From an uncultured Rhodopila sp. (lineage in GTDB: Bacteria; Pseudomonadota; Alphaproteobacteria; Acetobacterales; Acetobacteraceae), in contig CAINOE010000086.1 of NCBI GenBank assembly GCA_903851415.1, positions 1-64,000 of the forward strand: DNA of 64,000 nt, in the 5' to 3' direction. A model generated the notes under the pieces. That model was given only the letters and a program-made list of their open reading frames with translations, was not told the DNA's origin and did not search any database. This document shows positions 1 to 64,000 of the stretch, in pieces. The number at the start of each line of letters is the position of its first letter. Positions within the stretch are counted from its first letter, which is position 1. Position numbers and translations under genes: made by a program.

Positions 1-1
1 G

Positions 2-3000
2 AGCCTGGTGCGGCCGCGGGCGGGGCAGGCGGCGGAGGCGTTGGGGTGGACGACGCTGCTGGAGGCGCTGGCACGGCTGTGGCGGGACGGCGCCGCGGTG
101 GACTGGGTGGGACATGACGCGCCGTATCGGCCGAAGGTGGCCGATGCGCCGGGGTATCCGTTCCAGCGGCAGCGGTATTGGTTCCAATCCCAAGCCAAGG
201 CCGTGCCGGCACTGCTGGCGGGGGAGCGCATCGAGCTCGCCACTGGCGGCACGGTGTTTCGAGGCAGGCTGGATAGTCGGGATCTCCCGTTCCTCGCCGA
301 TCACGTCGTCCTGGGCGAGACAATCGTGCCGGGCGCATCCCATATTGTCACCCTGCTGTCCGCTTCGGGCGCGGCGCTGAGCGACATCGTCTTTGCCGCG
401 CCGCTCAATCTGCCGGACGGTGGCTGTGCGACCCAGGTTTACGTGCGCGATAACCGGATCGAACTGCACGCCGATGCCGCCGGGGCTTGGACGCTGCACA
501 CCAGCGCGACCATGGCGCCCGTGCCTCCCGTGCCCCCGCCGGTGGATCGCGCGGCGATCATGGGTCGCTGCGTCGCTGATCCGGACGGCCCGGCGGCGCT
601 GCACGCCATGCTTGAGACACGCGGCATCACCCTCGGTCCGTCGTTCCGCGGGATCACGCGGCTGTTCCGCGGCGAACACGAGGCGCTGGTCGAGGTTGCG
701 CTGCCCGCTGATGTCCCGGCCGTGCCGCCACTGCACCCTGCGCAACTGGACGCCTGCTTCCAGGCACTGGGCGCGACCTTCCAGGGCAGCGGCGCCGGCG
801 GCGCATTCCTGCCTCTAGCGGTTGACCGGGTGGTGCTGCACCGCAATTTCTCCGGCCCGCTTTGGGCGCATGTCCAGGCGCAAGGCTCGGGGGGCGCCAG
901 CACCGAGATCGCCACCGGGGATGTGACGCTGTTCGACGCCGATGGCGAGCTGATCGCCTCGATCACCGGACTGACCATCAAGCGCGTGGGCACCGCGGCG
1001 GCCGATATGTCCCAGCGCTGGACGTATGAGGTCGCCTGGACCGCGCGCGAGGAACAATCCACCACCCTGCCGCCGCCGGAGGCGCTGGCCGCACTGGTTG
1101 AGGCCGCGCGTGACGCGACCGCACCGCAAGACCCGGCCAGTCTGGCTGAAGGACTGGAGCGACTCGCCGCCGCCTATGCCGCACAGGCGCTCGCGGCCGT
1201 CGCCCCCGCCTCGGTCGCACCCGGTCAGCAGCGGCTGTTCGCTCACCTCCCCACCATGGCGGCCGGTGCCGGCGGACAGCCCGAATCGCTGGCCGCGGCG
1301 CTGACAGCGCAGCACGGCGAACGGATGGAAATCGCCCTGTGCCGCCGCAGCGGCCGGGCCTTGGCCGCGGTGCTTCGGGGCGAGGCTGACCCGCTGGCCG
1401 TGCTGTTCGGCGACGGCGACGGCGCTTCGGTCTACGCCGAACCGCCGTTTGCGCGGATGCTCAACGCCATGATCGTGGCGGCGCTGCGAGGCATGATCGA
1501 TGCCCTTCCCCCCGGTCGCCGACTGCGCATTCTGGAGATCGGCGCCGGCACGGGCGCGGTGTTCGCCGCCCTGCAAGCCACGGTGCCGCAGTACCGGGTG
1601 GCCTACACATTCACCGATGTGTCGCCGGTTTTCCTCGACACTGCATCGTCGGGCTTCGGCGCTGCGCTCGAACGCTGTGCGCCGCTCGATATCGAGCGGC
1701 CGCCCGAGGCGCAGGGTTTCACGAGCGGCAGCTATGACGTGGTGCTGGCGGCCAATGTGCTGCATGCAACACGCGAGCTCGGGGACAGCCTGCGGCACGC
1801 GGCACGGCTGCTCGCGCCGCACGGGGTGCTACTGTTGCTGGAGGCGGTGGGTCGCAGCAACTGGGCGGACCTCGTCTTCGGCCTGACCCCCGGCTGGTGG
1901 CGTTTCGCCGATACCGCGCGGCGCCCGTCGCACCCATTGCTGGCGCAACCCGCCTGGCAGGCGCTGCTGGCCGAGCACTTTGCCGAGGTAACAGCGGTCG
2001 CCTCTCCCGGAGACGGGCAGCAGATGCTGGCCATCGCCCACCGGCCACGGCCGGAACGCCCGGTGCTGGTCTGGGAAGCGCCCGCCGGGTTGGCGCCGCT
2101 CGACCTGGCCGACAGCGCGCTGCAGGTCGTGCAGCGGGCGCTGGCCGAGACCAGGCCGCCCGCGCTGCGCCTGATCACCCGCGGTGCCCAACCGGTGGCG
2201 GAGTGTGCAATCGATGTGGATCAGTCGGTGCTGCTCGGGCTCGGCCGGGTCATCGCGATCGAGCATCCCGAACTGGACCTCCGGTTGCTGGATCTGCCGC
2301 CGGGCATCCCCGCGACCGTGGCCGACTCGGTTCCAGCGGACTTGAAGGAGGCTGCGTGGCGGAATGGCGTCTGGCATTCGCCGAACCTGATCCGCGTCAG
2401 CTTGCCGCGGGAGCCCGTTTTCACGACCGGCGGGACACACCTGATCACCGGCGGCCTGGGCGGCTTGGGTGCATTGCTCGCTGAATGGCTGCTGGAACGC
2501 GGCGCGGCCCGGGTCGTGCTGATGGCCCGAAATGCGCGCTCGGGCATGGCGCTGCCGGCAAACGTCACCCTGGTCATCGGCGATGCCGCTCGGCCGGAGG
2601 AGGTGCGCCGCGTGGTGCATGATATCGGCGAGGAGCTTCGTGGCGTCTTCCACCTCGCCGGGACTCTGAGCGACGCCGCGATCCTCCGGCTGTCCCGCGA
2701 CGATCTCGCCCGGGTTTTTGCCGGGAAGGTCGAGGGCGCGCGCAACCTGGATGTGGCGGTTGGCACGCGGGTGCTCGACGCGTTCGTGCTGTTCGGCAGT
2801 TCGACCGGGCTGATCGGAAACCCCGGCCAGGGTGCCCACGCGGCGGCCAACGCCTATCTCGCCGCTATGGCGCAACACCGGCAGCAGCGCGGTCTCACCG
2901 GTCTGTGCGTGGATTGGGGAGCGTGGGGGGAGGCTGGCACGCTGACCCGCTCCTCCGTCGGCGATCGCCTGGTGGCGGCCGGCGCCGCGCTGATGCCGCC

Positions 3001-3583
3001 GGCCGGCGCGCTGAGCGGCCTGAGCAGCGCGATCGTGGCTGGCAAGGCGCGCGTACTCGTGGCGGCGATCGAATGGCCCCGCTTTCTTGCCGGCTACGGC
3101 GACGCTATCCCGGCGTTTTACGCCGCAGTCGCCCCACCGCGTCGCGCCGTTGCCGCCGCCGGTCAAGCCGCGGCCGATCCTCGGGCCAGCCGCGCTGCGC
3201 TGGCCGCGTTTGTTGCCAACGCGGCCGGGCGGGTACTGGGTGCCGCCGCCGGCGAGGCGCCGGCACCTGACGCCCCGTTGAACGAAGCCGGGCTGGATAG
3301 CCTGATGGCGCTGGAGTTGCGCAAGGCACTGAGCGTCGGGCTCGACCTGACCCTTCCGGCAACGCTGTTGTTCAACTTCCCGACGATCGATGCCTTGATC
3401 GAGCACCTGGCGCCGCAGGTTGGCCTGGCGGAGGTTCAAGCGGCGCCTGCACCGCTGCCGCCACCACCGCCACCGGCCATGGCGCCTGATACAATACTGG
3501 AAAGCGTCATGCGGATGTCGGAAGCGGAAATGGCCGAGGTTATCGCGCGCGAATTCGCCTTCACGGTGGCGGCCCGTGGCTGA
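2..3583 (+). CDS. Type I polyketide synthase, C-terminal part (DH-MT-KR-ACP), 5' end outside window
   Basis: The open frame runs in from the left edge, so the N-terminus (KS and most of AT) is missing. Counted from base 2, the visible protein starts with the post-AT linker (YPFQRQRYW near residue 56). A dehydratase follows, with HxxxGxxxxP at about residue 101 and the second motif HPAQLDACFQ near 247. Next come a C-methyltransferase (LEIGAGTG near 511), a ketoreductase (ITGGLGGLG near 811, SSTG further on) and an ACP with GLDSLMAL, whose phosphopantetheine serine is near 1100. The module would add one methylated, dehydrated (alpha-methyl-enoyl) unit. The ketoreductase has His where Tyr is usual (GAHAAANAY), a common variant. 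Its stop overlaps the next gene by 8 bases. The family call is secure; the extender is unknown because AT is not visible. Confidence 0.95.
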   Translation, partial: SLVRPRAGQAAEALGWTTLLEALARLWRDGAAVDWVGHDAPYRPKVADAPGYPFQRQRYWFQSQAKAVPALLAGERIELATGGTVFRGRLDSRDLPFLADHVVLGETIVPGASHIVTLLSASGAALSDIVFAAPLNLPDGGCATQVYVRDNRIELHADAAGAWTLHTSATMAPVPPVPPPVDRAAIMGRCVADPDGPAALHAMLETRGITLGPSFRGITRLFRGEHEALVEVALPADVPAVPPLHPAQLDACFQALGATFQGSGAGGAFLPLAVDRVVLHRNFSGPLWAHVQAQGSGGASTEIATGDVTLFDADGELIASITGLTIKRVGTAAADMSQRWTYEVAWTAREEQSTTLPPPEALAALVEAARDATAPQDPASLAEGLERLAAAYAAQALAAVAPASVAPGQQRLFAHLPTMAAGAGGQPESLAAALTAQHGERMEIALCRRSGRALAAVLRGEADPLAVLFGDGDGASVYAEPPFARMLNAMIVAALRGMIDALPPGRRLRILEIGAGTGAVFAALQATVPQYRVAYTFTDVSPVFLDTASSGFGAALERCAPLDIERPPEAQGFTSGSYDVVLAANVLHATRELGDSLRHAARLLAPHGVLLLLEAVGRSNWADLVFGLTPGWWRFADTARRPSHPLLAQPAWQALLAEHFAEVTAVASPGDGQQMLAIAHRPRPERPVLVWEAPAGLAPLDLADSALQVVQRALAETRPPALRLITRGAQPVAECAIDVDQSVLLGLGRVIAIEHPELDLRLLDLPPGIPATVADSVPADLKEAAWRNGVWHSPNLIRVSLPREPVFTTGGTHLITGGLGGLGALLAEWLLERGAARVVLMARNARSGMALPANVTLVIGDAARPEEVRRVVHDIGEELRGVFHLAGTLSDAAILRLSRDDLARVFAGKVEGARNLDVAVGTRVLDAFVLFGSSTGLIGNPGQGAHAAANAYLAAMAQHRQQRGLTGLCVDWGAWGEAGTLTRSSVGDRLVAAGAALMPPAGALSGLSSAIVAGKARVLVAAIEWPRFLAGYGDAIPAFYAAVAPPRRAVAAAGQAAADPRASRAALAAFVANAAGRVLGAAAGEAPAPDAPLNEAGLDSLMALELRKALSVGLDLTLPATLLFNFPTIDALIEHLAPQVGLAEVQAAPAPLPPPPPPAMAPDTILESVMRMSEAEMAEVIAREFAFTVAARG

Positions 3584-4112
3584 TACTATCATCGCCTTGC
3601 CGGCCCCACCGCCGATGACCGGCCGCATCCCCCGGGAGCCGCTGGACGAATCCGTGCTGGGGAAGTTGCTCGGCGCGCTTGCCGCCCGGCCCGGTCCGGT
3701 TCCCAAATACCGCTATCCGTCCGCCGGAACGCTCTATCCCGTGCAGGCCTATATCGTCCTGAGCCGTCCCGTGGATCGCCTCGCCGCCGGGAGCTACTAC
3801 CACGATCCGGTGGCGCATGCCCTGGTGGAGTTGTCCGCCGCAACGCCCGCCGCGCCGGACGGAACCACGCCACCTGCGTTGCTGATCCTGGTTGCCCGCG
3901 GCGCGGCGATCGATCCGATCTACGGCGCGCACGCGGACGCTCTGTGCCTGTTGGAGGCCGGCTATATGGAGGCAGCCCTGGACGCCGCCGGGACCGGCCT
4001 GACGTTGCGCGATGCCGGCGACCCGGCCGGACAACCGGCCCTGGCTAATGCATTCGCACTCGAGGCCGATGATCGGCCGCTGGTGTCCCTGGCGATTGGG
4101 GAGAACCTGTAA
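3576..4112 (+). CDS. SagB-type (nitroreductase-fold) FMN oxidase, stand-alone
   Basis: This is a 178-residue protein using a GTG start that overlaps the PKS stop by 8 bases; an alternative ATG lies at 3615. It contains KYRYPSAGTLYPVQAYIV (residues about 44-61), the hallmark of the SagB/McbC-like thiazoline oxidase family and of Ox domains in thiazole-forming NRPSs such as EpoB. It also has a C-terminal GYMEAALDAAGTGLTLRD helix typical of the fold. Known members use FMN to oxidise azolines to azoles. Together with the cysteine-loading Cy-A module in the same cluster, this suggests oxidation of a thiazoline to a thiazole in trans. It is translationally coupled to both neighbours. Another dehydrogenation of the polyketide is possible. 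Confidence 0.82.
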   Translation: MADTIIALPAPPPMTGRIPREPLDESVLGKLLGALAARPGPVPKYRYPSAGTLYPVQAYIVLSRPVDRLAAGSYYHDPVAHALVELSAATPAAPDGTTPPALLILVARGAAIDPIYGAHADALCLLEAGYMEAALDAAGTGLTLRDAGDPAGQPALANAFALEADDRPLVSLAIGENL

Positions 4113-5020
4113 TGGCGGCTGACACAACCCTGGCCGCACCCCGTGGCAAGCTGCGGGAGGCGTTGGACTACCTGCTTTGGTTCTACACGCCGTTCAAACC
4201 CATGTCGGCCAGCGACATCTATGAACTGATTTCCACCAACGCCTTCAGCGGGGAGGGACTGTATCTCAACCTCGGCTACTGGAAGTCCGCGCGCACCATC
4301 GATGAAGCCTGCGTCGCCCTGGCCATGCTGGTCGCGGAAACCGCCGGCATCACCGCCGGCAGCGAGGTCGTCGATGTGGGCTTCGGGTTCGCCGATCAGG
4401 ACATGCTGTGGATCGATCGGCTGGCGCCGAAGCATATCACCGGGCTGAACATTACGCCATCCCAGGTGCGGCTGGCGCAGGAGCGTGTGTCGAAGCGCGG
4501 CCTGTCCGACCGAATCGGGTTGCTGCAGGCCTCGGCGACCGCAATGCCGCTGCCGGACGCAAGCTGCGACCAGGTGGTCGGGGTCGAGTGCGCGTTCCAT
4601 TTTGACACCCGCGAGGACTTCTTTCGGCAGGCCTTCCGCGTCCTCCGTCCGGGGGGGCGGCTGGTGCTGGCCGATGTAATCCGCGCGGACCCCGATCCTC
4701 GGCCGCTGCGCCGCCGGGCACAGGATTTCAACTGGACGTTCTTCATGCGGAAATACGCCGTTCCCGCCGCCAACGCCGATTCGCGGGAGTCCTATGCCGC
4801 CAAACTGACCGCGGCAGGGTTCACCGGCGTGCGGGTCGATTCGATCCGCCACGATGTCTATCCGGGGCTGCACCGCTGTATGGCCGAGGACCCCGCCTTG
4901 CTGCGCCGGTTCCATTTCCTGGCTCGGCTACCCTACTGGCTGACGTTGCGGCTGAAGCCGGAACTCGTCTACAGCGCGTACGACTATGTGCTGGCGGTGG
5001 CGGAGAAGCCGCCCGCGTGA
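4112..5020 (+). CDS. SAM-dependent methyltransferase (class I), tailoring
   Basis: This is a 302-residue class I methyltransferase. The SAM-binding motif VDVGFGFADQD sits near residues 90-100, followed by the acidic strand (ITGLNITPSQ), the ATAMPLPDASCDQV region and VLRPGGRLVLADV near 180-192. This pattern matches small-molecule O-/C-methyltransferases of the UbiE/erythromycin-OMT type. Its ATG shares a base with the upstream TAA, and its own end overlaps the phosphoesterase GTG, so it belongs to the plus-strand biosynthetic operon. It most likely methylates a hydroxyl or carboxyl of the product. The target cannot be read from sequence. Confidence 0.85.
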   Translation: MAADTTLAAPRGKLREALDYLLWFYTPFKPMSASDIYELISTNAFSGEGLYLNLGYWKSARTIDEACVALAMLVAETAGITAGSEVVDVGFGFADQDMLWIDRLAPKHITGLNITPSQVRLAQERVSKRGLSDRIGLLQASATAMPLPDASCDQVVGVECAFHFDTREDFFRQAFRVLRPGGRLVLADVIRADPDPRPLRRRAQDFNWTFFMRKYAVPAANADSRESYAAKLTAAGFTGVRVDSIRHDVYPGLHRCMAEDPALLRRFHFLARLPYWLTLRLKPELVYSAYDYVLAVAEKPPA

Positions 5021-5832
5021 GGCTTTGGGCCATTTCCGATCTGCATCTGGCGATGGAGCGCAACCGCGAAGCCTTGCTGGCCCTGGCCGCCTACCCCGAA
5101 GACTGGCTGATCGTTGCTGGCGACGTGTGCGAAAGCATCGATCTGTTCACCGAGGCGTTGGGCTGGCTCGCCCGCCGTTTTGCTCGCGTCATCTGGGCGC
5201 CCGGAAACCACGAGCTATGGTTGACCGACCGGGACCGGGATACTCCCGGCAGCGTGGCCAAGTACGATGCCCTGGTCGCGGCCGCCCGGCGCCTGGGCGT
5301 GCTGACGCCGGAGGATCCATTCACTGCGTGGCCGCCGACGGGGGACGTCATCGTGCCGCTTTGCACTTTGTACGACTACAGCTTTCGGCCTGCGGGCGTC
5401 GCTCTGGATGATGTCGTGGCCTGGGCCGCCGAACTGCGGAACGTCGCTGCGGATGAGCACTTGATCAGGGCCGCACCGTATCGCGGAATAGCTGACTGGT
5501 GCGCGCAGCGCTGCGATCAGACCGAAGGTCGCCTGGCACGCGAACTGCCTGCGAACGCACGCACCATCCTGGCCGGGCATTTCCCGTTGCGGCAGGATGT
5601 AGTGCGGATTCCGCGTATCCCCCGCTTCACCCCGTGGTGCGGAACGATACGGACGGAGAACTGGCATCGCCGCTTCCGCGCCGTCGCCGCGATCAGCGGC
5701 CATCTGCATGTCCGTCGCAGCGACTGGCGCGATGGCACGCGGTTCGAGGAGGTCTCGCTGGGGTATCCGGGGCAGTGGGATCCGGCAAAAGGGGTTGCCT
5801 TCTACCTGCGCGAGGTGCTTCCGGTTGGATGA
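5017..5832 (+). CDS. Calcineurin-like metallophosphoesterase
   Basis: This is a 271-residue protein with the ordered metallophosphoesterase motifs: SDLHL (residues 7-11), GDV (about 35-37), GNHE (about 66-69), AGHFP and a late SGHLHVRR, which supply the two-metal centre. It starts with GTG overlapping the methyltransferase stop (GTGA), so it is cotranslated with biosynthetic genes. Family members hydrolyse phosphomonoesters or diesters. Its role here could be removal of a phosphate or phosphopantetheine-linked group, or self-protection by processing a phosphorylated intermediate; both are inference. No signal peptide is visible, so it is probably cytoplasmic. Confidence 0.85.
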   Translation: MRLWAISDLHLAMERNREALLALAAYPEDWLIVAGDVCESIDLFTEALGWLARRFARVIWAPGNHELWLTDRDRDTPGSVAKYDALVAAARRLGVLTPEDPFTAWPPTGDVIVPLCTLYDYSFRPAGVALDDVVAWAAELRNVAADEHLIRAAPYRGIADWCAQRCDQTEGRLARELPANARTILAGHFPLRQDVVRIPRIPRFTPWCGTIRTENWHRRFRAVAAISGHLHVRRSDWRDGTRFEEVSLGYPGQWDPAKGVAFYLREVLPVG

Positions 5833-5877
5833 TACCAATCCGCGTTGAGAGCGACTCTCCGGCGGCGCCTCCCCGTC

Positions 5878-5957
5878 ATGCCGACGAAGGTCGGCATCTA
5901 CGCCTTTTCCCTGCGTAAACAAAGGCATGGATGGTGCATCCCCGGCCTTCGCCGGGG
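5878..5957. repeat. Pair of REP-like palindromes in convergent gap; possible bidirectional terminator
   Basis: Two hairpins occupy the gap between converging genes. The first has a perfect 8-bp stem at 5878-5885/5890-5897 (ATGCCGAC, loop GAAG). The second has a perfect 7-bp stem at 5940-5946/5951-5957 (CCCCGGC, loop CTTC). Similar palindromes occur near 35.66 kb and 58.76 kb. Neither is followed by a strong T run, so termination by them is only suggested by position. Confidence 0.6.
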
Positions 5958-5988
5958 CAGGCTTCGCGCATCATGACGATGGGGCGAC

Positions 5989-7215
5989 CTATCCGCAATC
6001 CAGGACGAGAGCCGTCAGGCCTCGAACCAGGATGCTCTCCTGCCGCTGGCTCGAGACGACATTCAGCCGCGGAAATCGTTGCGCCAGCGCGGTGAACACC
6101 ATCTCCGCCTCCATTTGTGCCAGGCTGGAGCCGGCACAGGTATGGATGCCGGCGCCGAACGCCAGGTGCCGCGTCTCCTCCCGTCCCGGGTCGAGCTTGT
6201 CCGGATCGACAAACACACGCGGGTCACGGTTGGCCGAACCCACCCCGAACCCGACAGTCTGCCCCTTTCGGATGGCGGTGCCCGCGAAGTTCATGTCCTC
6301 CAGAGCGTGACGGAAAACGATCTGCTGAGGACTGTCGTACCGCAGCAATTCCGTCACCACCGACCTGGCGCTGACCGCACCGTCCCGCAGCAAGGCCCAC
6401 TGGTCAGGGTGCTGCGCCATCGCGCACAGCCCGTTGCCGATAAGCAGCGATGAAGCCTCATGGCCGGCAAACAGGAACAGCACGCAGGACGCGAGCAGTT
6501 CATGATTGTCGAGGAAGCTGCCGTCGTCATGCGCGGCGATCAGCAGGCTCATGAGGTTGTCCCGCGGCACGCGGCGATGCTCGTTCACCAGCCGTTCGAA
6601 ATACCCGATGAGTTCGCCCGCCCGCCGGCTGCCGGCGGCGATCCGCTCCGGTGTGCGCACCATATCCAGGGACAAGGTGATTTCGCGCACCCAGCCGCGA
6701 ACCAGCCCGTGGTCCTCCTCCGGCACGCCCATCAGGTCCGCCACGATGTCGATGGAGAGCGGGGACGAAAACTCGGACACGATGTCGAACGGGCCGCGCT
6801 GCGGAATGCGCGCCAGCGCCGCTGCAAGCAGCAGCTCGATGCGGGGGCGCATGGCCAGGACGGCGCGCAGGCTGAATACCGGGGCGGCGATGCGACGCAG
6901 GCGGGCGTGTTCCGGCGGGTCCTTGAACAGCATCCAACTGCTGAGCATCGCATACAGCGGCTGGTGCGCCTCCGGTATCGGCGGAAACGCGTCGGCCGGC
7001 ATAACCCGGGTGATCTCGCGGCCGAAGCGGTTGTCCTTGAGTCCCGCGGCGACGTCGGCATAGCGGCTGACGAACCAGAATCCGGCATAGCCGACAGCCG
7101 GCGTGGCGGCCCAGCCCACCGGATGATCGTCGCGCAGGCGCGTATAAGTTGGGTAGGGATCCTCGATGAAGGCTGGATCCAACGGCCGGAACACCGTCTG
7201 CCGCGCGGCCGGCAT
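5989..7215 (-). CDS. Cytochrome P450
   Basis: This is a 408-residue bacterial class I P450. It has an I-helix motif AGHEASS (Ser in place of the usual second Thr, near residue 243), a K-helix ExxR (ELLRY, near 283) and a haem-ligand loop FGAGIHTCAG near 347. There is no membrane anchor. It begins 3 bases after the carrier-fused P450 and is the last gene of the minus-strand biosynthetic operon. It probably hydroxylates or epoxidises the polyketide or thiazole product, with electrons from a ferredoxin not seen here. The substrate is unknown. Confidence 0.92.
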   Translation of the reverse strand: MPAARQTVFRPLDPAFIEDPYPTYTRLRDDHPVGWAATPAVGYAGFWFVSRYADVAAGLKDNRFGREITRVMPADAFPPIPEAHQPLYAMLSSWMLFKDPPEHARLRRIAAPVFSLRAVLAMRPRIELLLAAALARIPQRGPFDIVSEFSSPLSIDIVADLMGVPEEDHGLVRGWVREITLSLDMVRTPERIAAGSRRAGELIGYFERLVNEHRRVPRDNLMSLLIAAHDDGSFLDNHELLASCVLFLFAGHEASSLLIGNGLCAMAQHPDQWALLRDGAVSARSVVTELLRYDSPQQIVFRHALEDMNFAGTAIRKGQTVGFGVGSANRDPRVFVDPDKLDPGREETRHLAFGAGIHTCAGSSLAQMEAEMVFTALAQRFPRLNVVSSQRQESILVRGLTALVLDCG

Positions 7216-7218
7216 CGC

Positions 7219-8670
7219 TCAGGCGACTCCGGCTGTGGTATCGGCCACAAGTGCCACAAGGTCGCCGACGTTCTTTGCGGTGTAGGCCGCACGCCGGGGC
7301 AGCTTCACCGCGAACGATTTCTCCAGCGCATCCAGGATCATCAGATGCGCCAGGGAATCCCATTCCGGGGTATTTGCCGAACAGGTCGCCGTTTCGATTT
7401 GGCCGGGTTCCAGGCCGAGGCTGGCGGCGACGATCGCGCGAACGGGTTCGAAGACGTCCTGAGGGGGCGGCATGGGTTTGGCTCCGGCCTTGGTTCGGAT
7501 GAGTGGTAGCAGGTTCCAGCCCAGGTTGCCGGCGGCATAGCCGGCGATCGGGATCGGCCGCGCCGCGGGATCGAAGCGCAGGCTATCGCTGCGGTCCAGC
7601 AGCACCTCGAAGGCGATGCGCGCTTCCATGCGGGCCAGCGGCGCGCCCGGGCAGGTATGAATGCCGCTGCCGAACCCCAGATGGCCGCGCCCGTCACGCC
7701 GCAGATCGAGCCTGTCAGCATCGTCCCAGCGGGCCGGATCGCGGTTTGCGGAACCGGGGAACAGCATCAGCATGGAGTTGGCCGGCAGGTCCACGCCGGC
7801 CAGCGAGACCGCCCGCGTTGTCCGCCGGGCGATGCGCTGCAGCGGCGGGCGCATGCGGGCCAGTTCCTCGACGAATTTGGCGATCAGCGCCGGTTCGGCC
7901 TTCAACTGGCGCCAAAGGGAGGGTGTCTCGGCAAGGATATAGGCGCCGCTGGCGATGAGGTTGGCGGTCGTTTCATGACCGCCGATCAGCAGCAGGGCGC
8001 ACAGATTGCGCAGTTCTTCCCGGGTCAGCACGCCGTTCGCCTCGTCGGCCACCAGGCTGCTGATGATGTTGTCTTCTGGTTCGGCGAGGTGCCGCTCGAT
8101 CGCGTCGTCCATGATGGCCATAAGCTTCGCCAGGCCGATCCGCGCTTCGGCCAGCAGTTCCGGGCTTCCCGGGCCGGTGGCGGCAAAGCTGGCCAGCAGC
8201 GCGTCCCGGGCGTGGCGGTTCATGTCGTCGCGCTGTTCGAGCGAAACGCCCAGCATCTCGCAGATCACCGTGACCGACAGCGGGTTGGCGTAGGCCTGCA
8301 CGAAATCCATCGCCGATGGCGCCGCATTCAGCAGGGCATGAGCGATGTCTGTGATTCGTGGGGCCAGATGTTGCACCGCGCGCGGCGTGAAGGCCCGGTT
8401 GACGGTCTGGCGCAGCCGTGTGTGGTCCGGCGCGTCCAGCATCACGATCGACATCAACGGCACGTGCATGCCGAGATCCGACGCATAGGTGGTGTGATCG
8501 CGCAGGATCGCCTCGATATCCGCATGGCGGGAAACCAGCCACATCGGCACGCCGTCGAGCTTGAAAAGCGGCGCGTGCTCCCGCAGCCACCCATAAGCAC
8601 GATAGGGATCGGCCTGGATGGCAACGTTGTTGAGGTCGAAGCCTTGTGACGGATAAGGGGCGGCTTTCAT
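7219..8670 (-). CDS. Cytochrome P450 fused to a C-terminal acyl/peptidyl carrier domain
   Basis: This is a 483-residue protein. Residues about 1-385 form a P450 with I-helix GGHETT (near 235), ExxR in ELARMR (near 270) and haem loop FGSGIHTCPG (near 335). After a short proline-rich linker, residues about 405-480 form a carrier domain with EWDSLAHLMIL; the serine is the expected phosphopantetheine site. This tail resembles the free ACP of the same operon (DWDSLQHIVL, then FAVKL). The start codon overlaps the PKS-NRPS stop (ATGA), so translation is coupled. The fusion suggests oxidation of a substrate tethered to its own carrier. Bacterial P450s usually end after about 400 residues, so the extra domain is unusual. 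Confidence 0.9.
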   Translation of the reverse strand: MKAAPYPSQGFDLNNVAIQADPYRAYGWLREHAPLFKLDGVPMWLVSRHADIEAILRDHTTYASDLGMHVPLMSIVMLDAPDHTRLRQTVNRAFTPRAVQHLAPRITDIAHALLNAAPSAMDFVQAYANPLSVTVICEMLGVSLEQRDDMNRHARDALLASFAATGPGSPELLAEARIGLAKLMAIMDDAIERHLAEPEDNIISSLVADEANGVLTREELRNLCALLLIGGHETTANLIASGAYILAETPSLWRQLKAEPALIAKFVEELARMRPPLQRIARRTTRAVSLAGVDLPANSMLMLFPGSANRDPARWDDADRLDLRRDGRGHLGFGSGIHTCPGAPLARMEARIAFEVLLDRSDSLRFDPAARPIPIAGYAAGNLGWNLLPLIRTKAGAKPMPPPQDVFEPVRAIVAASLGLEPGQIETATCSANTPEWDSLAHLMILDALEKSFAVKLPRRAAYTAKNVGDLVALVADTTAGVA

Positions 8671-11600
8671 GCGCCCCCCCGCCGCCGCTGCAAAGCCCGC
8701 CAAAGACTGGACACGGAGGCTTCGGGATCGGTTGCCCGATCGACCGACGCGGACAAATGCCTTGCCAGGGCTTCACGCGTCAGATCGACCACGCTCGCGG
8801 CCAGCGCCGGCAGGTTGGCGGGCATCAGCATCGCCAGATGATCGCCGGGCACGATGCGCGTGCTGATGCGGCCTTGGACAAGGTCGCTCCAGCCCAGGGC
8901 CGGGTCGTTTAACGCTTCTCCGGTTTCGAATTGCAGGAACTCCGGCGGAAAGCCGCCTTCGGTGCGAATCACTGCCAGGTCGCCGGTAATAGGACCGGGC
9001 CGAGCGGTGCCAATGGCACGGAAATTCGCCTTGAAGACGGCTGCCATCCGATCCAACGGAAGCTCCAGCGCGCCGAACAATCCGGATTGCTGCATCTGGC
9101 TTGCGGTGTGGCGGAAGGCTTCCTCGGCAGTCAGGCCGGCGGGTGCGGTGTGAACGTGGCCCCCGTACAGGGCGGCAAGGCCTCGGGTCATCGCGGTAAA
9201 GGCAAGCTCGTCGGTCTGCAACTGTTTGAAGTCGCTGTATGTTCGCACTGTGTCGCCCAGCAGCAGCAGTGGCACCGGCTGCCCGGAGTCGCGCAACCGC
9301 CGCGCCACGGCGATCGCGACATGGCCGCCGAACGAGTGACCGCCAATGAGATAGGGTGGTGCGAGCCCGGCCGCGCGCATGCGGTCGATGACGTAGCTGG
9401 CCTGGTCCTCGATGGTGTCGATGGGCGTTTCCCCGGTGGCGAGGCCGGGAAGCTGCACGGACACCACGTCCAGGTGCTCCGCCACCGCCGCGGCCATATC
9501 GCGCAGGTAAAACGGCAGCGCGAACATACCGGGCATCATCAGCAGCTTTGGCCGATCATCTGCGTCGCGCCTGGTGCCGAAGGAAACCAGGGCGGTGGTT
9601 GCCGCCTCGCCGCTGGCGATTGCGGTGGCGAAGGCCGCTGCCGTCGGGGCCTCGAAGATGCGCTGCAGTGGCAGCGTGCGTCCGATCCGCTCGCCCAGAA
9701 GGCGCTGGAGCGACACCAAGGTTAGCGAACTGGCACCCAGTTCGAACAAGGAGCGGTCAGGGTCGATGCGGTCTTGCTGCAGAACCTCGGCGACCACTGT
9801 GGTCACTTGCCGCAGCAGCCGATCGGCGGCTGGCGAGGGACGATCTGCTGTCCGGGTGGACGCGGCCGGCACCAGGGCGCGGCGGTCGACCTTCCCGTTG
9901 GGAGACAGCGGCACCCGGTCGATCAGGTCGATCGTGGAGGGGACCATGTAGGCCGGCAACGACGCCCGCAGGTGGTCGCGCAGGCTGTCTGCCAGCGCCC
10001 CGTCCGCCGGAGCCGGGGTATCGCCGAGCGCGAGGATGACGTCGAATCCCATCAGGTCTTCAAGTGATCCGGGAACCGCTGGCACAGCGGTCGCAGTGAA
10101 TCCGGCTTCGGTCAGCACGCGGGCCCAGGTGTTCCGCGTCAGCAGCGGGTGCAACGGCCGCAGCGCCAGGTCCGTGCGTGAGTCGAAACCGGATTGCAGC
10201 CCCATCCCGAGGTCGAACCATGGGAAGAAGCGGGTCTGCTCCAGCGCCACCAGCACGCCGCCGTGGGCCAGGCAGGCGCGCAGATGACGCAGCGTAACGG
10301 CCACGTCCGCTGCGACATGCAGCGCGTTGGACGCGATGATCACATCGTACCGGCCGAGATGCTGCGACGCTGGCGGCTGGTCGAAGTCCAGGCTCGCGAA
10401 CGACAGCCACGGCCGATCGGCGAACTTCGTCATGGCGGCGCGCAGCAGATGCTGATTGACGTCGGTGAAGTGCCAACTGATCCGGTTGCTCGGCAGCGCT
10501 GCCTCGACCGCCGACAGCGTGGTGCCGAGGCCGCCGCCGACTTCGAGCACCGAGAGCGTCCGGTTTGCAGCCAGGGTAGTGATGACCGAGCCAATCAGTG
10601 CGTTCGGTCCAGCGAACAGACGCGCGTAGATGTCCGGCGTCTCGCGGTCCAGGTAGATGGCCGACGAGTGGGCCCGTTCGGTGAGGATCTCCGGCAGGGT
10701 CGCGATCACCCGGTCGAGGAAGTCCAGCGCCGGCGCGGTGAAGCCGAAACGGTCAACGCCGCTGAGGTCATGACTGGATACGGGCGTCGCAGCCATGCCC
10801 ACACGGGCGACTTCGGGCAGCATCCGCTCGAGCCAGAAGCGATACCGCGGAGCGATATGGTGCTGGCGGATCAGCGCGTCCGCATCCGGTAGCTCGAAGC
10901 TGCCGGTCAGCCGGTGCAATCCGGCTGCTGCGGCGGCGGCGGCCTGGTCGGTGAACGCAGCCGCGGTGAGGTCGAAGGCGTCGCGATCGATCGGCTTTGC
11001 CAGGCGGCGTGCCTCAGCCAGGGCGGACTCGCACAGGTCTTGCCAGAAAGGAGTGGCAGCTTCAGCGATTTGCCTTGGCACAACGAAGGCATGCAAGGTG
11101 CGGCCTTGTCCGTTTGCCGAAACGGGTGCGGTTGCGACCGCCCGGACAACCGCCGGGTGCGCTGCCAGCGCCGCCTCCACCTCGCCAAGCTCGATGCGAT
11201 GGCCCTGCACCTTCACCTGGAAGTCCTCGCGGCCGAGGAACTCTATCGGCGTCGGCCCGGAGGCGCCACGATACGGACGGAACCGGCCGAGATCGCCGGT
11301 GCGGTAGCGCCGCTCTCCGGTCAGCGTGTCGGTGCGGAAGCGCTCCGCGGTCTGCGCCGGATCGCGCCAGTAGCCGCGGGCAAGGCCGGCGCCGCTGATC
11401 TCGATCTCACCGGCGACCCAGTCGGGCACAGCTTCGCCGCGGCCGTTGACCACGTGCAGCATCTGCCCGGCCAGCGGGGTGCCATAGGGGATGCTCGGCC
11501 AGTCGGGATCGAGTTCGGAAACCTCGTGGGCGTTGGACCAGATGGCGGCCTCGGTGGCGCCGCCGAGGGCGACCAGTTTTGCGGCCGAAGCCTGCCGTCG

Positions 11601-14600
11601 CAGGCGGCTGATGAGTTCCAGCGGGACCCAGTCGCCGCTCAGCATCACCAGGCGCACGGCGTGTCCGGCTGGCAGTCCATACTCGGTCTGCATGGCCATC
11701 AGGGCGGGGACGCTGTTCCAGATCGTCACCCGATGGCGGGTCAGCAAGTCACTCCAGGCCGCCGGGTCCCGGGTGGCCTCGGCTGACGGCAGCACCAGCG
11801 CGCCGCCGGCGCTGAGCGGACCGAAGATGTCATAGACCGAAAGGTCGAAGCTGAGCGACGACAAGCCGATGCAGCGGTCCTCGGGTCCGATCGACCAGCG
11901 GCGGTTGATCTCCCGCACGGTCGTCAGCGCCGCCCGGTGCTCGATCATCACGCCTTTTGGCTGACCGGTGGAGCCTGACGTGTAGATGACGTAGGCCAAC
12001 CGCTCGGGGTCATCAACCGGCGGCAGCACCGGTTGCGGTCCTCGGGTCAGCGCGGCATCCACAGCGGACGGATCGTCCAGGACGATCGCTTCGCTGCGTT
12101 CGATCAACTGGCGGCGGCGGGCCTCAGGCAGCGCCGGATCGATTGGCAGATAGGCCGCGCCGGCTTTGAGGATCGCCAGAACGGCGACGATCTGCCTCCA
12201 GCCCTTGGGAAACACCACGGCCACCAGACGGTCGCGCGGTGCGCCATTGAGCCGATGGAGAATGTCGGCGGCCATAACCGTTGCGGCCGCGTCAAGCGTG
12301 CCGTAGTCGAGTTCCCTGTCCGGCGCGATCAGCGCAATCCGCCGCGGGGCCGTTCGGGCATGGCGCTCGAAAGCCGCGTGCAGCAATTCGGGTGACGGCA
12401 CCGGCAGCAGCCCGGCCCGGGACCGGGCTGGCAGCGCAGCGGCAACAGTACGGTCCCAACCGCTGCCGTCCGCGACGGCGTGCAGCAGCCGTTCATACGC
12501 CGCAACCATCTGATCAACGACCCCGGCGGGAAACAGGTCTTCGGCAACGTCCCAATTGCAGAACAACCGGCCGTCTTCTTCGGAAACCTGCTGGTCGATC
12601 AGCACTTGCGGCGTGGACGATACATTATAGACGGTGGTACCCAGGCGGTCCCATCCACCGGACCCCGCATCGGGTACCTCGCGCGAACCCGGCCGGCTAA
12701 AGCCCAGCGCACTGGTGAATACGACCGGGATGGTTGGTGCTGCGGTTGACGTCTGCTTCGCGATCTCCCGGAGCACCTGGATGCCGCCAACCTCGGCATG
12801 TGCCAGATCGTCTGCGAGCTGGTCCGCCAGTGCGCGGGTTCGCTGGCTGAACGACGGCAAGGCGGCGTTCGCTTCCAACAGGATCGTGGAGGTGTAGTCG
12901 CCCAGGACCAGGCGGATGTCCGGGTGCAGATCCGGCCGGTTGAACGAGGTGACAGTGATGCAGAACCGGCTGCCGCGACTCCAGGCCGCCAGGATATCGG
13001 CATAGGCGGCTGCCAGCAGCACCGGTAAGGTCACACCATGCGTCCGAGCCTGACGGCGGATCTCGGCGGCGACCGGGGCGGCAATCACCACGCCGCGGCG
13101 GCGAAACCGGCGTGAAGTTTGGCCTGCCTTCTCGGTCAGAACAGGCAGTTCCGGCCCGCCGGGAAGCGAACCCGCACGCGCCTTCCAATACGCTTCACTG
13201 CGGCGCCAGGCGGGGGTGTCACGGGCGGCGATTTGCGCCATCACCACGTCGCGAAAACTGAAACCGATGGGTGGCAGGACAGCAGCCGGATTGTCGTAGA
13301 GTTGGCCCCACTCGCGCCGCAGGGCATGGATGCTGGCGGCATCCAGCGCAATCAGGTCGAAGCCCATATGCAGCCGGGTCATGCCATCGAAGCGGGTGGC
13401 CCGGATGTCGAACAGCGGCCATGCGTCCGGCTCGGCGATGCGCCCGGGCAACGTGCCGCGCAGCCGTTCAAGTTCCGCCGCCGCATCCCGGGCGCGCAGG
13501 TCCAGGGTTTCGAAGCGGTAACGCGGGACGTGTTGCAGGATCTGCTGCGTGCCGTCCCGCCGGATCACCAGGCGCAGCATATCGTGCCGTACGATCAGCG
13601 CGTTCCAGGCGGCCTCGGCGCGAGCAACGTCCACCGTGTCGGTGTCGAACTCGGTGTAGAGGTAGCAACTGACGCTCCCCAGCGCGATGTCGTCCCGGCG
13701 CCCGAGGTAATAGGCCATCTGCATGTCGGTCAGTGGAAACGGTGCGTATCGATTGGCCAGGTCGGGCGCGCCCACCGGCACTGCGAGCGGTGTGCCCACC
13801 GGGGCCTCAGCCGGCGCATGCGTGGCGGCCGGGCGGGGGCGCAACAGCGACCGGATCGTCGCACCTTCAATCAGGTCGCGCACCGATACGGTCAGGCCGA
13901 GTTCGCGTTCCGCGCGATTGCGGATCTCGACCGCGACCAGCGAATCCAGGCCCAGGTCGTGCAGCGGCACGTCGGGATCAGCCGGACCGGTGAGGCCTAG
14001 ACAGGCCGCCACGATGGCGCCCAGTTTCGCGCCGCTGTCCAGTTCCACCGCCGGCTGGGCAGGGAACCGCTGCGGCGCGTGTTTGAGCAGAGACCGTATC
14101 GAGGCGCCCTCGATCAGTTCGCGCACCGAAACCGCCAGGCCAAGCTCGCGTTCGGCCCGATTGCGGATCTCGACCGCAACCAGCGAGTCCAGGCCCAGGT
14201 CGTGCAGCGGCGTGTCCGGGTCGACCGGCCCGCCAAGGCCGAGGCAGGCCGCGACAATCTTCGTCAGTGTGGCACCGGCGTCCGGATGCGGTGCCGGACC
14301 CGGGACGACGCGGACCGGGAACTCCGGCGGAGCGGCGGCGACCTCCCGCAACAGGCCAGGCAGCGCCGTCCCGAAATGCGATGTGAAGCGAGGCCAATCG
14401 ACGGAAGGAAGCACCGCAAGCTGCGCCGAACCGGCGTTCGCCGCGCGGCCGAACAGCGCCACCCCTTGCGCAGGGGTGATGCTGCCAAGTCCAATCTGCT
14501 CGGCCCGCGCGTCGAAACCCAGCGCAGCGGCGGAGCCGGTTCCGCTCCAGACGCCCCAGTCCAGGCTGAGTCCCGGCAATCCGTCGGCGCGGCGCCGCGC

Positions 14601-17600
14601 GGCGAGTCCGTCAAGGAACGTGGAGCAGAAGGCGTGGTTGACCTGCCGCGCTGAACCCAGAATGCCGGCGGCGGAGGCGCACAGGATGAAGTGCTGCACC
14701 GGGTGGGCGCGGGTCGCCTGATCCAGGGCCATCGCACCGCCGATCTTGGCGTGGGCAACGGTTTTGATCGATAGCTCGTCCTGATCGGCCAGCGCAGCGT
14801 CATGCAGCAGCCCGGCGGCGTGCACCACGCCCCGCACGTCATGATCACGCAGCAGCCTGGCGACCAGGCCGGCATCGGCGGCGTCGCCGGCATAGACATG
14901 CACCGGCACCCCGACCTCCGTCGGCGTTTCCGGCAGGCGGCGGCTGAGCAATACGATTGCGCTGGCGCCATGGCTCGCAAGCCAGCCGGCGATGGCCTGT
15001 GCCACGCCTCCGCTGCCGCCCGTGATCAGCCAACAGCCGTCCACCGTGGCAGGCGCAACCGCGATCGCCGCCGGGACAAGGCGTGGCACCAGGCGTTGGC
15101 CCGATATGTCCCAACGGACCTCAGTTTCCTCCGGTTCGGCGAGAATGTCGTCATGCGCCGCTTCCGCGCCGGGGGGCGCCAACAACAGGCGGGGACGCAG
15201 TTGCGGCGCCTCGACCGCGACGGTTCTCAGGAAGCCGCCCAGGCCAGCATGGCCGAGACTGTCGTCGCCGATGAGTATAAGCCGCTGCGGCGGGACGGTG
15301 GCGGCTGCATCGGCGGCCATGCGGGTCAGTCCGTAGAGCAGTTCGACCTGGGCCGCCTCGGTTGCCTCGGTCGGCGGCACGGCGTGGATGCGGACATCGG
15401 CCGGGAGCGCCGTTGCCATCGGCGGACGACGGGCGACGATCACTTCGCTTGTGCCCTCGGCAGTCTCGAACCCTGCCTCCCCGAGGACCTGTCGCCAGGT
15501 GTTGCCGGACAGCAGTGGATGGTCCGGACGCAGTGCCGTGTCTGTGAACCGCCACCAGCCTTCTGTCAGGCCGAAGACGATATCGACCCAGCGGCGTGGC
15601 TCCGTGCTTTCCACCAGCAGCAGGACGCCACCGGGAGCCAGCAGCATGTGCAGATGCTCCAGGCTGCGGCGCACGTCTGCTGTCGCGTGCAGCACGTTGG
15701 CCGCCAGCACCAGGTCGAATTCCCCGGCGGCAAAGCCTTGATCCAGCGGCGGGCGTTCGATGTCGAGCAGTCGCGCTTCCAGCCCCTCGCCGGCGAATTT
15801 CTGGCGGGCAGCGGCAAGGAAGCCGGCGGAGACGTCGGTAAACACGTACTGCCTCCGCGCCCGCGGGACAGCCGCGAGCATGGCGCCGGTCGCGCCGCCG
15901 GTGCCGGCACCGGCCTCCAGCACACGCAGCACCCGCCCTGCGGGAAGCCGCGCCGCGATCTGGCGGGCCGCTTCGGTCAGCAGGCCGTTGATGGCGCGCG
16001 CGTAGGGGGAGGCTTCATAGAACACGCCGGCACCGTCACCTTCGGCGGGAAACAGCAGGGCCAGCGGCTCTTGCCTGGCCGCCAGCACATCGGCCAGGGC
16101 TGCGCCGCAGCGACGCAGCACGGCGATTTCGCCTGCCATGGCGGGTGCCTCCGCCAGCACGGAATCGAGCAGCGCATCAGGGTCCGCCGGGGATGGAGCG
16201 GTTCGCACCTGCCACCGGCGGCCGCCGCCGCCCAGGATGCCGTCGGCGGCCAGCATGCCGAACATCCGCCGCAGCAGCCGGTGATGGCGTTCCGCCACGC
16301 CCAGGGCTTCGGCGGTGGAGCTGAATGTGAACTCGGCGCCGGCCTCCAGGGTCAGGCCGAGGCGGCGCAGCGCGCGCACCACATAGGCGGTGGCGGCGTC
16401 CTCCAACCCGATACTGGTCGCCGCATAAGCCGCGGTGCCGTTGCGCTCGGCAAGATCGGCGCTGGAGCGATCCAGTTCGGCGGCCAGGCCGGTGGCGGAT
16501 GGCAGAAAGCCCGGCGGTGGCAGTCCGCGTGTAAGGCACTGTGGGCGCCAGTCGATCCGGTAGAACTCGTGGACCCCGATTTGGGAGGCGGCGGGTTGGA
16601 ACAGCAGGTCGCTGACCTCCACCGCCAGCCCGGCAGCGTCGCCGATGGTGACGTCGGCGATGATACCGCTGTCATCCCGGCGGACGAAGGCATGAACGGT
16701 GGCGTCCGCGGCGGGGACGCGGTGCAGCACGACGCGGCCGATAGCGGACGGGACGAAACTCTCGTCTCCGGTGTCCGGCATGGCCGCGCCGACAAGTTGC
16801 AGCGCGGCGTCGAGGCGAGCCGGATGCAGGGCGAAACAGCTTTCCCCCTGAGCTGCAAGCAACGCGGCGGTGGCATGGCCATCCTCCCGGCGGATCGACG
16901 CAAGCAGACGGAACGCCTGCCCGTGGCTGACTCCGCGCGCTGCCATGGCGTCGTACAGGGCGCCGGCTTCGACCGGTGTGCCGAGGAGTGCGGTGGCAGG
17001 CAGCCGTAGCGGCGGGGGAGACGGAACATAGCGACCGCTGGCGTGCAGCACCTGGTCGTTGCCATCCGCGGCGCAACTCACGATGCGGAACGTGCCGTCT
17101 GTGGCGACGATGGTATGCACAATCCTGGGCGCGGCCTCGTTCACCGGCAAGGGCGCCGGGATGCGCAGATCCGCCAGGGCGGCGCCGGGCTGGGCGGCCA
17201 GTGCCATTTCGACGAAGCATGCAGCGGGCACCACCGGCGCGCCGCCGACGCGATGGTCAGCCAGGAAACCCAACGCCGGGTGAAGCGGACTGATCACGGC
17301 CTCCCACCGCGTTTCGTTCGCGAACGGCAGGGACAGGCGGCGTCCGAGCAGCGGTGGCACACCGGGATCCATCTCCGGCGCCGGGGCAGCCAGCCCGTCG
17401 GTTGGTGCGTCGATCCAGCAGCGCTGGCGCTGAAACACGACGCCGGGAAGCGCGACCTTGCGGCCGGATGTAGACGGCAGGACCGGAGGCGCGGCGTTGG
17501 AAGGCTTGGCATCCCGCAGTTCCGCTGCGTTGTTCACGCAAACCCACCAGGGAAACCGCGCCCGGCCGATTGCCGCGGTGTGGCAGATGTCGGCAAACGA

Positions 17601-19085
17601 GTCGGATGTGGTATCGAGATGCCCGCGATAGCGGGCGATCAGCCCGAGCAGCGCGGCCTCAGTACGGGCAGAGATGAAAAGACGCGGCGCTGCCCCCGCT
17701 TCTGGCCCGGGCGGTTCGGGGACATCAGCCCGCTCCAGAATGATATGGGCGTTGGTGCCGGAAAATCCGAAGGAACTGACTCCAATCGCCCGCAGCGGGG
17801 CGGGGGTCACGCTCGTCGGCACCCGGATATCGACCCCGCCGAGGTCAATGTGCGGGTTCAGGCTGCTAAAATGCAGGCTCGGGGGCAGCGTCTGGTGACG
17901 CAGCATCTGCACCGCCTTGATCAGTCCGGCGACGCCGGCGGCGGCCTCGGTGTGGCCTATATTGGTCTTGACCGATCCGACGTACAACGGGCTGTGTCGC
18001 CCGGCGAACACGGCTTTGATGGCATGCATCTCGATCGGATCGCCCAATGCAGTGCCGGTGCCATGCGCCTCGACATAGTCGATCGCATCCGGCTGCAGGC
18101 CGGCATTAACGAGCGCCTTGCGGATCACCGCCTCCTGGGCCAAGCCGTTCGGTGCGGTCAGGCCAGCGCTTCGGCCGTCCTGGTTCAGTGCAGAGCCGCG
18201 CACCACCGCCAGCACGCGGTCGCCGTCGGCAACCGCCTCCGACAGCCGCTTCAGCACCAGCACCCCGCAACCCTCACCGCGCACGTAGCCGTCGGCGCCG
18301 GCATCAAAGGTCTTGCAATGACCTTCGGGCGACAGCATGCGACCCTGGCAGAAGTTGACCGTGATATCAGGTGTCAGCATCAGGTTGACGCCGGCTACCA
18401 CGGCAAGCCCGCACTCCCGGTTGCGCAGCGCCTGGACAGCCAGATGAGTGGCCACCAACGAAGACGAGCACGCCGTGTCGATCGCCATGCACGGACCCTG
18501 GAAGCCGAATGTGTACGACACCCGGCCGGAGGCTACGCTGGCGGCGTTGCCCGCTCCGGCCGTGGCGTTGCCGGCGGACCCGTGCGCTGTGCGCGACAGC
18601 AACGCGGAGTAGTCGTTGGTGCTGATACCGACGAACACCCCGGTCTGGCTGCCGACAAGGGAGGACGGCGAGATCGCGGCGTCTTCCAACGCCTGCCAGG
18701 TGGTTTCCAGGAGCAGCCGCTGTTGCGGATCGATGCCGATCGCCTCGCGCGGGGAGATGCGGAAGAAAAGCGGTTCGAACTGGTCGACCTTGTCGATGAA
18801 GCAACTCTGCCGGACATACATCTTGCCCGGGCGACCCGGCGTCGGATCGTAGAATGCATTGATGTCCCAGCGGTCCGGCGGGACCTCCCGGCTACCGTCA
18901 CGGCCGTCGCGAACGGCGTCCCACAGCGCGTCGGGCGTGTCGGCACCGGCCGGGTAGCGGCAGGCGAGTCCGACGACCGCGATTGGGGCGGTGGCGGCGT
19001 GCTCCAGCTCGGCGATGCGCGCCCGTTGCGCCTGCAGGGCGACGACCGCCTGCTGCATCGGCGTCATGGGAGAATCATACGGCAT
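8667..19085 (-). CDS. Hybrid PKS-NRPS: KS-(no AT)-DH-MT-KR-ACP-ACP-Cy-A(MT)-PCP-TE
   Basis: This is a 3472-residue megasynthase. The start at 19085 is chosen for its AGAGGA ribosome site. The KS has DTACSSS (about 203), EAHGTGT (about 340) and GHTEAAAG (about 376). No AT follows: about 90 residues of linker lead straight to the post-AT motif [12 protein letters not shown] (about 545). The DH has HxxxGxxxxP near 610. The C-MT has LEAGAGTGG near 1055. The KR has ITGGSGG near 1350 and His for Tyr near 1485. Two near-identical ACPs have serines near 1630 and 1711. The Cy domain has [14 protein letters not shown] (about 1785) and DLIALD (about 1908). The A domain has [12 protein letters not shown] near 2365 and [11 protein letters not shown], with a methyltransferase ([10 protein letters not shown] near 2845) inserted before LSPNGKVDR near 3065. 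PCP (LGASSL near 3117) and TE (GGHSFGG near 3250, GDH near 3415) follow. By-eye A code DLYN(M/L)SLIWK matches cysteine. The layout recalls HMWP1 and PchF. Confidence 0.96.
13849..14255 (-). repeat. Tandem duplication encoding two consecutive ACP domains
   Basis: Two units of about 164 bases (13849-14012 and 14092-14255) repeat with an offset of 243 bases, exactly 81 codons. Both encode [19 protein letters not shown] identity is high through the serine region and falls in the linkers, which points to recent duplication or gene conversion. Confidence 0.9.
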
Positions 19086-19124
19086 CGGCGAATGTCCTCT
19101 TGCGGAGCAGCAGACCGGCACGGG

Positions 19125-20273
19125 TCACGCGCAGGCTTCCATCAGCCTGCTGGCGACGATGTTCAGCGGCACCTCCGGCCCGTCGGCCGGCGCGCCTGCG
19201 ATCAGTTGAAGGCAGTCACGAAACATCGAAATGATCAGGATGCTTCCGCCGCCGCGGGCCGAACTCATGACCAGGCGCATCGTGGTATCGGCGTCCGTGC
19301 CGCCGGTTCGCCCGACGGTCGGGGCACCGGTGATCGTCATGGCCGCCGGCTGGTAGTCCGGCGCCCCGCCCAGCAGCAGCTTCGGCAGCGCCAGCAGCAT
19401 GTCCCCCGCCGCGCCATCGCGGATCTGCCCGAACAGGTCCGCCCGGTTGTCGCGCGCGGCGTCCCAGAAAGGTCCGGGCGTTACCGCAGTAAAGACATGC
19501 GCCACCGCGAGACCCGGACCAAGCGGCGGCGGCGGGCGGATGAAGCGGTTCATGTCCACCGAGTGCGCGACCTGAGCGATCTGCATCGTGTCGCGCAGCG
19601 CTATGGCCAACGCTCCGTTGAGTGACACGCCTTCCGCTTCGCAGCGCCCCTGCAGCCTGGCGGTTTCGTCTGCTGTCAGGCGCCAGAGCGAGAACCGGGT
19701 GGCGCCCTGGCGCGGCAGGATCGCGGTGAGCGCTTCCAGTCCCAGGGCTTCCCAGCGGGCGGTGGCGCGGCTGCTCCACCAGGCGTCGATCAGCGCGTCG
19801 GCGTCGGCGGCTGCGAAACAGCCTGCCGGCAGCATTTCTTCGCAAGGCGGCGCGAGCGGGCCGGGGTGCTCGTCCGCCAGGAACGCGCTGGCAACAAGGA
19901 GGCCGGTTCGCCAGTCCGTCAGCGCATGGTTCACAGCCAGAAGCAAAGTGAAACCGCCGGGATCATGCTGAACGACCGCGTGCCAGGGCGGATGGCCGGC
20001 GCTGCCGACGCGGACCCTTAGCAAGCGCTGCGCTTCGGACAACCAGGCCATGTCGTCAGCCACCTCCTGCCGTTCCAAAACCCCCGGCCGATCGGCGTCG
20101 CCCCAGCGGGGGCGGGATCGGACGCCGGCATGCACGACGGGCACGGCGAACCGGCGCGGGGCGTCGAGCGGGGGATACCGGCCCGTACGCTGCACGACGA
20201 TGACGCTGTTCATCGGGGCAACCCAGTCCAGCAACCAGAACTTGGCTTCGTTCGGACCCAGCAAGCGGTGCAT
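19125..20273 (-). CDS. Condensation-domain-superfamily acyltransferase (PapA/alcohol acetyltransferase-like)
   Basis: This is a 382-residue free-standing protein. It has an HxxxD motif in NHALTDWRTG (near residue 137), equivalent to HHxxxDG of NRPS condensation domains and HxxxD of PapA-type acyltransferases. Its C-terminal SSARGGGSILIISMF stretch resembles the second subdomain of those enzymes. It has no adenylation or carrier domain. It lies 15 bases after the free ACP gene and 39 bases before the PKS-NRPS, so it probably takes an acyl group from that ACP or releases a chain onto an alcohol or amine. The remote family assignment rests on motif placement and length. Donor and acceptor are unknown. 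Confidence 0.65.
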   Translation of the reverse strand: MHRLLGPNEAKFWLLDWVAPMNSVIVVQRTGRYPPLDAPRRFAVPVVHAGVRSRPRWGDADRPGVLERQEVADDMAWLSEAQRLLRVRVGSAGHPPWHAVVQHDPGGFTLLLAVNHALTDWRTGLLVASAFLADEHPGPLAPPCEEMLPAGCFAAADADALIDAWWSSRATARWEALGLEALTAILPRQGATRFSLWRLTADETARLQGRCEAEGVSLNGALAIALRDTMQIAQVAHSVDMNRFIRPPPPLGPGLAVAHVFTAVTPGPFWDAARDNRADLFGQIRDGAAGDMLLALPKLLLGGAPDYQPAAMTITGAPTVGRTGGTDADTTMRLVMSSARGGGSILIISMFRDCLQLIAGAPADGPEVPLNIVASRLMEACA

Positions 20274-20288
20274 CGGGACGCTGCTCCC

Positions 20289-20543
20289 TCAGGCCTTGGC
20301 GGCAGTCTTGGCCAGCAGCAGGTCGATCATCTTGCCGACATTTGCCAGCTTGCCGACCTCGGCCGGATTAAGCTTCACGGCGAACCGGCGCTCGATCGCC
20401 AGCACCAGGACGATATGCTGCAGCGAATCCCAGTCGTCGATGTCGGCGGCGGTCATGGCATCGAACAGTTCGAGGCCGGGATCGTCGAAGGTGTCCTGGA
20501 AGATGCCGGTGAGTTTCTGGATGACTTGTTCGCGGTCAGGCAT
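20289..20543 (-). CDS. Free-standing acyl carrier protein
   Basis: This is an 84-residue ACP with DWDSLQHIVL at about residues 37-46; the serine is the phosphopantetheine site. Its ATG overlaps the end of the FkbH gene by 8 bases. This FkbH-ACP order is standard for glyceryl-ACP cassettes, in which FkbH moves the glyceryl group of 1,3-bisphosphoglycerate onto the ACP. It resembles the carrier tail of the P450 fusion. The methoxymalonyl enzymes that normally follow (FkbI- and FkbK-like dehydrogenases) are not present in the window. Confidence 0.92.
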   Translation of the reverse strand: MPDREQVIQKLTGIFQDTFDDPGLELFDAMTAADIDDWDSLQHIVLVLAIERRFAVKLNPAEVGKLANVGKMIDLLLAKTAAKA

Positions 20544-22440
20544 ACAACGTTTCTCCGGTGGCCGAAACGGCTTTCACCCGGGTTTTCCACCCCGGTGCAG
20601 CGCGGTCGAGTTCAAGTATCCAGGTTTTCGTCGTTTCATCCGCCGGCGCGAATCCCAGGCGTTCGTAAAGATCGGCCACGAGGCCATTTTTCGCGGACCG
20701 GACATAGCGTCCGGCCAACCGGTGGCAGCCCTGCGCCAGGGCGATCGATCGGATCTCGTTGGCGATGAATTCCTCGACGCCGCGACCGAGGACGCGGCAA
20801 CTCATGACCCAAGTGTCAACATGCAGGGTGGCGTGCTCGCGATGCAGCACCAGGCAGGCAATAAGGCCGCTGTCGCCAAAACGGTCCGACAGGCGGACAT
20901 GCCGCACGAACCAGTCCGGCCGCGCCGCGATCGACGCCAGTTCAGCTTCCCCGTAGCGCGTGCCGGTCAGGTGGAACTGGTTGCTCTTGCCGATAAGCTG
21001 GCTCATGCGCGGCAGGTTGAACGCATCCGCCGGGCCGACGATCGCTGTCATCTCCAGGCTGGCCAGGTAGGCGTCCATATCGGTGAAAGTGCTGCGGACG
21101 GCCGTGCGCCCGGCGTGTTCGGCATAAAAACGGCTGCGCTCCCGGTCTTCGGCAGACAGCGCGATCATTTCGAACCATCCGCAGCGGCCCAGGGCGGCGA
21201 CGTATCCGGCCGGATCGTCGGGCAGGTCCACGACCGCAACCTCGGGCAGGTTGCGGGCGACGATGTCGCGTTCAAGCGGGTTGTCGTCGACAAAAACGAT
21301 CGCATCCAGGCCGATGTTCAGGGCGCCGGCGATATCGCGGATGTTGTCTGCCTTGTTGTCCCAGTTGGCGGTGAAAACTGCGAAATCTTCAAGCCGCAGA
21401 ACGCTGTCGGGGTGGTCGCGGAACACGCTTTTAGCGATCTCGGGGTCGTTCTTGCTGCACACGGCGAGGATGACACCGCGCTGCTGCAGCGATTTGATGG
21501 TGCGCTGAAACGCGACGAAAGCCTCGCCTTCCGCACCGGATCCCAGCTTTATGCCGGCAATCCCGTCGTCGCCGATGACGCCGCCCCAAAGGGTATTGTC
21601 CAGATCCAGCACCAGACATTTCTTCGATAATCCGCGGGCGCCGGCGATCAGCCGGGCGGCTGAGTGGGCGACGGTGCCGGAGGCATCGAGCGCGAAGGCA
21701 TGGCGCGAGTGGAACCAGTAGCGCGCGTCCTCCCAGCGCCGCTTGCCCCACAGGCTGGCGACGTGGTCGAGGTCGAACAACGCCACGCCGGGCCCGGCGG
21801 CCGCGGCGAGTTCGGCGTTGTAGCGACGGAGCAATGTGCGGCGTCCCCATGGCGCGGCGCCGGCGAGGTTGCCGAACGGATCGTCGGCCGGAATGTCGGC
21901 CGAATTGTCGATCACCAGGCAACCCGTTCCTTTCTGCAGGCTGTGCCACAACGCCTGTCGCGCGGCGACTGCACCGGCGACCGCGCCCGCAATCGCCTCG
22001 GGTGCGGCATCAGCGGAGACTTCCAGGCCGGCGTCCCGATACGTCGAAAACAGCCACACGATGTCCGGCTGCCATTGATGCAGCGCGCTGCCGGAATCGA
22101 GCACCGCTGCGGCGATCGTGTCGAACGGGTTGATGAATATGTCCGCAGCAAGGCCGGCATCGGCGAGCCAGAACCGCAACACGCCGGCAAAATGGTCCAC
22201 GGTGCTGGCAGCGACCAGTGCGATGCGCACGCTGCGACAGCCAAGGACATGGAGGTCGACCGCGGACAGGGCTTTCGCGACCCGTGCCTGATCGACGAAG
22301 TCGCTGTCAGGGGTGATGCAGGCCCGTAACGTGGCGAACGCGCCCGCGTGATCGCCAGCCTGAACCGCAGCCTTCGCGCGGACAAGGGCGGATTTAAGGA
22401 TCGCTTGGTCCGCGGTCACCGTCGGCACTTCCCCCGGCAC
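20536..22440 (-). CDS. FkbH-like HAD-family glyceryl-ACP synthase
   Basis: This is a 634-residue protein with a GTG start. The N-terminal half (about 40-255) is the domain typical of long FkbH proteins. The HAD catalytic motif DLDNTLWGGVIGDDG is at about residues 280-294, followed by SKNDPE and VDDNPLERD. The C-terminus is a GNAT-like region ending with YERLGF. FkbH enzymes dephosphorylate 1,3-bisphosphoglycerate and load a glyceryl thioester on a partner ACP; some members load lactate. As first gene of the minus operon it should supply an unusual C3 unit. It diverges from the MaoC gene across a 171-base gap. Confidence 0.93.
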   Translation of the reverse strand: MPGEVPTVTADQAILKSALVRAKAAVQAGDHAGAFATLRACITPDSDFVDQARVAKALSAVDLHVLGCRSVRIALVAASTVDHFAGVLRFWLADAGLAADIFINPFDTIAAAVLDSGSALHQWQPDIVWLFSTYRDAGLEVSADAAPEAIAGAVAGAVAARQALWHSLQKGTGCLVIDNSADIPADDPFGNLAGAAPWGRRTLLRRYNAELAAAAGPGVALFDLDHVASLWGKRRWEDARYWFHSRHAFALDASGTVAHSAARLIAGARGLSKKCLVLDLDNTLWGGVIGDDGIAGIKLGSGAEGEAFVAFQRTIKSLQQRGVILAVCSKNDPEIAKSVFRDHPDSVLRLEDFAVFTANWDNKADNIRDIAGALNIGLDAIVFVDDNPLERDIVARNLPEVAVVDLPDDPAGYVAALGRCGWFEMIALSAEDRERSRFYAEHAGRTAVRSTFTDMDAYLASLEMTAIVGPADAFNLPRMSQLIGKSNQFHLTGTRYGEAELASIAARPDWFVRHVRLSDRFGDSGLIACLVLHREHATLHVDTWVMSCRVLGRGVEEFIANEIRSIALAQGCHRLAGRYVRSAKNGLVADLYERLGFAPADETTKTWILELDRAAPGWKTRVKAVSATGETLYA

Positions 22441-22611
22441 ATTGTCCTTAACCCGGCGCTTCGCCGTACGATACCAAGTTACCGGCCGCAGTTCCAGGGA
22501 AAGCAGCGGGTGGTGAAACTGTCAACAGCGTCCTTGCTCGGGTTGCCGTCCCCGTGCCACGTTACTTTCACCAACAGACAGTGACCGGGCTTTCCAGGGG
22601 GACCATGCACC
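22441..22611. promoter_or_regulatory. Divergent intergenic region between the FkbH and MaoC operons
   Basis: This 171-base gap must hold the promoters for both the minus PKS-NRPS operon and the plus MaoC/radical SAM/MBOAT operon, because both first genes start here. A purine-rich AGGGGGA precedes the MaoC start. No convincing -35/-10 pair or operator could be picked by eye. Confidence 0.45.
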
Positions 22612-23073
22612 ATGAGGCCAGACGTCGCCGATTATGTCCTTGCTGACCTGACCGTTGGCCAACGCGCCGAGTTCGAAGCGGTGATCACCGATAACGACAT
22701 TGACGCATTCGCCTATCTGTCTGGCGACAGAAGCCCTTTGCACATAGACGGAGCGTTCGCACGGGATCGCGGTTTCGGCGACCGTGTGGCGCATGGCGCA
22801 CACCTTATCGCACTCGCGAGCCGTCTGGTCGGGATGTATTTGCCGGGGCGCAATGCATTGCTGCAAGCGGTGAATGCGTCGTTTGTGTCTCCGGTATTGC
22901 CGGGGACGCGGGTCACGGTCAGTGGTGTTGTCGACCAGTTGTCCGACAGTGTCCGGTCTGCGGGATTGAAGCTGCGGATCGTAAACAGTGACACAGGCGC
23001 AATGCTCGCCCGCGGGCGCCTGACCGTCGGCTTCACGGAGCGCGCAAGCCGGGAGAACGCGGCCCATGCCTGA
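22612..23073 (+). CDS. MaoC-like hot-dog dehydratase
   Basis: This is a 153-residue single hot-dog domain with the MaoC/R-hydratase signature FAYLSGDRSPLHID (about residues 37-50), which supplies the catalytic Asp and His, and a later AHGAHLIALASRLVG helix. MaoC-type hydratases interconvert enoyl and 3-hydroxyacyl thioesters. Its end overlaps the radical SAM gene by 8 bases, so they are coupled. It may act in trans on a carrier-bound polyketide, for example to form or remove a beta-hydroxyl. A primary-metabolism hydratase recruited to the cluster is the alternative. Confidence 0.82.
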   Translation: MRPDVADYVLADLTVGQRAEFEAVITDNDIDAFAYLSGDRSPLHIDGAFARDRGFGDRVAHGAHLIALASRLVGMYLPGRNALLQAVNASFVSPVLPGTRVTVSGVVDQLSDSVRSAGLKLRIVNSDTGAMLARGRLTVGFTERASRENAAHA

Positions 23074-24685
23074 CCTCGACCTGATCCTGATCACACAGTC
23101 GAACGTGGTCGATTATGAAGGCTTCGGCAAGCTGCCGCTGGAGCGGCTGGAGCTTTACAAATCGCTGGTTTACCCCCGCATGGTGCATCATGCGGGCGGC
23201 TTTCGTTCGCACCTTGATTACCTTAATCACCAGCGCTTCGGGAAATTCTTCGACCAAGGCTCATTCGCGGAGCGGCGGCGGATGCTGAACATTTGGAACC
23301 TGCCCTCCATGGCCGGGGTCCACCTGGCCAACTACCTGAACCAGTTCGGTCTGCGCGTTCGCCTCATAAACAACCTGGATGCAGAGTGGGACTGGTTCGA
23401 AGCGGCCTATGCCGGCTGCGCGCGGCCGCCGTTGGTCGGCATTTCCTCGACTTTCTATCTGTCGTGGAAGGAAGTCGGCAATGTCGGGAAACGGCTGCGT
23501 CACGTCGACCCGGATATGGATATCGTGCTGGGAGGCGCCTTCGCCAATTCCGAAACTATTCATGCCAGCCCAAAGGACTTCGAAGAGCGGATGCGGCGCT
23601 TCGGTATCCGCTATACGCTGCACGCGTTCAATTCCGAGCCCGACCTGCGTGATCTGCTTATCGCGCGGCGCTCGGGCGGTACCCCCGCCAGCGTGCGAAA
23701 CATGGCCTGGATCGACGGCAAACTGCGCAGCGGCAGTTTCGCGGCCGGCAGCCAAAAGTGGAATACCCCTTTGCTTTCGCTCTCTGATTGTCCCCCGACC
23801 TGGGATCGGCTCGATCTGCCTTTTTTGAATCGCACCATCCAGATCCGCACTGCCTCCGGCTGTCCGTTTGCATGCGCGTTCTGTTCCTATCCCACCACTG
23901 CGGGCGCCTGGACTACGGTGCAGGCGGAGCACGTGCGGGCCCACCTCGATTCCGTCATGCGAATACCCGGGATTGATCGCATCATATTCATCGACGACAC
24001 ATTCAACGTCCCGCCGCATCGTTTCCGCGAGCTGATTCGTATTTTTGCTGAGTATGATTTCGAATGGTTCTCGTTCCTGCGCGTGCAATACGTGGATGAG
24101 GAGGACGTGAAGATGATGAAGGACTCCGGTTGCGCCGGCGTCTACCTCGGCATCGAATCAGCCAGCGACACGGTTTTGAAAAACATGAACAAGCGTGCCA
24201 CCTCGCGACAGTTTGCCGAGGGGGTCCGATTACTGAACAAGTATGATATTCCATACCTTGCGGCCTTCGTCCTTGGCTTCCCGGGGGAGACCGAAGGGAC
24301 TATTCGGGAAAATGTAGACTTCATACGCGACAATGGCGTGCGGTTCTATTCGCTTAAGGAATTCTACTACATGGCGCACACCGCGGTTCACGAGAAGCGC
24401 GAGGAATACGGCCTGACCGGCATGGGCAACAAATGGTCGCACGCGACCATGACGCATGAAGATGCGGCCCGCATCAAGCTCGATATCTTCCAGTCGGTGG
24501 GCGAGAGCACCCACGTAGATCCGGACACGAGCCTGTGGTATTTGGCCTACCTCTACGACCAGGGCTACGACTTCGACGCCATTACTCGCGAGCAGGCCGG
24601 CATCAACGACGTGATGAAGCGGCAGCTCGTCACCTTGGATCGCGCGTCCAAGTGGGAGTCGGCGCTGCCGGCCGCGGCCGAATAG
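23066..24685 (+). CDS. Cobalamin-binding radical SAM enzyme (class B methyltransferase-like)
   Basis: This is a 539-residue protein with an N-terminal B12-binding-like fold (about residues 70-200; ANYLNQFGLRVRLINN, GISSTFY, VLGGAFANSE). The radical SAM core carries the CxxxCxxC cluster motif GCPFACAFCSYP near residue 270, then IIFIDDTFNVP, GCAGVYLGIESAS and AAFVLGFPGETEG. Class B members methylate unactivated carbons using methylcobalamin; some only use B12 structurally. In this cluster it is a candidate C-methylase of the thiazole or polyketide chain. Partner genes on both sides are closely spaced on the same strand. Confidence 0.85.
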   Translation: MPDLDLILITQSNVVDYEGFGKLPLERLELYKSLVYPRMVHHAGGFRSHLDYLNHQRFGKFFDQGSFAERRRMLNIWNLPSMAGVHLANYLNQFGLRVRLINNLDAEWDWFEAAYAGCARPPLVGISSTFYLSWKEVGNVGKRLRHVDPDMDIVLGGAFANSETIHASPKDFEERMRRFGIRYTLHAFNSEPDLRDLLIARRSGGTPASVRNMAWIDGKLRSGSFAAGSQKWNTPLLSLSDCPPTWDRLDLPFLNRTIQIRTASGCPFACAFCSYPTTAGAWTTVQAEHVRAHLDSVMRIPGIDRIIFIDDTFNVPPHRFRELIRIFAEYDFEWFSFLRVQYVDEEDVKMMKDSGCAGVYLGIESASDTVLKNMNKRATSRQFAEGVRLLNKYDIPYLAAFVLGFPGETEGTIRENVDFIRDNGVRFYSLKEFYYMAHTAVHEKREEYGLTGMGNKWSHATMTHEDAARIKLDIFQSVGESTHVDPDTSLWYLAYLYDQGYDFDAITREQAGINDVMKRQLVTLDRASKWESALPAAAE

Positions 24686-24703
24686 GTTGCGCCGCGCCGC
24701 TGC

Positions 24704-26101
24704 ATGACCGTCGTCGACACGCCTTTTCTGCTCGTTGCGGTTGCAACCGTGCTTGCTTTGCGTGTGCCCGCACTGCGTGCCTGGCGGATGGAGGTCCTCG
24801 GAATCTTCAGTCTGGCATTTGCCGGCCGCGTCGTCGCGTCGGCCGGCGATGCCGCCATGCTGCTGGTCATGGCCGCCACCGGCTGGATTATGGTTCGTCT
24901 GCTGTCACGCTCCAAAAGCAGACTCCTGCTCGCCTTCGGCATCGGCTGCGTGCTGACTGAATTTCTGGTCTCGGGGAAGATCCTGCCGTATACCCTGCCC
25001 TGGCACCCGGTCGCGCGCGCGATAGGGCTGTCGTATGTCATGTTTCGGGTGTTACACGTCATGGTCGACGCCCATGGCAATGAACTACCGGCCGGGTTGA
25101 AGCTACGCCACTACGTCTGCTATCTCTTTTGCTACCTGACGTTTCTCGCCGGGCCGATCCAGGGGGTTCGGGATTTTGTTGCTGAAATAGGCGTCGGCAA
25201 GCGAACGAACCTGCTTGCCGCTGCGAAGACCGCCGTGCCCGCGATCATTAGCGGATATTTCAAATACACCTTTGTCGCGGCGACATTCTTTGCGTTTCTC
25301 AGGTGGAGCCAGGAAGCCGGGTCGAATATGCCCGCGCCGATCGGCCATGCAGTCGGGTGGTTGAGTTTTGCCGCCTACCTCTATGCCAGCTTCTCCGGTT
25401 ATACCGACATCGTACGCGGGATTGGCAGCTTGATAGACCTTGATTTGCCGGCCAATTTCAATCGGCCGTTTGCCACTATCAACTTTCTGGATTTTTGGTC
25501 GCGCTGGCATATCAGCCTGTCCGATTGGTTCAAGCTTTATGTGTTCAATCCCACAGTCAAAGCGATGATCTCTACCACCGGGCGTCCGGCGCTGGTGCCC
25601 TATCTGGGAGCCATCGGCTATTTCATCACATTCTTTCTGATGGGCCTCTGGCATGGGGTGAGTTGGCGGTTCGTTCTCTACGGGGTGTGCCTCGGCGCAG
25701 GCGTCTGCATCAACAAGCTGTATCAGTTAGGCCTTTCGCTATGGCTTGGACGCTCCCGCACCGGCGTTTTGACGCGGCGGTGGCTTTATACCGTGGTTGC
25801 GCGATCACTTGCGCTTGGTTTCTTCATTGTAATGCTCGGGTTCCTCTGGATCTCGGCGGCATCGACGGACAGAGCGACGCTCGAAGGGTGGGCTGAAGGC
25901 GCCGGGTTGGTCGTGGTCGCCGTGTTGCTGCTGACGGCGCTCGTGATGGCGATGGGCGAACTGACAGCATCAGCTCGGCGCTTATGGGCGCCAACCCGGG
26001 CGGTCAAAGCGATCCTGTATGGCGTCCAGGCGGTTGCTGTGATTCTCTATGTGGTTGTGTTGCGTCTCCCGGTGCCTCCACTGCTGTATGAATATTTCTA
26101 A
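24704..26101 (+). CDS. MBOAT-family membrane O-acyltransferase
   Basis: This is a 465-residue multi-pass membrane protein with about ten hydrophobic segments. The MBOAT signature FWSRWHISLSDWF is near residues 263-275, and the catalytic histidine region GLWHGVSWRFVLYG is near 312-325. Relatives (DltB, AlgI) pass acyl groups across or onto substrates at the membrane. It starts 18 bases after the radical SAM gene and ends the plus block. It could O-acylate the natural product during export, or belong to envelope metabolism. No SGNH/DltD-type partner is next to it. Confidence 0.88.
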   Translation: MTVVDTPFLLVAVATVLALRVPALRAWRMEVLGIFSLAFAGRVVASAGDAAMLLVMAATGWIMVRLLSRSKSRLLLAFGIGCVLTEFLVSGKILPYTLPWHPVARAIGLSYVMFRVLHVMVDAHGNELPAGLKLRHYVCYLFCYLTFLAGPIQGVRDFVAEIGVGKRTNLLAAAKTAVPAIISGYFKYTFVAATFFAFLRWSQEAGSNMPAPIGHAVGWLSFAAYLYASFSGYTDIVRGIGSLIDLDLPANFNRPFATINFLDFWSRWHISLSDWFKLYVFNPTVKAMISTTGRPALVPYLGAIGYFITFFLMGLWHGVSWRFVLYGVCLGAGVCINKLYQLGLSLWLGRSRTGVLTRRWLYTVVARSLALGFFIVMLGFLWISAASTDRATLEGWAEGAGLVVVAVLLLTALVMAMGELTASARRLWAPTRAVKAILYGVQAVAVILYVVVLRLPVPPLLYEYF

Positions 26102-26125
26102 GAGTCCGTTTGGAAAGCCCCATGG

Positions 26126-26200
26126 TTAATTACTCAGCTTCCGCATCATCAGCCGGATCGACGCCGGCTTGATGAATGCGACTAACACAATACTGTCCTC
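26126..26200 (-). pseudogene. Transposase C-terminal remnant, IS5-like (tentative)
   Basis: Read on the minus strand, 24 codons end in ASIRLMMRKLSN and a TAA at 26126-26128. This resembles the C-terminus of IS5-family DDE transposases from memory (ASIRLM.R.L pattern). No upstream catalytic part remains, because the next minus gene begins its own frame nearby. The match is short, so the call is tentative. Confidence 0.35.
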
Positions 26201-26240
26201 GCGGTTTGCCGGCGTGGCCGCGGGGTGCGACGGAATTGTC

Positions 26241-26714
26241 CTAATTTGCTCCGAGCGGGAAGGGGCTGACGACGACGTTGTACTGCACATATACGAAATT
26301 CAAACTATTGCTTGCCGGGTCCTTGCAGTTCAGCCAGGTGCCGGTGGCTTGCGCGGACGTGAACAGGCCATTCGGGTCGGCCTGCGGAAGCGTCGCGCCG
26401 CTGCGCCAATACTGGTACGGATTGGTAAATTGCGTCGAATACGGAATGCCATAGCCGACGCTGTTACATATCTTATGGAGCTGGCCGTTGGCTTCGACCA
26501 GATACGATATCGTGCTAACGGCGGTGTCCCGAGCCTCGATGATTCTCTTGAGTGTATTCCGCTCCTGGAAATTTATGAGCATAGGCATTCCAACCTGATC
26601 CGTGGCACGCGAAAGAATTTGTTCCTGTTCATCGTGCTGCGTCTGGTCGGATGACTCGCCGTACGCCAAAACGACCCAGATCAGGATATTAAAGGCAATG
26701 AGCGCCTTGATCAT
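26241..26714 (-). CDS. Small membrane-anchored protein of phage/prophage type, unknown function
   Basis: This is a 157-residue protein. The start at 26714 is chosen because a clear N-terminal hydrophobic anchor begins there (MIKALIAFNILIWVVLAYGE). The rest is soluble and would be periplasmic, with conserved-looking blocks GMPMLINFQER, NSVGYGIPYSTQFTNP, LPQADPNGLF and VVVSPFPL. From memory, proteins with this pattern occur widely in proteobacterial prophages and accessory regions; function is not known to me. It lies between two transposase remnants, which fits mobile origin. A longer frame upstream of 26714 lacks such character. Confidence 0.65.
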   Translation of the reverse strand: MIKALIAFNILIWVVLAYGESSDQTQHDEQEQILSRATDQVGMPMLINFQERNTLKRIIEARDTAVSTISYLVEANGQLHKICNSVGYGIPYSTQFTNPYQYWRSGATLPQADPNGLFTSAQATGTWLNCKDPASNSLNFVYVQYNVVVSPFPLGAN

Positions 26715-26809
26715 TGGCAGAACCCCAGGCAACCAGTTTTCGTCACGCCAGGCATACCTAATGTGCCTCGTAATAGGGGCAAAAAAATGGGTCAGCCCGC
26801 ATTTTTCGC

Positions 26810-27139
26810 TTGCCCCGGCTCGAATCGGCCAGATTCTGTGCGGATGTGCCGCCGCCACCCGCCCTCTCCGATCTGAGCCGTGCAGAGCCTGAGGCTCGGC
26901 TGGTTGAGCTGTTCGGCAAAGTTGCCGCCCTGGAAATGGTTGCTGCCGAACAGCGCGAAGAGATCGCCCGTCTGAAAGGCCGCCCCACCATCAAACCGAG
27001 CGGCATGGACTAGGGTACGGAGCCTGCCAAGCCCGCCCAGCAGCAGATGACGCGGCGGGGCGGCAAGGTGACGCCCCGGGTCATCATTGAAGACCGGGTG
27101 GTGAAAGCCGCCGCGGTCCCGGAAGGCTCGCGCTTCAAG
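26810..27139 (+). pseudogene. Transposase N-terminal fragment (IS66-like) with internal stop
   Basis: The plus frame reads [18 protein letters not shown], then [18 protein letters not shown] and an amber stop at 27011-27013. The same frame continues past the stop with GTEPAKPAQQQ, GKVTPRVIIEDRV and AAVPEGSRFK before losing similarity at the CoA-transferase gene. This series matches, from memory, the N-terminal region of IS66-type transposases (LKGRP.IKPSGM ... PAGSRFKGYE). Both a nonsense codon and loss of the whole catalytic part make it a remnant. Confidence 0.65.
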
Positions 27140-29087
27140 GCGCATCGGTCCCGTTTCCCCGGTTCGTGGCCAGGAACGCCTGGGCTTCCTCCCTGCGCTC
27201 GAACACATGGGGCGCGATGCTGCGCTGCGAGAATGCCTCGCCCAGTTTCGCCCGCAGGAACGCGCTGGTGGCGTAGCGAGTGATTTTGGTAAAGTAATGC
27301 GCCAGGAAGTATCGATCCATCTCGGCGTAGGCGTCGAGCATGTCCTGAGATATCCGGAAGCGGTCGTAATTGATGACCACGCCAACCTTTTTGCCGGCGG
27401 CACGGCAGCGCTGTTCGCAAATGTCCCATATGGTTTTGACGTCCTCCGCCACCCGCACATACATCCCCTCGAAATTCAGGAACAGAATGTTCCTGTCGGC
27501 GTCGTAGATCACTCGTTCGGGTAGCGAGAGGTTCAGCAGCTCCACCTCCAGGTCCATCGGGTCGGGACTGAAGATGCGGGCGTCCATGATCTCGTACTCG
27601 CCGATGATCGGCTCGAAGTCCATGTGAGGCAGGATATCACGGGCGACGTCGATTCCCGGCGCAACTTCGATCAGCGCCAGACCGCGGCGGACCCGGCGGA
27701 ACACGCACCGTTCGGTGACGTAATAGACCGGCTTGCCGCGGTCATAGGCGTATTGTCCGTTGAAGGTGATCTGTTCGACCCGCTTGACGAACTTCCTTTG
27801 CCTGCCCTCTTGCACGATGCGCAGCTCGCCGTTCTCCACCGCCACTTTCAACCCGGCGCCGGTGAACGACCCGACAAAGACCAGCAGCCGCGCGTTTTGA
27901 CTGATATTGATGAAGCCGCCCGCCCCGGTCAGCCGCCCGCCGAAGCGGCTGACGTTGACGTTGCCGGCGGCGTCGCACTCCGCCATGCCGAGGCAGGCCA
28001 TGTCGAGCCCGCCGCCATCGTAGAAGTCGAACTGCTGGTTCTCGTCGATGACGGCGTCCATGTTGACGCCGGTGCCGAAGTCGGCGCCGCTCGACGGGAT
28101 GCCCCCGATCAGGCCTGATTCTACCGTCAGGGTAAGCAGATGCGAGATATGCTCTTCATTGGCCACGGCCGCCACCGCCTCGGGCATGCCGACGCCGAGG
28201 TTGATGATGCCGTTCGGTGGCAACTCGAACGCGGCCCGCCGGGCGACGATCTTTCGCTCGTTGATCGCCGTCGACCTGACCGCGGCGAGCGGGACGCGAT
28301 ATTCGCCTGAGAACGCGCCGTTGTACTGGGTGGCGACGGTCTGCCGGTGCTCGTGCGGCTCCGCCACCACGATGCAGTCCACCAGGATGCCCGGGACCTT
28401 GACCTGCCGGGGCGGCAGGGTGCCGCGCTCGGCGATGCGCTCCACCTGGGCGATGACGATGCCGTTGCTGTTCTTGGCGGCCATCGCCATGGTCAGGTTG
28501 CTCAGCGTGAGCGCTTCCCGCTCCATGGTGATGTTGCCGAAGGTGTCGGCGGTGCTGCCGCGGATGAAGGCGACATCGACCTTGCCGACTTTGTAGAAAA
28601 GCCACTCCTCGCCATCGACATCGACCAGCTTGACGATGTCCCTGGTGGTGACCTCATTGACCCGGCCGCCGCCGTGGCGCGGATCGACGAAGGTGTGCAA
28701 GCCGACTTTGGAGAAGGTCCCGGGCTTGCCGCCGGCGAGGTCGCGGAACAACTGGCAGATGATGCCTTGCGGCAGGTTATAGGCCTGGATCTTGTTGTCG
28801 AGCGCCAGCCGGCTGACCTTGGGCATCCTCGCCCAATGCCCCGCGACGACGCGCCGCAGCAGGCCCTCGTGCCCCAGATGATTGACGCCCTGCTCCTTGC
28901 CGTCACCCTGGCCGGCGGCGGCGAAAAGGGTAAGGTTGCGCGGCGTGCCGGTTGCCAGGAAGCGGCGTTCGAGCGCAGCCAGCAGGGCCTCGGCGAAGCC
29001 GGTCTGGACGAAGCCGGTGCTGGACAAGGTGTCGCCATCGCGGATCAGGGCGATCGCCTCGTCGGCCGTCACGATCTTGCTGCGCAT
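27135..29087 (-). CDS. Acyl-CoA:acetate/3-ketoacid CoA-transferase (propionate CoA-transferase-like, extended)
   Basis: This is a 650-residue fusion of alpha- and beta-type CoA-transferase domains. The alpha part (about 1-260) has DGDTLSSTGF and AFIRGSTADTFGN. The beta part has NLGVGMPEAVAAV and the catalytic glutamate in LTVESGLIGG (near residue 327), then GAGGFINIS. A C-terminal extension of about 130 residues (from DPMDLEVELLNLSLPERV) is seen in the 650-residue subgroup. It moves CoA between short-chain acids. Its 3' end abuts a transposase remnant. Direct involvement in the biosynthetic cluster is possible but not supported. Confidence 0.9.
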   Translation of the reverse strand: MRSKIVTADEAIALIRDGDTLSSTGFVQTGFAEALLAALERRFLATGTPRNLTLFAAAGQGDGKEQGVNHLGHEGLLRRVVAGHWARMPKVSRLALDNKIQAYNLPQGIICQLFRDLAGGKPGTFSKVGLHTFVDPRHGGGRVNEVTTRDIVKLVDVDGEEWLFYKVGKVDVAFIRGSTADTFGNITMEREALTLSNLTMAMAAKNSNGIVIAQVERIAERGTLPPRQVKVPGILVDCIVVAEPHEHRQTVATQYNGAFSGEYRVPLAAVRSTAINERKIVARRAAFELPPNGIINLGVGMPEAVAAVANEEHISHLLTLTVESGLIGGIPSSGADFGTGVNMDAVIDENQQFDFYDGGGLDMACLGMAECDAAGNVNVSRFGGRLTGAGGFINISQNARLLVFVGSFTGAGLKVAVENGELRIVQEGRQRKFVKRVEQITFNGQYAYDRGKPVYYVTERCVFRRVRRGLALIEVAPGIDVARDILPHMDFEPIIGEYEIMDARIFSPDPMDLEVELLNLSLPERVIYDADRNILFLNFEGMYVRVAEDVKTIWDICEQRCRAAGKKVGVVINYDRFRISQDMLDAYAEMDRYFLAHYFTKITRYATSAFLRAKLGEAFSQRSIAPHVFERREEAQAFLATNRGNGTDAP

Positions 29088-29240
29088 GGAATCCGCGTTC
29101 TCCTGGGCATCCGGGTCGACGGGGATCGGCCGGAACCGGTTCGGCGGCCGTTCTCAACCAGCGTCCCGCCTTCGGCGGATATTCCTTGTTTGTCGGGTCA
29201 GTGTACGGTTTCCCCGACGCCTCTTCAAGCCTGCTTGACC

Positions 29241-29432
29241 GACAGCTTGCTTGACCGTCGTCGCATCAACGGGCTGCTGTTGGCGACGCAATTGCCCATG
29301 CACCGGCTGATCGCCGATGCGGTCCACCTGATCGTCTGCATCGACCGCATCAACGGCATCCGCCGTGTGACGCAAATCGTGTCCGTCCGCGGGCACGACG
29401 GCCACGCCTACCAACTGCAATCGGAGACCTGA
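29241..29432 (+). pseudogene. trbB: trbB (conjugal transfer ATPase) 3' remnant
   Basis: About 63 codons survive, reading LPMHRLIADAVHLIV then RRVTQIVSVRGHDGHAYQL and a stop. This is the C-terminal pattern of TrbB/VirB11-family ATPases (RLI..AVHLIV....RRV..I..V.GYDG). Nothing of the Walker motifs is left upstream, where the CoA-transferase begins on the other strand. It is followed after four bases by a trbC-like start, preserving the usual trbB-trbC order. Confidence 0.65.
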
Positions 29433-29436
29433 ATCC

Positions 29437-29664
29437 ATGTCCAGCCGCATGAAACTTCCGGCACCGGCGGCATCGGCCGCCGCCGTTGCGCCGAACCTTG
29501 CCCATGCCGCCGCCGCCGGGGGCGGCATGCCCTGCTCGACGTTCCTCGGCACGTTCAAGACCAGCATCACCGGGGAGATCGCCGCGATCATCTGCGTCGT
29601 CGCCATCGTGTCGGGTGTCGCAACCTGCACCTTCGCCTCGGCCACACCGCAAAGGAACGCGTCC
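29437..29664 (+). pseudogene. trbC: trbC (VirB2-like pilin) 5' remnant
   Basis: A 76-codon frame starts right after trbB and has a signal-like Ala-rich start. It continues GGGMPCSTFLGTFKTSITG and EIAAIICVVAIVSGVATC, matching the first membrane segment of TrbC/VirB2 pilins. The second hydrophobic segment is missing: the frame runs directly into the start of the secreted glycosidase. It is truncated, and presumably non-functional for conjugation. Confidence 0.6.
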
Positions 29665-31494
29665 ATGCGTGAATCCATTCCGAAGGCACAGCCGCATAAT
29701 GGCCCTCAGCCGCGGAGCCGCAACCCGAGATCGTTTCTGCTGGCCTCAACCGCGCTATCACTCGCCGCGGGAACGGCTTGCGCGCAAATCGACATGACCA
29801 CCACGCAATTCCTGAGCACCATCGGCGTCAATACGCACATCGCGACCGGCGTCGCCAATTATGAAAGTGGCGCGACCGATCTGACCGACTTGCGATACCC
29901 GGGCGCCGCCAACGTCCGCGACAGCTACAACCCGTCAAACGAAAGCGTTTATACGGCGCTGGGACAGGCCGGCATCAAATTCGACCTGGAGACCTATGCC
30001 GGCGGTCACCTCACAACCTCCAGCTTGCAATCCGAACTATCCTCGTTCCATCAGTTGAACTCGGCGGCACCGGGCATGGTCGCCGCGCTGGAGAGGCCGA
30101 ACGAGATCAACAACTGGCCCGTCACCTATAACGGTGCGACCAGCCTCAACAGCGCGGTCGCCTATCAGCAGGTCACCTCGGCATGCACAAACGCCACGCC
30201 GAACCATGCCGCTTCCGCAGGCGGTTTCGGCACGCATGACGGCCAGATATACAGCCCGAACGGTGATCCGTTCATCGCCCGCGGCGTCAATGTCATGTAC
30301 GGCAACGGCAACCCCTCGGCGGCGCAGCTGCAGGCGGACTTCCCCGGCATCAACTATGTCCGGCTGGCGATCTATAACTACGACAGCCCGGCCGCGCTGA
30401 CCGCATATGTCGACGACCTGACCTCGCACGGCATCGTTGTCGAGTTGGAGAACCACAACAACGGCGCCGGCAACGCGGGCGGCAATCAGGGAACGATCTT
30501 CACCGGGGCGGCGCTGGCGCAGGAACAGGCCTGGTATTCCGCAGTCGCCGCAGCCTTCAAGACCAATCCCTACGTGTGGTTCGGCACCAACAATGAGCCG
30601 TCCGAGGTGAACGCCAACGGCCAGACCGATCCTGCCGCGCTGTCGGCATGGCAGCAGCAGACCTATCAGACAATCCGCAGTGCGGGAAACAACAGCCCGG
30701 TTCTGCTGGAAGCAAATTCATGGGGTCCGGGAAAGACCAACGTCGGATACACCGCATCCGACTATGCCGGCATGACCAACGTTATTTGGGACCTGCACTA
30801 TTACGGCTGGCTCAGCCGCTATTCGACCGATCAGTCCACCGTGTCATCGACGCTGGCCGGCATGATCGCCGACACCGCCGCGATCCAAAGCGCGGACGCG
30901 AAGATCCCCGTGCTGATCGGCGAATACGGCAACTCAACGACCGGACAGGCAATCGACGCGAACGGCAATCAGGTCGTAACTGCCGTGCAGCAAAGCGGCG
31001 TCGGCAGTGCGGCATGGGCCTGGGGCAGCGGCAACCCCGGCGACGGCCTGACCAACGGCAACGGCGGCGTGTCCGCCTACGGGCAGCAGGTTGCCGCCTT
31101 CACGGCAGGCAGCGGCGCGGCCGGCTGTGCTCAATCGCCGATCCCGTCTCCCGCTCCTGTCCCCGCCCCGGCCTCGCACGGCGCCGTCGCGCCGCCCGCG
31201 CCGGCCACGCCGAATGCAGCCGGCCAAACGCCGGCCTCGGCTGATGTGGTCAGCCCCGGGCAAGGCTCGGCGACGGACGCGCAGGGCAACACCTATGCGA
31301 TCGCCGCGGACGGCTCGGTCCTGGAGAACGGCAATACCTGGTTGCCCGGCGGCGGCGGCACCAGCCAACTCGTCATCGTCGAGCGATCCGACGCAAGCGA
31401 TGCAGAAGGCGGCTCTGGAACAGTGGATTGTCAATATCCGCTCGGTCTGCATCGACGCCCTGGCGATGCGCAGCGGCATTCTCGCGGCCTATGA
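29665..31494 (+). CDS. Secreted GH5-like glycoside hydrolase with partial second glycosidase-like module; chimeric ends
   Basis: This is a 609-residue protein. The ATG at 29665 is chosen for its AAAGGAA ribosome site and the signal peptide that follows (cut after about residue 40, ACAQ). Residues about 42-165 resemble the first part of a TIM-barrel glycosidase (IGVNTHI, LERPNEINNWPVTYNG). Residues about 185-480 form a GH5/cellulase-like domain (YSPNGDPFIARGVNV), with acid/base Glu in FGTNNEPSE and nucleophile Glu in VLIGEYGN. A Pro/Ala-rich linker follows. The last 35 or so residues are out-of-frame reading of trbF sequence, so the natural C-terminus is lost. It probably cleaves beta-glucan-type substrates. 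Confidence 0.75.
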   Translation: MRESIPKAQPHNGPQPRSRNPRSFLLASTALSLAAGTACAQIDMTTTQFLSTIGVNTHIATGVANYESGATDLTDLRYPGAANVRDSYNPSNESVYTALGQAGIKFDLETYAGGHLTTSSLQSELSSFHQLNSAAPGMVAALERPNEINNWPVTYNGATSLNSAVAYQQVTSACTNATPNHAASAGGFGTHDGQIYSPNGDPFIARGVNVMYGNGNPSAAQLQADFPGINYVRLAIYNYDSPAALTAYVDDLTSHGIVVELENHNNGAGNAGGNQGTIFTGAALAQEQAWYSAVAAAFKTNPYVWFGTNNEPSEVNANGQTDPAALSAWQQQTYQTIRSAGNNSPVLLEANSWGPGKTNVGYTASDYAGMTNVIWDLHYYGWLSRYSTDQSTVSSTLAGMIADTAAIQSADAKIPVLIGEYGNSTTGQAIDANGNQVVTAVQQSGVGSAAWAWGSGNPGDGLTNGNGGVSAYGQQVAAFTAGSGAAGCAQSPIPSPAPVPAPASHGAVAPPAPATPNAAGQTPASADVVSPGQGSATDAQGNTYAIAADGSVLENGNTWLPGGGGTSQLVIVERSDASDAEGGSGTVDCQYPLGLHRRPGDAQRHSRGL

Positions 31495-31797
31495 TCTGGT
31501 CGACGCCCGTTCGCAAACCGCTGCCGCGATCGGCACCTTCTATACCGGGCAGGATCCGTTCAAGCGCGCCGAAACAGAAACCGTCTCGCTGGAAAACGTG
31601 GTTGCCGTGCCGCCGCCTCCATCGGGCCTGACGGAATGCAGACCTGGCGCATAACCCGGGTCGAACACATCACCGGCCGCGACGGCCAGAATGAAACCCG
31701 GCAGGCGTGGGCGGGCAACATCACCTTCAAGCTGAAGCGCCCGGCTGCGATCGAGGACGCCTATCATAATCCGGACGGCATCCACATCCTGGCTTAG
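31385..31797 (+). pseudogene. trbF: trbF (VirB8-like) 3' remnant with frameshift
   Basis: In one frame the sequence reads ALEQWIVNIRSVCIDA, GILAAYDLVDARSQTAAAIG, and YTGQDPFKRAETETVSLEN. The match then continues one frame over from 31636 (MQTWRITRVEHITGRDGQNE, then WAGNITFKLKRP and NPDGIHI, stop at 31795). These blocks are the C-terminal half of TrbF/VirB8 (RAE.ETVSV, W...W.E..R...G, NPLGIYV). The frameshift and loss of the N-terminus make it non-functional. Its start lies inside the glycosidase frame. Confidence 0.7.
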
Positions 31798-32348
31798 CTC
31801 GGGACCGACGGCTTCGGCTCGCGCCGCCGGTCCAACCCCCTGCCGCGTTCGAGTCACGGCATCATTCCGCATCTGCCGGAAGTTCCACGAGATGAAAACG
31901 ATGCAGCCGATGAGCTACAACGATGAGCGAAACCGATAGCTACTTCACCATCAAAATCGTGGTAGGGATTATCGAAACCGCTGCTTCATTGTTTTTTATC
32001 GGACTGATTATATGCGTCTGCTCAAATCTGACGCTCTCCGGCGAGTCGCCGCTATGGCTGGTTGGTGTTCCGCACACTCGTTCTCCTGTCTGAACAGTGT
32101 GCCTACCGACGAAAAATGGCGACTAGGCACGCCGGGTTGCGCCGGAAGCCGGCATGCCGGCAAAGTCGGGTCGCGCATGCCGTCGGCGGACGAAACGGGC
32201 GACCTGGCGAATTGCGATATGCGCCGATTATGACACACGGGCACAGCAGCGTCGCAGAGGTCAGCTCGATCCGGATCGCCGGCCGCAGACTATCCCCCGG
32301 CACCGCACACCACTTGCCTTCCTCGCGGGATCGACCAATCTGGAACCC
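31798..32348. other. Non-coding or decayed stretch after trbF remnant
   Basis: These 551 bases hold no gene I recognise apart from the possible small frame at 31923-32093. No further trb gene could be followed by eye. The base composition is more mixed than in the flanking genes, which fits decayed mobile DNA. Confidence 0.5.
31923..32093 (+). CDS. Possible 56-residue single-span membrane protein
   Basis: A small ATG-to-TGA frame encodes a hydrophobic helix from about residue 12 to 34 (VVGIIETAASLFFIGLIICV) with short polar ends. There is no clear ribosome site and no recognisable family. It lies in decayed conjugative DNA, so it may be chance or a remnant. Confidence 0.25.
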   Translation: MSETDSYFTIKIVVGIIETAASLFFIGLIICVCSNLTLSGESPLWLVGVPHTRSPV

Positions 32349-33161
32349 ATGCTGCGTTACTGCCTTGCTCTGATCGGCTGCCTCCTGCCATGCGCCGCCG
32401 ACGCGGAAGCGCCGACCTCGCTGAGCGCTCATTACGCGACCTATGCCGCCGGGCTGCATGTGGCGGACATCGAAACCGCCGTCAGCACCAGCCCCCGAAC
32501 CTACCAGATGAGCGTCACCTTCCGCACCACCGGCCTCGCCGGTTTCTTCTACAGCGGCAGCCAGACCGGCATGGTCCGCGGCTCATGGCAGGGGACCAAT
32601 GCGGTTCCCGCGCAGTACGTCGGCGAGGGAAACTGGCGCGGCGCCAAACGGCTGGCCGACATCGAGTATGACCATGGTCAACCGAAAGTCCGTCAGCTTT
32701 TCCCGCCCAACGAGACGGAGCGCGAGCCGGTGCCGGAAAACCTGCGGGCCAACACGATCGACATGATGAGCGCGATGATGCAGCTCGTCCATGCCGCCGG
32801 CACGACCGGCCGGTGCGAAGGCTTCGTGCGAACCTACGAAGGCAGGCGCCTCGTCGAGATCGAGGCCCATACCGTCGGCCCCGAAATCCTGCCGCCCTCC
32901 GGCAGATCGAGCTTCGCCGGCCGCGCGTTGCGCTGCGACTTCTCCACGCGCCTGCTGGCCGGGTTCAGTCTCGACGGCGACCGCGCCCGGGAGGGCCGTC
33001 CGATGCACGGATCTGCGTGGCTGGCCCCGGTGGTGGCCGGAGGCGCGCCGATGGTGGTGCGAGTGAGCTTCGATACACGCTGGGTCGGCGACGCCATCAC
33101 GGAATTGACCGGCGTGGACGCGGGAGCCGATATCACGGTTGCCGGCGACCATCAGCCTTGA
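32349..33161 (+). CDS. DUF3108-family secreted protein
   Basis: This is a 270-residue protein with an N-terminal signal peptide (MLRYCLALIGCLLPCAADA), cut near residue 19-22. The mature part begins with the DUF3108 pattern (YATYAAGLHVADIE, TGLAGFFYSG) and has the IDMMSAMMQLV block near 135. Such periplasmic proteins in alphaproteobacteria have no firmly known function. The start chosen gives the signal peptide; an in-frame upstream extension from 32154 looks non-coding. It has no obvious operon partner. Confidence 0.8.
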   Translation: MLRYCLALIGCLLPCAADAEAPTSLSAHYATYAAGLHVADIETAVSTSPRTYQMSVTFRTTGLAGFFYSGSQTGMVRGSWQGTNAVPAQYVGEGNWRGAKRLADIEYDHGQPKVRQLFPPNETEREPVPENLRANTIDMMSAMMQLVHAAGTTGRCEGFVRTYEGRRLVEIEAHTVGPEILPPSGRSSFAGRALRCDFSTRLLAGFSLDGDRAREGRPMHGSAWLAPVVAGGAPMVVRVSFDTRWVGDAITELTGVDAGADITVAGDHQP

Positions 33162-33381
33162 CGATCCGCCGACAGGAACGCGCCGGCGATACTCCGCACC
33201 TGAGCGAACCCTGTTGACGCTTCAGTCGGGTCAGACCGGGCATCCTGGCCGCGAACCGAGAAGGCAGGGCCGTTCCTCACCAGGTGCACCCTGAAGATGG
33301 GGCGGCTCGCGGATGACAAAAGGGGATTCGTCAACGCCGTCTTAAACTCACGTCGATGCCGCCACTGGAGGGATGGCTCGC

Positions 33382-33408
33382 TTTAGCATATAATTTGCTC
33401 AAAGGAGC
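33382..33408 (+). promoter_or_regulatory. Promoter and possible operator of the Xre/RES pair
   Basis: A perfect TATAAT (33389-33394) is flanked by AGCA (33385-33388) and TGCT (33396-33399), an inverted repeat across the -10 box. A second small palindrome, GCTC-AAAG-GAGC (33397-33408), overlaps the AAAGGAG ribosome site. This fits autorepression by the antitoxin. The -35 element is weak. Confidence 0.5.
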
Positions 33409-33415
33409 AATCGAC

Positions 33416-33973
33416 ATGGCTTATCCGACAGCGCCGGCATCAGGGCCACCCGGCGCCACGCGCAAGCGCGGCGGTTCCGATTCGGCCAACCCCGCAGCGA
33501 AAAAGGTCCCGGCAGCGCAGGGCATGACCAGAATCAAGGCGCAGGCGCTTTCCTACATCACCGTCTATCGGGCCACGCCGCTGGAGCGGATCGACATGAT
33601 CAGGCGCGGCATCCCGGCCTCCGACGCAAAGCGACTCTTCGCCGATCTGCCCATCGGCCAGGGCGCCGGGTTCAAGGCGTTGAATTTGTCCACCGCCACG
33701 GTCAACAAGAAGGCGAAGCAGGGCGATTTGCTGTCGCCCGAGGAAAGCGAGCGGATCATCGGCTTCGCCAGACTCGTGGGTCAGTTGGAGGCGATGATCC
33801 TGGACTCCGGCGATCCGGCGGGCTTCGACGCCCGTGCCTGGATGGCGCGATGGCTGAGCGAACCGTTGCCGGCTCTCGGAGGCACGCGGCCGGCCGATAT
33901 GATGGACACCATGGAGGGTCAGGGCCTGGTTTCGGCTGCGCTCGCAAAGATCCAGAGCGGCGCCTACGCTTGA
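33416..33973 (+). CDS. Antitoxin of Xre/MbcA/ParS type (DUF2384)
   Basis: This is a 185-residue protein with an AAAGGAG ribosome site 8 bases before the ATG. A basic, disordered N-terminus (about 1-40) is followed by the antitoxin fold (residues about 55-110; IDMIRRGIPASDAKRLFADL, ALNLSTATVNKKAKQG, LSPEESERIIGFARL). The C-terminal toxin-binding part (AWMARWLSEPLPALGG, GLVSAALAKIQSGAYA) is typical of antitoxins paired with RES toxins. It overlaps the toxin start and very likely represses its own promoter. Confidence 0.88.
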   Translation: MAYPTAPASGPPGATRKRGGSDSANPAAKKVPAAQGMTRIKAQALSYITVYRATPLERIDMIRRGIPASDAKRLFADLPIGQGAGFKALNLSTATVNKKAKQGDLLSPEESERIIGFARLVGQLEAMILDSGDPAGFDARAWMARWLSEPLPALGGTRPADMMDTMEGQGLVSAALAKIQSGAYA

Positions 33974-34455
33974 GCGTGACCGTCTGGCGGATCGCGACCG
34001 ACACCAAGAGCTATGAGGCGGACGATCTTTCGGGCATCGGCGCGAAGATCACCGGCGGACGCTGGAACGCCGTCGTCGATGCCCTGGTTTATACGTCGGA
34101 GACGCAGGCGCTGGCCTGCCTGGAGACGGTGGTTCACCTGAATGCCGGGGGCTTGCCGCTCAATCGCTATCTGGTGGCCGTTACGATCCCCGATGCAGTC
34201 TGGGCCGCGGCGCGGACGGAGACTCCCGGGAGTCTCCCGGTCGGGTGGGATGCAGATCCGTCGGGCCGGGCGAGCATTCAGTTCGGTTCGGCGTGGATAC
34301 GGTCGAGCGCGTCGGCGTTGCTGAGGGTGCCGTCCGTCATCGTGCCGGACGAGTATAACGTGCTGATAAATCCGCTGCATCCGGACAGCGGGGCCATCAC
34401 CGCGGTCAAGCTCCGGAAGTGGCTGTATGATCCGCGTTTGACGAAGACCGGCTGA
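33970..34455 (+). CDS. RES-domain toxin (NAD+-degrading family)
   Basis: This is a 161-residue RES domain. It begins with VWRIA, carries SGIGAKITGGRWN (near 21-33), YTSETQALACLE (near 40-51) and PSVIVPDEYNVLINPLHPD (near 120-138), which hold the Arg, Tyr, Glu and Asn/His positions conserved in RES toxins. Studied members destroy NAD+. The frame opens with a TTG at 33970 that overlaps the antitoxin TGA; a GTG at 33976 is the alternative. The protein looks intact, so the pair may be active. Confidence 0.87.
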   Translation: MSVTVWRIATDTKSYEADDLSGIGAKITGGRWNAVVDALVYTSETQALACLETVVHLNAGGLPLNRYLVAVTIPDAVWAAARTETPGSLPVGWDADPSGRASIQFGSAWIRSSASALLRVPSVIVPDEYNVLINPLHPDSGAITAVKLRKWLYDPRLTKTG

Positions 34456-34688
34456 ACCGGGGGTGTGCGGCACGCCGCTGATCGCCGGTTTGGGCGACCT
34501 CGCATGGACGGAAGCGGATCCGCCCGGTCGCGCGTGACCGCTTCGAACTGTAGGCGGCCATTCGGAGCAGAGCGACCGACCGGCTGACTGCGGAAGCGAG
34601 GGCGGCTCGGCAACTCGCCATGGTCCCTCTCCAGGGACAAACGATCCTAATGGAGTCCTACCGGCCTCAACGGATTAAGGTGCGCCGG
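34456..34688. other. Intergenic gap with no recognised feature
   Basis: These 233 bases separate the RES toxin from the small membrane protein gene, which is transcribed toward it. I see no gene, terminator with a T run, or mobile-element end here. Confidence 0.4.
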
Positions 34689-34856
34689 TCATTGGAAGGC
34701 CGACCACGCCACTGCGGCAAGACACGCAGCAGGCATCGCGACCACCGCCCAGGCGGCGTGCCCTGTCCCGGTCAGCGCCGCCGCGACCGCCACGACGGTG
34801 GCCACTCCGGCGATGTTGCGGGCATCGCCAAACAGCGTCTTGAAGAACGCTTTCAA
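34689..34856 (-). CDS. Small two-segment membrane protein downstream of COG4280 gene
   Basis: This is a 55-residue protein starting with TTG that overlaps the TGA of the upstream gene (TTGA). It reads LKAFFKTLFGDARNIAG, then two hydrophobic stretches (VATVVAVAAALTG and WAVVAMPAACLAAVAWSAF). The translational coupling and hydrophobic pattern support a real gene, probably a partner of the COG4280 protein. Its function is unknown. Confidence 0.6.
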   Translation of the reverse strand: MKAFFKTLFGDARNIAGVATVVAVAAALTGTGHAAWAVVAMPAACLAAVAWSAFQ

Positions 34857-35569
34857 GCGCGCGCCTCCCGCCGTCCGCGCAGCAACACCACCAGCGCCTG
34901 TCCGCCGAGCAGGAAGAACGCCTCCAGCGCCACCAAACTCCAGTCCCCCAGCGGCCAGACGTCGCCCGCCATCGCCTCCAGTGTCCAGAACGTGCCGAAC
35001 GAGACGATCATCGACCCGACAATGAACTTGATGGCGTTCTCCGGCACCCGCCGCAGCGGCGCGCGGGCCGCCAGCCCGGCGGCGAAGACAACCAGCAGCG
35101 CGACCACGGCGGCAATGCCGTTGGAGATCCACGCCCGACTGCGCAGGCTGAAGGCGACGACGATCAGCCAGACTCCCAGCCCCTCCATCAGCGTGCCCTT
35201 GTAGGCGACCAGCCAGGCGGCGAACCAGTCGCCGCCGCTGATCTTCTCGCGGGTCTCGCGGAACTCCGCGTCCTCGTCGTGCAGCGCCTTCAGTCCGGCC
35301 TGGCGGGCGATGGCCTTCGCCATCCAGCGCACGCCGAACAGCAGCAGGAACACGCCGATGGCGAACTGGATCGCATGCACGTTCAGGCCGGTCGAGAGCG
35401 CGCCTCCGGTGACCGCCGTCAGCAAGGCTAATGTCCCCAATCCGGCGGCGGCGGCGCCCAGTGCGGCACCCCAGCCGATGGTCAGGCTGACCGCGAGGAC
35501 GATGGTGAACGCCTCCACCCACTCGACCCCGGCGGTCAGGAACAGAGGCAGGAAAGCGGGCCAGTCCAT
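34853..35569 (-). CDS. COG4280-like integral membrane protein
   Basis: This is a 238-residue protein with about six to seven membrane segments. It opens with FLTAGVEWVEAFTIVLAVSL, a pattern of the COG4280 predicted membrane proteins, which resemble metal-ion transporter folds. A cytoplasmic loop near residues 90-110 holds HDEDAEFRETREKISGG. The segment YKGTLMEGLGVWLIVVAF follows. It is coupled to the small downstream protein. The substrate is unknown. Confidence 0.75.
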   Translation of the reverse strand: MDWPAFLPLFLTAGVEWVEAFTIVLAVSLTIGWGAALGAAAAGLGTLALLTAVTGGALSTGLNVHAIQFAIGVFLLLFGVRWMAKAIARQAGLKALHDEDAEFRETREKISGGDWFAAWLVAYKGTLMEGLGVWLIVVAFSLRSRAWISNGIAAVVALLVVFAAGLAARAPLRRVPENAIKFIVGSMIVSFGTFWTLEAMAGDVWPLGDWSLVALEAFFLLGGQALVVLLRGRREARA

Positions 35570-35657
35570 AGTTTGGTCTTTCGTTCGTCGTGATTGTCCG
35601 GTGCGTCCGGGGCACCGTTCACGGCGCGGAATGGCAGCGCGGATGTCGCCCCCGTAT

Positions 35658-35682
35658 CATGGCCGGCCTTGTGCCGGCCATG
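35658..35682. repeat. REP-like palindrome
   Basis: A perfect 10-bp stem, CATGGCCGGC at 35658-35667 and GCCGGCCATG at 35673-35682, has a CTTGT loop. It lies downstream of the lipoprotein gene and upstream of the COG4280 gene. It shares sequence style with the palindromes near 5.9 and 58.8 kb. Confidence 0.65.
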
Positions 35683-35713
35683 ACACATAAGGCAACGCCG
35701 GTCGATACCGCGC

Positions 35714-36280
35714 TCACCGCAGCCCGGCCAAATCGATCGCCGCTGCCAGACGATCGAGCAATCCGCCGACAAGCGTCACGACATCCTGGTCGGTCGCCAC
35801 CGGTCCGCTCGCCGTCAGCCGCACCCGGTCCCGCAGCACGGGCTTCGCCGCATCGCGCGGCACGATCGTCCAGTCCGCCTCCAACACGGCCGTGCCGGAC
35901 GCCGTCACATCCAGCCGGCTGATGTTGATCAGCACCCGGTATGTCGCCGCATCGGCGCGCGGCTGGTCGGTCACCAGCGCATCCGGACGGCGCGCCGCCA
36001 GCCGCTCGGTCAGCCGATCGGTGACGCCGAGGGACAGGCGGCTGGCCCAGCGGCCAACCTGGCTGCGGTGCAGGATATCGCCGTTGCGATACACGATGTC
36101 CTGCGAGTCCAGCTCATCCGGCACCGCCACCCGCACGATCTGGATCACCACCGCGCGCGTCCCCAGCGGCCCGGTATCGACGGCGGAAACCGGCACATTC
36201 AGCGTGTACACCGTCAGCGGCGGCCCGGCGCAGGACGCCAGCAGCAACGCCGCCGCACCCGAAAGGAACAATCGTCTCAT
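35714..36280 (-). CDS. ABC-type transport auxiliary lipoprotein (PqiC/MlaB-associated type)
   Basis: This is a 188-residue lipoprotein with lipobox LLASC at residues 14-18. The mature part begins LTVYTLNVP and has VDTGPLGTRAVVIQIVRVAVP and DSQDIVYRNGDILHRSQVGRWA, the pattern of the ABC-transport auxiliary component family tied to MCE systems. It is the last gene of a four-gene operon, and its ATG overlaps the MCE gene stop (ATGA). It probably sits in the outer membrane and helps move lipids between membranes. Confidence 0.85.
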   Translation of the reverse strand: MRRLFLSGAAALLLASCAGPPLTVYTLNVPVSAVDTGPLGTRAVVIQIVRVAVPDELDSQDIVYRNGDILHRSQVGRWASRLSLGVTDRLTERLAARRPDALVTDQPRADAATYRVLINISRLDVTASGTAVLEADWTIVPRDAAKPVLRDRVRLTASGPVATDQDVVTLVGGLLDRLAAAIDLAGLR

Positions 36281-37245
36281 GGCCGGCGTCCGGTCAGCAG
36301 CAGTTGCGGGTTGCGCTCGACATCGCTGGCAAAGCCGCGCAGCGACGCCGCAGCCGCCGCCAGGTCGCGCAAAGTGGACTCGAAATTGGCACGATCGGCC
36401 GAGCGGGTGGATGTCACGGACCGCAGATCGCCCAGCACGTCCCGCGCTCGCGCCATGCTCTCATCCGCCGCGGTGAGCAGCTTGTGCAGGTCCGCCCCGC
36501 GCGCGATCAACTGCCCGTCGGCCGTCGTGGTCAACCGGTCGATATTCGCCAGCGTGGTGTCCAGGCTGGCCTGAAGCGACTTGATGGCCTGACCCGCCGT
36601 CTCGACCGTCTGCGCGGTCCGGTCGGACGTGGTCTTCAGGCTTTCCACCAGCGGCGGCAAATCCTCGTCCAGCTTTTCCGACAGGGTCTTCAGGCTCTGC
36701 AACGTGGCGTTGGTATTGTCGGCGAGTTCCCGCCAAGGCAACTGGCTGAGTTGCTCCTTCGCCATCTGGATCGCGGACTGCTTGGTGGGAATTTCCGGCA
36801 GGTTGGAAATGCCGGGATGCAGCACCGTATCCGATCCAGGATCGAAATCGAGGTCGATCTGCGCCTGACCGGTAACGAAACTCTGCATGTTCAGCTCTGC
36901 CCGCAGGCCCCGCTTGATCAGATCCTCCAGATCCAAAGGAGCGCTGCCGTGATCCATGCCAATTCTCGCCCGGTCGGGCTCCAATCGTATTCCCACAGGG
37001 ATAAAGGCGGTGCTGGTCTTCGGATCGAACCGGATCCCGATACTTTCAACCGACCCCACCGGGACGCCGCGGAAGGTCACCGGCGAGCCGATGGACAGGC
37101 CGGCGATGGAGTCCTGGAAAATGATTACTGCCCGGATCGACGGGTTGAAGATGTTGAACCTGCCGAAAAAGATGACCGCTCCCACGGCGAGCAGGATGCC
37201 CCCCAGCACGAAAGCGCCCACCGCGGTCTGCCTGCCGCCGTTCAT
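36277..37245 (-). CDS. MCE/MlaD-family lipid-binding protein
   Basis: This is a 322-residue protein. One N-terminal membrane anchor (about residues 8-28, VGAFVLGGILLAVGAVIFF) is followed by a single MCE domain (about 38-120; AVIIFQDSIAGLSIGSPVTF, RGVPVGSVESIGI). A long helical tail with repeated Leu/Thr segments continues to the end. MlaD-like proteins form hexamers that carry lipids across the periplasm. It overlaps both neighbours by 4 bases, so ATPase, MCE protein and lipoprotein are made in step. Confidence 0.93.
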   Translation of the reverse strand: MNGGRQTAVGAFVLGGILLAVGAVIFFGRFNIFNPSIRAVIIFQDSIAGLSIGSPVTFRGVPVGSVESIGIRFDPKTSTAFIPVGIRLEPDRARIGMDHGSAPLDLEDLIKRGLRAELNMQSFVTGQAQIDLDFDPGSDTVLHPGISNLPEIPTKQSAIQMAKEQLSQLPWRELADNTNATLQSLKTLSEKLDEDLPPLVESLKTTSDRTAQTVETAGQAIKSLQASLDTTLANIDRLTTTADGQLIARGADLHKLLTAADESMARARDVLGDLRSVTSTRSADRANFESTLRDLAAAAASLRGFASDVERNPQLLLTGRRP

Positions 37246-38051
37246 TTCACTTGATCCTTCACGGCAGTCAGGGCTTCGGGTCGTTCGCGCCGCATGAAGG
37301 CCTCCACTTGCGGGTCCGGACAGGTATCGCGCAGATGCGCTGGCGAGCCATGCGCGATCGCCGTCTTGGTCTGGGCATCGAGGAAAACCCCGTCATCAGC
37401 GATAGCGAACAGACTCGGCAACTCATGGCTGACAATGACGATGGTCGCGCCCAGCCCGTCTCGCAGATTGAGGATCAGGTCGTCCAGCCGGCTCGAGGTG
37501 ATCGGGTCGAGGCCGGCCGACGGCTCGTCGAAGAACAGCACGTCCGGGTCCAGCGCCAGCGCCCGCGCCAGGCCGGCGCGCTTTTTCATGCCGCCGCTGA
37601 TGTCGGAGGGAAGCTGGTCCTCCGCGTTCTCCATCCCGACCAGCGCCAGCTTCAGCTTAACCAGGCGGGAAATCGCGGCCGTGTCCAGGCGGGTGAACAT
37701 CTGCAGCGGCAGGGCGACGTTCTCGCCGACGGTGAGCGAGCTCCAGAGCGCGCCGCTCTGGAACAGCACCCCGAAGCGGCGCCCGATTGCGGTGCGGCGC
37801 TCTTCGGTGGCGGCCCAGTAGTCCTCGGTTTCCACCAGGATGCTGCCGGCGCGCGGGCGCAGCAACCCAACCATGGATTTCAGCACGGTGCTCTTGCCGC
37901 AGCCGGAGCCGCCCATGACCGCGAAAATGCTGCCGCGCCGGACGTCGAACGACAGGTCGTGCTGGATGACCTTCGGGCCGAACGCCAGGGTGACGTCCCG
38001 CAGCGCCAGCAGCGGCTTCTCATCGTGTTTGCGGAGCCGGGGATCTGCCAT
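37242..38051 (-). CDS. Mla-type ABC transporter ATP-binding protein
   Basis: This is a 269-residue ATPase. It has Walker A GGSGCGKST (near residues 47-55), Q-loop in FGVLFQSGALWSSLTV, signature ISGGMKKR, Walker B VLFFDEPSAGLDP and the switch histidine in IVSHEL. The SGALWSSLTV stretch and the pairing with an MlaE permease identify the MlaF/Ttg2A class. It powers lipid transport with the adjacent permease and MCE protein. Its start is 4 bases after the permease stop. Confidence 0.94.
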   Translation of the reverse strand: MADPRLRKHDEKPLLALRDVTLAFGPKVIQHDLSFDVRRGSIFAVMGGSGCGKSTVLKSMVGLLRPRAGSILVETEDYWAATEERRTAIGRRFGVLFQSGALWSSLTVGENVALPLQMFTRLDTAAISRLVKLKLALVGMENAEDQLPSDISGGMKKRAGLARALALDPDVLFFDEPSAGLDPITSSRLDDLILNLRDGLGATIVIVSHELPSLFAIADDGVFLDAQTKTAIAHGSPAHLRDTCPDPQVEAFMRRERPEALTAVKDQVK

Positions 38052-38055
38052 GCAG

Positions 38056-39198
38056 TCAGAACCCCACCACGGTGGCGATTACGGCGAACAGCGAGTCCAT
38101 CGCGATGACGCCGACAATCCCGGTGACGACGGCGCGCGTCGCCGCAATGCCGACATCGGCGGCGCTGCGCCCGGCCTTGAGGCCGATGCGGCAACTCGTC
38201 ACGCCGATCATGACGGCGAAGGCGATGCTCTTGCAGAAGCCGAAGACGAACTGGTCGAACGGCACGGCACTCAGCGTCTGCTGCACATACCCCGCCGGGG
38301 TGACGTTCAGCATGGAGATGGCGACGATTCCGCCGCCCGCGATGCCGACAAGGCAGCCATAGAGATACAGCAGCGGCATGCACAGGGTCAGCGCCAGGAT
38401 CGACGGCAGCAGGATGTAGTCCTCCGTCGGGATGCCGATGACCTGGAGCGCGTCGATCTCCTCGTTGCCCAGCATGGTGGCGATGCGCGCCGCGTAGGCG
38501 CCTCCGGTGCGGCCGGCCATGATGATCGCGGTCATGACGGCCGCCATCTCCCGCACCATGGCAAGGCCGACGAGGTTCGCCACATAGATATCGGCCGCGA
38601 ACTTCTGCAACTGCACGGCGCCGACGAAGGCGAGAATGGCGCCGAGCAGAAAGTTCACCACGCTGATGATCAGCAGCGCCGAAGGGCCGGCGTCGCGGAT
38701 ATTGGCGAGCAGATCGACCGGCCGCATCCGCGCCCGCCCGATCAGCGCCTGCACCCCGCCCTTGGCGGTGTTGCCGAGCAGGGTGCTCAGGATGCCGAAT
38801 TCGGTCAGTTGGCCGAGTGCGGCCCCGCCCAGCCAGAACAGCGGGCGGAAGCCGCGGCGGCGCGGCGCAGCGGGGGCCGCAAAGCTGTCGGGCAGGAGGC
38901 CCAGCAGCTTGCGCGCCGACGGCGGCAGCGACTCGCCGTCGACGGTGGCGCCGGCGGCGATGGCGGCGCGCTTGGCGTCCCAGAGGAACTCGATCAGCCC
39001 GCTGTCCCAGCGGCCGATGCCGGAGACATCGAAGGCCACGGTTTGACCGGGAGCGACCGCGCCGAGGCCGTCTTTCGGCAGTCCCGGCAGGCGGCCCGAC
39101 TGGGCCATCCAGTCGCCTGTCAGGCACAGCACGGATTTGCCGTCCGTCCGGCGAAGCTGCCAGGCGGGCGGGGCATCGGTCCGAGCTGGTGATGTCAA
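38056..39198 (-). CDS. MlaE-family permease with N-terminal STAS-like domain
   Basis: This is a 380-residue protein. Residues about 10-110 form a STAS-like domain (VAFDVSGIGRWDSGLIEFLW). Residues about 120-380 form the MlaE permease with about five to six membrane segments and the family block IIMAGRTGGAYAARIATML, then EEIDALQVIGI. In the E. coli system STAS (MlaB) is a separate protein; fusion to the permease is common in other bacteria. The start is a TTG at 39198 with a weak ribosome site. It is the first gene of the operon. Confidence 0.92.
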   Translation of the reverse strand: MTSPARTDAPPAWQLRRTDGKSVLCLTGDWMAQSGRLPGLPKDGLGAVAPGQTVAFDVSGIGRWDSGLIEFLWDAKRAAIAAGATVDGESLPPSARKLLGLLPDSFAAPAAPRRRGFRPLFWLGGAALGQLTEFGILSTLLGNTAKGGVQALIGRARMRPVDLLANIRDAGPSALLIISVVNFLLGAILAFVGAVQLQKFAADIYVANLVGLAMVREMAAVMTAIIMAGRTGGAYAARIATMLGNEEIDALQVIGIPTEDYILLPSILALTLCMPLLYLYGCLVGIAGGGIVAISMLNVTPAGYVQQTLSAVPFDQFVFGFCKSIAFAVMIGVTSCRIGLKAGRSAADVGIAATRAVVTGIVGVIAMDSLFAVIATVVGF

Positions 39199-39338
39199 GC
39201 CGGTATCTTCAATGCCGGTTCATCCAACGCGATCTGGCGGCGGAGGCGCCAGCATCAAAGAAGGTGTTGCCTGCTGACGTCGATACAGTCAACCGCGGAC
39301 AATCATCTGTTGGGCTTGGACGGCGGGGCCGGCCATGA

Positions 39339-39580
39339 GACCGGCATATGGTTCGGCATCCGCTTTCTGAGCGCAGAGAACGCTGAGATTATAAGATCGC
39401 AGAGAAGATTTATTGCTCTTCCGTCGCATGTTGTTTGGACGATCGACTCTGATCATCGGCACCCGGCGTCTATCCCCGCACCGGGAACTTTCGCGCCAAA
39501 GGCCCGCTATCTCTATTCTGTGTTCTCCTGCTCTCAGCATTCTCTGCGCAAGGAAAGCGGATGCCAGGCCACATATGGTC
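39339..39580. repeat. Imperfect 50-bp inverted repeat enclosing about 140 bp (possible miniature mobile element)
   Basis: Arm 1 (39339-39388) and arm 2 (39532-39580) are inverted copies. Shared blocks are GGCATCCGCTTTC (13 bases), GCGCAGAGAA (10) and GCTGAGA (7), with a few mismatches and small gaps between. The 416-base gap 39199-39614 holds no gene that I can support. No clear target-site duplication was found by eye. Confidence 0.7.
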
Positions 39581-39614
39581 GGCAGAAGAACCCGTCCGTC
39601 CTGGCTACCGGCTG

Positions 39615-40421
39615 CTACCGCACCTCATCCGTCACGACGTTGAATCCCGCCAGCGTGCTCGGCCCGAAGATCGTGGACAGCGCGACATCCGTCGCGTCCC
39701 GCCCGCGCGCCATCAGGACGCGGCCGATGCGCGGCGTGTTGTGGCGGGCGTCGAACGTGTGCCAATGGCCGCCGAGGTACACCTCGAACCAGGCACTGAA
39801 ATCCATCGGCGAATCCACCGGCGGGATGCCGATATCGCCCAGGTATCCCGTGCAATACCGCGCCGGAATGTTCATGCAGCGGCAAAGCGTTATCGCCAGG
39901 TGCGCGAAATCCCGACACACGCCTCTGCCCTCGTCATGGCCCGCCATCGCGCCGCGCAGCGGATCGGCATGGTGATAACCGAACTCGATCCGGTTGTGCA
40001 CGTAATCGCAAATCGCCTGCACCCTCGGCCATCCTTCCGGGGTATTGCTGAACAGCGACCACGCCAGCGGCGTCAGCCGATCGGTTTCGCAGTACCGGCT
40101 GCCGAGCAGAAAGACCAGCACGTCGTCCGGCAGATCGGCGATCGGATGCTGCACCGCGTGCGGCACGACCGCGTCCGGCGTGCCGGGATCGCTGATCAGG
40201 AACTGAGTGGACATCCGTAGCCGCCCCGCCGGAGCGGTGATGCGATGACAGATATTGCCGAAACCGTCGCGATACTCGCTGGCGCCGATCGGCGGGTCGA
40301 AGTCTATCTGATGCGGGTTGATCACGTCGTGCATTCGGCTCGGGTGGACACTCAACACCAGCAGCATCGGCGTTGGCTGGGGGCATTCATAGACAATGTC
40401 GAATCCGGCACGAATTTGCAA
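39615..40421 (-). CDS. Transglutaminase-like cysteine protease/amidase
   Basis: This is a 268-residue protein. The TTG start is supported by AGGAG spaced 8 bases upstream. The N-terminal beta-rich region (about 1-75) is followed by the catalytic core: Cys in GRGVCRDFAHLAITLCR (near 172), His in AWFEVYLGGHWHTFDAR (near 210-220) and the Asp of that block. This is the bacterial transglutaminase-like family related to proteases. It diverges from a second member across 217 bases. It has no signal peptide, so it is likely cytoplasmic. Confidence 0.87.
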   Translation of the reverse strand: MQIRAGFDIVYECPQPTPMLLVLSVHPSRMHDVINPHQIDFDPPIGASEYRDGFGNICHRITAPAGRLRMSTQFLISDPGTPDAVVPHAVQHPIADLPDDVLVFLLGSRYCETDRLTPLAWSLFSNTPEGWPRVQAICDYVHNRIEFGYHHADPLRGAMAGHDEGRGVCRDFAHLAITLCRCMNIPARYCTGYLGDIGIPPVDSPMDFSAWFEVYLGGHWHTFDARHNTPRIGRVLMARGRDATDVALSTIFGPSTLAGFNVVTDEVR

Positions 40422-40638
40422 CGATCAAACTCCTGTAAGGTAGAGGCGGCGAAAAAACGGATAACGCTCCGGAACGGTCGCAGTTTGCATCACGACGGCG
40501 TGACAACGATGCCGTCATCGACCCTGACCGCGATGGCGACAGCCCGACACGATCGCGCGAGACGCGCCTGATTTCACAAGCCCCGGGTCGGCGAGCCGGT
40601 GGCGGCATGCCATCTCCCGGACAGTCCAGACAGGTGTC

Positions 40639-41487
40639 ATGACGATGGATTTTTCGGTCAAAGCCCTTCTCGGTTACCGGGTGAAGCAGGATACGCCGTT
40701 CGTCTTCAACGTCCAGGCCGGGAGTTTTCACGGTCAGGCCATCATTTCCGAAGACCTTCGGGTGGACCCGGCGATGCCGCTGGAACACTGGACCATGCCG
40801 GAAAGCGGCAACCGGTACGTCCGGCTGATCGCCCCGCCCGGCGGTTTCAAGGTCTCTTACGAGGCAACCGTTTGCCTGGCGCATCCCACCGAAGATCCGG
40901 CCGATGTGCGCGAAGTGACACCATCCGAGCTGCCGCTCAGTGTCCTGACGCACCTCTATCCCAGCCGCTACTGCCAGGCCGATCGGCTTGAGCGGTTCGC
41001 GCACAGGATGTTTGGCGGCCTGCCGCCGGGGCATGAAAGGGTCGCCGCGATCTGCAACTGGATCCGCGACAACGTGGACTACATCAGCGGTTCGTCGGAC
41101 GCGCTGACCTCGGCGGCCGATACGATGGTCCAGCGGGCCGGCGTATGCCGCGATTTCGCCCATCTCGGCATCGCCCTGAGCCGTGCGCTCGGAATCCCGG
41201 CGCGCTACGTCAGCGCCTACGCCTGGCGTCTGGAACCGCCGGACTTCCACGGCGTTTTCGAAGCGTTCCTGCGCGGCCCTTCGGGACTCGGGTGGTACGT
41301 CTTCGATCCAACCCGCATGGCCGCGCCGGAAGGCATCGTTCGCATCGGCGTCGGCCGGGATGCCGCCGAAGTCGCCTTCTGCACCCAGTTCGGCGAGATG
41401 GAATTCGACAAGCCGGAGGTCAGCATAACCGGCCCGGACGATGCGACGGCCTCGACCACCCGGGCGGTCCGCGTTCAGGACGCATGA
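40639..41487 (+). CDS. Transglutaminase-like cysteine protease/amidase (second copy)
   Basis: This is a 282-residue paralogue of the divergent neighbour. It shares PSRYCQADRL with it (near residue 114; the other has GSRYCETDRL). The catalytic Cys is in RAGVCRDFAHLGIALSRALG near 172, and the late HGVFEAFL and GWYVFDPTR give His and Asp. The N-terminal domain differs more than the core. A SHOCT-like gene follows 10 bases later and may be cotranscribed. The substrate is unknown. Confidence 0.87.
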   Translation: MTMDFSVKALLGYRVKQDTPFVFNVQAGSFHGQAIISEDLRVDPAMPLEHWTMPESGNRYVRLIAPPGGFKVSYEATVCLAHPTEDPADVREVTPSELPLSVLTHLYPSRYCQADRLERFAHRMFGGLPPGHERVAAICNWIRDNVDYISGSSDALTSAADTMVQRAGVCRDFAHLGIALSRALGIPARYVSAYAWRLEPPDFHGVFEAFLRGPSGLGWYVFDPTRMAAPEGIVRIGVGRDAAEVAFCTQFGEMEFDKPEVSITGPDDATASTTRAVRVQDA

Positions 41488-41497
41488 GGAGAACACC

Positions 41498-42013
41498 ATG
41501 CCAGACTCCACCGACGACATCGCCGCCCGCCACGGCTTCAGCACCGAGGCGGTCCGCGCGGTGGCCGAGGCGCTGCGGCGCGGCGGCGGCCACATGGCGC
41601 AGTTCAATCACCCCGAGCTGGGCGGCCCGGGCCAATGGTCCTCCGGCGGCATGATCATGATCGGCGAGATGGGCAACAATAGCCTCAAGGCCCGGGTGGC
41701 CGCGCTTTGCGAGGATCTCGCCGGCTCGACGGGACCGGTCCCGGCGGCGGCGGAAGAGCATCCGGGGCAGACAAGCCATTGGTGGCCGCAGAACCTGGGG
41801 ACACCCTCGTCAAGCGGGGCGCAAAACGACATGCGCTACGCCTGCTTTCCTGATCAGCGCCGGATTGCAGTCATGCGGGACGGCACTGTGCGGGTGTACG
41901 ACACCGGAGACCACCGGATCGTCGGGTTCTCTCAGCAGCAGAGCGGCAGCCAGACGTTGAGCTTCACCAGCCAGAACGGGACCGTTCGCCTGGAGGATCT
42001 GAAGGAGGTCTGA
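41498..42013 (+). CDS. SHOCT-type small protein, function unknown
   Basis: This is a 171-residue protein with a GAGGAGA ribosome site. The N-terminal third has GGGHMAQFNHPELGG, QWSSGGMIMIGEMGNNSLK and VAALCEDLA, a pattern I recall from proteins annotated as SHOCT-domain or hypothetical in proteobacteria. The C-terminal half has short beta repeats (RRIAVMRDGTVRVYDTGDHR, SFTSQNGTVRLEDL). It has no signal peptide or membrane segment. It sits closely behind the transglutaminase gene. Confidence 0.6.
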   Translation: MPDSTDDIAARHGFSTEAVRAVAEALRRGGGHMAQFNHPELGGPGQWSSGGMIMIGEMGNNSLKARVAALCEDLAGSTGPVPAAAEEHPGQTSHWWPQNLGTPSSSGAQNDMRYACFPDQRRIAVMRDGTVRVYDTGDHRIVGFSQQQSGSQTLSFTSQNGTVRLEDLKEV

Positions 42014-42194
42014 CGGGTGTGAAGCCCGCCGATCGTTGTGGTTGCCCAGCGGCGTGAGGCTACCCTGACACTTGTCCGGGCCATGACGGCCAAACGGAGA
42101 GCGTCGCCTTCAACGCCGGTTGGTATAAGTTGCCCCCGCCAGCCTCGCGTGGCACGGTCCCGCGCCAGATCGAACCCAGCGCGGACTCTCCGAC

Positions 42195-43121
42195 GTGACC
42201 CTTATCCTCGCCAGCCGCCCGAACGTCTACTCCTCCAGCCCGCTCGACCGCATCGCGGCGCGGCGGGAGGATGCGGACTGGATCGCCACCCAGCTCCACG
42301 ACCCCGAAACCCTGTTCGTGCCGGTCTGGCGCTCCCGCAACCTGGTGCGCGGCTCCGGCGAGGGAAATCCCGAAGCCGTCTACATCTCCGGCGACATGGC
42401 GTCCGTGCTGCGGATGCAGGACGGGCCCTGGGCGTTCCTCGGCATCCTCGACGACCGCGCCGTCTTCGCGATCGACATCTCGGCCACGGATGATCCGGTG
42501 CCGCTGCTGCCGGACTCGCTTGGCACGTTCGTCGATCTGCGCGCCGTCGGCTGGGGCGTGCCGCGGCCGGAGGCGTCCGTGCTGGCGCATGCCCGCGGCC
42601 TGATCCACTGGCGGCAGCGGCACAAATTCTGCGGCGTCTGCGGCAATGCGTGCGAGGTCAGAAGCGCCGGCCACGTGATGGAATGCACCGTGTGCAAGAC
42701 GCAGCATTTCCCGCGCACCGACCCGGCGGTGATCATGCTGGTGCATCGCGAGGGGCGCGCCCTGCTGGGACATTCGACGCGGTTCCCGAAAGCGACGATG
42801 TATTCCACCCTCGCCGGCTTCGTCGAACCGGGGGAAACGCTGGAGGAAGCAGTCCGGCGCGAGGTGCGGGAGGAATCCGGCATCGTCGTTGGCGATGTGC
42901 ACTACCATTCAAGCCAGCCCTGGCCGTTCCCCGGCAATATCATGCTCGGCTTCTACGCCGAGGGCCTGACCGAGGAGATCACGATCGACCCCGCCGAACT
43001 GAAGGACGCCCGCTGGTTCAGCCGGCAGGAGATCCGGAACCGGGAAAGCCTCGGCTTCGACTTGCCGCGCGTGGACAGCATCGCCCGCCGCCTGATCGAG
43101 GACTGGCTGGCCGCCGCCTGA
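42195..43121 (+). CDS. nudC: NADH pyrophosphatase (Nudix, NudC type)
   Basis: This is a 308-residue protein. It has a zinc ribbon (FCGVCGNACE, CTVCKTQHFPR; residues about 140-175) and the Nudix box GFVEPGETLEEAVRREVREE near 212-231, followed by the NudC marker SQPWPFP. NudC cleaves NAD(H) and removes NAD caps from RNA. The start is GTG. The next gene begins on its stop codon (TGATG). Confidence 0.93.
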   Translation: MTLILASRPNVYSSSPLDRIAARREDADWIATQLHDPETLFVPVWRSRNLVRGSGEGNPEAVYISGDMASVLRMQDGPWAFLGILDDRAVFAIDISATDDPVPLLPDSLGTFVDLRAVGWGVPRPEASVLAHARGLIHWRQRHKFCGVCGNACEVRSAGHVMECTVCKTQHFPRTDPAVIMLVHREGRALLGHSTRFPKATMYSTLAGFVEPGETLEEAVRREVREESGIVVGDVHYHSSQPWPFPGNIMLGFYAEGLTEEITIDPAELKDARWFSRQEIRNRESLGFDLPRVDSIARRLIEDWLAAA

Positions 43122-43573
43122 TGCCCGATCTCGCCACCATCGGCTATGAGGGCTGCACCATCGGCGCGGTGGTGGACGCGCTGCGCGAGTCTGGAACCAA
43201 GCTGCTGATCGACGTCCGCGCGGTGCCGCAGTCCCGGAAACCCGGGTTCTCCAAGCGGCAACTGGCGGCGGCGCTGGATGAGGCGGGGATCGCCTACGTG
43301 CATCTGCAAGGACTCGGCACGCCGAAGCCGGGCCGCGACGCGGTGCGCGCCGGCCATCCCGAGCGGATGGAGGCGATCTTCCGCGAGCACATGACCTCCG
43401 GCCGGGCGCAGGCGGAACTGGCGCAGGCGAAGGGGCTTGCGCGCGAACGTCCGGCTTGCCTGCTGTGCTTCGAGCGCGACCACAAAACCTGCCACCGCCG
43501 GTTGGTGGCAGAGATGATCGTCGCGGAGACGGGCCAGCCGGTGGCGAACCTGGAGGCGAAGCTGCCGGGCTGA
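43121..43573 (+). CDS. DUF488 family protein
   Basis: This is a 150-residue protein of the DUF488 family. It begins IGYEGCTIGAVVDALRESG, continues LIDVRAVPQSRKPGFSK and LQGLGTPK, and has the C-terminal motif CFERDHKTCHRRLVAE. The family is widespread, its biochemical role is uncertain, and the Cys/His block suggests a nucleic-acid or metal site. Its ATG shares a base with the NudC stop, so the two are coupled. Confidence 0.9.
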   Translation: MPDLATIGYEGCTIGAVVDALRESGTKLLIDVRAVPQSRKPGFSKRQLAAALDEAGIAYVHLQGLGTPKPGRDAVRAGHPERMEAIFREHMTSGRAQAELAQAKGLARERPACLLCFERDHKTCHRRLVAEMIVAETGQPVANLEAKLPG

Positions 43574-43660
43574 CGGCAACGGTTTATTGCCGCGCCAAGC
43601 GAACCGGCCGCGCGCCGGCTCGTTCAGGCGGACATTGCCGATGCCCGAAGGACCTGCCCC

Positions 43661-44158
43661 ATGCCCGATCACGCCCTGCCGGAGGCGCGTTTCGAAACCC
43701 TGCCGATAGAACTGACGATCAACGGGGACCGGAGACGGCTGAATGTCGCGCCATGGACGACACTGCTCGATCTGCTGCGCCTGGACCTCAATCTGACCGG
43801 CACCAAGAAGGGCTGCGACCACGGCCAGTGCGGCGCCTGCACGGTGCTGATCGACGGGGTGCGGGTGAACAGTTGCCTGGTGCTGGCGGTGATGAAGGAC
43901 GGGGCCGGCGTGACGACTGTGGAGGGGCTGGCCGAACCGGACGGCACACTGCATCCGCTGCAGGACGCATTCATAGACCACGACGCTTTCCAGTGCGGCT
44001 ATTGCACGCCCGGGCAACTCTGTTCCGCCGTCGGCCTGATGCGCGAAGGCCACGCGCATTCGATGGCGGAGATCCGCGAGCACATGAGCGGCAACATCTG
44101 CCGCTGCGGCGCCTATCCCAACATTGTCGCGGCGATCGAGCAGGTGCTCGCCCGATGA
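43661..44158 (+). CDS. paoA: Molybdenum hydroxylase iron-sulfur subunit (PaoA/YagT-like)
   Basis: This is a 165-residue subunit with two [2Fe-2S] clusters: the plant-type motif KKGCDHGQCGACTVLIDG with a later Cys (residues about 47-75), and the alpha-helical one FQCGYCTPGQLCSA plus GNICRCGAYPNI (near 108-155). It transfers electrons between the molybdenum and FAD subunits encoded next. It lacks the Tat signal often found on periplasmic PaoA. It overlaps the FAD-subunit start by 4 bases. Confidence 0.92.
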   Translation: MPDHALPEARFETLPIELTINGDRRRLNVAPWTTLLDLLRLDLNLTGTKKGCDHGQCGACTVLIDGVRVNSCLVLAVMKDGAGVTTVEGLAEPDGTLHPLQDAFIDHDAFQCGYCTPGQLCSAVGLMREGHAHSMAEIREHMSGNICRCGAYPNIVAAIEQVLAR

Positions 44159-45171
44159 ACCGCTTCTCTTACGCCCGGCCGGACACCCTTGCCGGCGCGG
44201 TGGGTCACGCTGCCGAACCGTCCTCCCGCGTCATCGCAGGGGGCACCAATCTCATCGACCTGATGAAATACAATGTCGAACGCCCGGCGCGGCTGATCGA
44301 CATCACCCGGCTGTCCGGACTGAACGCCATCGAGGCGACGGCCGATGGCGGCCTGCGCATCGGCGCGCTGGCGACCAACAGCACCGTCGCCTATGACAGC
44401 CGCGTCACGGCGCGATACCCGTTGCTGGCCAGCGCGATACTGGCCGGCGCGTCGCCGCAGTTGCGCAACGCCGCCACGACCGGCGGAAACCTGCTGCAAC
44501 GGACGCGGTGCTACTATTTTTATGATACCGGCGTATCCTGCAACAAACGGGCGCCCGGCAGCGGCTGTCCGGCCATCGGCGGGGTAAACCGCATCCACGC
44601 CATCCTCGGCACCAGCGAGCACTGCATTGCCACCCATCCGTCCGACATGTGCGTGGCGCTGGCGGCGCTCGCGGCAACCGTGCACGTCACCGGGCCGAAC
44701 GGCGACCGCGTTATCCCCTTCGCCGATTTCCATCGCCTGCCCGGCGACCATCCGGAACGCGACACGGCGCTGGAGCCTGGCGAGATCGTCACCGCGGTCG
44801 AACTGCCGCCCGAGGATTTCAGCGTGCATTTTTCATACCTGAAACTGCGCGACCGCCTGAGCTACGCCTTCGCTTTGGTGTCGGTCGCCGCGGCGCTGGA
44901 ACTGGATGGCGAAACCGTCCGCGCCGCCCGAATCGCCCTCGGCGGTGTCGCGCACAAGCCGTGGCGCGTCCCCGCGGCCGAGGACGTTTTGTCCGGCCAG
45001 CCCGCCACCGCGGAAAGTTTTGCCCGCGCCGCCGATGGGCTGTTGTCCGGCGCCAAAGGTTTCGGCCACAACGACTTCAAGATTGGCCTCGCCCGTCAGG
45101 CGATCGTTCGGGCGCTGGAGCAGGCCGCCGCCGGAACGCCGCAGTCGCAGACCGACAAGCGCATCCGATAG
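44155..45171 (+). CDS. paoB: Molybdenum hydroxylase FAD subunit (PaoB/YagS-like)
   Basis: This is a 338-residue FAD-binding subunit with VIAGGTNLIDLMKYNVERP (near residue 26-44) and TTGGNLLQRTRCYYF (near 110). The latter opens an insert with spaced cysteines (RCYYFYDTGVSCNKR, SGCPAIGG) that in PaoB/YagS holds an extra [4Fe-4S] cluster. C-terminal FAD-subunit features follow. It overlaps the iron-sulfur subunit and is 11 bases before the molybdenum subunit, giving a tight three-gene operon. Confidence 0.92.
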   Translation: MNRFSYARPDTLAGAVGHAAEPSSRVIAGGTNLIDLMKYNVERPARLIDITRLSGLNAIEATADGGLRIGALATNSTVAYDSRVTARYPLLASAILAGASPQLRNAATTGGNLLQRTRCYYFYDTGVSCNKRAPGSGCPAIGGVNRIHAILGTSEHCIATHPSDMCVALAALAATVHVTGPNGDRVIPFADFHRLPGDHPERDTALEPGEIVTAVELPPEDFSVHFSYLKLRDRLSYAFALVSVAAALELDGETVRAARIALGGVAHKPWRVPAAEDVLSGQPATAESFARAADGLLSGAKGFGHNDFKIGLARQAIVRALEQAAAGTPQSQTDKRIR

Positions 45172-45182
45172 GAGCTTCCGCC

Positions 45183-47414
45183 ATGTCCATGACCATCCAC
45201 GTTGGAAGCCCGCGCCGCCGCGTCGACGGCCGCCTGAAGGTCACCGGCGCCGCGCGCTATGCCGGCGAGGTCGCCGCCCCGGGCCTGCTGCACGGTTACG
45301 TGGTGTCAGGCACGATCGCCAGGGGCCGGATCGCCTGGATCGATACCGCGGCGGCCGAAGCCGTGCCGGGCGTGGTGAAAGTCTTCACCCACGCCAACCG
45401 GCCACGCGTTCCGGCGGGCGATTCCGGCTACCAGGATATGGTCGCCCCGCCCGGTCAGCCGTTCCGCCCGCTGTTCAACGATCGCATCCTGTATAGTGGC
45501 CAGCCGGTCGCGCTGGTCGTCGCGGAGGATTTCGCCACTGCCCGCTACGCCGCGTCACTGGTGGATGTGCGGGTCGACGCGGAGCCGCACGAAACCGATC
45601 TCGATCGCGCCCGCGAAACGGCCTATGTTCCACCAAAGAAGCGGGATGGCATCGCGCCGCCGCCGGAACCGCGCGGGAAAGCGGACGAAGCCTTCACGGC
45701 CTCGCCGGTGCGGGTGGAGAACGAGTATCGGATTGCCAGCGAACATCACAACCCGATGGAGCCGCATGCGTCGACGGTGGTGTGGGAGAGGGACCGCCGG
45801 ATCACCGTCTATGACAAGATCCAGGGCGTGAATAACAGCCGCGACTACATCACGTCGGTATTCGGCCTGTCGCCGGAAGATGTGCGGGTGATCAGCCCGT
45901 TCGTCGGCGGCGCGTTCGGCATCGGACTGCGGCCGCAATATCAGTTATTCCTGGCGGTGATGGCGGCGCTGGACCTGAAACGATCCGTCCGCGTCGAACT
46001 GACCCGGGAGCAGATGTTCACCTTCGGGTATCGGCCCGGAACGATCAATTCCGTCGCCGCCGCCGCCAATCCGGACGGCAAACTGCGGGCGATCCGGCAC
46101 GAAGCCGTTGCCGGCACCTCCAGTTTCGAGGACTATCAGGAAGTCGTCGTCAACTGGTCCGGCCTGTTGTATCACTGTGACAACGTCGCGTTGAACTACA
46201 GGATCGCCAAGATTGACACCTATACCCCGGCCGATATGCGGGCTCCCGGCGCGCCGCTGGGCGTGTTCGCAATCGAATCGGCCATCGACGAACTGTCGTA
46301 CGCGCTGAACATAGATCCTCTGGAGTTACGGCTTAACAACTACGCGGACACGGACGAGAACGAAGGCAAGCCGTTCACCAGCCGCGAACTGCGCGCCGCC
46401 TGCCGGGAGGCAGCCGATCGTTTCGGTTGGGCGGAACGGCGGCCGGAGCCGCGGTCGATGCGGGAAGGCCGCGAACTTATCGGCTGGGGCATGGCCACCG
46501 GCATCTGGGAAGCGCTGATGATGCCGCACAGCGCCCGCGCCACCCTGACGGCCGACGGCAAGCTGGAGATCGGCTGCGCCACCGCCGATATCGGCACCGG
46601 CACCTACACGATCCTGACGCAGATCGCCGCTGACTCATTGGGTTTGCGAATGGAGAACGTCACCACGCGCCTGGGCGATACCTCGCTGCCGGAAGCGCCG
46701 GTGGAGGGCGGTTCCTGGACCGCCGCCTCGGCCGGGTCGGCTGTCTATCTGGCCTGCGAGAAGGTCCGGCAGACGCTGTTCCGGCACGCCCGCGGGATGG
46801 ACGCATCGCCGCTGGCGAACGCCAGCTTCGAGCATGTCCGGTTCCGCGACGGGAGGATCGAACTGCGAACCGCCTCGCCGGAGGGCGTCTCGATCATTGA
46901 CGTGATGCGCGCCGCCGGGCTCGACCGCATCGAGGAACAGGAAACCGCCGCGCCCAACGCAGAAACGAAGGAGAAATTCTCCCAGTATACCCACTCCGCG
47001 GTGTTCGCCGAGGTGCGGGTGGACGAGCAGCTCGGCGTGGTGCGCGTGACGCGCATCGTTGACGCGGTGGCGGCAGGAAAGATCATCAACCCGATGACGG
47101 CGCGCAGCCAGATCATCGGCGGCGTGGTATTCGGGATCGGAATGGCGCTGCACGAAGAGTCGATGCTGGATCACAATCTCGGCCGCTTCATGAACCGCAA
47201 TCTCGCCGAATACCACGTGCCGGCGAACGCCGATGTGCCGGAGATCGAGGTGATCTTCGTGGACGAGCACGATGACAAAGCCAACCCACTCGGCGTCAAA
47301 GGCCTCGGCGAGATCGGCATTGTCGGCACCGCTGCGGCGATCGCCAACGCCATCTTCCATGCCACGGGCAAGCGGGTCCGATCGCTGCCGATAACGATCG
47401 ACAAGCTGATGTAG
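45183..47414 (+). CDS. paoC: Molybdenum hydroxylase catalytic subunit (PaoC/YagR-like)
   Basis: This is a 743-residue molybdopterin-cytosine-dinucleotide subunit. It has RVDGRLKVTGAARYAGEV at the start, FVGGAFGIGLRPQYQLF near 240, and the catalytic glutamate in LGVKGLGEIGIVG near 705. Length and subunit order match the aldehyde oxidoreductase PaoABC, which oxidises aldehydes to acids. An AGGAG site precedes the ATG by 8 bases. Xanthine-dehydrogenase activity is less likely given the PaoB-type FAD subunit. The exact substrate is unknown. Confidence 0.92.
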   Translation: MSMTIHVGSPRRRVDGRLKVTGAARYAGEVAAPGLLHGYVVSGTIARGRIAWIDTAAAEAVPGVVKVFTHANRPRVPAGDSGYQDMVAPPGQPFRPLFNDRILYSGQPVALVVAEDFATARYAASLVDVRVDAEPHETDLDRARETAYVPPKKRDGIAPPPEPRGKADEAFTASPVRVENEYRIASEHHNPMEPHASTVVWERDRRITVYDKIQGVNNSRDYITSVFGLSPEDVRVISPFVGGAFGIGLRPQYQLFLAVMAALDLKRSVRVELTREQMFTFGYRPGTINSVAAAANPDGKLRAIRHEAVAGTSSFEDYQEVVVNWSGLLYHCDNVALNYRIAKIDTYTPADMRAPGAPLGVFAIESAIDELSYALNIDPLELRLNNYADTDENEGKPFTSRELRAACREAADRFGWAERRPEPRSMREGRELIGWGMATGIWEALMMPHSARATLTADGKLEIGCATADIGTGTYTILTQIAADSLGLRMENVTTRLGDTSLPEAPVEGGSWTAASAGSAVYLACEKVRQTLFRHARGMDASPLANASFEHVRFRDGRIELRTASPEGVSIIDVMRAAGLDRIEEQETAAPNAETKEKFSQYTHSAVFAEVRVDEQLGVVRVTRIVDAVAAGKIINPMTARSQIIGGVVFGIGMALHEESMLDHNLGRFMNRNLAEYHVPANADVPEIEVIFVDEHDDKANPLGVKGLGEIGIVGTAAAIANAIFHATGKRVRSLPITIDKLM

Positions 47415-47415
47415 G

Positions 47416-47651
47416 TCAGGTTCGCGGGTTGTACAGCATCAGGGCGAGCACGTCCGCCTGCTCCCCGGGGTCGGTGCGGCCGAAGGCGGCGATGGCTATT
47501 TCTGCGAATTCCACAAGCTTTAGAGAGGATAACGGCCAGACGTTTCGGTCCAGTCTTCGCCCTCACACGCCTCGACATTCTTCGCGCCCGCCACCGCGGC
47601 CGCGGCGTCGCGGCCGATCTGCTCCCGGTCGAGGTCAATGGGGTAATCCAT
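47416..47651 (-). pseudogene. Small hypothetical gene, probably frameshifted
   Basis: On the minus strand a 43-residue frame (starting MDYPIDLDREQIGRDA, stop at 47520) is followed by a coding-like stretch one frame over (LVEFAEIAIAAFGRTDPGEQ, then ALMLYNPRT, stop at 47416). The two parts read like one protein of about 78 residues broken by a one-base shift. No family is recognised and the ribosome site is weak. Confidence 0.35.
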
Positions 47652-47682
47652 GGCGTTATTTTGGGCAGTCCCCCCGGTAGCG

Positions 47683-49161
47683 TCAAGAAAAGTCCGCCGC
47701 CGGGGGCGCCCCGGACGCCGGCCGCACCCGCCAGGACGGCGCCTTCACCACCCGCAGCAGCCCCGCCGCGCTCGACAGGCTGTGCACCGAGCGCCGCGCC
47801 TCCAGCAACAGGTGACGCAGCAGCAGCCTGTCGGTGGTGCCGGCGGCTTCCTCCACCAATGTCAGCCGGTGCAGCGAATACAGCCCGACGACGGCCGCGA
47901 TCCCGAACAGGAACGTCAGCGCGTGCAGGTCGAGCAGTGGCACCGTCAAGGTCGAACCACCGCCCTTCCAGGTGAACGCCAAACTCAGATCGTGCCGCGC
48001 GAAGAAATCCGCGCACAACCCGCCGATGATCGGCGCGGCCGAGGCGCAGGTCGCGCTGACCACGCTGTTCGCCGCCAGATAGGCCGTCGCCTGGCCGCCC
48101 GGCGACAGTTTCATCGCAATATTGCCCGACGCGAGCGCCACCCCCGCCGTGGCGATCCCCATCAGCATGTGGTTTCCCAGCAGCAGCCAGAATACCCATG
48201 GCTTGACCCAGGCCAGCCCGGTCAGCGTCCACGCCAGCGTGCACAACAGAAACATCGGCGCGGCGATGCCCAATACCGCCTTGTTGCTGAACCGGTCGAT
48301 CAGGCCGCCCCAGATGCCAAGGGCGGCAAGGTTGCTGAGCTGACTTGCCGTCGTCAGCACGATGACCGTGGTCATCGTGTACCCGAGCGTCTTCAGCATG
48401 TACACCGCGAAAAACGGCGAGGCGAGGTTGGCGGCGAAGTTCCAGGACGCCAGGAACGCCATCAGCCGGCGGAAGTTGCCGTCCCGGAACGGAGTCGCCA
48501 GCAATGCACGGGCGCGGTGCCGTTCCGCCGCCGGCGGCATCCTCTGGTCCGGCGTGATCGACAGCAGCCAGACGCCGAAAAAGCCGATCGCGGCGCTGAA
48601 CAGGAACAGGCAGGTGTAGACGGTGGACGGGTGGTGCCCGGGCACCAGCGTCTTCCACCGGTCGATCAGCAACCCGCAGCCCAGCGCCAGCGCGGTGGCC
48701 AATGCTGTCGTCGCGGCCGCGCGGCGGCCGAAGAAGCGGCCGAACTCGGCTTCGGGCACCAGGTCGCGCATCCAGGAGTTCCACGAGCAGCCGGCAATGG
48801 CCGCCATCGCCTGGTAGCAGGCGATCGAGGCGAGCAGCAGGATGATGCCGTAGTCTCGCGGCAGGAACGGCGCCATCGCCGCGGCGATCAGGAACGTCCT
48901 TCCGATGGCGGCGGACCATGTGCAGATGGCGCGCCGGGTGCGCAGGCGCTCGACCAGGACGACCGCGGGCAGTTGCAGGAACTGCACGGCGAACGGCACC
49001 GCCGCCAGCACACCGATGGCGGCGTTGCTGGCGCCGAGATTGACCAGGAAGCCGGTGAGGAACACGCCCGTTGTCAGCGTGCCCATCGCCTCGCTGGCGA
49101 GCGCGTCATACAGCACGAGGCGGAATGTTCTGGCCGCCGGGGTGGGCGAGTAAAGGCTCAT
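47683..49161 (-). CDS. Major facilitator superfamily transporter
   Basis: This is a 492-residue protein with about twelve hydrophobic segments. Paired halves are separated near residue 230 by a basic loop (PPAAERHRARALLATPF). The segment GALGIWGGLIDRFSNKAVLG-like (LAALGIWGGLIDRFSNK) is the typical MFS loop between helices. The C-terminus is a soluble tail of about 60 residues. It stands alone and its substrate cannot be told from sequence. It is about 20 kb from the biosynthetic cluster. Confidence 0.87.
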   Translation of the reverse strand: MSLYSPTPAARTFRLVLYDALASEAMGTLTTGVFLTGFLVNLGASNAAIGVLAAVPFAVQFLQLPAVVLVERLRTRRAICTWSAAIGRTFLIAAAMAPFLPRDYGIILLLASIACYQAMAAIAGCSWNSWMRDLVPEAEFGRFFGRRAAATTALATALALGCGLLIDRWKTLVPGHHPSTVYTCLFLFSAAIGFFGVWLLSITPDQRMPPAAERHRARALLATPFRDGNFRRLMAFLASWNFAANLASPFFAVYMLKTLGYTMTTVIVLTTASQLSNLAALGIWGGLIDRFSNKAVLGIAAPMFLLCTLAWTLTGLAWVKPWVFWLLLGNHMLMGIATAGVALASGNIAMKLSPGGQATAYLAANSVVSATCASAAPIIGGLCADFFARHDLSLAFTWKGGGSTLTVPLLDLHALTFLFGIAAVVGLYSLHRLTLVEEAAGTTDRLLLRHLLLEARRSVHSLSSAAGLLRVVKAPSWRVRPASGAPPAADFS

Positions 49162-49244
49162 GCAGTCGGGTCCGTGATGCGAGGGACTGCCGGTTTATCC
49201 CGTTTTCACGCGCATGGCTCCCGGTTTCGGTTCCGCGTCCGGCT

Positions 49245-51543
<2,299 letters not shown>

Positions 51544-51547
<4 letters not shown>

Positions 51548-51936
51548 GTGTCTCCAAATGCGCTCTTGATTACGGGCATAATAGGACTTTCGTTCTCCAG
51601 CCACTCATCAGCCATTCTAGTAATAAATCCTACAGGATCACTTGGCCAATCGTTATCTAATAGAATATGTTTATTAGACTCCAATATATTTCTTAAACTA
51701 GATTCATGATATGCGTAAACTGCACCGGATTTTATACAACAGACCTCCGGACCAAACACCAAGCTTTTCGATCCAGATTTGCTTATAAGAGATTCATATT
51801 TGGTGACTTCTATTCCGATTACCCTATTAATCGTATTGATCGGCAGATAGCTAACGGGCTTTTCGGGTCCAACCCGAAGGTGGTTTTCCAAAATCCGCCG
51901 AGCATCTTCGTTCATAAATGTAGCGCCGTCAGACAT
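51544..51936 (-). CDS. Putative immunity protein for the Rhs tip
   Basis: This is a 130-residue protein from the ATG at 51936, preceded by GGAG at 5 bases; a GTG at 51942 would overlap the Rhs stop. Its DNA is clearly AT-richer than the surroundings. The protein is soluble and acidic at the end (DNDWPSDPVGFITRMADEWL). It shows no family I recognise. Its position straight after an Rhs C-terminal tip, coupled by overlap or close spacing, is the classic place for an immunity gene. Confidence 0.55.
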
Positions 51937-51938
51937 GT

Positions 51939-52991
51939 TCACTCCGCCGGCCCAATAGGCCGTATAATCTTGCGACCGTTCTCAAGGAGAATGGGAGGTC
52001 CGCCATTCTTCAGCCTATCATTGCATGTAGGACAGAGCGGGGATACCACACCGCCGGTCGGCGCTCCACACTCAACATTCTGGCAATTCAGTGTAGGAGT
52101 TCTCGCAGCCAACTGCACATCGCCAGTGTTCGATGGAGTTGCTGACTGTCCATCCGGACCAGAGGCCCCCAATTGCGCCGTCGGCTGGTAGCTGACCGAT
52201 TGCACAATCGGAGCTGTCCCCGTCGTCTGGTAAACAGCAGACTGGGTCGCCCCCGCGCCCGTCACGGTCTGTACTGGGATAAGGGAATTGCTCGGGCTGG
52301 CATTGCCGCACTGCGCGCTTTCGCACAGCCCCAACGGATCCGTCAGGTTCAGCGGATCCCCGCCCGCATAGGCATAAACATTCAGCCCCGGCTTCTGCCC
52401 CAGCGGGTCGGGGCTGACGAACCGGCCCATCCGCGGATCGTAATACCGCGCCCGGACGTAGTACAGCCCCGTCTCGGCGTCATACCGGTAGCCGCCGTAG
52501 CCAAAACCCGTCGCCGCCAGCGTCGCGCTCTGCCCTCACTGGTCATACTTGTATTGCCCCGTCAGCGCCCCGGCCGACGATGCCGCCACTGAACCCAGCC
52601 GGTCCGTATGGTTGAACGCCGCCACCGGGTTGGCCCCGCTGCTGTAGGTCAGCACCGCCGCCGGGGCGAGGTGCAGCGCGTCGAACGCGTTCTCCCGCAG
52701 GGTCAGCTTGCTGACCCCGTCATACTCGTCGACCTCGTTGTTGGCGGCGTCCGGCAGATAGATCGTCACCGCGCCGGAGCTTGCCGTCTTCGAGTAGCGC
52801 CGCCCGAGCGGGTCGTAGCGATAGGTCCACATCACCCCGCCCACGGTCGCGGTCAGGATCCGCCCCTCGCCCTCGGCGTCGTAGGTGTAGCTGCGAGTCC
52901 CGTCGCCGGTGAGGTTGCCGTTGGCGTCGTAGGCATAGGTCGCCGAGGCGCTGCCGGTCTCCGCCGTCAGTGCCGCCAAATCAGGCTTGCG
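51939..52991 (-). pseudogene. Rhs/YD-repeat C-terminal fragment with nonsense codon
   Basis: The frame begins inside the YD repeats (TYAYDANGNLTGDGTRSYTY, YRYDPLGRRYSK) and has DRLGSVAASSAGALTGQYKYD. It is cut by a TGA at 52536-52538. The same frame goes on with GFGYGGYRYDAETGLYYVRA, then YYDPRMGRFVSPDPLG and DPLGL, the Rhs core end. A variable tip of about 125 residues follows, with CQNVECG and LCPTC. The nonsense codon sits where YDQWG would be natural. The N-terminal shell is absent. The region after the TGA has an internal ATG (52430). Confidence 0.8.
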
Positions 52992-53177
52992 TGATGAGAT
53001 CGGCAGCACGAAAACCACCCGGTCACCGCCCTCTGCCACCGTTGTCAGGACCACCGCGCACGGACGGTCCTTTACCGCCTCCTCGCGGCCAGCGTCATGC
53101 TCCTTCGTCCACAGATAAGCATAGCGGATGACTTCACCCGGCCGAGGCCCCGCAACCTCAGCGCGCCTCGAAGTCAT
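52992..53177 (-). pseudogene. MazF/PemK-like toxin N-terminal fragment fused to Rhs sequence
   Basis: In the same frame as the Rhs fragment, about 62 residues precede it: PRPGEVIRYAYLWTKEHDAG, REEAVKDRPCAVVL and DRVVFVLPIS. This matches, from memory, PemK/MazF-like growth inhibitors (VIRYAYLW..EH..GREE..KDRPC.VVL). The toxin pattern stops at VLPIS and Rhs sequence begins, a join with no frame loss. The fragment starts within the end of the antitoxin gene. Confidence 0.6.
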
Positions 53178-53430
53178 ACCGCGCAGCCTCCTCCGGCGGC
53201 TCGGTGGCAGCCAAAGCCTCAAGCGTCGCATCGTCCAGCATCTCGACCCGTATCGCCTGGCGGTCTCGCCGCTTGAGCCGCCGGTATTCCTCGAATGACA
53301 TCAGCACGGCAACCGGTAGCCCGTTATCCGTTACCGTAACAGGCTCAGTCCGCGCTCGCTGCTGCAACGCAGAGAAATCGCGCTGCGCTTCCGCTGTGGA
53401 CACTGTTGCCGCCGGTTCCGCAGAAGCCAT
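53158..53430 (-). CDS. Phd/YefM-type antitoxin (partner of the MazF-like fragment)
   Basis: This is a 90-residue protein with VSTAEAQRDFSALQQRARTE and VTVTDNGLPVAVLMSFEEYR, the DNA-binding half of the Phd/YefM family, and an acidic C-terminus (ATEPPEEAARYDFEAR). The downstream toxin-like frame overlaps its end by about 20 bases, the usual antitoxin-toxin order. Because the toxin is truncated, the antitoxin is probably an orphan. Confidence 0.82.
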   Translation of the reverse strand: MASAEPAATVSTAEAQRDFSALQQRARTEPVTVTDNGLPVAVLMSFEEYRRLKRRDRQAIRVEMLDDATLEALAATEPPEEAARYDFEAR

Positions 53431-53523
53431 GATCGGGTCGCCTTATGAAGCCGCAAACTGACGCGAAAGATCGTCTCGTCTCAACACAGGATCAAGGCTA
53501 CCGCAGCGGCCGGCGAACCCACA

Positions 53524-53557
53524 AACGAAAACGGCCCCGGAGTCTCCCCCGGGGCCG
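53524..53557 (-). terminator. Rho-independent terminator of the H+-pyrophosphatase gene
   Basis: A perfect 9-bp stem, CGGCCCCGG (53532-53540) with CCGGGGCCG (53549-53557), has an 8-base loop. On the minus strand it is followed by TTTTCGTTTG. It lies 30 bases after the pyrophosphatase stop. Confidence 0.85.
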
Positions 53558-53586
53558 CTTCCACGTTCAGACCAACCCGAACCAGC

Positions 53587-55686
53587 CTACTTCAGCAGGT
53601 TCGCCAAAACCGCCAGCAGCAGTAGAGCCACAATGTTGGTGATCTTGATCATCGGGTTCACCGCCGGACCAGCGGTATCCTTGTACGGGTCGCCCACGGT
53701 ATCACCGGTCACCGCGGACTTGTGCGCCTCGGATCCCTTGCCACCGAAGTTACCCTCCTCGATATACTTCTTCGCGTTGTCCCACGCGCCGCCGCCCGAG
53801 GTCATCGAGATCGCGACGAACAACCCTGTCACGATCGTCCCCAGCAGCATCGCACCCAGCGACGCGAACGCCGCCGCGCGCCCGGCAATGACAGCGATCA
53901 CGATCCACAGTACAATCGGCGCGCCGACCGGCAGCAGCGACGGCAGGATCATCTCCTTGATCGCGGCCTTGGTCAGCAGGTCAACCGCCCTGCCGTATTC
54001 CGGCTTGCCAGTGCCTTCCATGATGCCCGGGATCTCCCGGAACTGGCGGCGAACTTCCACAACCACCGAGCCGGCAGCGCGGCCCACCGCGGTCATGCCC
54101 ATCGAGCCGAACAGGTACGGCAGCAGGCCGCCGATGAACAACCCGACGACCACGTACGGGTTTTGCAACGTGAAATCGACGGTCAGCTTCGGGAAGTAAT
54201 GCGCCAGATCCTGGGTATAGGCCGCGAACAGCACCAGCGAGGCCAGGCCGGCCGAACCGATCGCATAGCCCTTGGTCACCGCCTTGGTGGTGTTGCCGAC
54301 GGCATCCAGAGCATCCGTCGTCACCCGCACTTCCTGCGGAAGATCGGCCATCTGGGCGATGCCGCCGGCATTGTCCGTCACCGGACCGTATGCATCCAGC
54401 GCCACGATCACGCCGGCCAGGGACAGCATTGTCGTCGCGGCAACCGCGATGCCGAACAGGCCCGCGATCATGGAGGTGAAGATGATGCCGACGCTGATGA
54501 CCACGACCGGCAGCGCCGTCGCTTCCATCGAGATCGCCAGCCCCTGAATCACGTTGGTGCCGTGACCGGTGGTGGAGCTTTGCGCGATCGACCGCACCGG
54601 CCGGTACTCGGTCGATGTGTAATATTCAGTGATCCAGACGATCAGCCCCGTAACGATCAGGCCGATAAGCGCGCAGATGAACAACTCGAAGCCGTTGACC
54701 GATCCGCCCGCTGTCAGAGTCAGCGGGGTGAACAGGCCGGCGGTGAAGATGATGACGAACAGGATGCCGACAACCGACGCGCCGCCGGTCACCAGCAGGC
54801 CGCGGTACAGCGCCTTCATGATCCCGTTATCCGGACCCAGCTTGACGTAATAGGTGCCGAGGATAGAGGTCAGGATGCAGACCGCGCAAATGCCGAGCGG
54901 CAGCAGCAGCAGCTCGTCGCGCACCACGCCGGTGAACAGGATCGCCGCCAGCAGCATGGTGGCCACAATGGTCACCGCGTAAGTCTCGAACAGGTCGGCT
55001 GCCATACCGGCGCAGTCGCCGACATTGTCGCCCACGTTGTCCGCGATCACGGCCGGGTTGCGGGGGTCGTCCTCCGGGATCCCCGCTTCGACCTTCCCTA
55101 CCAGATCGGCGCCCACGTCGGCGCCCTTCGTGAAGATGCCGCCGCCGAGGCGGGCGAAGATGGAAATCAATGATCCGCCGAAGCCGAGCGCGACCATCGC
55201 CTCCAGCACCGGACGCACATCGGCGTCCGGCCCGATGCCCTGGCGCAGATAGAAGTAATAGCCGGCCACGCCCAACAGGCCGAGGCCGACAACCAGCAGG
55301 CCGGTGATGGCGCCCGCCTTGAAGGCGACGTCGAGACCGGCGGCGAGGCCGCGCTTGGATGCCTCCGCGGTGCGCACATTGGCGCGGACCGAGACATTCA
55401 TGCCGATGAAGCCGGTCGCGGCCGACAGGACCGCGCCGATGAAAAAGCCAATGGCGGTGTGAAGGCCCAGGAACAGCTCCAGAATGATCATGATGACCAC
55501 GCCGACAAGGCCAATCGTTAGATATTGCCGGTTCAGGTAGGCGCGGGCGCCTTCCTGTACGGCCGCGGCAATTTCTTGCATGCGGGCCGTTCCGGCGTCC
55601 GCGGCAAGTACATGCCGAGTAGTGATGAGACCATACACCAGGGCCGCAAGGCCGCAGGCGATGATCAGGATTTGCGCCGCACTCAT
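53587..55686 (-). CDS. hppA: Membrane-bound proton-translocating pyrophosphatase, K+-independent type
   Basis: This is a 699-residue protein with about 15-16 membrane segments. The catalytic loop reads [20 protein letters not shown], then [20 protein letters not shown] (near residues 185-230). The motif [18 protein letters not shown], with Lys and Thr in place of Ala and Gly, marks the K+-independent subclass. It couples pyrophosphate hydrolysis to proton pumping across the cytoplasmic membrane. A terminator follows the gene. Confidence 0.96.
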
Positions 55687-55944
55687 TTCGGGTTTACCCC
55701 TTCCTCGTTATTCGGTAGGCGCCCATCCCCGAAGCACTCCATATTCTGGCGCCACGGTCGCGGCATATGCCAGATGCGTGACGGTCCGGCAATCGGCCAA
55801 GGTTTTCCCCGACGGGCAGCGGCGTTGTCCCGTACGCAACCGTATTCGATGTTTGTCCGCATCTTTTGAATGGTCCGCCGGCCCGATTGCGCGCTTGAAA
55901 TCTGGCAAAGCGGGGTGCAGCGGGACTAGAAGGAGGCCGCGCAA

Positions 55945-57381
55945 TTGGATGAGGTCATGACCGAACACCGTATCGTTCCCGTTATCCTGTCCGGCGGTTC
56001 CGGCACGCGGCTCTGGCCGGTCTCGCGGGAGAGCTTTCCCAAGCAGCTCTGGCCCTTGGTGTCGGATCGGACGCTGATGCAGGAAACCGCCCTGCGTGCC
56101 GATGGCGCGGGTTTCGCGCCGCCGATTGTGGTGTGCAACAATGAACACCGGTTCCTGATCGCCGAGCAGTTGCGCGACGCCGGCATCCGGAACGCCCGCA
56201 TCGTGCTGGAGCCGGTGGGCCGCAACAGCGCGCCGGCGATCGCCGCCGCCGCTGTGCTGGTCGCGGAGGAGGATCCGGATGCCGTGCTGTGGATGATGGC
56301 GGCGGACGCCTCGATCACGGACACGGCCGCGTTGCAGGCCGCGCTTGAGGCCGCCGCGACGGCGGCCCGCGACGGCTATGTGGTGACCTTCGGCATGCAG
56401 CCGACGGCGCCGGAAACCGGCTATGGCTACATCGAAATCGGCGACCCTCTGGCCGGCGCCGATGGTGTGTACGACGTCGCCCGCTTCCTGGAGAAGCCGG
56501 ACCCCGAGACCGCGGCCCGGTTGGTCTCCACCGGCCGGCACCTGTGGAATTCCGGCATGTTCGTCTTCACGGCGCGCACCCTGCTGCGGGAATTGGAGGC
56601 TCATGCGCCCGCCGTCCTCCCGCCTGTGCGGCAGGCGGTCGCCGAACGGCAGAACGATCTCGATTTCATCCGGCTCGGGGTGGATGCGTTCAAGGCGTGC
56701 CCGTCGATCAGCATCGACTACGCGGTGGCGGAGCGCACCGGCCGCGCGGCGGTGGTGCCGGCCAAACTGGGCTGGTCTGACGTGGGGAGCTGGAGCGCGC
56801 TGTGGGATCTGGGTGAAAAGGACGCAGCCGGCAATGTCGCGCTTGGCGATGTCCTGCTGGAGGGCGCGGAGGACTGCTACGTCCGCAGCGACGGGATGCT
56901 GGCCGCGGTCGTCGGCCTGAAGGACGTCGTGGTGGTGGTGACCAAGGACGCGGTGCTGGCGATGCACCGCAGCCAGGCTCAGGATGTCAAGAAGATCGTT
57001 GATCGCCTGAAGGCCGCGCGCCGGCCGGAAGCCGTGGCTCACAACCGCATGTATCGGCCCTGGGGCTATTACGAGACCCTGTTCCTGGGTGAGCGGTGCC
57101 AGGTGAAACGCATCGTGGTCAACCCGGGCCGCCGGATTTCGCTGCAAAGCCATTTCCATCGCGCCGAGCACTGGGTCGTGGTGAACGGCACCGCCCGGGT
57201 AACGCGCGATGCGGAAACGCTGCTCGTGGCGGAGGACGAAAGCGTCTATCTGCCGCTCGGCTGCGTCCACCGCCTGGAGAACCCCGGGAAGATCCCGCTG
57301 ACACTGATCGAGGTGCAGTCGGGCGCGTATCTCGGGGAAGACGATATCGTCCGCCTAGAGGATACGTATGGGCGGGCCTGA
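55945..57381 (+). CDS. manC: Mannose-1-phosphate guanylyltransferase/mannose-6-phosphate isomerase
   Basis: This is a 478-residue bifunctional enzyme. The nucleotidyltransferase part starts PVILSGGSGTRLWPVSRESF (near residues 12-31), and the C-terminal cupin isomerase part has NPGRRISLQSHFHRAEHWVV (near 393-412). It makes GDP-mannose for surface polysaccharides. The TTG at 55945 is preferred because AGGAGG lies exactly 8 bases upstream; the ATG at 55957 would be 20 bases from it. No polysaccharide genes adjoin it. Confidence 0.94.
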   Translation: MDEVMTEHRIVPVILSGGSGTRLWPVSRESFPKQLWPLVSDRTLMQETALRADGAGFAPPIVVCNNEHRFLIAEQLRDAGIRNARIVLEPVGRNSAPAIAAAAVLVAEEDPDAVLWMMAADASITDTAALQAALEAAATAARDGYVVTFGMQPTAPETGYGYIEIGDPLAGADGVYDVARFLEKPDPETAARLVSTGRHLWNSGMFVFTARTLLRELEAHAPAVLPPVRQAVAERQNDLDFIRLGVDAFKACPSISIDYAVAERTGRAAVVPAKLGWSDVGSWSALWDLGEKDAAGNVALGDVLLEGAEDCYVRSDGMLAAVVGLKDVVVVVTKDAVLAMHRSQAQDVKKIVDRLKAARRPEAVAHNRMYRPWGYYETLFLGERCQVKRIVVNPGRRISLQSHFHRAEHWVVVNGTARVTRDAETLLVAEDESVYLPLGCVHRLENPGKIPLTLIEVQSGAYLGEDDIVRLEDTYGRA

Positions 57382-57392
57382 CTTTTTCTGCT

Positions 57393-57869
57393 TCAGACCG
57401 CTCCGCGGCGGGCCAGGGGCGCCACGAACTGCGGCTCGGTGTCCCAGGGAAACAGGATCCAGGTATCCTGGGACACCTCGGTGACGAAGCTGTCTACCGC
57501 CTCGCGCCCCAGGGGCTTGGCGTAGATGCAGGCGAAATACGCCTTCGGCAGCAGAGCCCGCACCACCCGCGCGGTGGTGCCGGTATCCACCAGGTCATCG
57601 ATGATCAGGAACCCAGCGCCATCGCCGGCGGCCACCGGCGGCTTGGTCACAACCGGCTCCCCGCGCTGCTCATCCTGGTAGGTGATAATGCAGACGCTCT
57701 CCACCAGCCGCAGATCGAGCTCGCGCGCCACGATCGCGGCGGGAATCAGGCCGCCCCGGCTGATCGCGACGATCCCGGTGTAAGGCCCGCTGGCCATCAG
57801 GCGCCACGCCAGCGCGCGGGCATCGCGGTGGAGCTGGTCCCAGGTTACCGTGTAGTAGTGCGCGCTCAT
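57393..57869 (-). CDS. gpt: Xanthine-guanine-type phosphoribosyltransferase
   Basis: This is a 158-residue type I phosphoribosyltransferase with the PRPP loop FLIIDDLVDTGTTARVV near residues 87-103, the early ISRGGLIPAAIVARELDLR, and a late TWILFPWD. Length and the N-terminal YTVTWDQLHRDARALAW fit bacterial xanthine phosphoribosyltransferase (Gpt). It salvages purine bases to nucleotides. The start was set at the ATG giving this conserved beginning. It converges on manC and diverges from the enoyl-CoA hydratase gene. Confidence 0.9.
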   Translation of the reverse strand: MSAHYYTVTWDQLHRDARALAWRLMASGPYTGIVAISRGGLIPAAIVARELDLRLVESVCIITYQDEQRGEPVVTKPPVAAGDGAGFLIIDDLVDTGTTARVVRALLPKAYFACIYAKPLGREAVDSFVTEVSQDTWILFPWDTEPQFVAPLARRGAV

Positions 57870-57943
57870 ATGAGCTTTTGGGCGAAAATGGGCGGCCGGT
57901 GCAAGCGGATTGCGGTTGCCGCCGGACACAGGGAGAGCAAGCA

Positions 57944-58708
57944 ATGGCGGACGTCATCGTCACGCAGTCCGGTCCCGTGCTGGAGATCCGGCTCAACCGT
58001 CCGGACAAGAAGAACGCCCTGACCGGGGAGATGTATGACGCGGTGGAAGCCGCATTCAAGCGCGCCGATGCAGATCCGCAGATTCGCGTCGTCGTGCTGA
58101 CCGGAACCGGCGACACCTTCACCAGCGGCAACGATATCAGGGACTTCCAGGCGCGGGCGGCGACCCGTGAGGGGATTCAGGTTTCGCCCTTCCTCAACGC
58201 CTTGTCGTCGCTGACGAAGCCTCTGGTCGCGGCCGTGAACGGCGCCGCTGTCGGCGTTGGAACCACCATGCTGGCGCATGCGGACCTGGTGGTGGCCGTG
58301 CGCGCGGCCCGCTTCGTCATGCCGTTCACCAGCCTGGGGCTTGTGCCCGAAGCCGCCAGCTCGCTGCTGTTCCCGCTGCTGGTCGGGTATCAGCGGGCCA
58401 GCGCCCTGCTGCTGTTGGGCGAAGCGATCGACGCGGACACCGCGTGCGAGTGGGGTCTCGTCAACAAGGTCGTGTCGGAAGCCGATCTCATGAGCACGGC
58501 GCGGGATTATGCGTCGCGGCTGGCGGCGCTGCCGCCGGAGGCAGTGCGGCAGACCAAGGCGCTGATCCGAAACGGTCGGCCGGACGTGCCCGGACGGATC
58601 GAGGAGGAACTGGCGCTGTTCCGGCAGCGTCTCCGCTCGGCGGAGGCGGCGGAAGCGTTCCAGGCGTTCATGGAGAAGCGCAAGCCGGATTTTTCACGGT
58701 TTTCCTGA
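57944..58708 (+). CDS. Enoyl-CoA hydratase/isomerase family protein
   Basis: This is a 254-residue crotonase-fold protein with RLNRPDKKNALTGEMYDAV (near 17-35), oxyanion-hole segments SGNDIRDF and AVNGAAVGVGTTMLAHADLV (near 95-115), and FTSLGLVPEAASS. The first catalytic Glu position is occupied by Val-Gly-Thr-Thr, and the second by PEAASS. This is the pattern of family members with isomerase-type (PaaG/Eci-like) activity. It acts on fatty-acyl or aromatic acyl-CoA. It has no neighbour in the pathway. Confidence 0.87.
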   Translation: MADVIVTQSGPVLEIRLNRPDKKNALTGEMYDAVEAAFKRADADPQIRVVVLTGTGDTFTSGNDIRDFQARAATREGIQVSPFLNALSSLTKPLVAAVNGAAVGVGTTMLAHADLVVAVRAARFVMPFTSLGLVPEAASSLLFPLLVGYQRASALLLLGEAIDADTACEWGLVNKVVSEADLMSTARDYASRLAALPPEAVRQTKALIRNGRPDVPGRIEEELALFRQRLRSAEAAEAFQAFMEKRKPDFSRFS

Positions 58709-58754
58709 AGATCGGGGCGGCTGGAAGCGCGCGGCATTCAATCCGATGGCCAAT

Positions 58755-58836
58755 GCCGTCACGGCCCGGCTTGTCCGGGCCACCTATGCCAGCACGTGCC
58801 GCGCGAGGTGGCCCGGACTTCGCCGGGCGATGACGG
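58755..58836. repeat. Paired REP-like palindromes forming a larger inverted repeat
   Basis: Two hairpins, GGCCCGG/CCGGGCC (58763-58769/58775-58781) and GCCCGG/CCGGGC (58811-58816/58823-58828), lie in mirrored arms (58755-58783 and 58807-58836). The arms also pair with each other, including GTCACGG-like and GATGACGG ends. The gap lies between converging genes. Confidence 0.7.
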
Positions 58837-58849
58837 GATACAGCCTGCC

Positions 58850-59632
58850 TCATGTGCTGGCCGAATTGAACGCGCCTCCGTCCATCAGCAGGTTCTGGCC
58901 GACGATGAAGCCGATGCGGGCGGAACACAGGAAAGCGCAGGCATCGCCGAACTCGGCCGGATCGCCGACGCGTCCGGCTGGCGTCCTGGCCGTGCGTTCC
59001 TGAATAACTTCGTCCACTGAGCGGTTGCTTTCGCGCGCGGCTTTTTCCAGGCCGCCGCGCAGGCGGTCGGTCAGGAAGGGGCCGGGCAACAGATTGTTGA
59101 TCACGACGTTGTGCTGCGCCACCTGCCGCGCCAAACCCGCAACGAACCCGGTCAGGCCGGCCCGTGCCCCGTTGCTCATGCCCAGCTCCGGTATCGGCGA
59201 CTTCACCGAGGCGGAGGTTATGTTGACGATGCGGCCGAACTTCCGTTCGATCATGCCGTCGATCACCGCGCGGATCAGGAAGATCGGCGCCAGCATGTTG
59301 CCGTCGATCGCCTTGATCCAGGCGCCGCGGTCCCAATCGCGGAAGTCGCCGTACGGCGGTCCGCCGTTATTGTTGACCAGAATGTCCGGCGCCGGACAGG
59401 CCGCCAGCGCCGCGGCCCTGCCTACCTCCGTCGCGATGTCGCCAACCACCGCCGTCACCCTGGCGCCGGTCAGCCGCGTGATGTCCGCCTTGGTCTCCTC
59501 CAGGGTCGAAGCAGTGCGCGCGGTGATCACCAGCTCCACCCCCTCGCGGGCCAGTGAGACCGCGCAGGCGCGTCCCAACCCCTTGCTGGCGGCGCAGACG
59601 ATGGCTTTCTTGCCTTGCAGTCCCAGGTCCAT
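58850..59632 (-). CDS. SDR-fold oxidoreductase-like protein lacking the usual catalytic Tyr/Lys
   Basis: This is a 260-residue Rossmann-fold protein. The cofactor motif reads CAASKGLGRACAVSLA (near residues 13-28), not the usual TGxxxGxG, and NNNGGPP follows near 87. Where YxxxK is expected it has MSNGARAGLTG, so both residues are replaced. This matches the subgroup described in the CDD as BKR-like SDR-like (cd05344), known for deviating motifs. The enzymatic role is uncertain. It stands alone. Confidence 0.85.
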   Translation of the reverse strand: MDLGLQGKKAIVCAASKGLGRACAVSLAREGVELVITARTASTLEETKADITRLTGARVTAVVGDIATEVGRAAALAACPAPDILVNNNGGPPYGDFRDWDRGAWIKAIDGNMLAPIFLIRAVIDGMIERKFGRIVNITSASVKSPIPELGMSNGARAGLTGFVAGLARQVAQHNVVINNLLPGPFLTDRLRGGLEKAARESNRSVDEVIQERTARTPAGRVGDPAEFGDACAFLCSARIGFIVGQNLLMDGGAFNSAST

Positions 59633-59806
59633 GGCTGATTCCTTGTTTGGCCGCACCGGCGCTAACCCTATCAGCCGAACGCGATAGCGGGAAAGCGGCC
59701 GGGCGGCATCGGACGGATGATGCTGATGTAAGCGACCGGACATGTGATCGCGGATATCAACCTCATTATACTTGCCGGTTGAAACCCGTCCGGGCAGGAT
59801 TAGTCG

Positions 59807-61195
59807 ATGAAACTCACACGCATCAGAGCCGCCTTGCTGGCGGGAACAAGCTTCGCCGCCGGCATCGCCCTGGCACCCGCCGGCATGGCGTTGCTGCAGC
59901 AATTCGAAATCCGGTCCGCCGCCGCGCAAGGCTCGGACCAGCAGCAAACCTACCGGTTGCTGACGCTGTTCGCGGATGTATTGAAGCAGGTGCGCACCGA
60001 CTATGTCGATCCGGTGTCCGACCGCAAGCTGATCGATAATGCGCTGAACGGCATGCTGACCGGCCTTGATCCGCACAGCGCCTATATGACCGAGCAGCAA
60101 TGGCGTGAAATGCGGACCGAGACCTCCGGTCAGTTCGGCGGTGTCGGATTGGAACTCACCGACAATGCCGGGCTGATCCAGGTGGTCAGCCCGATCGACG
60201 GAACCCCGGCCTCCCGCGCCGGCATGAAGCCCGGCGACCTGATCACGTCGGTGAACGGCAAATCCGTTGAGGGCCTCAGTCTGGACGATGCGATTACCGC
60301 GATGCGCGGACCGCCGAACACGACCTTGCACCTGATCGTCAAGCGCCAGGGCGTGGAAGACCCGATCGTGCTGACCTTGACCCGGCAGATGATCCACATC
60401 GAGACCGTAAAAAGCCGGCTTATCGGCGGCGTCGGGGTGATCCGCATCACCGAGTTTACCGAGCAAACCAATTCCGGGGTTCGTGCGGCATTAAAGTCCC
60501 TCCGCGCCGAGGCGGGCGGGCGGCTGGACGGCCTGATCCTTGATCTGCGCAACGACCCCGGCGGCCTGCTCGACCAGGCGATCGCGGTTTCGAACGATTT
60601 CCTTGACCATGGCGGCATCGTTTCGACTCGCGGGCGGCATGCGTCCGACAACGAAAGCTGGTCCGCCAAACCCGGCGGGGACATTGCCGGGAATTTGCCG
60701 GTGGTGGTGCTGACCAACAATGGGACAGCATCGGCCGCCGAGATCGTCGCCGCCGCGCTGCAAGACGATCACCGCGCCCTGGTGCTGGGGACGCGGTCGT
60801 TTGGAAAGGGGTCGGTGCAGACGCTGATCCCGCTGAACGGCAACGGCGCGCTGCGGCTGACCACGGCGCGGTACTACACGCCATCGGGCCGCTCGATCCA
60901 GGGTCTGGGCATCACGCCGAATGTGGAGGTCGAGGAAACCCGCACGCCGCAGGCGCATTTCGGGCCGGAGCATGAGGCCGATCTGCGGCATATCCTGACA
61001 AATGAGGGCGGCAGCGAGGCGGAGGCTCCGCCGCCGCCGGCCGATTTGCCCGCGGAAGCGCGGACCATCCAGAAACTGCCGCCCGCCGGCTGGCCGGCGC
61101 TCGATCCCGACAAGCCCGGGACGGATTACCAGTTGCAGCAGGGTCTGGTGCTGGTGCGCGCGATGGCGGCGCAGGTCCGGGCGGCGTCCCGCTAA
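59807..61195 (+). CDS. ctpA: C-terminal processing protease (S41, CtpA-like)
   Basis: This is a 462-residue periplasmic protease. A signal peptide covers about residues 1-40 (ends SAAAQ). A PDZ domain covers about 105-190 (GQFGGVGLEL, GMKPGDLITSVNGKSVEG). The catalytic core has Ser in NNGTASAAEIVAAAL (near 308) and Lys in GTRSFGKGSVQ (near 333). A Pro/Glu-rich tail follows. It removes C-terminal tails of periplasmic proteins and acts in envelope maintenance. It is a single gene. Confidence 0.94.
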   Translation: MKLTRIRAALLAGTSFAAGIALAPAGMALLQQFEIRSAAAQGSDQQQTYRLLTLFADVLKQVRTDYVDPVSDRKLIDNALNGMLTGLDPHSAYMTEQQWREMRTETSGQFGGVGLELTDNAGLIQVVSPIDGTPASRAGMKPGDLITSVNGKSVEGLSLDDAITAMRGPPNTTLHLIVKRQGVEDPIVLTLTRQMIHIETVKSRLIGGVGVIRITEFTEQTNSGVRAALKSLRAEAGGRLDGLILDLRNDPGGLLDQAIAVSNDFLDHGGIVSTRGRHASDNESWSAKPGGDIAGNLPVVVLTNNGTASAAEIVAAALQDDHRALVLGTRSFGKGSVQTLIPLNGNGALRLTTARYYTPSGRSIQGLGITPNVEVEETRTPQAHFGPEHEADLRHILTNEGGSEAEAPPPPADLPAEARTIQKLPPAGWPALDPDKPGTDYQLQQGLVLVRAMAAQVRAASR

Positions 61196-61342
61196 GGCCC
61201 GGCCGGCAAGGCCGATTTCGGCAGGCGGAGACTTGCGTAAAGTCAATTGATTACATTTTAGTGCCGGTTTGTTCCAATTCTGGCTTGCAACCCATCGCAA
61301 GCCCGTTATTGTTGGTCCCGCCATACATGAACAGAGGCTGGG

Positions 61343-63088
61343 ATGAAACGGCACCTCCTGATAGCCATCGGCGCAATCACGGTTTTCGCCTGCACCCCGC
61401 AACCGCCCGTCCCGCCGTTGCGACCGGCGGTCGATCAGGGACCGAACTGGAATCTCGACACGCGGGCCAAGTTCTATGCGCAGGACCAGGGGTCCCAGCT
61501 CATTCCGTTGCGCTGGATAACGGCGCTGAAGCAGCCCGACGGCCAGCCGTTTATGGCCGGCAGCCTTAATCGATATGGCTATTTAACGAACGATCTGGCG
61601 CCGGCCTCGATTCTGCCGGTGGGCTTCGTGCCGTCGGGACCGCTCGGCGGCGAATCGCTCGGGCTGACCTGCGCCGCCTGCCACACCCGGCAAATCGAGG
61701 TCAAAGGCACGCGCTATCGGATCGACGGCGGACCGGCGATCGTCGATTTCCAGAGTTTTCTGACCGATCTGGATGCCGCGGTGAAAACCGTCATCGACAA
61801 GCCCGATGCGTTCAAGGATTTCGCCGCCGGAGTGTTCGGCCAGACCCCGACCCCGGAACAAGCAGCCCAGTTGCTGGCGGATGTGAAAGCCTGGTTCCTG
61901 CGTTATGATACGCAGATGCATCTTGCTTTGCCGGGCGCCTCGCATGCCTGGGGCGCATCCCGCCTTGATGCGGTCGCAATGATTTTCGATCGCCTGACCG
62001 GCCTCGATATCGGGCCGGCGCCCAGCTACCTGATTCCGGCGAATATCAAGGTCGCGGACGCGCCGGTTCGTTACCCGTTCCTGTGGAATGCGCCGAAACA
62101 GGATTTCACCCAGTGGCCGGGCTTTGCGCCGAACGGCAACGACATTTACGGCCTGACCCGCAACCTCGGCGAGGTCTTCGGCGTGTTCGCGACGTTCCAT
62201 CCTGAGAAGGACCCTGCGGATTGGCTGCTGAAGGTCAATTACACCAGGACCAACTCCGCGAATTTCAACGGTCTCGGCAAGCTTGAGGACCTGATCAAAA
62301 AACTCGGGCCGCCGAAGTTTCAGTGGGACATCGATGCGGCGCTTGCCAAAAAGGGCGCGGAAATCTTCGGCTGGGAAACCTCGAAGGGCGGCTGCGTCGA
62401 GTGCCACGGCATCAAACCGGGCGTGGAACGCTTCTATCAACAGCAGACGTGGGCAACGCCGATCCTGGATGTGGGAACCGATAGCAGGGAGTATCAGATT
62501 TTGGCGCGCACCGCGCAGACCGGCGTGCTGTCCGGCGCCACCTTGCCGGGCGCCAAGCCGCTCAAGCCGGTGGATGCGGCGATCAATGTGCTGACCACGG
62601 CGGTTGGTGGATCGATACTGCAAAAGGTCATTCCCGCTGCCGCGGCGCCGGAGAATGAAGTCCGCAGCAGCGCCGCGCCGGGGAGCGCAACGACCGCGGC
62701 CACCGCGAACTCTGCGTTGGCGGCAACGCCGGAGGCGCAGCAGGTTTCGGTCGCGTTCCAGAAGCCGGCGGCCGGCACGTTCAGGTATGAATCACGGGTG
62801 TTGCAGGGCATCTGGGCGACGGCGCCGTATCTGCATAACGGCTCCGTTCCGACTTTGGCGGATCTCCTGAAGCCCGCGGCGGAGCGGCCGGCATCGTTCA
62901 AGGTCGGACCGGGCTATGATCCGGACAAAGCCGGGCTTGCCGCGGAGCAGACCGGATTGAGCACGACGTTGACCACGACGGGTTGCGAGGCGCGGGACTC
63001 GGGCAACAGCCGGTGCGGACATGAGTTCGGAACGACGTTGAGCGCGGACGACAAGAAGGCGTTGCTGGAATACCTGAAAACGCTCTGA
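61343..63088 (+). CDS. Dihaem c-type cytochrome lipoprotein (RoxA/cytochrome c peroxidase-like)
   Basis: This is a 581-residue lipoprotein with lipobox VFAC near residues 14-17. It has two haem c sites, CAACH near 110 and CVECH near 351. Other segments are PVRYPFLWNAPKQDF, FQWDIDAALAKKGAEIF, and SVPTLADLLKPAAERP near 510, the pattern of the RoxA/dihaem peroxidase family. The second haem is preceded by the usual GA-EIF helix. Members oxidise polymers or peroxides; the substrate is unknown here. A low-complexity Ala/Thr stretch lies near residues 435-470. Confidence 0.85.
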   Translation: MKRHLLIAIGAITVFACTPQPPVPPLRPAVDQGPNWNLDTRAKFYAQDQGSQLIPLRWITALKQPDGQPFMAGSLNRYGYLTNDLAPASILPVGFVPSGPLGGESLGLTCAACHTRQIEVKGTRYRIDGGPAIVDFQSFLTDLDAAVKTVIDKPDAFKDFAAGVFGQTPTPEQAAQLLADVKAWFLRYDTQMHLALPGASHAWGASRLDAVAMIFDRLTGLDIGPAPSYLIPANIKVADAPVRYPFLWNAPKQDFTQWPGFAPNGNDIYGLTRNLGEVFGVFATFHPEKDPADWLLKVNYTRTNSANFNGLGKLEDLIKKLGPPKFQWDIDAALAKKGAEIFGWETSKGGCVECHGIKPGVERFYQQQTWATPILDVGTDSREYQILARTAQTGVLSGATLPGAKPLKPVDAAINVLTTAVGGSILQKVIPAAAAPENEVRSSAAPGSATTAATANSALAATPEAQQVSVAFQKPAAGTFRYESRVLQGIWATAPYLHNGSVPTLADLLKPAAERPASFKVGPGYDPDKAGLAAEQTGLSTTLTTTGCEARDSGNSRCGHEFGTTLSADDKKALLEYLKTL

Positions 63089-63149
63089 TGGAACCCGGTC
63101 CCCTCGGTCCGGACGTTGCCGTCCGGCGCCGAGGCGGCGCTCGATGAGG

Positions 63150-64000
63150 TCAGGAAGGCGGTGAAGCGGGTTGTGGTCGACCCGCCGCGTCCACCCGCGC
63201 GGCCGGCGGCGGAGTGGCAGTGCCGGTGCGCGCCGATCGGCGTGGTTTCGCCAGCCAGATCAAGACGATCAGCGCGACGAACAACCCGCCGGTCAGCTGG
63301 AAAAGATCGATTGCCGACAGTATGTAAGCCTGTCGCGTCACCTCCTGGTCGAGCATCGCGCTGGCCTGCAGCGTGGTCGTGCCGAGGCCCTGGATCGTGC
63401 TGAGCGTATCGCCAACGGCGGCGGTGCCGGCGGTGACGCTCTCGGTCAGGTAGGCATGGTGGCGGGCGGCGCCGTCCTCCCACAAAGTCGTCCAGACCGA
63501 GGCCGCGAACGATCCCGCCATGATGCGCATGAAGTTGTACAGACCCGAGGCCGCCGGCACCCGCTGCGGTTCCAGCCCGGACAGGATGATCGCGGTCAGC
63601 GGGATGAAGAACGTCGCCAGGGCGATGCCTTGCAGCAGATGCGTCAACGCTATGGTCCCGGGATCGACATCCGCGCTGAAGCCGGAGCGCCAGAAGCCGC
63701 AGGCGGCGAAGACCAGGAAGGATACGGTGGCGAAGACCCGCGGATCGATGCGGTCCATCAGCCGCCCCACCAGCGGCGAGAGCATCAGCGCGAAAAAGCC
63801 GACCGGCGCGGTGACCAGTCCCGCCCAGGTCGCGGTGTAGCCCATGAAGCGTTGCAGCCACATCGGGATCAGCACGATGTTGCCGAAGAACACCGCATAG
63901 CCCAGGGTGATCGCGATCGTCCCCGCGGTGAAATTCCTTCCGCGAAACAACGTCAGATCGACGATCGGCCGTGCCTCGGTCAGTTCCCAGATCAGGAAAA
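63150..64000 (-). CDS. MFS drug/proton antiporter, DHA2 (EmrB-like), partial
   Basis: The frame is open to the right edge, so the N-terminal part is missing. The visible 283 codons cover about six membrane segments. They begin WELTEARPIVDLTLFRGRNF, the loop before the C-terminal half typical of EmrB-type transporters, and continue IAITLGYAVFFGNIVLIPMW and TAPVGFFALMLSPLVGRLMD. It probably pairs with an EmrA-like membrane-fusion protein outside the window. The C-terminus is Pro/Ala-rich. It converges on the cytochrome gene. Confidence 0.9.
   Translation of the reverse strand, partial: FLIWELTEARPIVDLTLFRGRNFTAGTIAITLGYAVFFGNIVLIPMWLQRFMGYTATWAGLVTAPVGFFALMLSPLVGRLMDRIDPRVFATVSFLVFAACGFWRSGFSADVDPGTIALTHLLQGIALATFFIPLTAIILSGLEPQRVPAASGLYNFMRIMAGSFAASVWTTLWEDGAARHHAYLTESVTAGTAAVGDTLSTIQGLGTTTLQASAMLDQEVTRQAYILSAIDLFQLTGGLFVALIVLIWLAKPRRSARTGTATPPPAARVDAAGRPQPASPPS

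Follow-up and report, generated by a model that had tools for sequence, protein, structure and literature searches.

The locus raises two linked questions: how a PKS-NRPS assembly line in which most ketosynthase (KS) modules lack an AT is fed, and whether the acyl-transfer genes beside it act on its product. In the window (the whole 64,000-nucleotide stretch of DNA analyzed here, from an uncultured relative of the acetic acid bacteria), the genes concerned occupy positions 1–26101 and sit in three blocks: left (+), middle (−), and right (+). Every part named in the initial annotation, from FkbH/ACP to MBOAT, was recovered there by Pfam, TIGR models, and domain HMMs. These genes are best explained as the 3′ portion of a modular PKS-NRPS that spans at least ~71 kb, and in our best reading this hybrid would employ a glycerate-derived acyl-ACP as an ester donor.

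Extent of the cluster

Base 1 of the window is also base 1 of contig C86, so on its left side the cluster is cut off by an assembly break. Contigs C86 and C61 begin with the same 127 nt (no longer stretch was compared), as if both contigs entered a single collapsed repeat. Beyond the window start, the assembly line resumes on four further contigs of this genome (G000), C7, C61, C90, and C74, as anticipated from the truncated left side; we infer the joins between these contigs. Together the five contigs hold ~71 kb of the line (contigs summed, gaps excluded). To the right of ~26.1 kb lie a CoA-transferase gene and ten sampled genes, none of them cluster-like, which makes this position a fair boundary.

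Terminal module and tailoring genes

The middle block encodes the terminal PKS-NRPS, a protein of 3463 aa (8667–19058, −) with the order KS-(no AT)-DH-MT-KR-ACP-ACP-Cy-A(MT)-PCP-TE according to Pfam, domain HMMs, and motifs. It has the features of an HMWP1/PchF-type end: the Cy motif DxxxxDxxS (here DLIALDAAS), a Cys-type A domain, an embedded MT, and a TE. Solved Cy-A chains (6lta, BmdB, and dihydroaeruginoic acid synthetase) rank high, and the A domain pocket, DLYNMSLIW, is of Cys type by eye against the known signature. The module looks Cys-specific on these sequence features, and the hybrid PKS-NRPS ending and accessory set described in the initial annotation are as listed. Its predicted product is a methylthiazoline acid. 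If the terminal MT acts on Cα, as in yersiniabactin, the ring could not be oxidized to a thiazole. Thus, of the earlier prediction of a “methylthiazoline or thiazole acid,” the terminal Cys module stands, but the two acids become alternatives, and a thiazole more likely stems from an internal Cys-type module with an embedded oxidase, located on C61.

The operon runs FkbH-ACP-acyltransferase-PKS/NRPS-P450-P450, with spacings of −8, 15, 66, −4, and 3 nt. The P450 at 7219–8670 (−), identified by P450 models and with orthologues at 70–85%, carries a fused C-terminal acyl carrier domain (TIGR00517 at 404–477, below its cut-off); the other (5989–7215, −) has orthologues at 81–85% in the sister genomes G019, G024, and G030.

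The left block begins with the C-terminal part of PKS module 10 (2–3583, +; 74% in G024 and 64% in G030), read from Pfam and domain HMMs as AT end/post-AT linker-DH-MT-KR-ACP, its 5′ part missing at the contig edge. The apparent AT end and linker were read by eye, and the G030 orthologue begins with the C-terminal half of an AT (found by our own HMM; Pfam gives 23.9 bits, below cut-off); on these grounds an AT-less status for this module was rejected. Downstream lies a stand-alone SagB/BmdC-like protein, a putative thiazoline oxidase (3615–4112, +; 67% in G024 and 63% in G030). It scores 42.6 bits against TIGR03605, short of the cut-off of 78.4, and its nearest solved chain is BmdC (E 1e-7). 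There follow a class I SAM methyltransferase (4112–5020, +; Methyltransf_11, E 8e-18) and a metallophosphoesterase (5017–5832, +; PF00149, E 7e-13; orthologues at 82% in G024 and 76% in G030). The methyltransferase is matched at 78–82% in G024 and G030 and at 59–62% in G006 and G008; no match was found in G019, so the 3′ end of block A in that genome is unproven.

Descent of the assembly line and supply of its modules

In total, the line comprises ten KS modules, the internal Cys module with its embedded oxidase, and the terminal Cy-A(MT)-PCP-TE. G019 keeps contiguous order for M1–M4 on its contig C76 and for M4–M10 on C118. Domain HMMs find the AT missing from 7 of the 10 KS modules in what is assembled (with G019 and G024 as the source for M8 and M9), and the KS-to-DH gaps measured in three G000 modules are 148 aa (M7), 153 aa (M5), and 162 aa (M11). 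The initial annotation's AT-less PKS module is accordingly the KS module of the middle block, one of seven, and not the first module of the window, which probably had an AT. M1 has its AT; an AT in every module, as in a cis-AT line, is not found. Those of M4 and M10 we infer, no whole AT of either having been seen in the four genomes. The KR Tyr is replaced by His in M4, M7, M8, M10, and M11, so these reductions are uncertain.

The KS domains point to ancestry. In a tree whose references were the best plasmid matches to two queries, the M11 KS and a single KS from a separate trans-AT cluster on C107 of G000, a cis-AT-type clade (94/92) holds M1–M5 and M8–M11 with five named AT-bearing references. 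A trans-AT clade (96/90) takes each of the 10 C107 KSs included in the tree, along with 7 of the 8 reference KSs for which no AT was detected. Nine of the ten line KSs thus fall in the cis clade and none in the trans-AT clade, with M7 in neither. Eight of the ten (M2–M5 and M8–M11) form one clade (97/78), the grouping by duplication typical of cis-AT lines. The best explanation of these sequence relationships is that the line is of cis-AT descent and would since have lost the AT from 7 of its 10 KS modules.

What might feed these modules is suggested by the sister genomes, one of which is 68% complete. The only ATs found in them are the M1 AT, one AT of FabD size in each (FabD being assigned from gene size), and a contig-edge AT fragment in G030; no dedicated trans-AT was thus found, and loading is probably the task of the embedded ATs of M1, M4, and M10 or of FabD. 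Because G000 itself has two discrete ATs at C107, AT sharing is argued from the sisters only.

A proposed glycerate-derived acyl donor and a Dlt-like cassette

At the head of the operon lie a predicted FkbH-type glyceryl-ACP synthase (20536–22440, −; TIGR01686, 309 bits against a cut-off of 146.65; 3slr, E 2e-57) and a stand-alone acyl carrier protein (20289–20543, −), an ORF with the motif WDSL, weak matches to ACP models, and orthologues at 75–76%. The next gene (19125–20273, −) encodes an HxxxD acyltransferase of condensation-type fold. As a single sequence it finds no solved relative, and a profile of its four orthologues matches PapA5 (8s6l, E 4e-9) with HxxxD aligned; PapA_C reaches 14.7 bits against a cut-off of 30, so we call it PapA5-like only. 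The AlphaFold model (four sequences) is too poor to use, with a mean pLDDT of 37.7. FkbH and ACP share the operon with this acyltransferase, the terminal PKS-NRPS, and the two P450s in all four genomes.

The right block consists of three genes. The first encodes a MaoC-like dehydratase/hydratase (22612–23073, +; PF01575, E 4.5e-19). The second encodes a B12-type radical SAM enzyme (23066–24685, +) related to PhpK, with 363 bits against TIGR04479, short of the cut-off of 600 for the P-methyltransferase itself; its CxxxCxxC is invariant in six sequences. The third is a DltB-like MBOAT (24704–26101, +; DltB 8jem/6bug, E 3e-25; TIGR04091, 157.7 bits against a cut-off of 375) ending in the Tyr motif LLYEYF. 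In five sequences, the His of WHG, the Tyr of the terminal motif, and the final Phe are invariant. The C termini (LLYEYF, LLYTYF, VLYAYF, and VVYMRF) resemble the FXYXXF shuttle motif, with Leu or Val in place of its initial Phe, so that the protein has both the catalytic His and the C-terminal motif of an MBOAT-SGNH shuttle. In the sister loci we saw no SGNH partner next to the MBOAT; a crude motif scan gave one match, a sulfatase-looking ORF of 508 aa in G019 at a distance of ~11 kb.

The trio is on another contig in G019 and G030, adjoining an acyl-CoA-dehydrogenase-like gene, and mere linkage to the cluster was rejected on that ground. Outside the genus, the radical SAM gene shares a gene row with FkbH in two loci. 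One, in a Planctomycetota MAG (L037), has the Dlt-like order FkbH-ACP-MBOAT-MaoC-SGNH-rSAM, in which an SGNH gene (PF13472) adjoins the trio genes; no PKS gene was seen in the 19.8 kb covered, and the genome gave no terminal-NRPS match at 1e-20. The other, in a Rhodospirillaceae genome (L036), groups FkbH, ACP, MaoC, and rSAM among nonulosonate/glycan-like genes (named by eye), with no MBOAT match in the 21.6 kb covered. A third candidate, G564, was dropped: the ORF beside its radical SAM gene, 153 aa without a Pfam match, resembles only the C-terminal part of FkbH. Thus the trio, listed in the initial annotation as pathway accessories, is present, but the three genes look like a Dlt-like acyl-transfer cassette rather than ordinary polyketide tailoring genes, and their kind also occurs in a locus with no PKS gene in view.

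Proposed pathway and competing explanations

These elements could work together as follows. The line would make a polyketide that bears C- and O-methyl groups and contains an internal thiazole, its AT-less modules probably loaded as proposed above; the terminal cysteine would be added, cyclized, and probably α-methylated to a 4-methylthiazoline carboxylate, and the thioesterase would free the product. FkbH would place a glycerate-derived C3 acyl group on the stand-alone ACP, and from this acyl-ACP the PapA5-like enzyme would form an ester with a polyketide hydroxyl. The C3 unit itself may be altered by MaoC and the B12 radical SAM enzyme. The DltB-like MBOAT may take the same acyl-ACP and move the acyl group across the membrane. 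The product, the C3 chemistry, and the acyl acceptors in this scheme are predictions. On balance we lean toward this combination of a cis-descended PKS-NRPS, embedded ATs or FabD feeding AT-less modules, and one acyl-ACP serving both ester formation and the MBOAT. We are doubtful of its most far-reaching form, in which a PKS of cis-AT ancestry shed most ATs, gained no trans-AT, and has all its modules supplied by a handful of embedded ATs or by FabD, coupled to a glycerate-based, Dlt-like system that would both esterify the polyketide and carry the acyl group across the membrane.

Two neighboring systems could instead be present, a PKS-NRPS metabolite pathway and an independent envelope-acylation cassette (FkbH-ACP, MaoC, rSAM, and MBOAT) decorating a surface polymer in Dlt fashion. 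The gene rows of L037 and L036, the shuttle-like end of the MBOAT, and the separate contig of the trio in G019 and G030 all speak for this. We nevertheless consider it somewhat unlikely because FkbH-ACP lies inside the PKS-NRPS operon in 4 of 4 genomes, because among 243 relatives the radical SAM enzyme is confined to the four operon-bearing genomes, and because no SGNH partner was seen next to the MBOAT in the sister loci. It is quite unlikely that FkbH acts as a primer, with the PapA-like enzyme passing a glycerate-derived starter unit to the AT-less loading carrier of module 1. It would fit that, in each of the four genomes, the module-1 protein starts with a carrier and has no loading AT ahead of its first KS, but PapA5 esterifies hydroxyls and is not known to act on carrier thiols, and the FkbH-ACP genes are not adjacent to module 1. 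An ordinary trans-AT PKS-NRPS served by the discrete ATs of C107 would explain at once the two stand-alone ATs of G000 and the seven AT-less modules. This we regard as very improbable, and the C107 enzymes were rejected as suppliers: the sisters own the line yet no such ATs were found in them, and all KSs except that of M7 group with cis-AT references.

If the favored combination is right, a natural loss of ATs has been caught within a cis-AT line, with AT-bearing and AT-less modules as close relatives, and the feeding of AT-less modules without a dedicated trans-AT becomes directly testable. The carrier-protein acylation kit of FkbH, ACP, MBOAT, MaoC, and B12 rSAM would then occur across different phyla, in some cases with a natural-product cluster and in others away from one, pairing a C3 acyl group with a PhpK-like enzyme; elsewhere it is perhaps used on the bacterial cell surface.

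Distribution and novelty

Orthologues of the line occur in three further species (G019, G024, and G030) of the 33-genome genus, and FkbH orthologues of at least 65% in 4 of the 33 genomes, our own included. The restriction of the radical SAM enzyme to these four may simply mean that they are one clade. Profile searches for it found 2 of 398 genomes phylum-wide (our own and G564) and, around the Planctomycetota genome, 1 of 343, that genome itself. For the PapA-like protein, plasmids gave no match, and a class-wide draw of 385 genomes gave 1, its own.

Matches to the terminal NRPS in 1981 plasmid records were all below 60% identity, and none in 150 family genomes besides its own exceeded 45%; G095, a family member, reaches 40% over the NRPS but arranges Cy, A, and MT differently. 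Literature searches returned an aeruginosin review and nothing else for FkbH, MBOAT, and polyketide; a lichen atlas and nothing else for Acetobacteraceae clusters in freshwater MAGs; nothing for thiazole, methylthiazoline, polyketide, and alphaproteobacteria; and, among the matches listed for modules lacking an AT, mostly off-topic work. The cluster is thus undescribed-looking, as first suggested, with no close match in the plasmid collections and literature searched.

Relation to known systems

In yersiniabactin HMWP1, a KS module precedes Cy, MT, PCP, and TE, and pyochelin PchF is Cy-A(MT)-PCP-TE. The terminal module here likewise has Cy, an MT within the A domain, PCP, and TE, preceded as in HMWP1 by a KS module; it differs in its long upstream polyketide line, tandem ACPs, and a KS module without an AT. 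The pairing of a Cy-A module with a stand-alone oxidase recalls the bacillamide synthetase BmdB/BmdC, but the oxidase here is shorter and only weakly similar to BmdC, and the internal Cys module has its own embedded oxidase. The enacyloxin PKS mixes AT-less and AT-bearing modules and uses discrete ATs, and the kirromycin PKS is likewise described as combining both kinds of module in one line with discrete ATs. The same mixture is found here, but in three of the four genomes the only discrete AT found is of FabD size.

In the glycerate-using tetronate and methoxymalonate pathways, for which tetromadurin provides a described example, FkbH works with a stand-alone ACP, as proposed here. Unlike the tetronate systems, the annotated window genes include neither a FabH-like tetronate enzyme nor a glyceryl-ACP dehydrogenase, and have PapA5-like and MBOAT acyltransferases instead. 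PapA5 itself is described as transferring mycocerosates to phthiocerol. Finally, the likeness to Dlt (DltA-DltC-DltB-DltX-DltD) lies in a carrier protein and a DltB-like MBOAT with a conserved His and C-terminal Tyr motif, whereas FkbH replaces DltA, the shuttle motif is fused to the MBOAT, and an adjacent SGNH gene is found in L037 only.

Results

The PKS-NRPS cluster proposed in the initial annotation holds on gene and domain content, and the three blocks combining its named parts are present within positions 1-26101. Block A (+ strand) comprises a DH-MT-KR-ACP PKS end, a SagB-like oxidase, a methyltransferase and a metallophosphoesterase. Block B (- strand), a single tight operon with gene spacings of -8, 15, 66, -4 and 3 nt, comprises FkbH, an ACP, an HxxxD acyltransferase (19125-20273), a KS-DH-MT-KR-ACP-ACP-Cy-A(MT)-PCP-TE protein, a P450-carrier fusion and a P450. 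Block C (+ strand) comprises MaoC, a B12-type radical SAM enzyme (rSAM, 23066-24685) and an MBOAT. None of eleven genes sampled right of 26.1 kb was cluster-like (CoA-transferase, GH5 cellulase, DUF3108, MlaE permease, NUDIX, molybdenum oxidoreductase, MFS, FMO-like, H+-pyrophosphatase and two without a family).

The cluster is larger and odder than was first described. In the genome itself (G000; 7.09 Mb, 215 contigs), the first 127 bases of C86, the contig whose bases 1-64000 form the window, are also the start of contig C61 (127 being the longest length tested), and ends are common to C61/C7 and C74/C90 (at least 99 nt each) and to C61/C90 and C7/C90 (at least 77 nt each). These contigs (C61, C7, C74 and C90) carry PKS-NRPS genes; the left part of the cluster is missing from the window, as had been supposed. 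Relatives keep the line genes on longer stretches than G000: among sister species G019, G024 and G030, M1 through the M4 KS lie on G019 C76, G030 C113 and G024 C100; M4 through the M10 KS on G019 C118 and G024 C139; and the M10 end, then the oxidase and methyltransferase, on G030 C4 and G024 C82. The line starts with a carrier, M1 (KS-AT-MT-KR-ACP) and M2 (KS-DH-ER-KR-ACP), and continues with M3 (KS-ER-KR-ACP-KR, the DH after its KS not being found), M4 (KS-AT-oMT-MT-KR-ACP), M5 (KS-DH-KR-ACP), M6 (Cy-A-Ox-PCP), M7 (KS-DH-MT-ER-KR-ACP), M8 (KS-DH-MT-KR-ACP), M9 (KS-DH-ER-KR-ACP), M10 (KS-AT-DH-MT-KR-ACP), M11 (KS-DH-MT-KR-ACP-ACP) and M12 (Cy-A(MT)-PCP-TE). We infer the ATs of M4 and M10 and the joins M4 KS-C61 and M10 KS-C86, which span assembly breaks. 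A type II thioesterase (PF00975) precedes M1 in G019, and a weak TE match occupies the equivalent position on C7.

Block A is less complete than the other blocks across relatives. Its methyltransferase is found in G000, G024 and G030, is absent from G019, and recurs in two further genomes (G006, G008) at 59-62% identity, with no PKS domain within a few kb around. In the window the methyltransferase and metallophosphoesterase overlap at 5017-5020, whereas an acyltransferase-3-like gene lies between them in G024 (C82, 5072-6343; by eye) and G030 (C4, 5554-6774; PF01757).

The terminal A domain has the specificity positions DLYNMSLIW (by eye), which we take to be a cysteine signature, and the terminal Cy motif is DLIALDAAS. 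An oxidase of the nitroreductase type (PF00881, E 1.5e-11) sits in the Cy-A module on C61, which makes thiazole formation likely at that module. Of the methylthiazoline or thiazole end first predicted, the terminal Cy-A(MT) with its cysteine-like signature stands, but if the last ring is alpha-methylated its quaternary carbon precludes a thiazole; either the stand-alone oxidase would then act on the inner ring, or another position is the target of the MT. The expected catalytic Tyr of the KR is His in M4, M7, M8, M10 and M11, that is, in all MT-bearing modules except M1 (including window 2-3583 and 8667-19058), and likewise in the sister sequences compared. Whether or not such KRs are active affects any prediction of the structure, which is limited accordingly.

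Discussion

We favour a variant of the hybrid PKS-NRPS type that has lost ATs and would use a putative glycerate-derived ester donor. PF00698 has six matches in G000: the M1 AT, one each in C147 and C6, a 361-aa protein on C49 and two stand-alone ATs on C107. The latter contig carries a separate large trans-AT PKS cluster (about 72-137 kb) with 15 KS matches. G019, G030 and G024 (2, 3 and 2 matches) each have the M1 AT plus one stand-alone AT protein of 321 to 336 aa, taken by its size for FabD; the extra G030 match is a contig-edge piece of the M10 AT (23.9 bits with Pfam, below cut-off; 65 bits with our own HMM). The M4 and M10 ATs would thus have been largely lost in assembly gaps, an outcome that near-identical repeats lead one to expect. 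In the other seven KS modules neither Pfam nor our HMM matched an AT, and the KS-to-DH gap is 148, 153 and 162 residues in the three G000 modules with both domains that were measured. That assembly missed a stand-alone AT gene in all three sisters (97, 98 and 68% complete for G019, G030 and G024) is less likely. As to how the AT-less modules may be loaded, a malonyl-CoA:ACP transacylase is reported to have rescued an AT-inactivated module (PMC6164871). In the KS tree (34 rows, with the C6 row omitted, ten of the 15 C107 matches included and one Eleftheria row on a very long branch), nine of the ten line KSs group with C147 and five named AT-bearing KSs; the M7 KS, next after the NRPS module, stands apart. 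All ten C107 KSs placed fall in the trans-AT clade, with AT-less Bacillus, Methylosinus and Eleftheria KSs. The references are not a neutral sample because the M11 KS and a single C107 KS were used to pick them as best plasmid matches. According to PMC7930024, the cis-AT KSs of a given family usually form a monophyletic group, and trans-AT KSs sort by substrate; by that yardstick, the line is of the cis-AT kind with lost ATs.

A glycerate-derived acyl unit could serve as ester donor for such a line. Judged by its profile, the partner acyltransferase of the FkbH-ACP pair here is PapA5-like: the single sequence retrieved no solved relative, and a four-orthologue profile retrieved one solved chain, PapA5 8s6l (E 4e-9), with HxxxD aligned; the PapA_C model fell below cut-off. 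PapA5 moves mycocerosates onto phthiocerol, according to PMC12370991. The orthologues in G019 (L054, 14149-15618) and G030 (L058, 15034-16362) contain low-complexity inserts that keep the reading frame and include words such as PRVMAG and GRDKPGHD, reminiscent of repeated elements that spread within coding sequence; a search of the window for the longer of the words found none.

Block C is separable from the PKS-NRPS yet co-occurs with it. The rSAM is present in 4 of 243 relatives (G000, G019, G024 and G030, all within the genus), and the same four, among 33 genus genomes that are probably all within the 243, have FkbH at 65% identity or more; some FkbH match occurs in 33/33, at 32-51% outside the four. 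In G019 and G030, block C lies on a contig other than that of block B and adjoins an acyl-CoA-dehydrogenase-like gene, and an ispDF-like gene flanks block B (both by eye). In the four species the fate of the cassette is tied to the PKS-NRPS, although common descent of the four could lie behind the co-occurrence of rSAM and FkbH.

Outside the genus, rSAM keeps company with FkbH. A Rhodospirillaceae MAG locus (L036) has it in one gene row with FkbH, ACP, MaoC, SDR and glycan-type genes (NeuA, NeuB and KdsB-like by eye); over 156-20737, two FkbH genes stand with these among nonulosonate-synthesis-like genes. A Planctomycetota MAG locus (L037, 4890-11626) carries these genes in the order FkbH-ACP-MBOAT-MaoC-SGNH-rSAM. 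No PKS gene was seen next to them, and the terminal NRPS part has no match at 1e-20 in either genome. In a further genome (G564), rSAM adjoins a 153-aa ORF resembling only the C-terminal part of FkbH. The cassette thus resembles an acyl-transfer kit of general use, with surface polymers as a possible target.

One known system with related parts is Dlt. At an E cut-off of 0.01, the solved relatives of the MBOAT are two DltB sequences (E 3e-25), and PMC12148441 describes a carrier protein as the acyl donor of DltB. By their likenesses to PapA5 and DltB, the two acyltransferases thus look like enzymes fed by acyl carriers. The same source gives DltB-related MBOATs a C-terminal, Tyr-bearing FXYXXF motif and states acyl-CoA as their donor; the window protein ends in the Tyr-bearing LLYEYF, its Tyr and final Phe invariant in five sequences including that of the planctomycete, and its donor could be acyl-CoA. 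The L037 row is possibly a Dlt-like system, loading glycerate where Dlt loads D-alanine.
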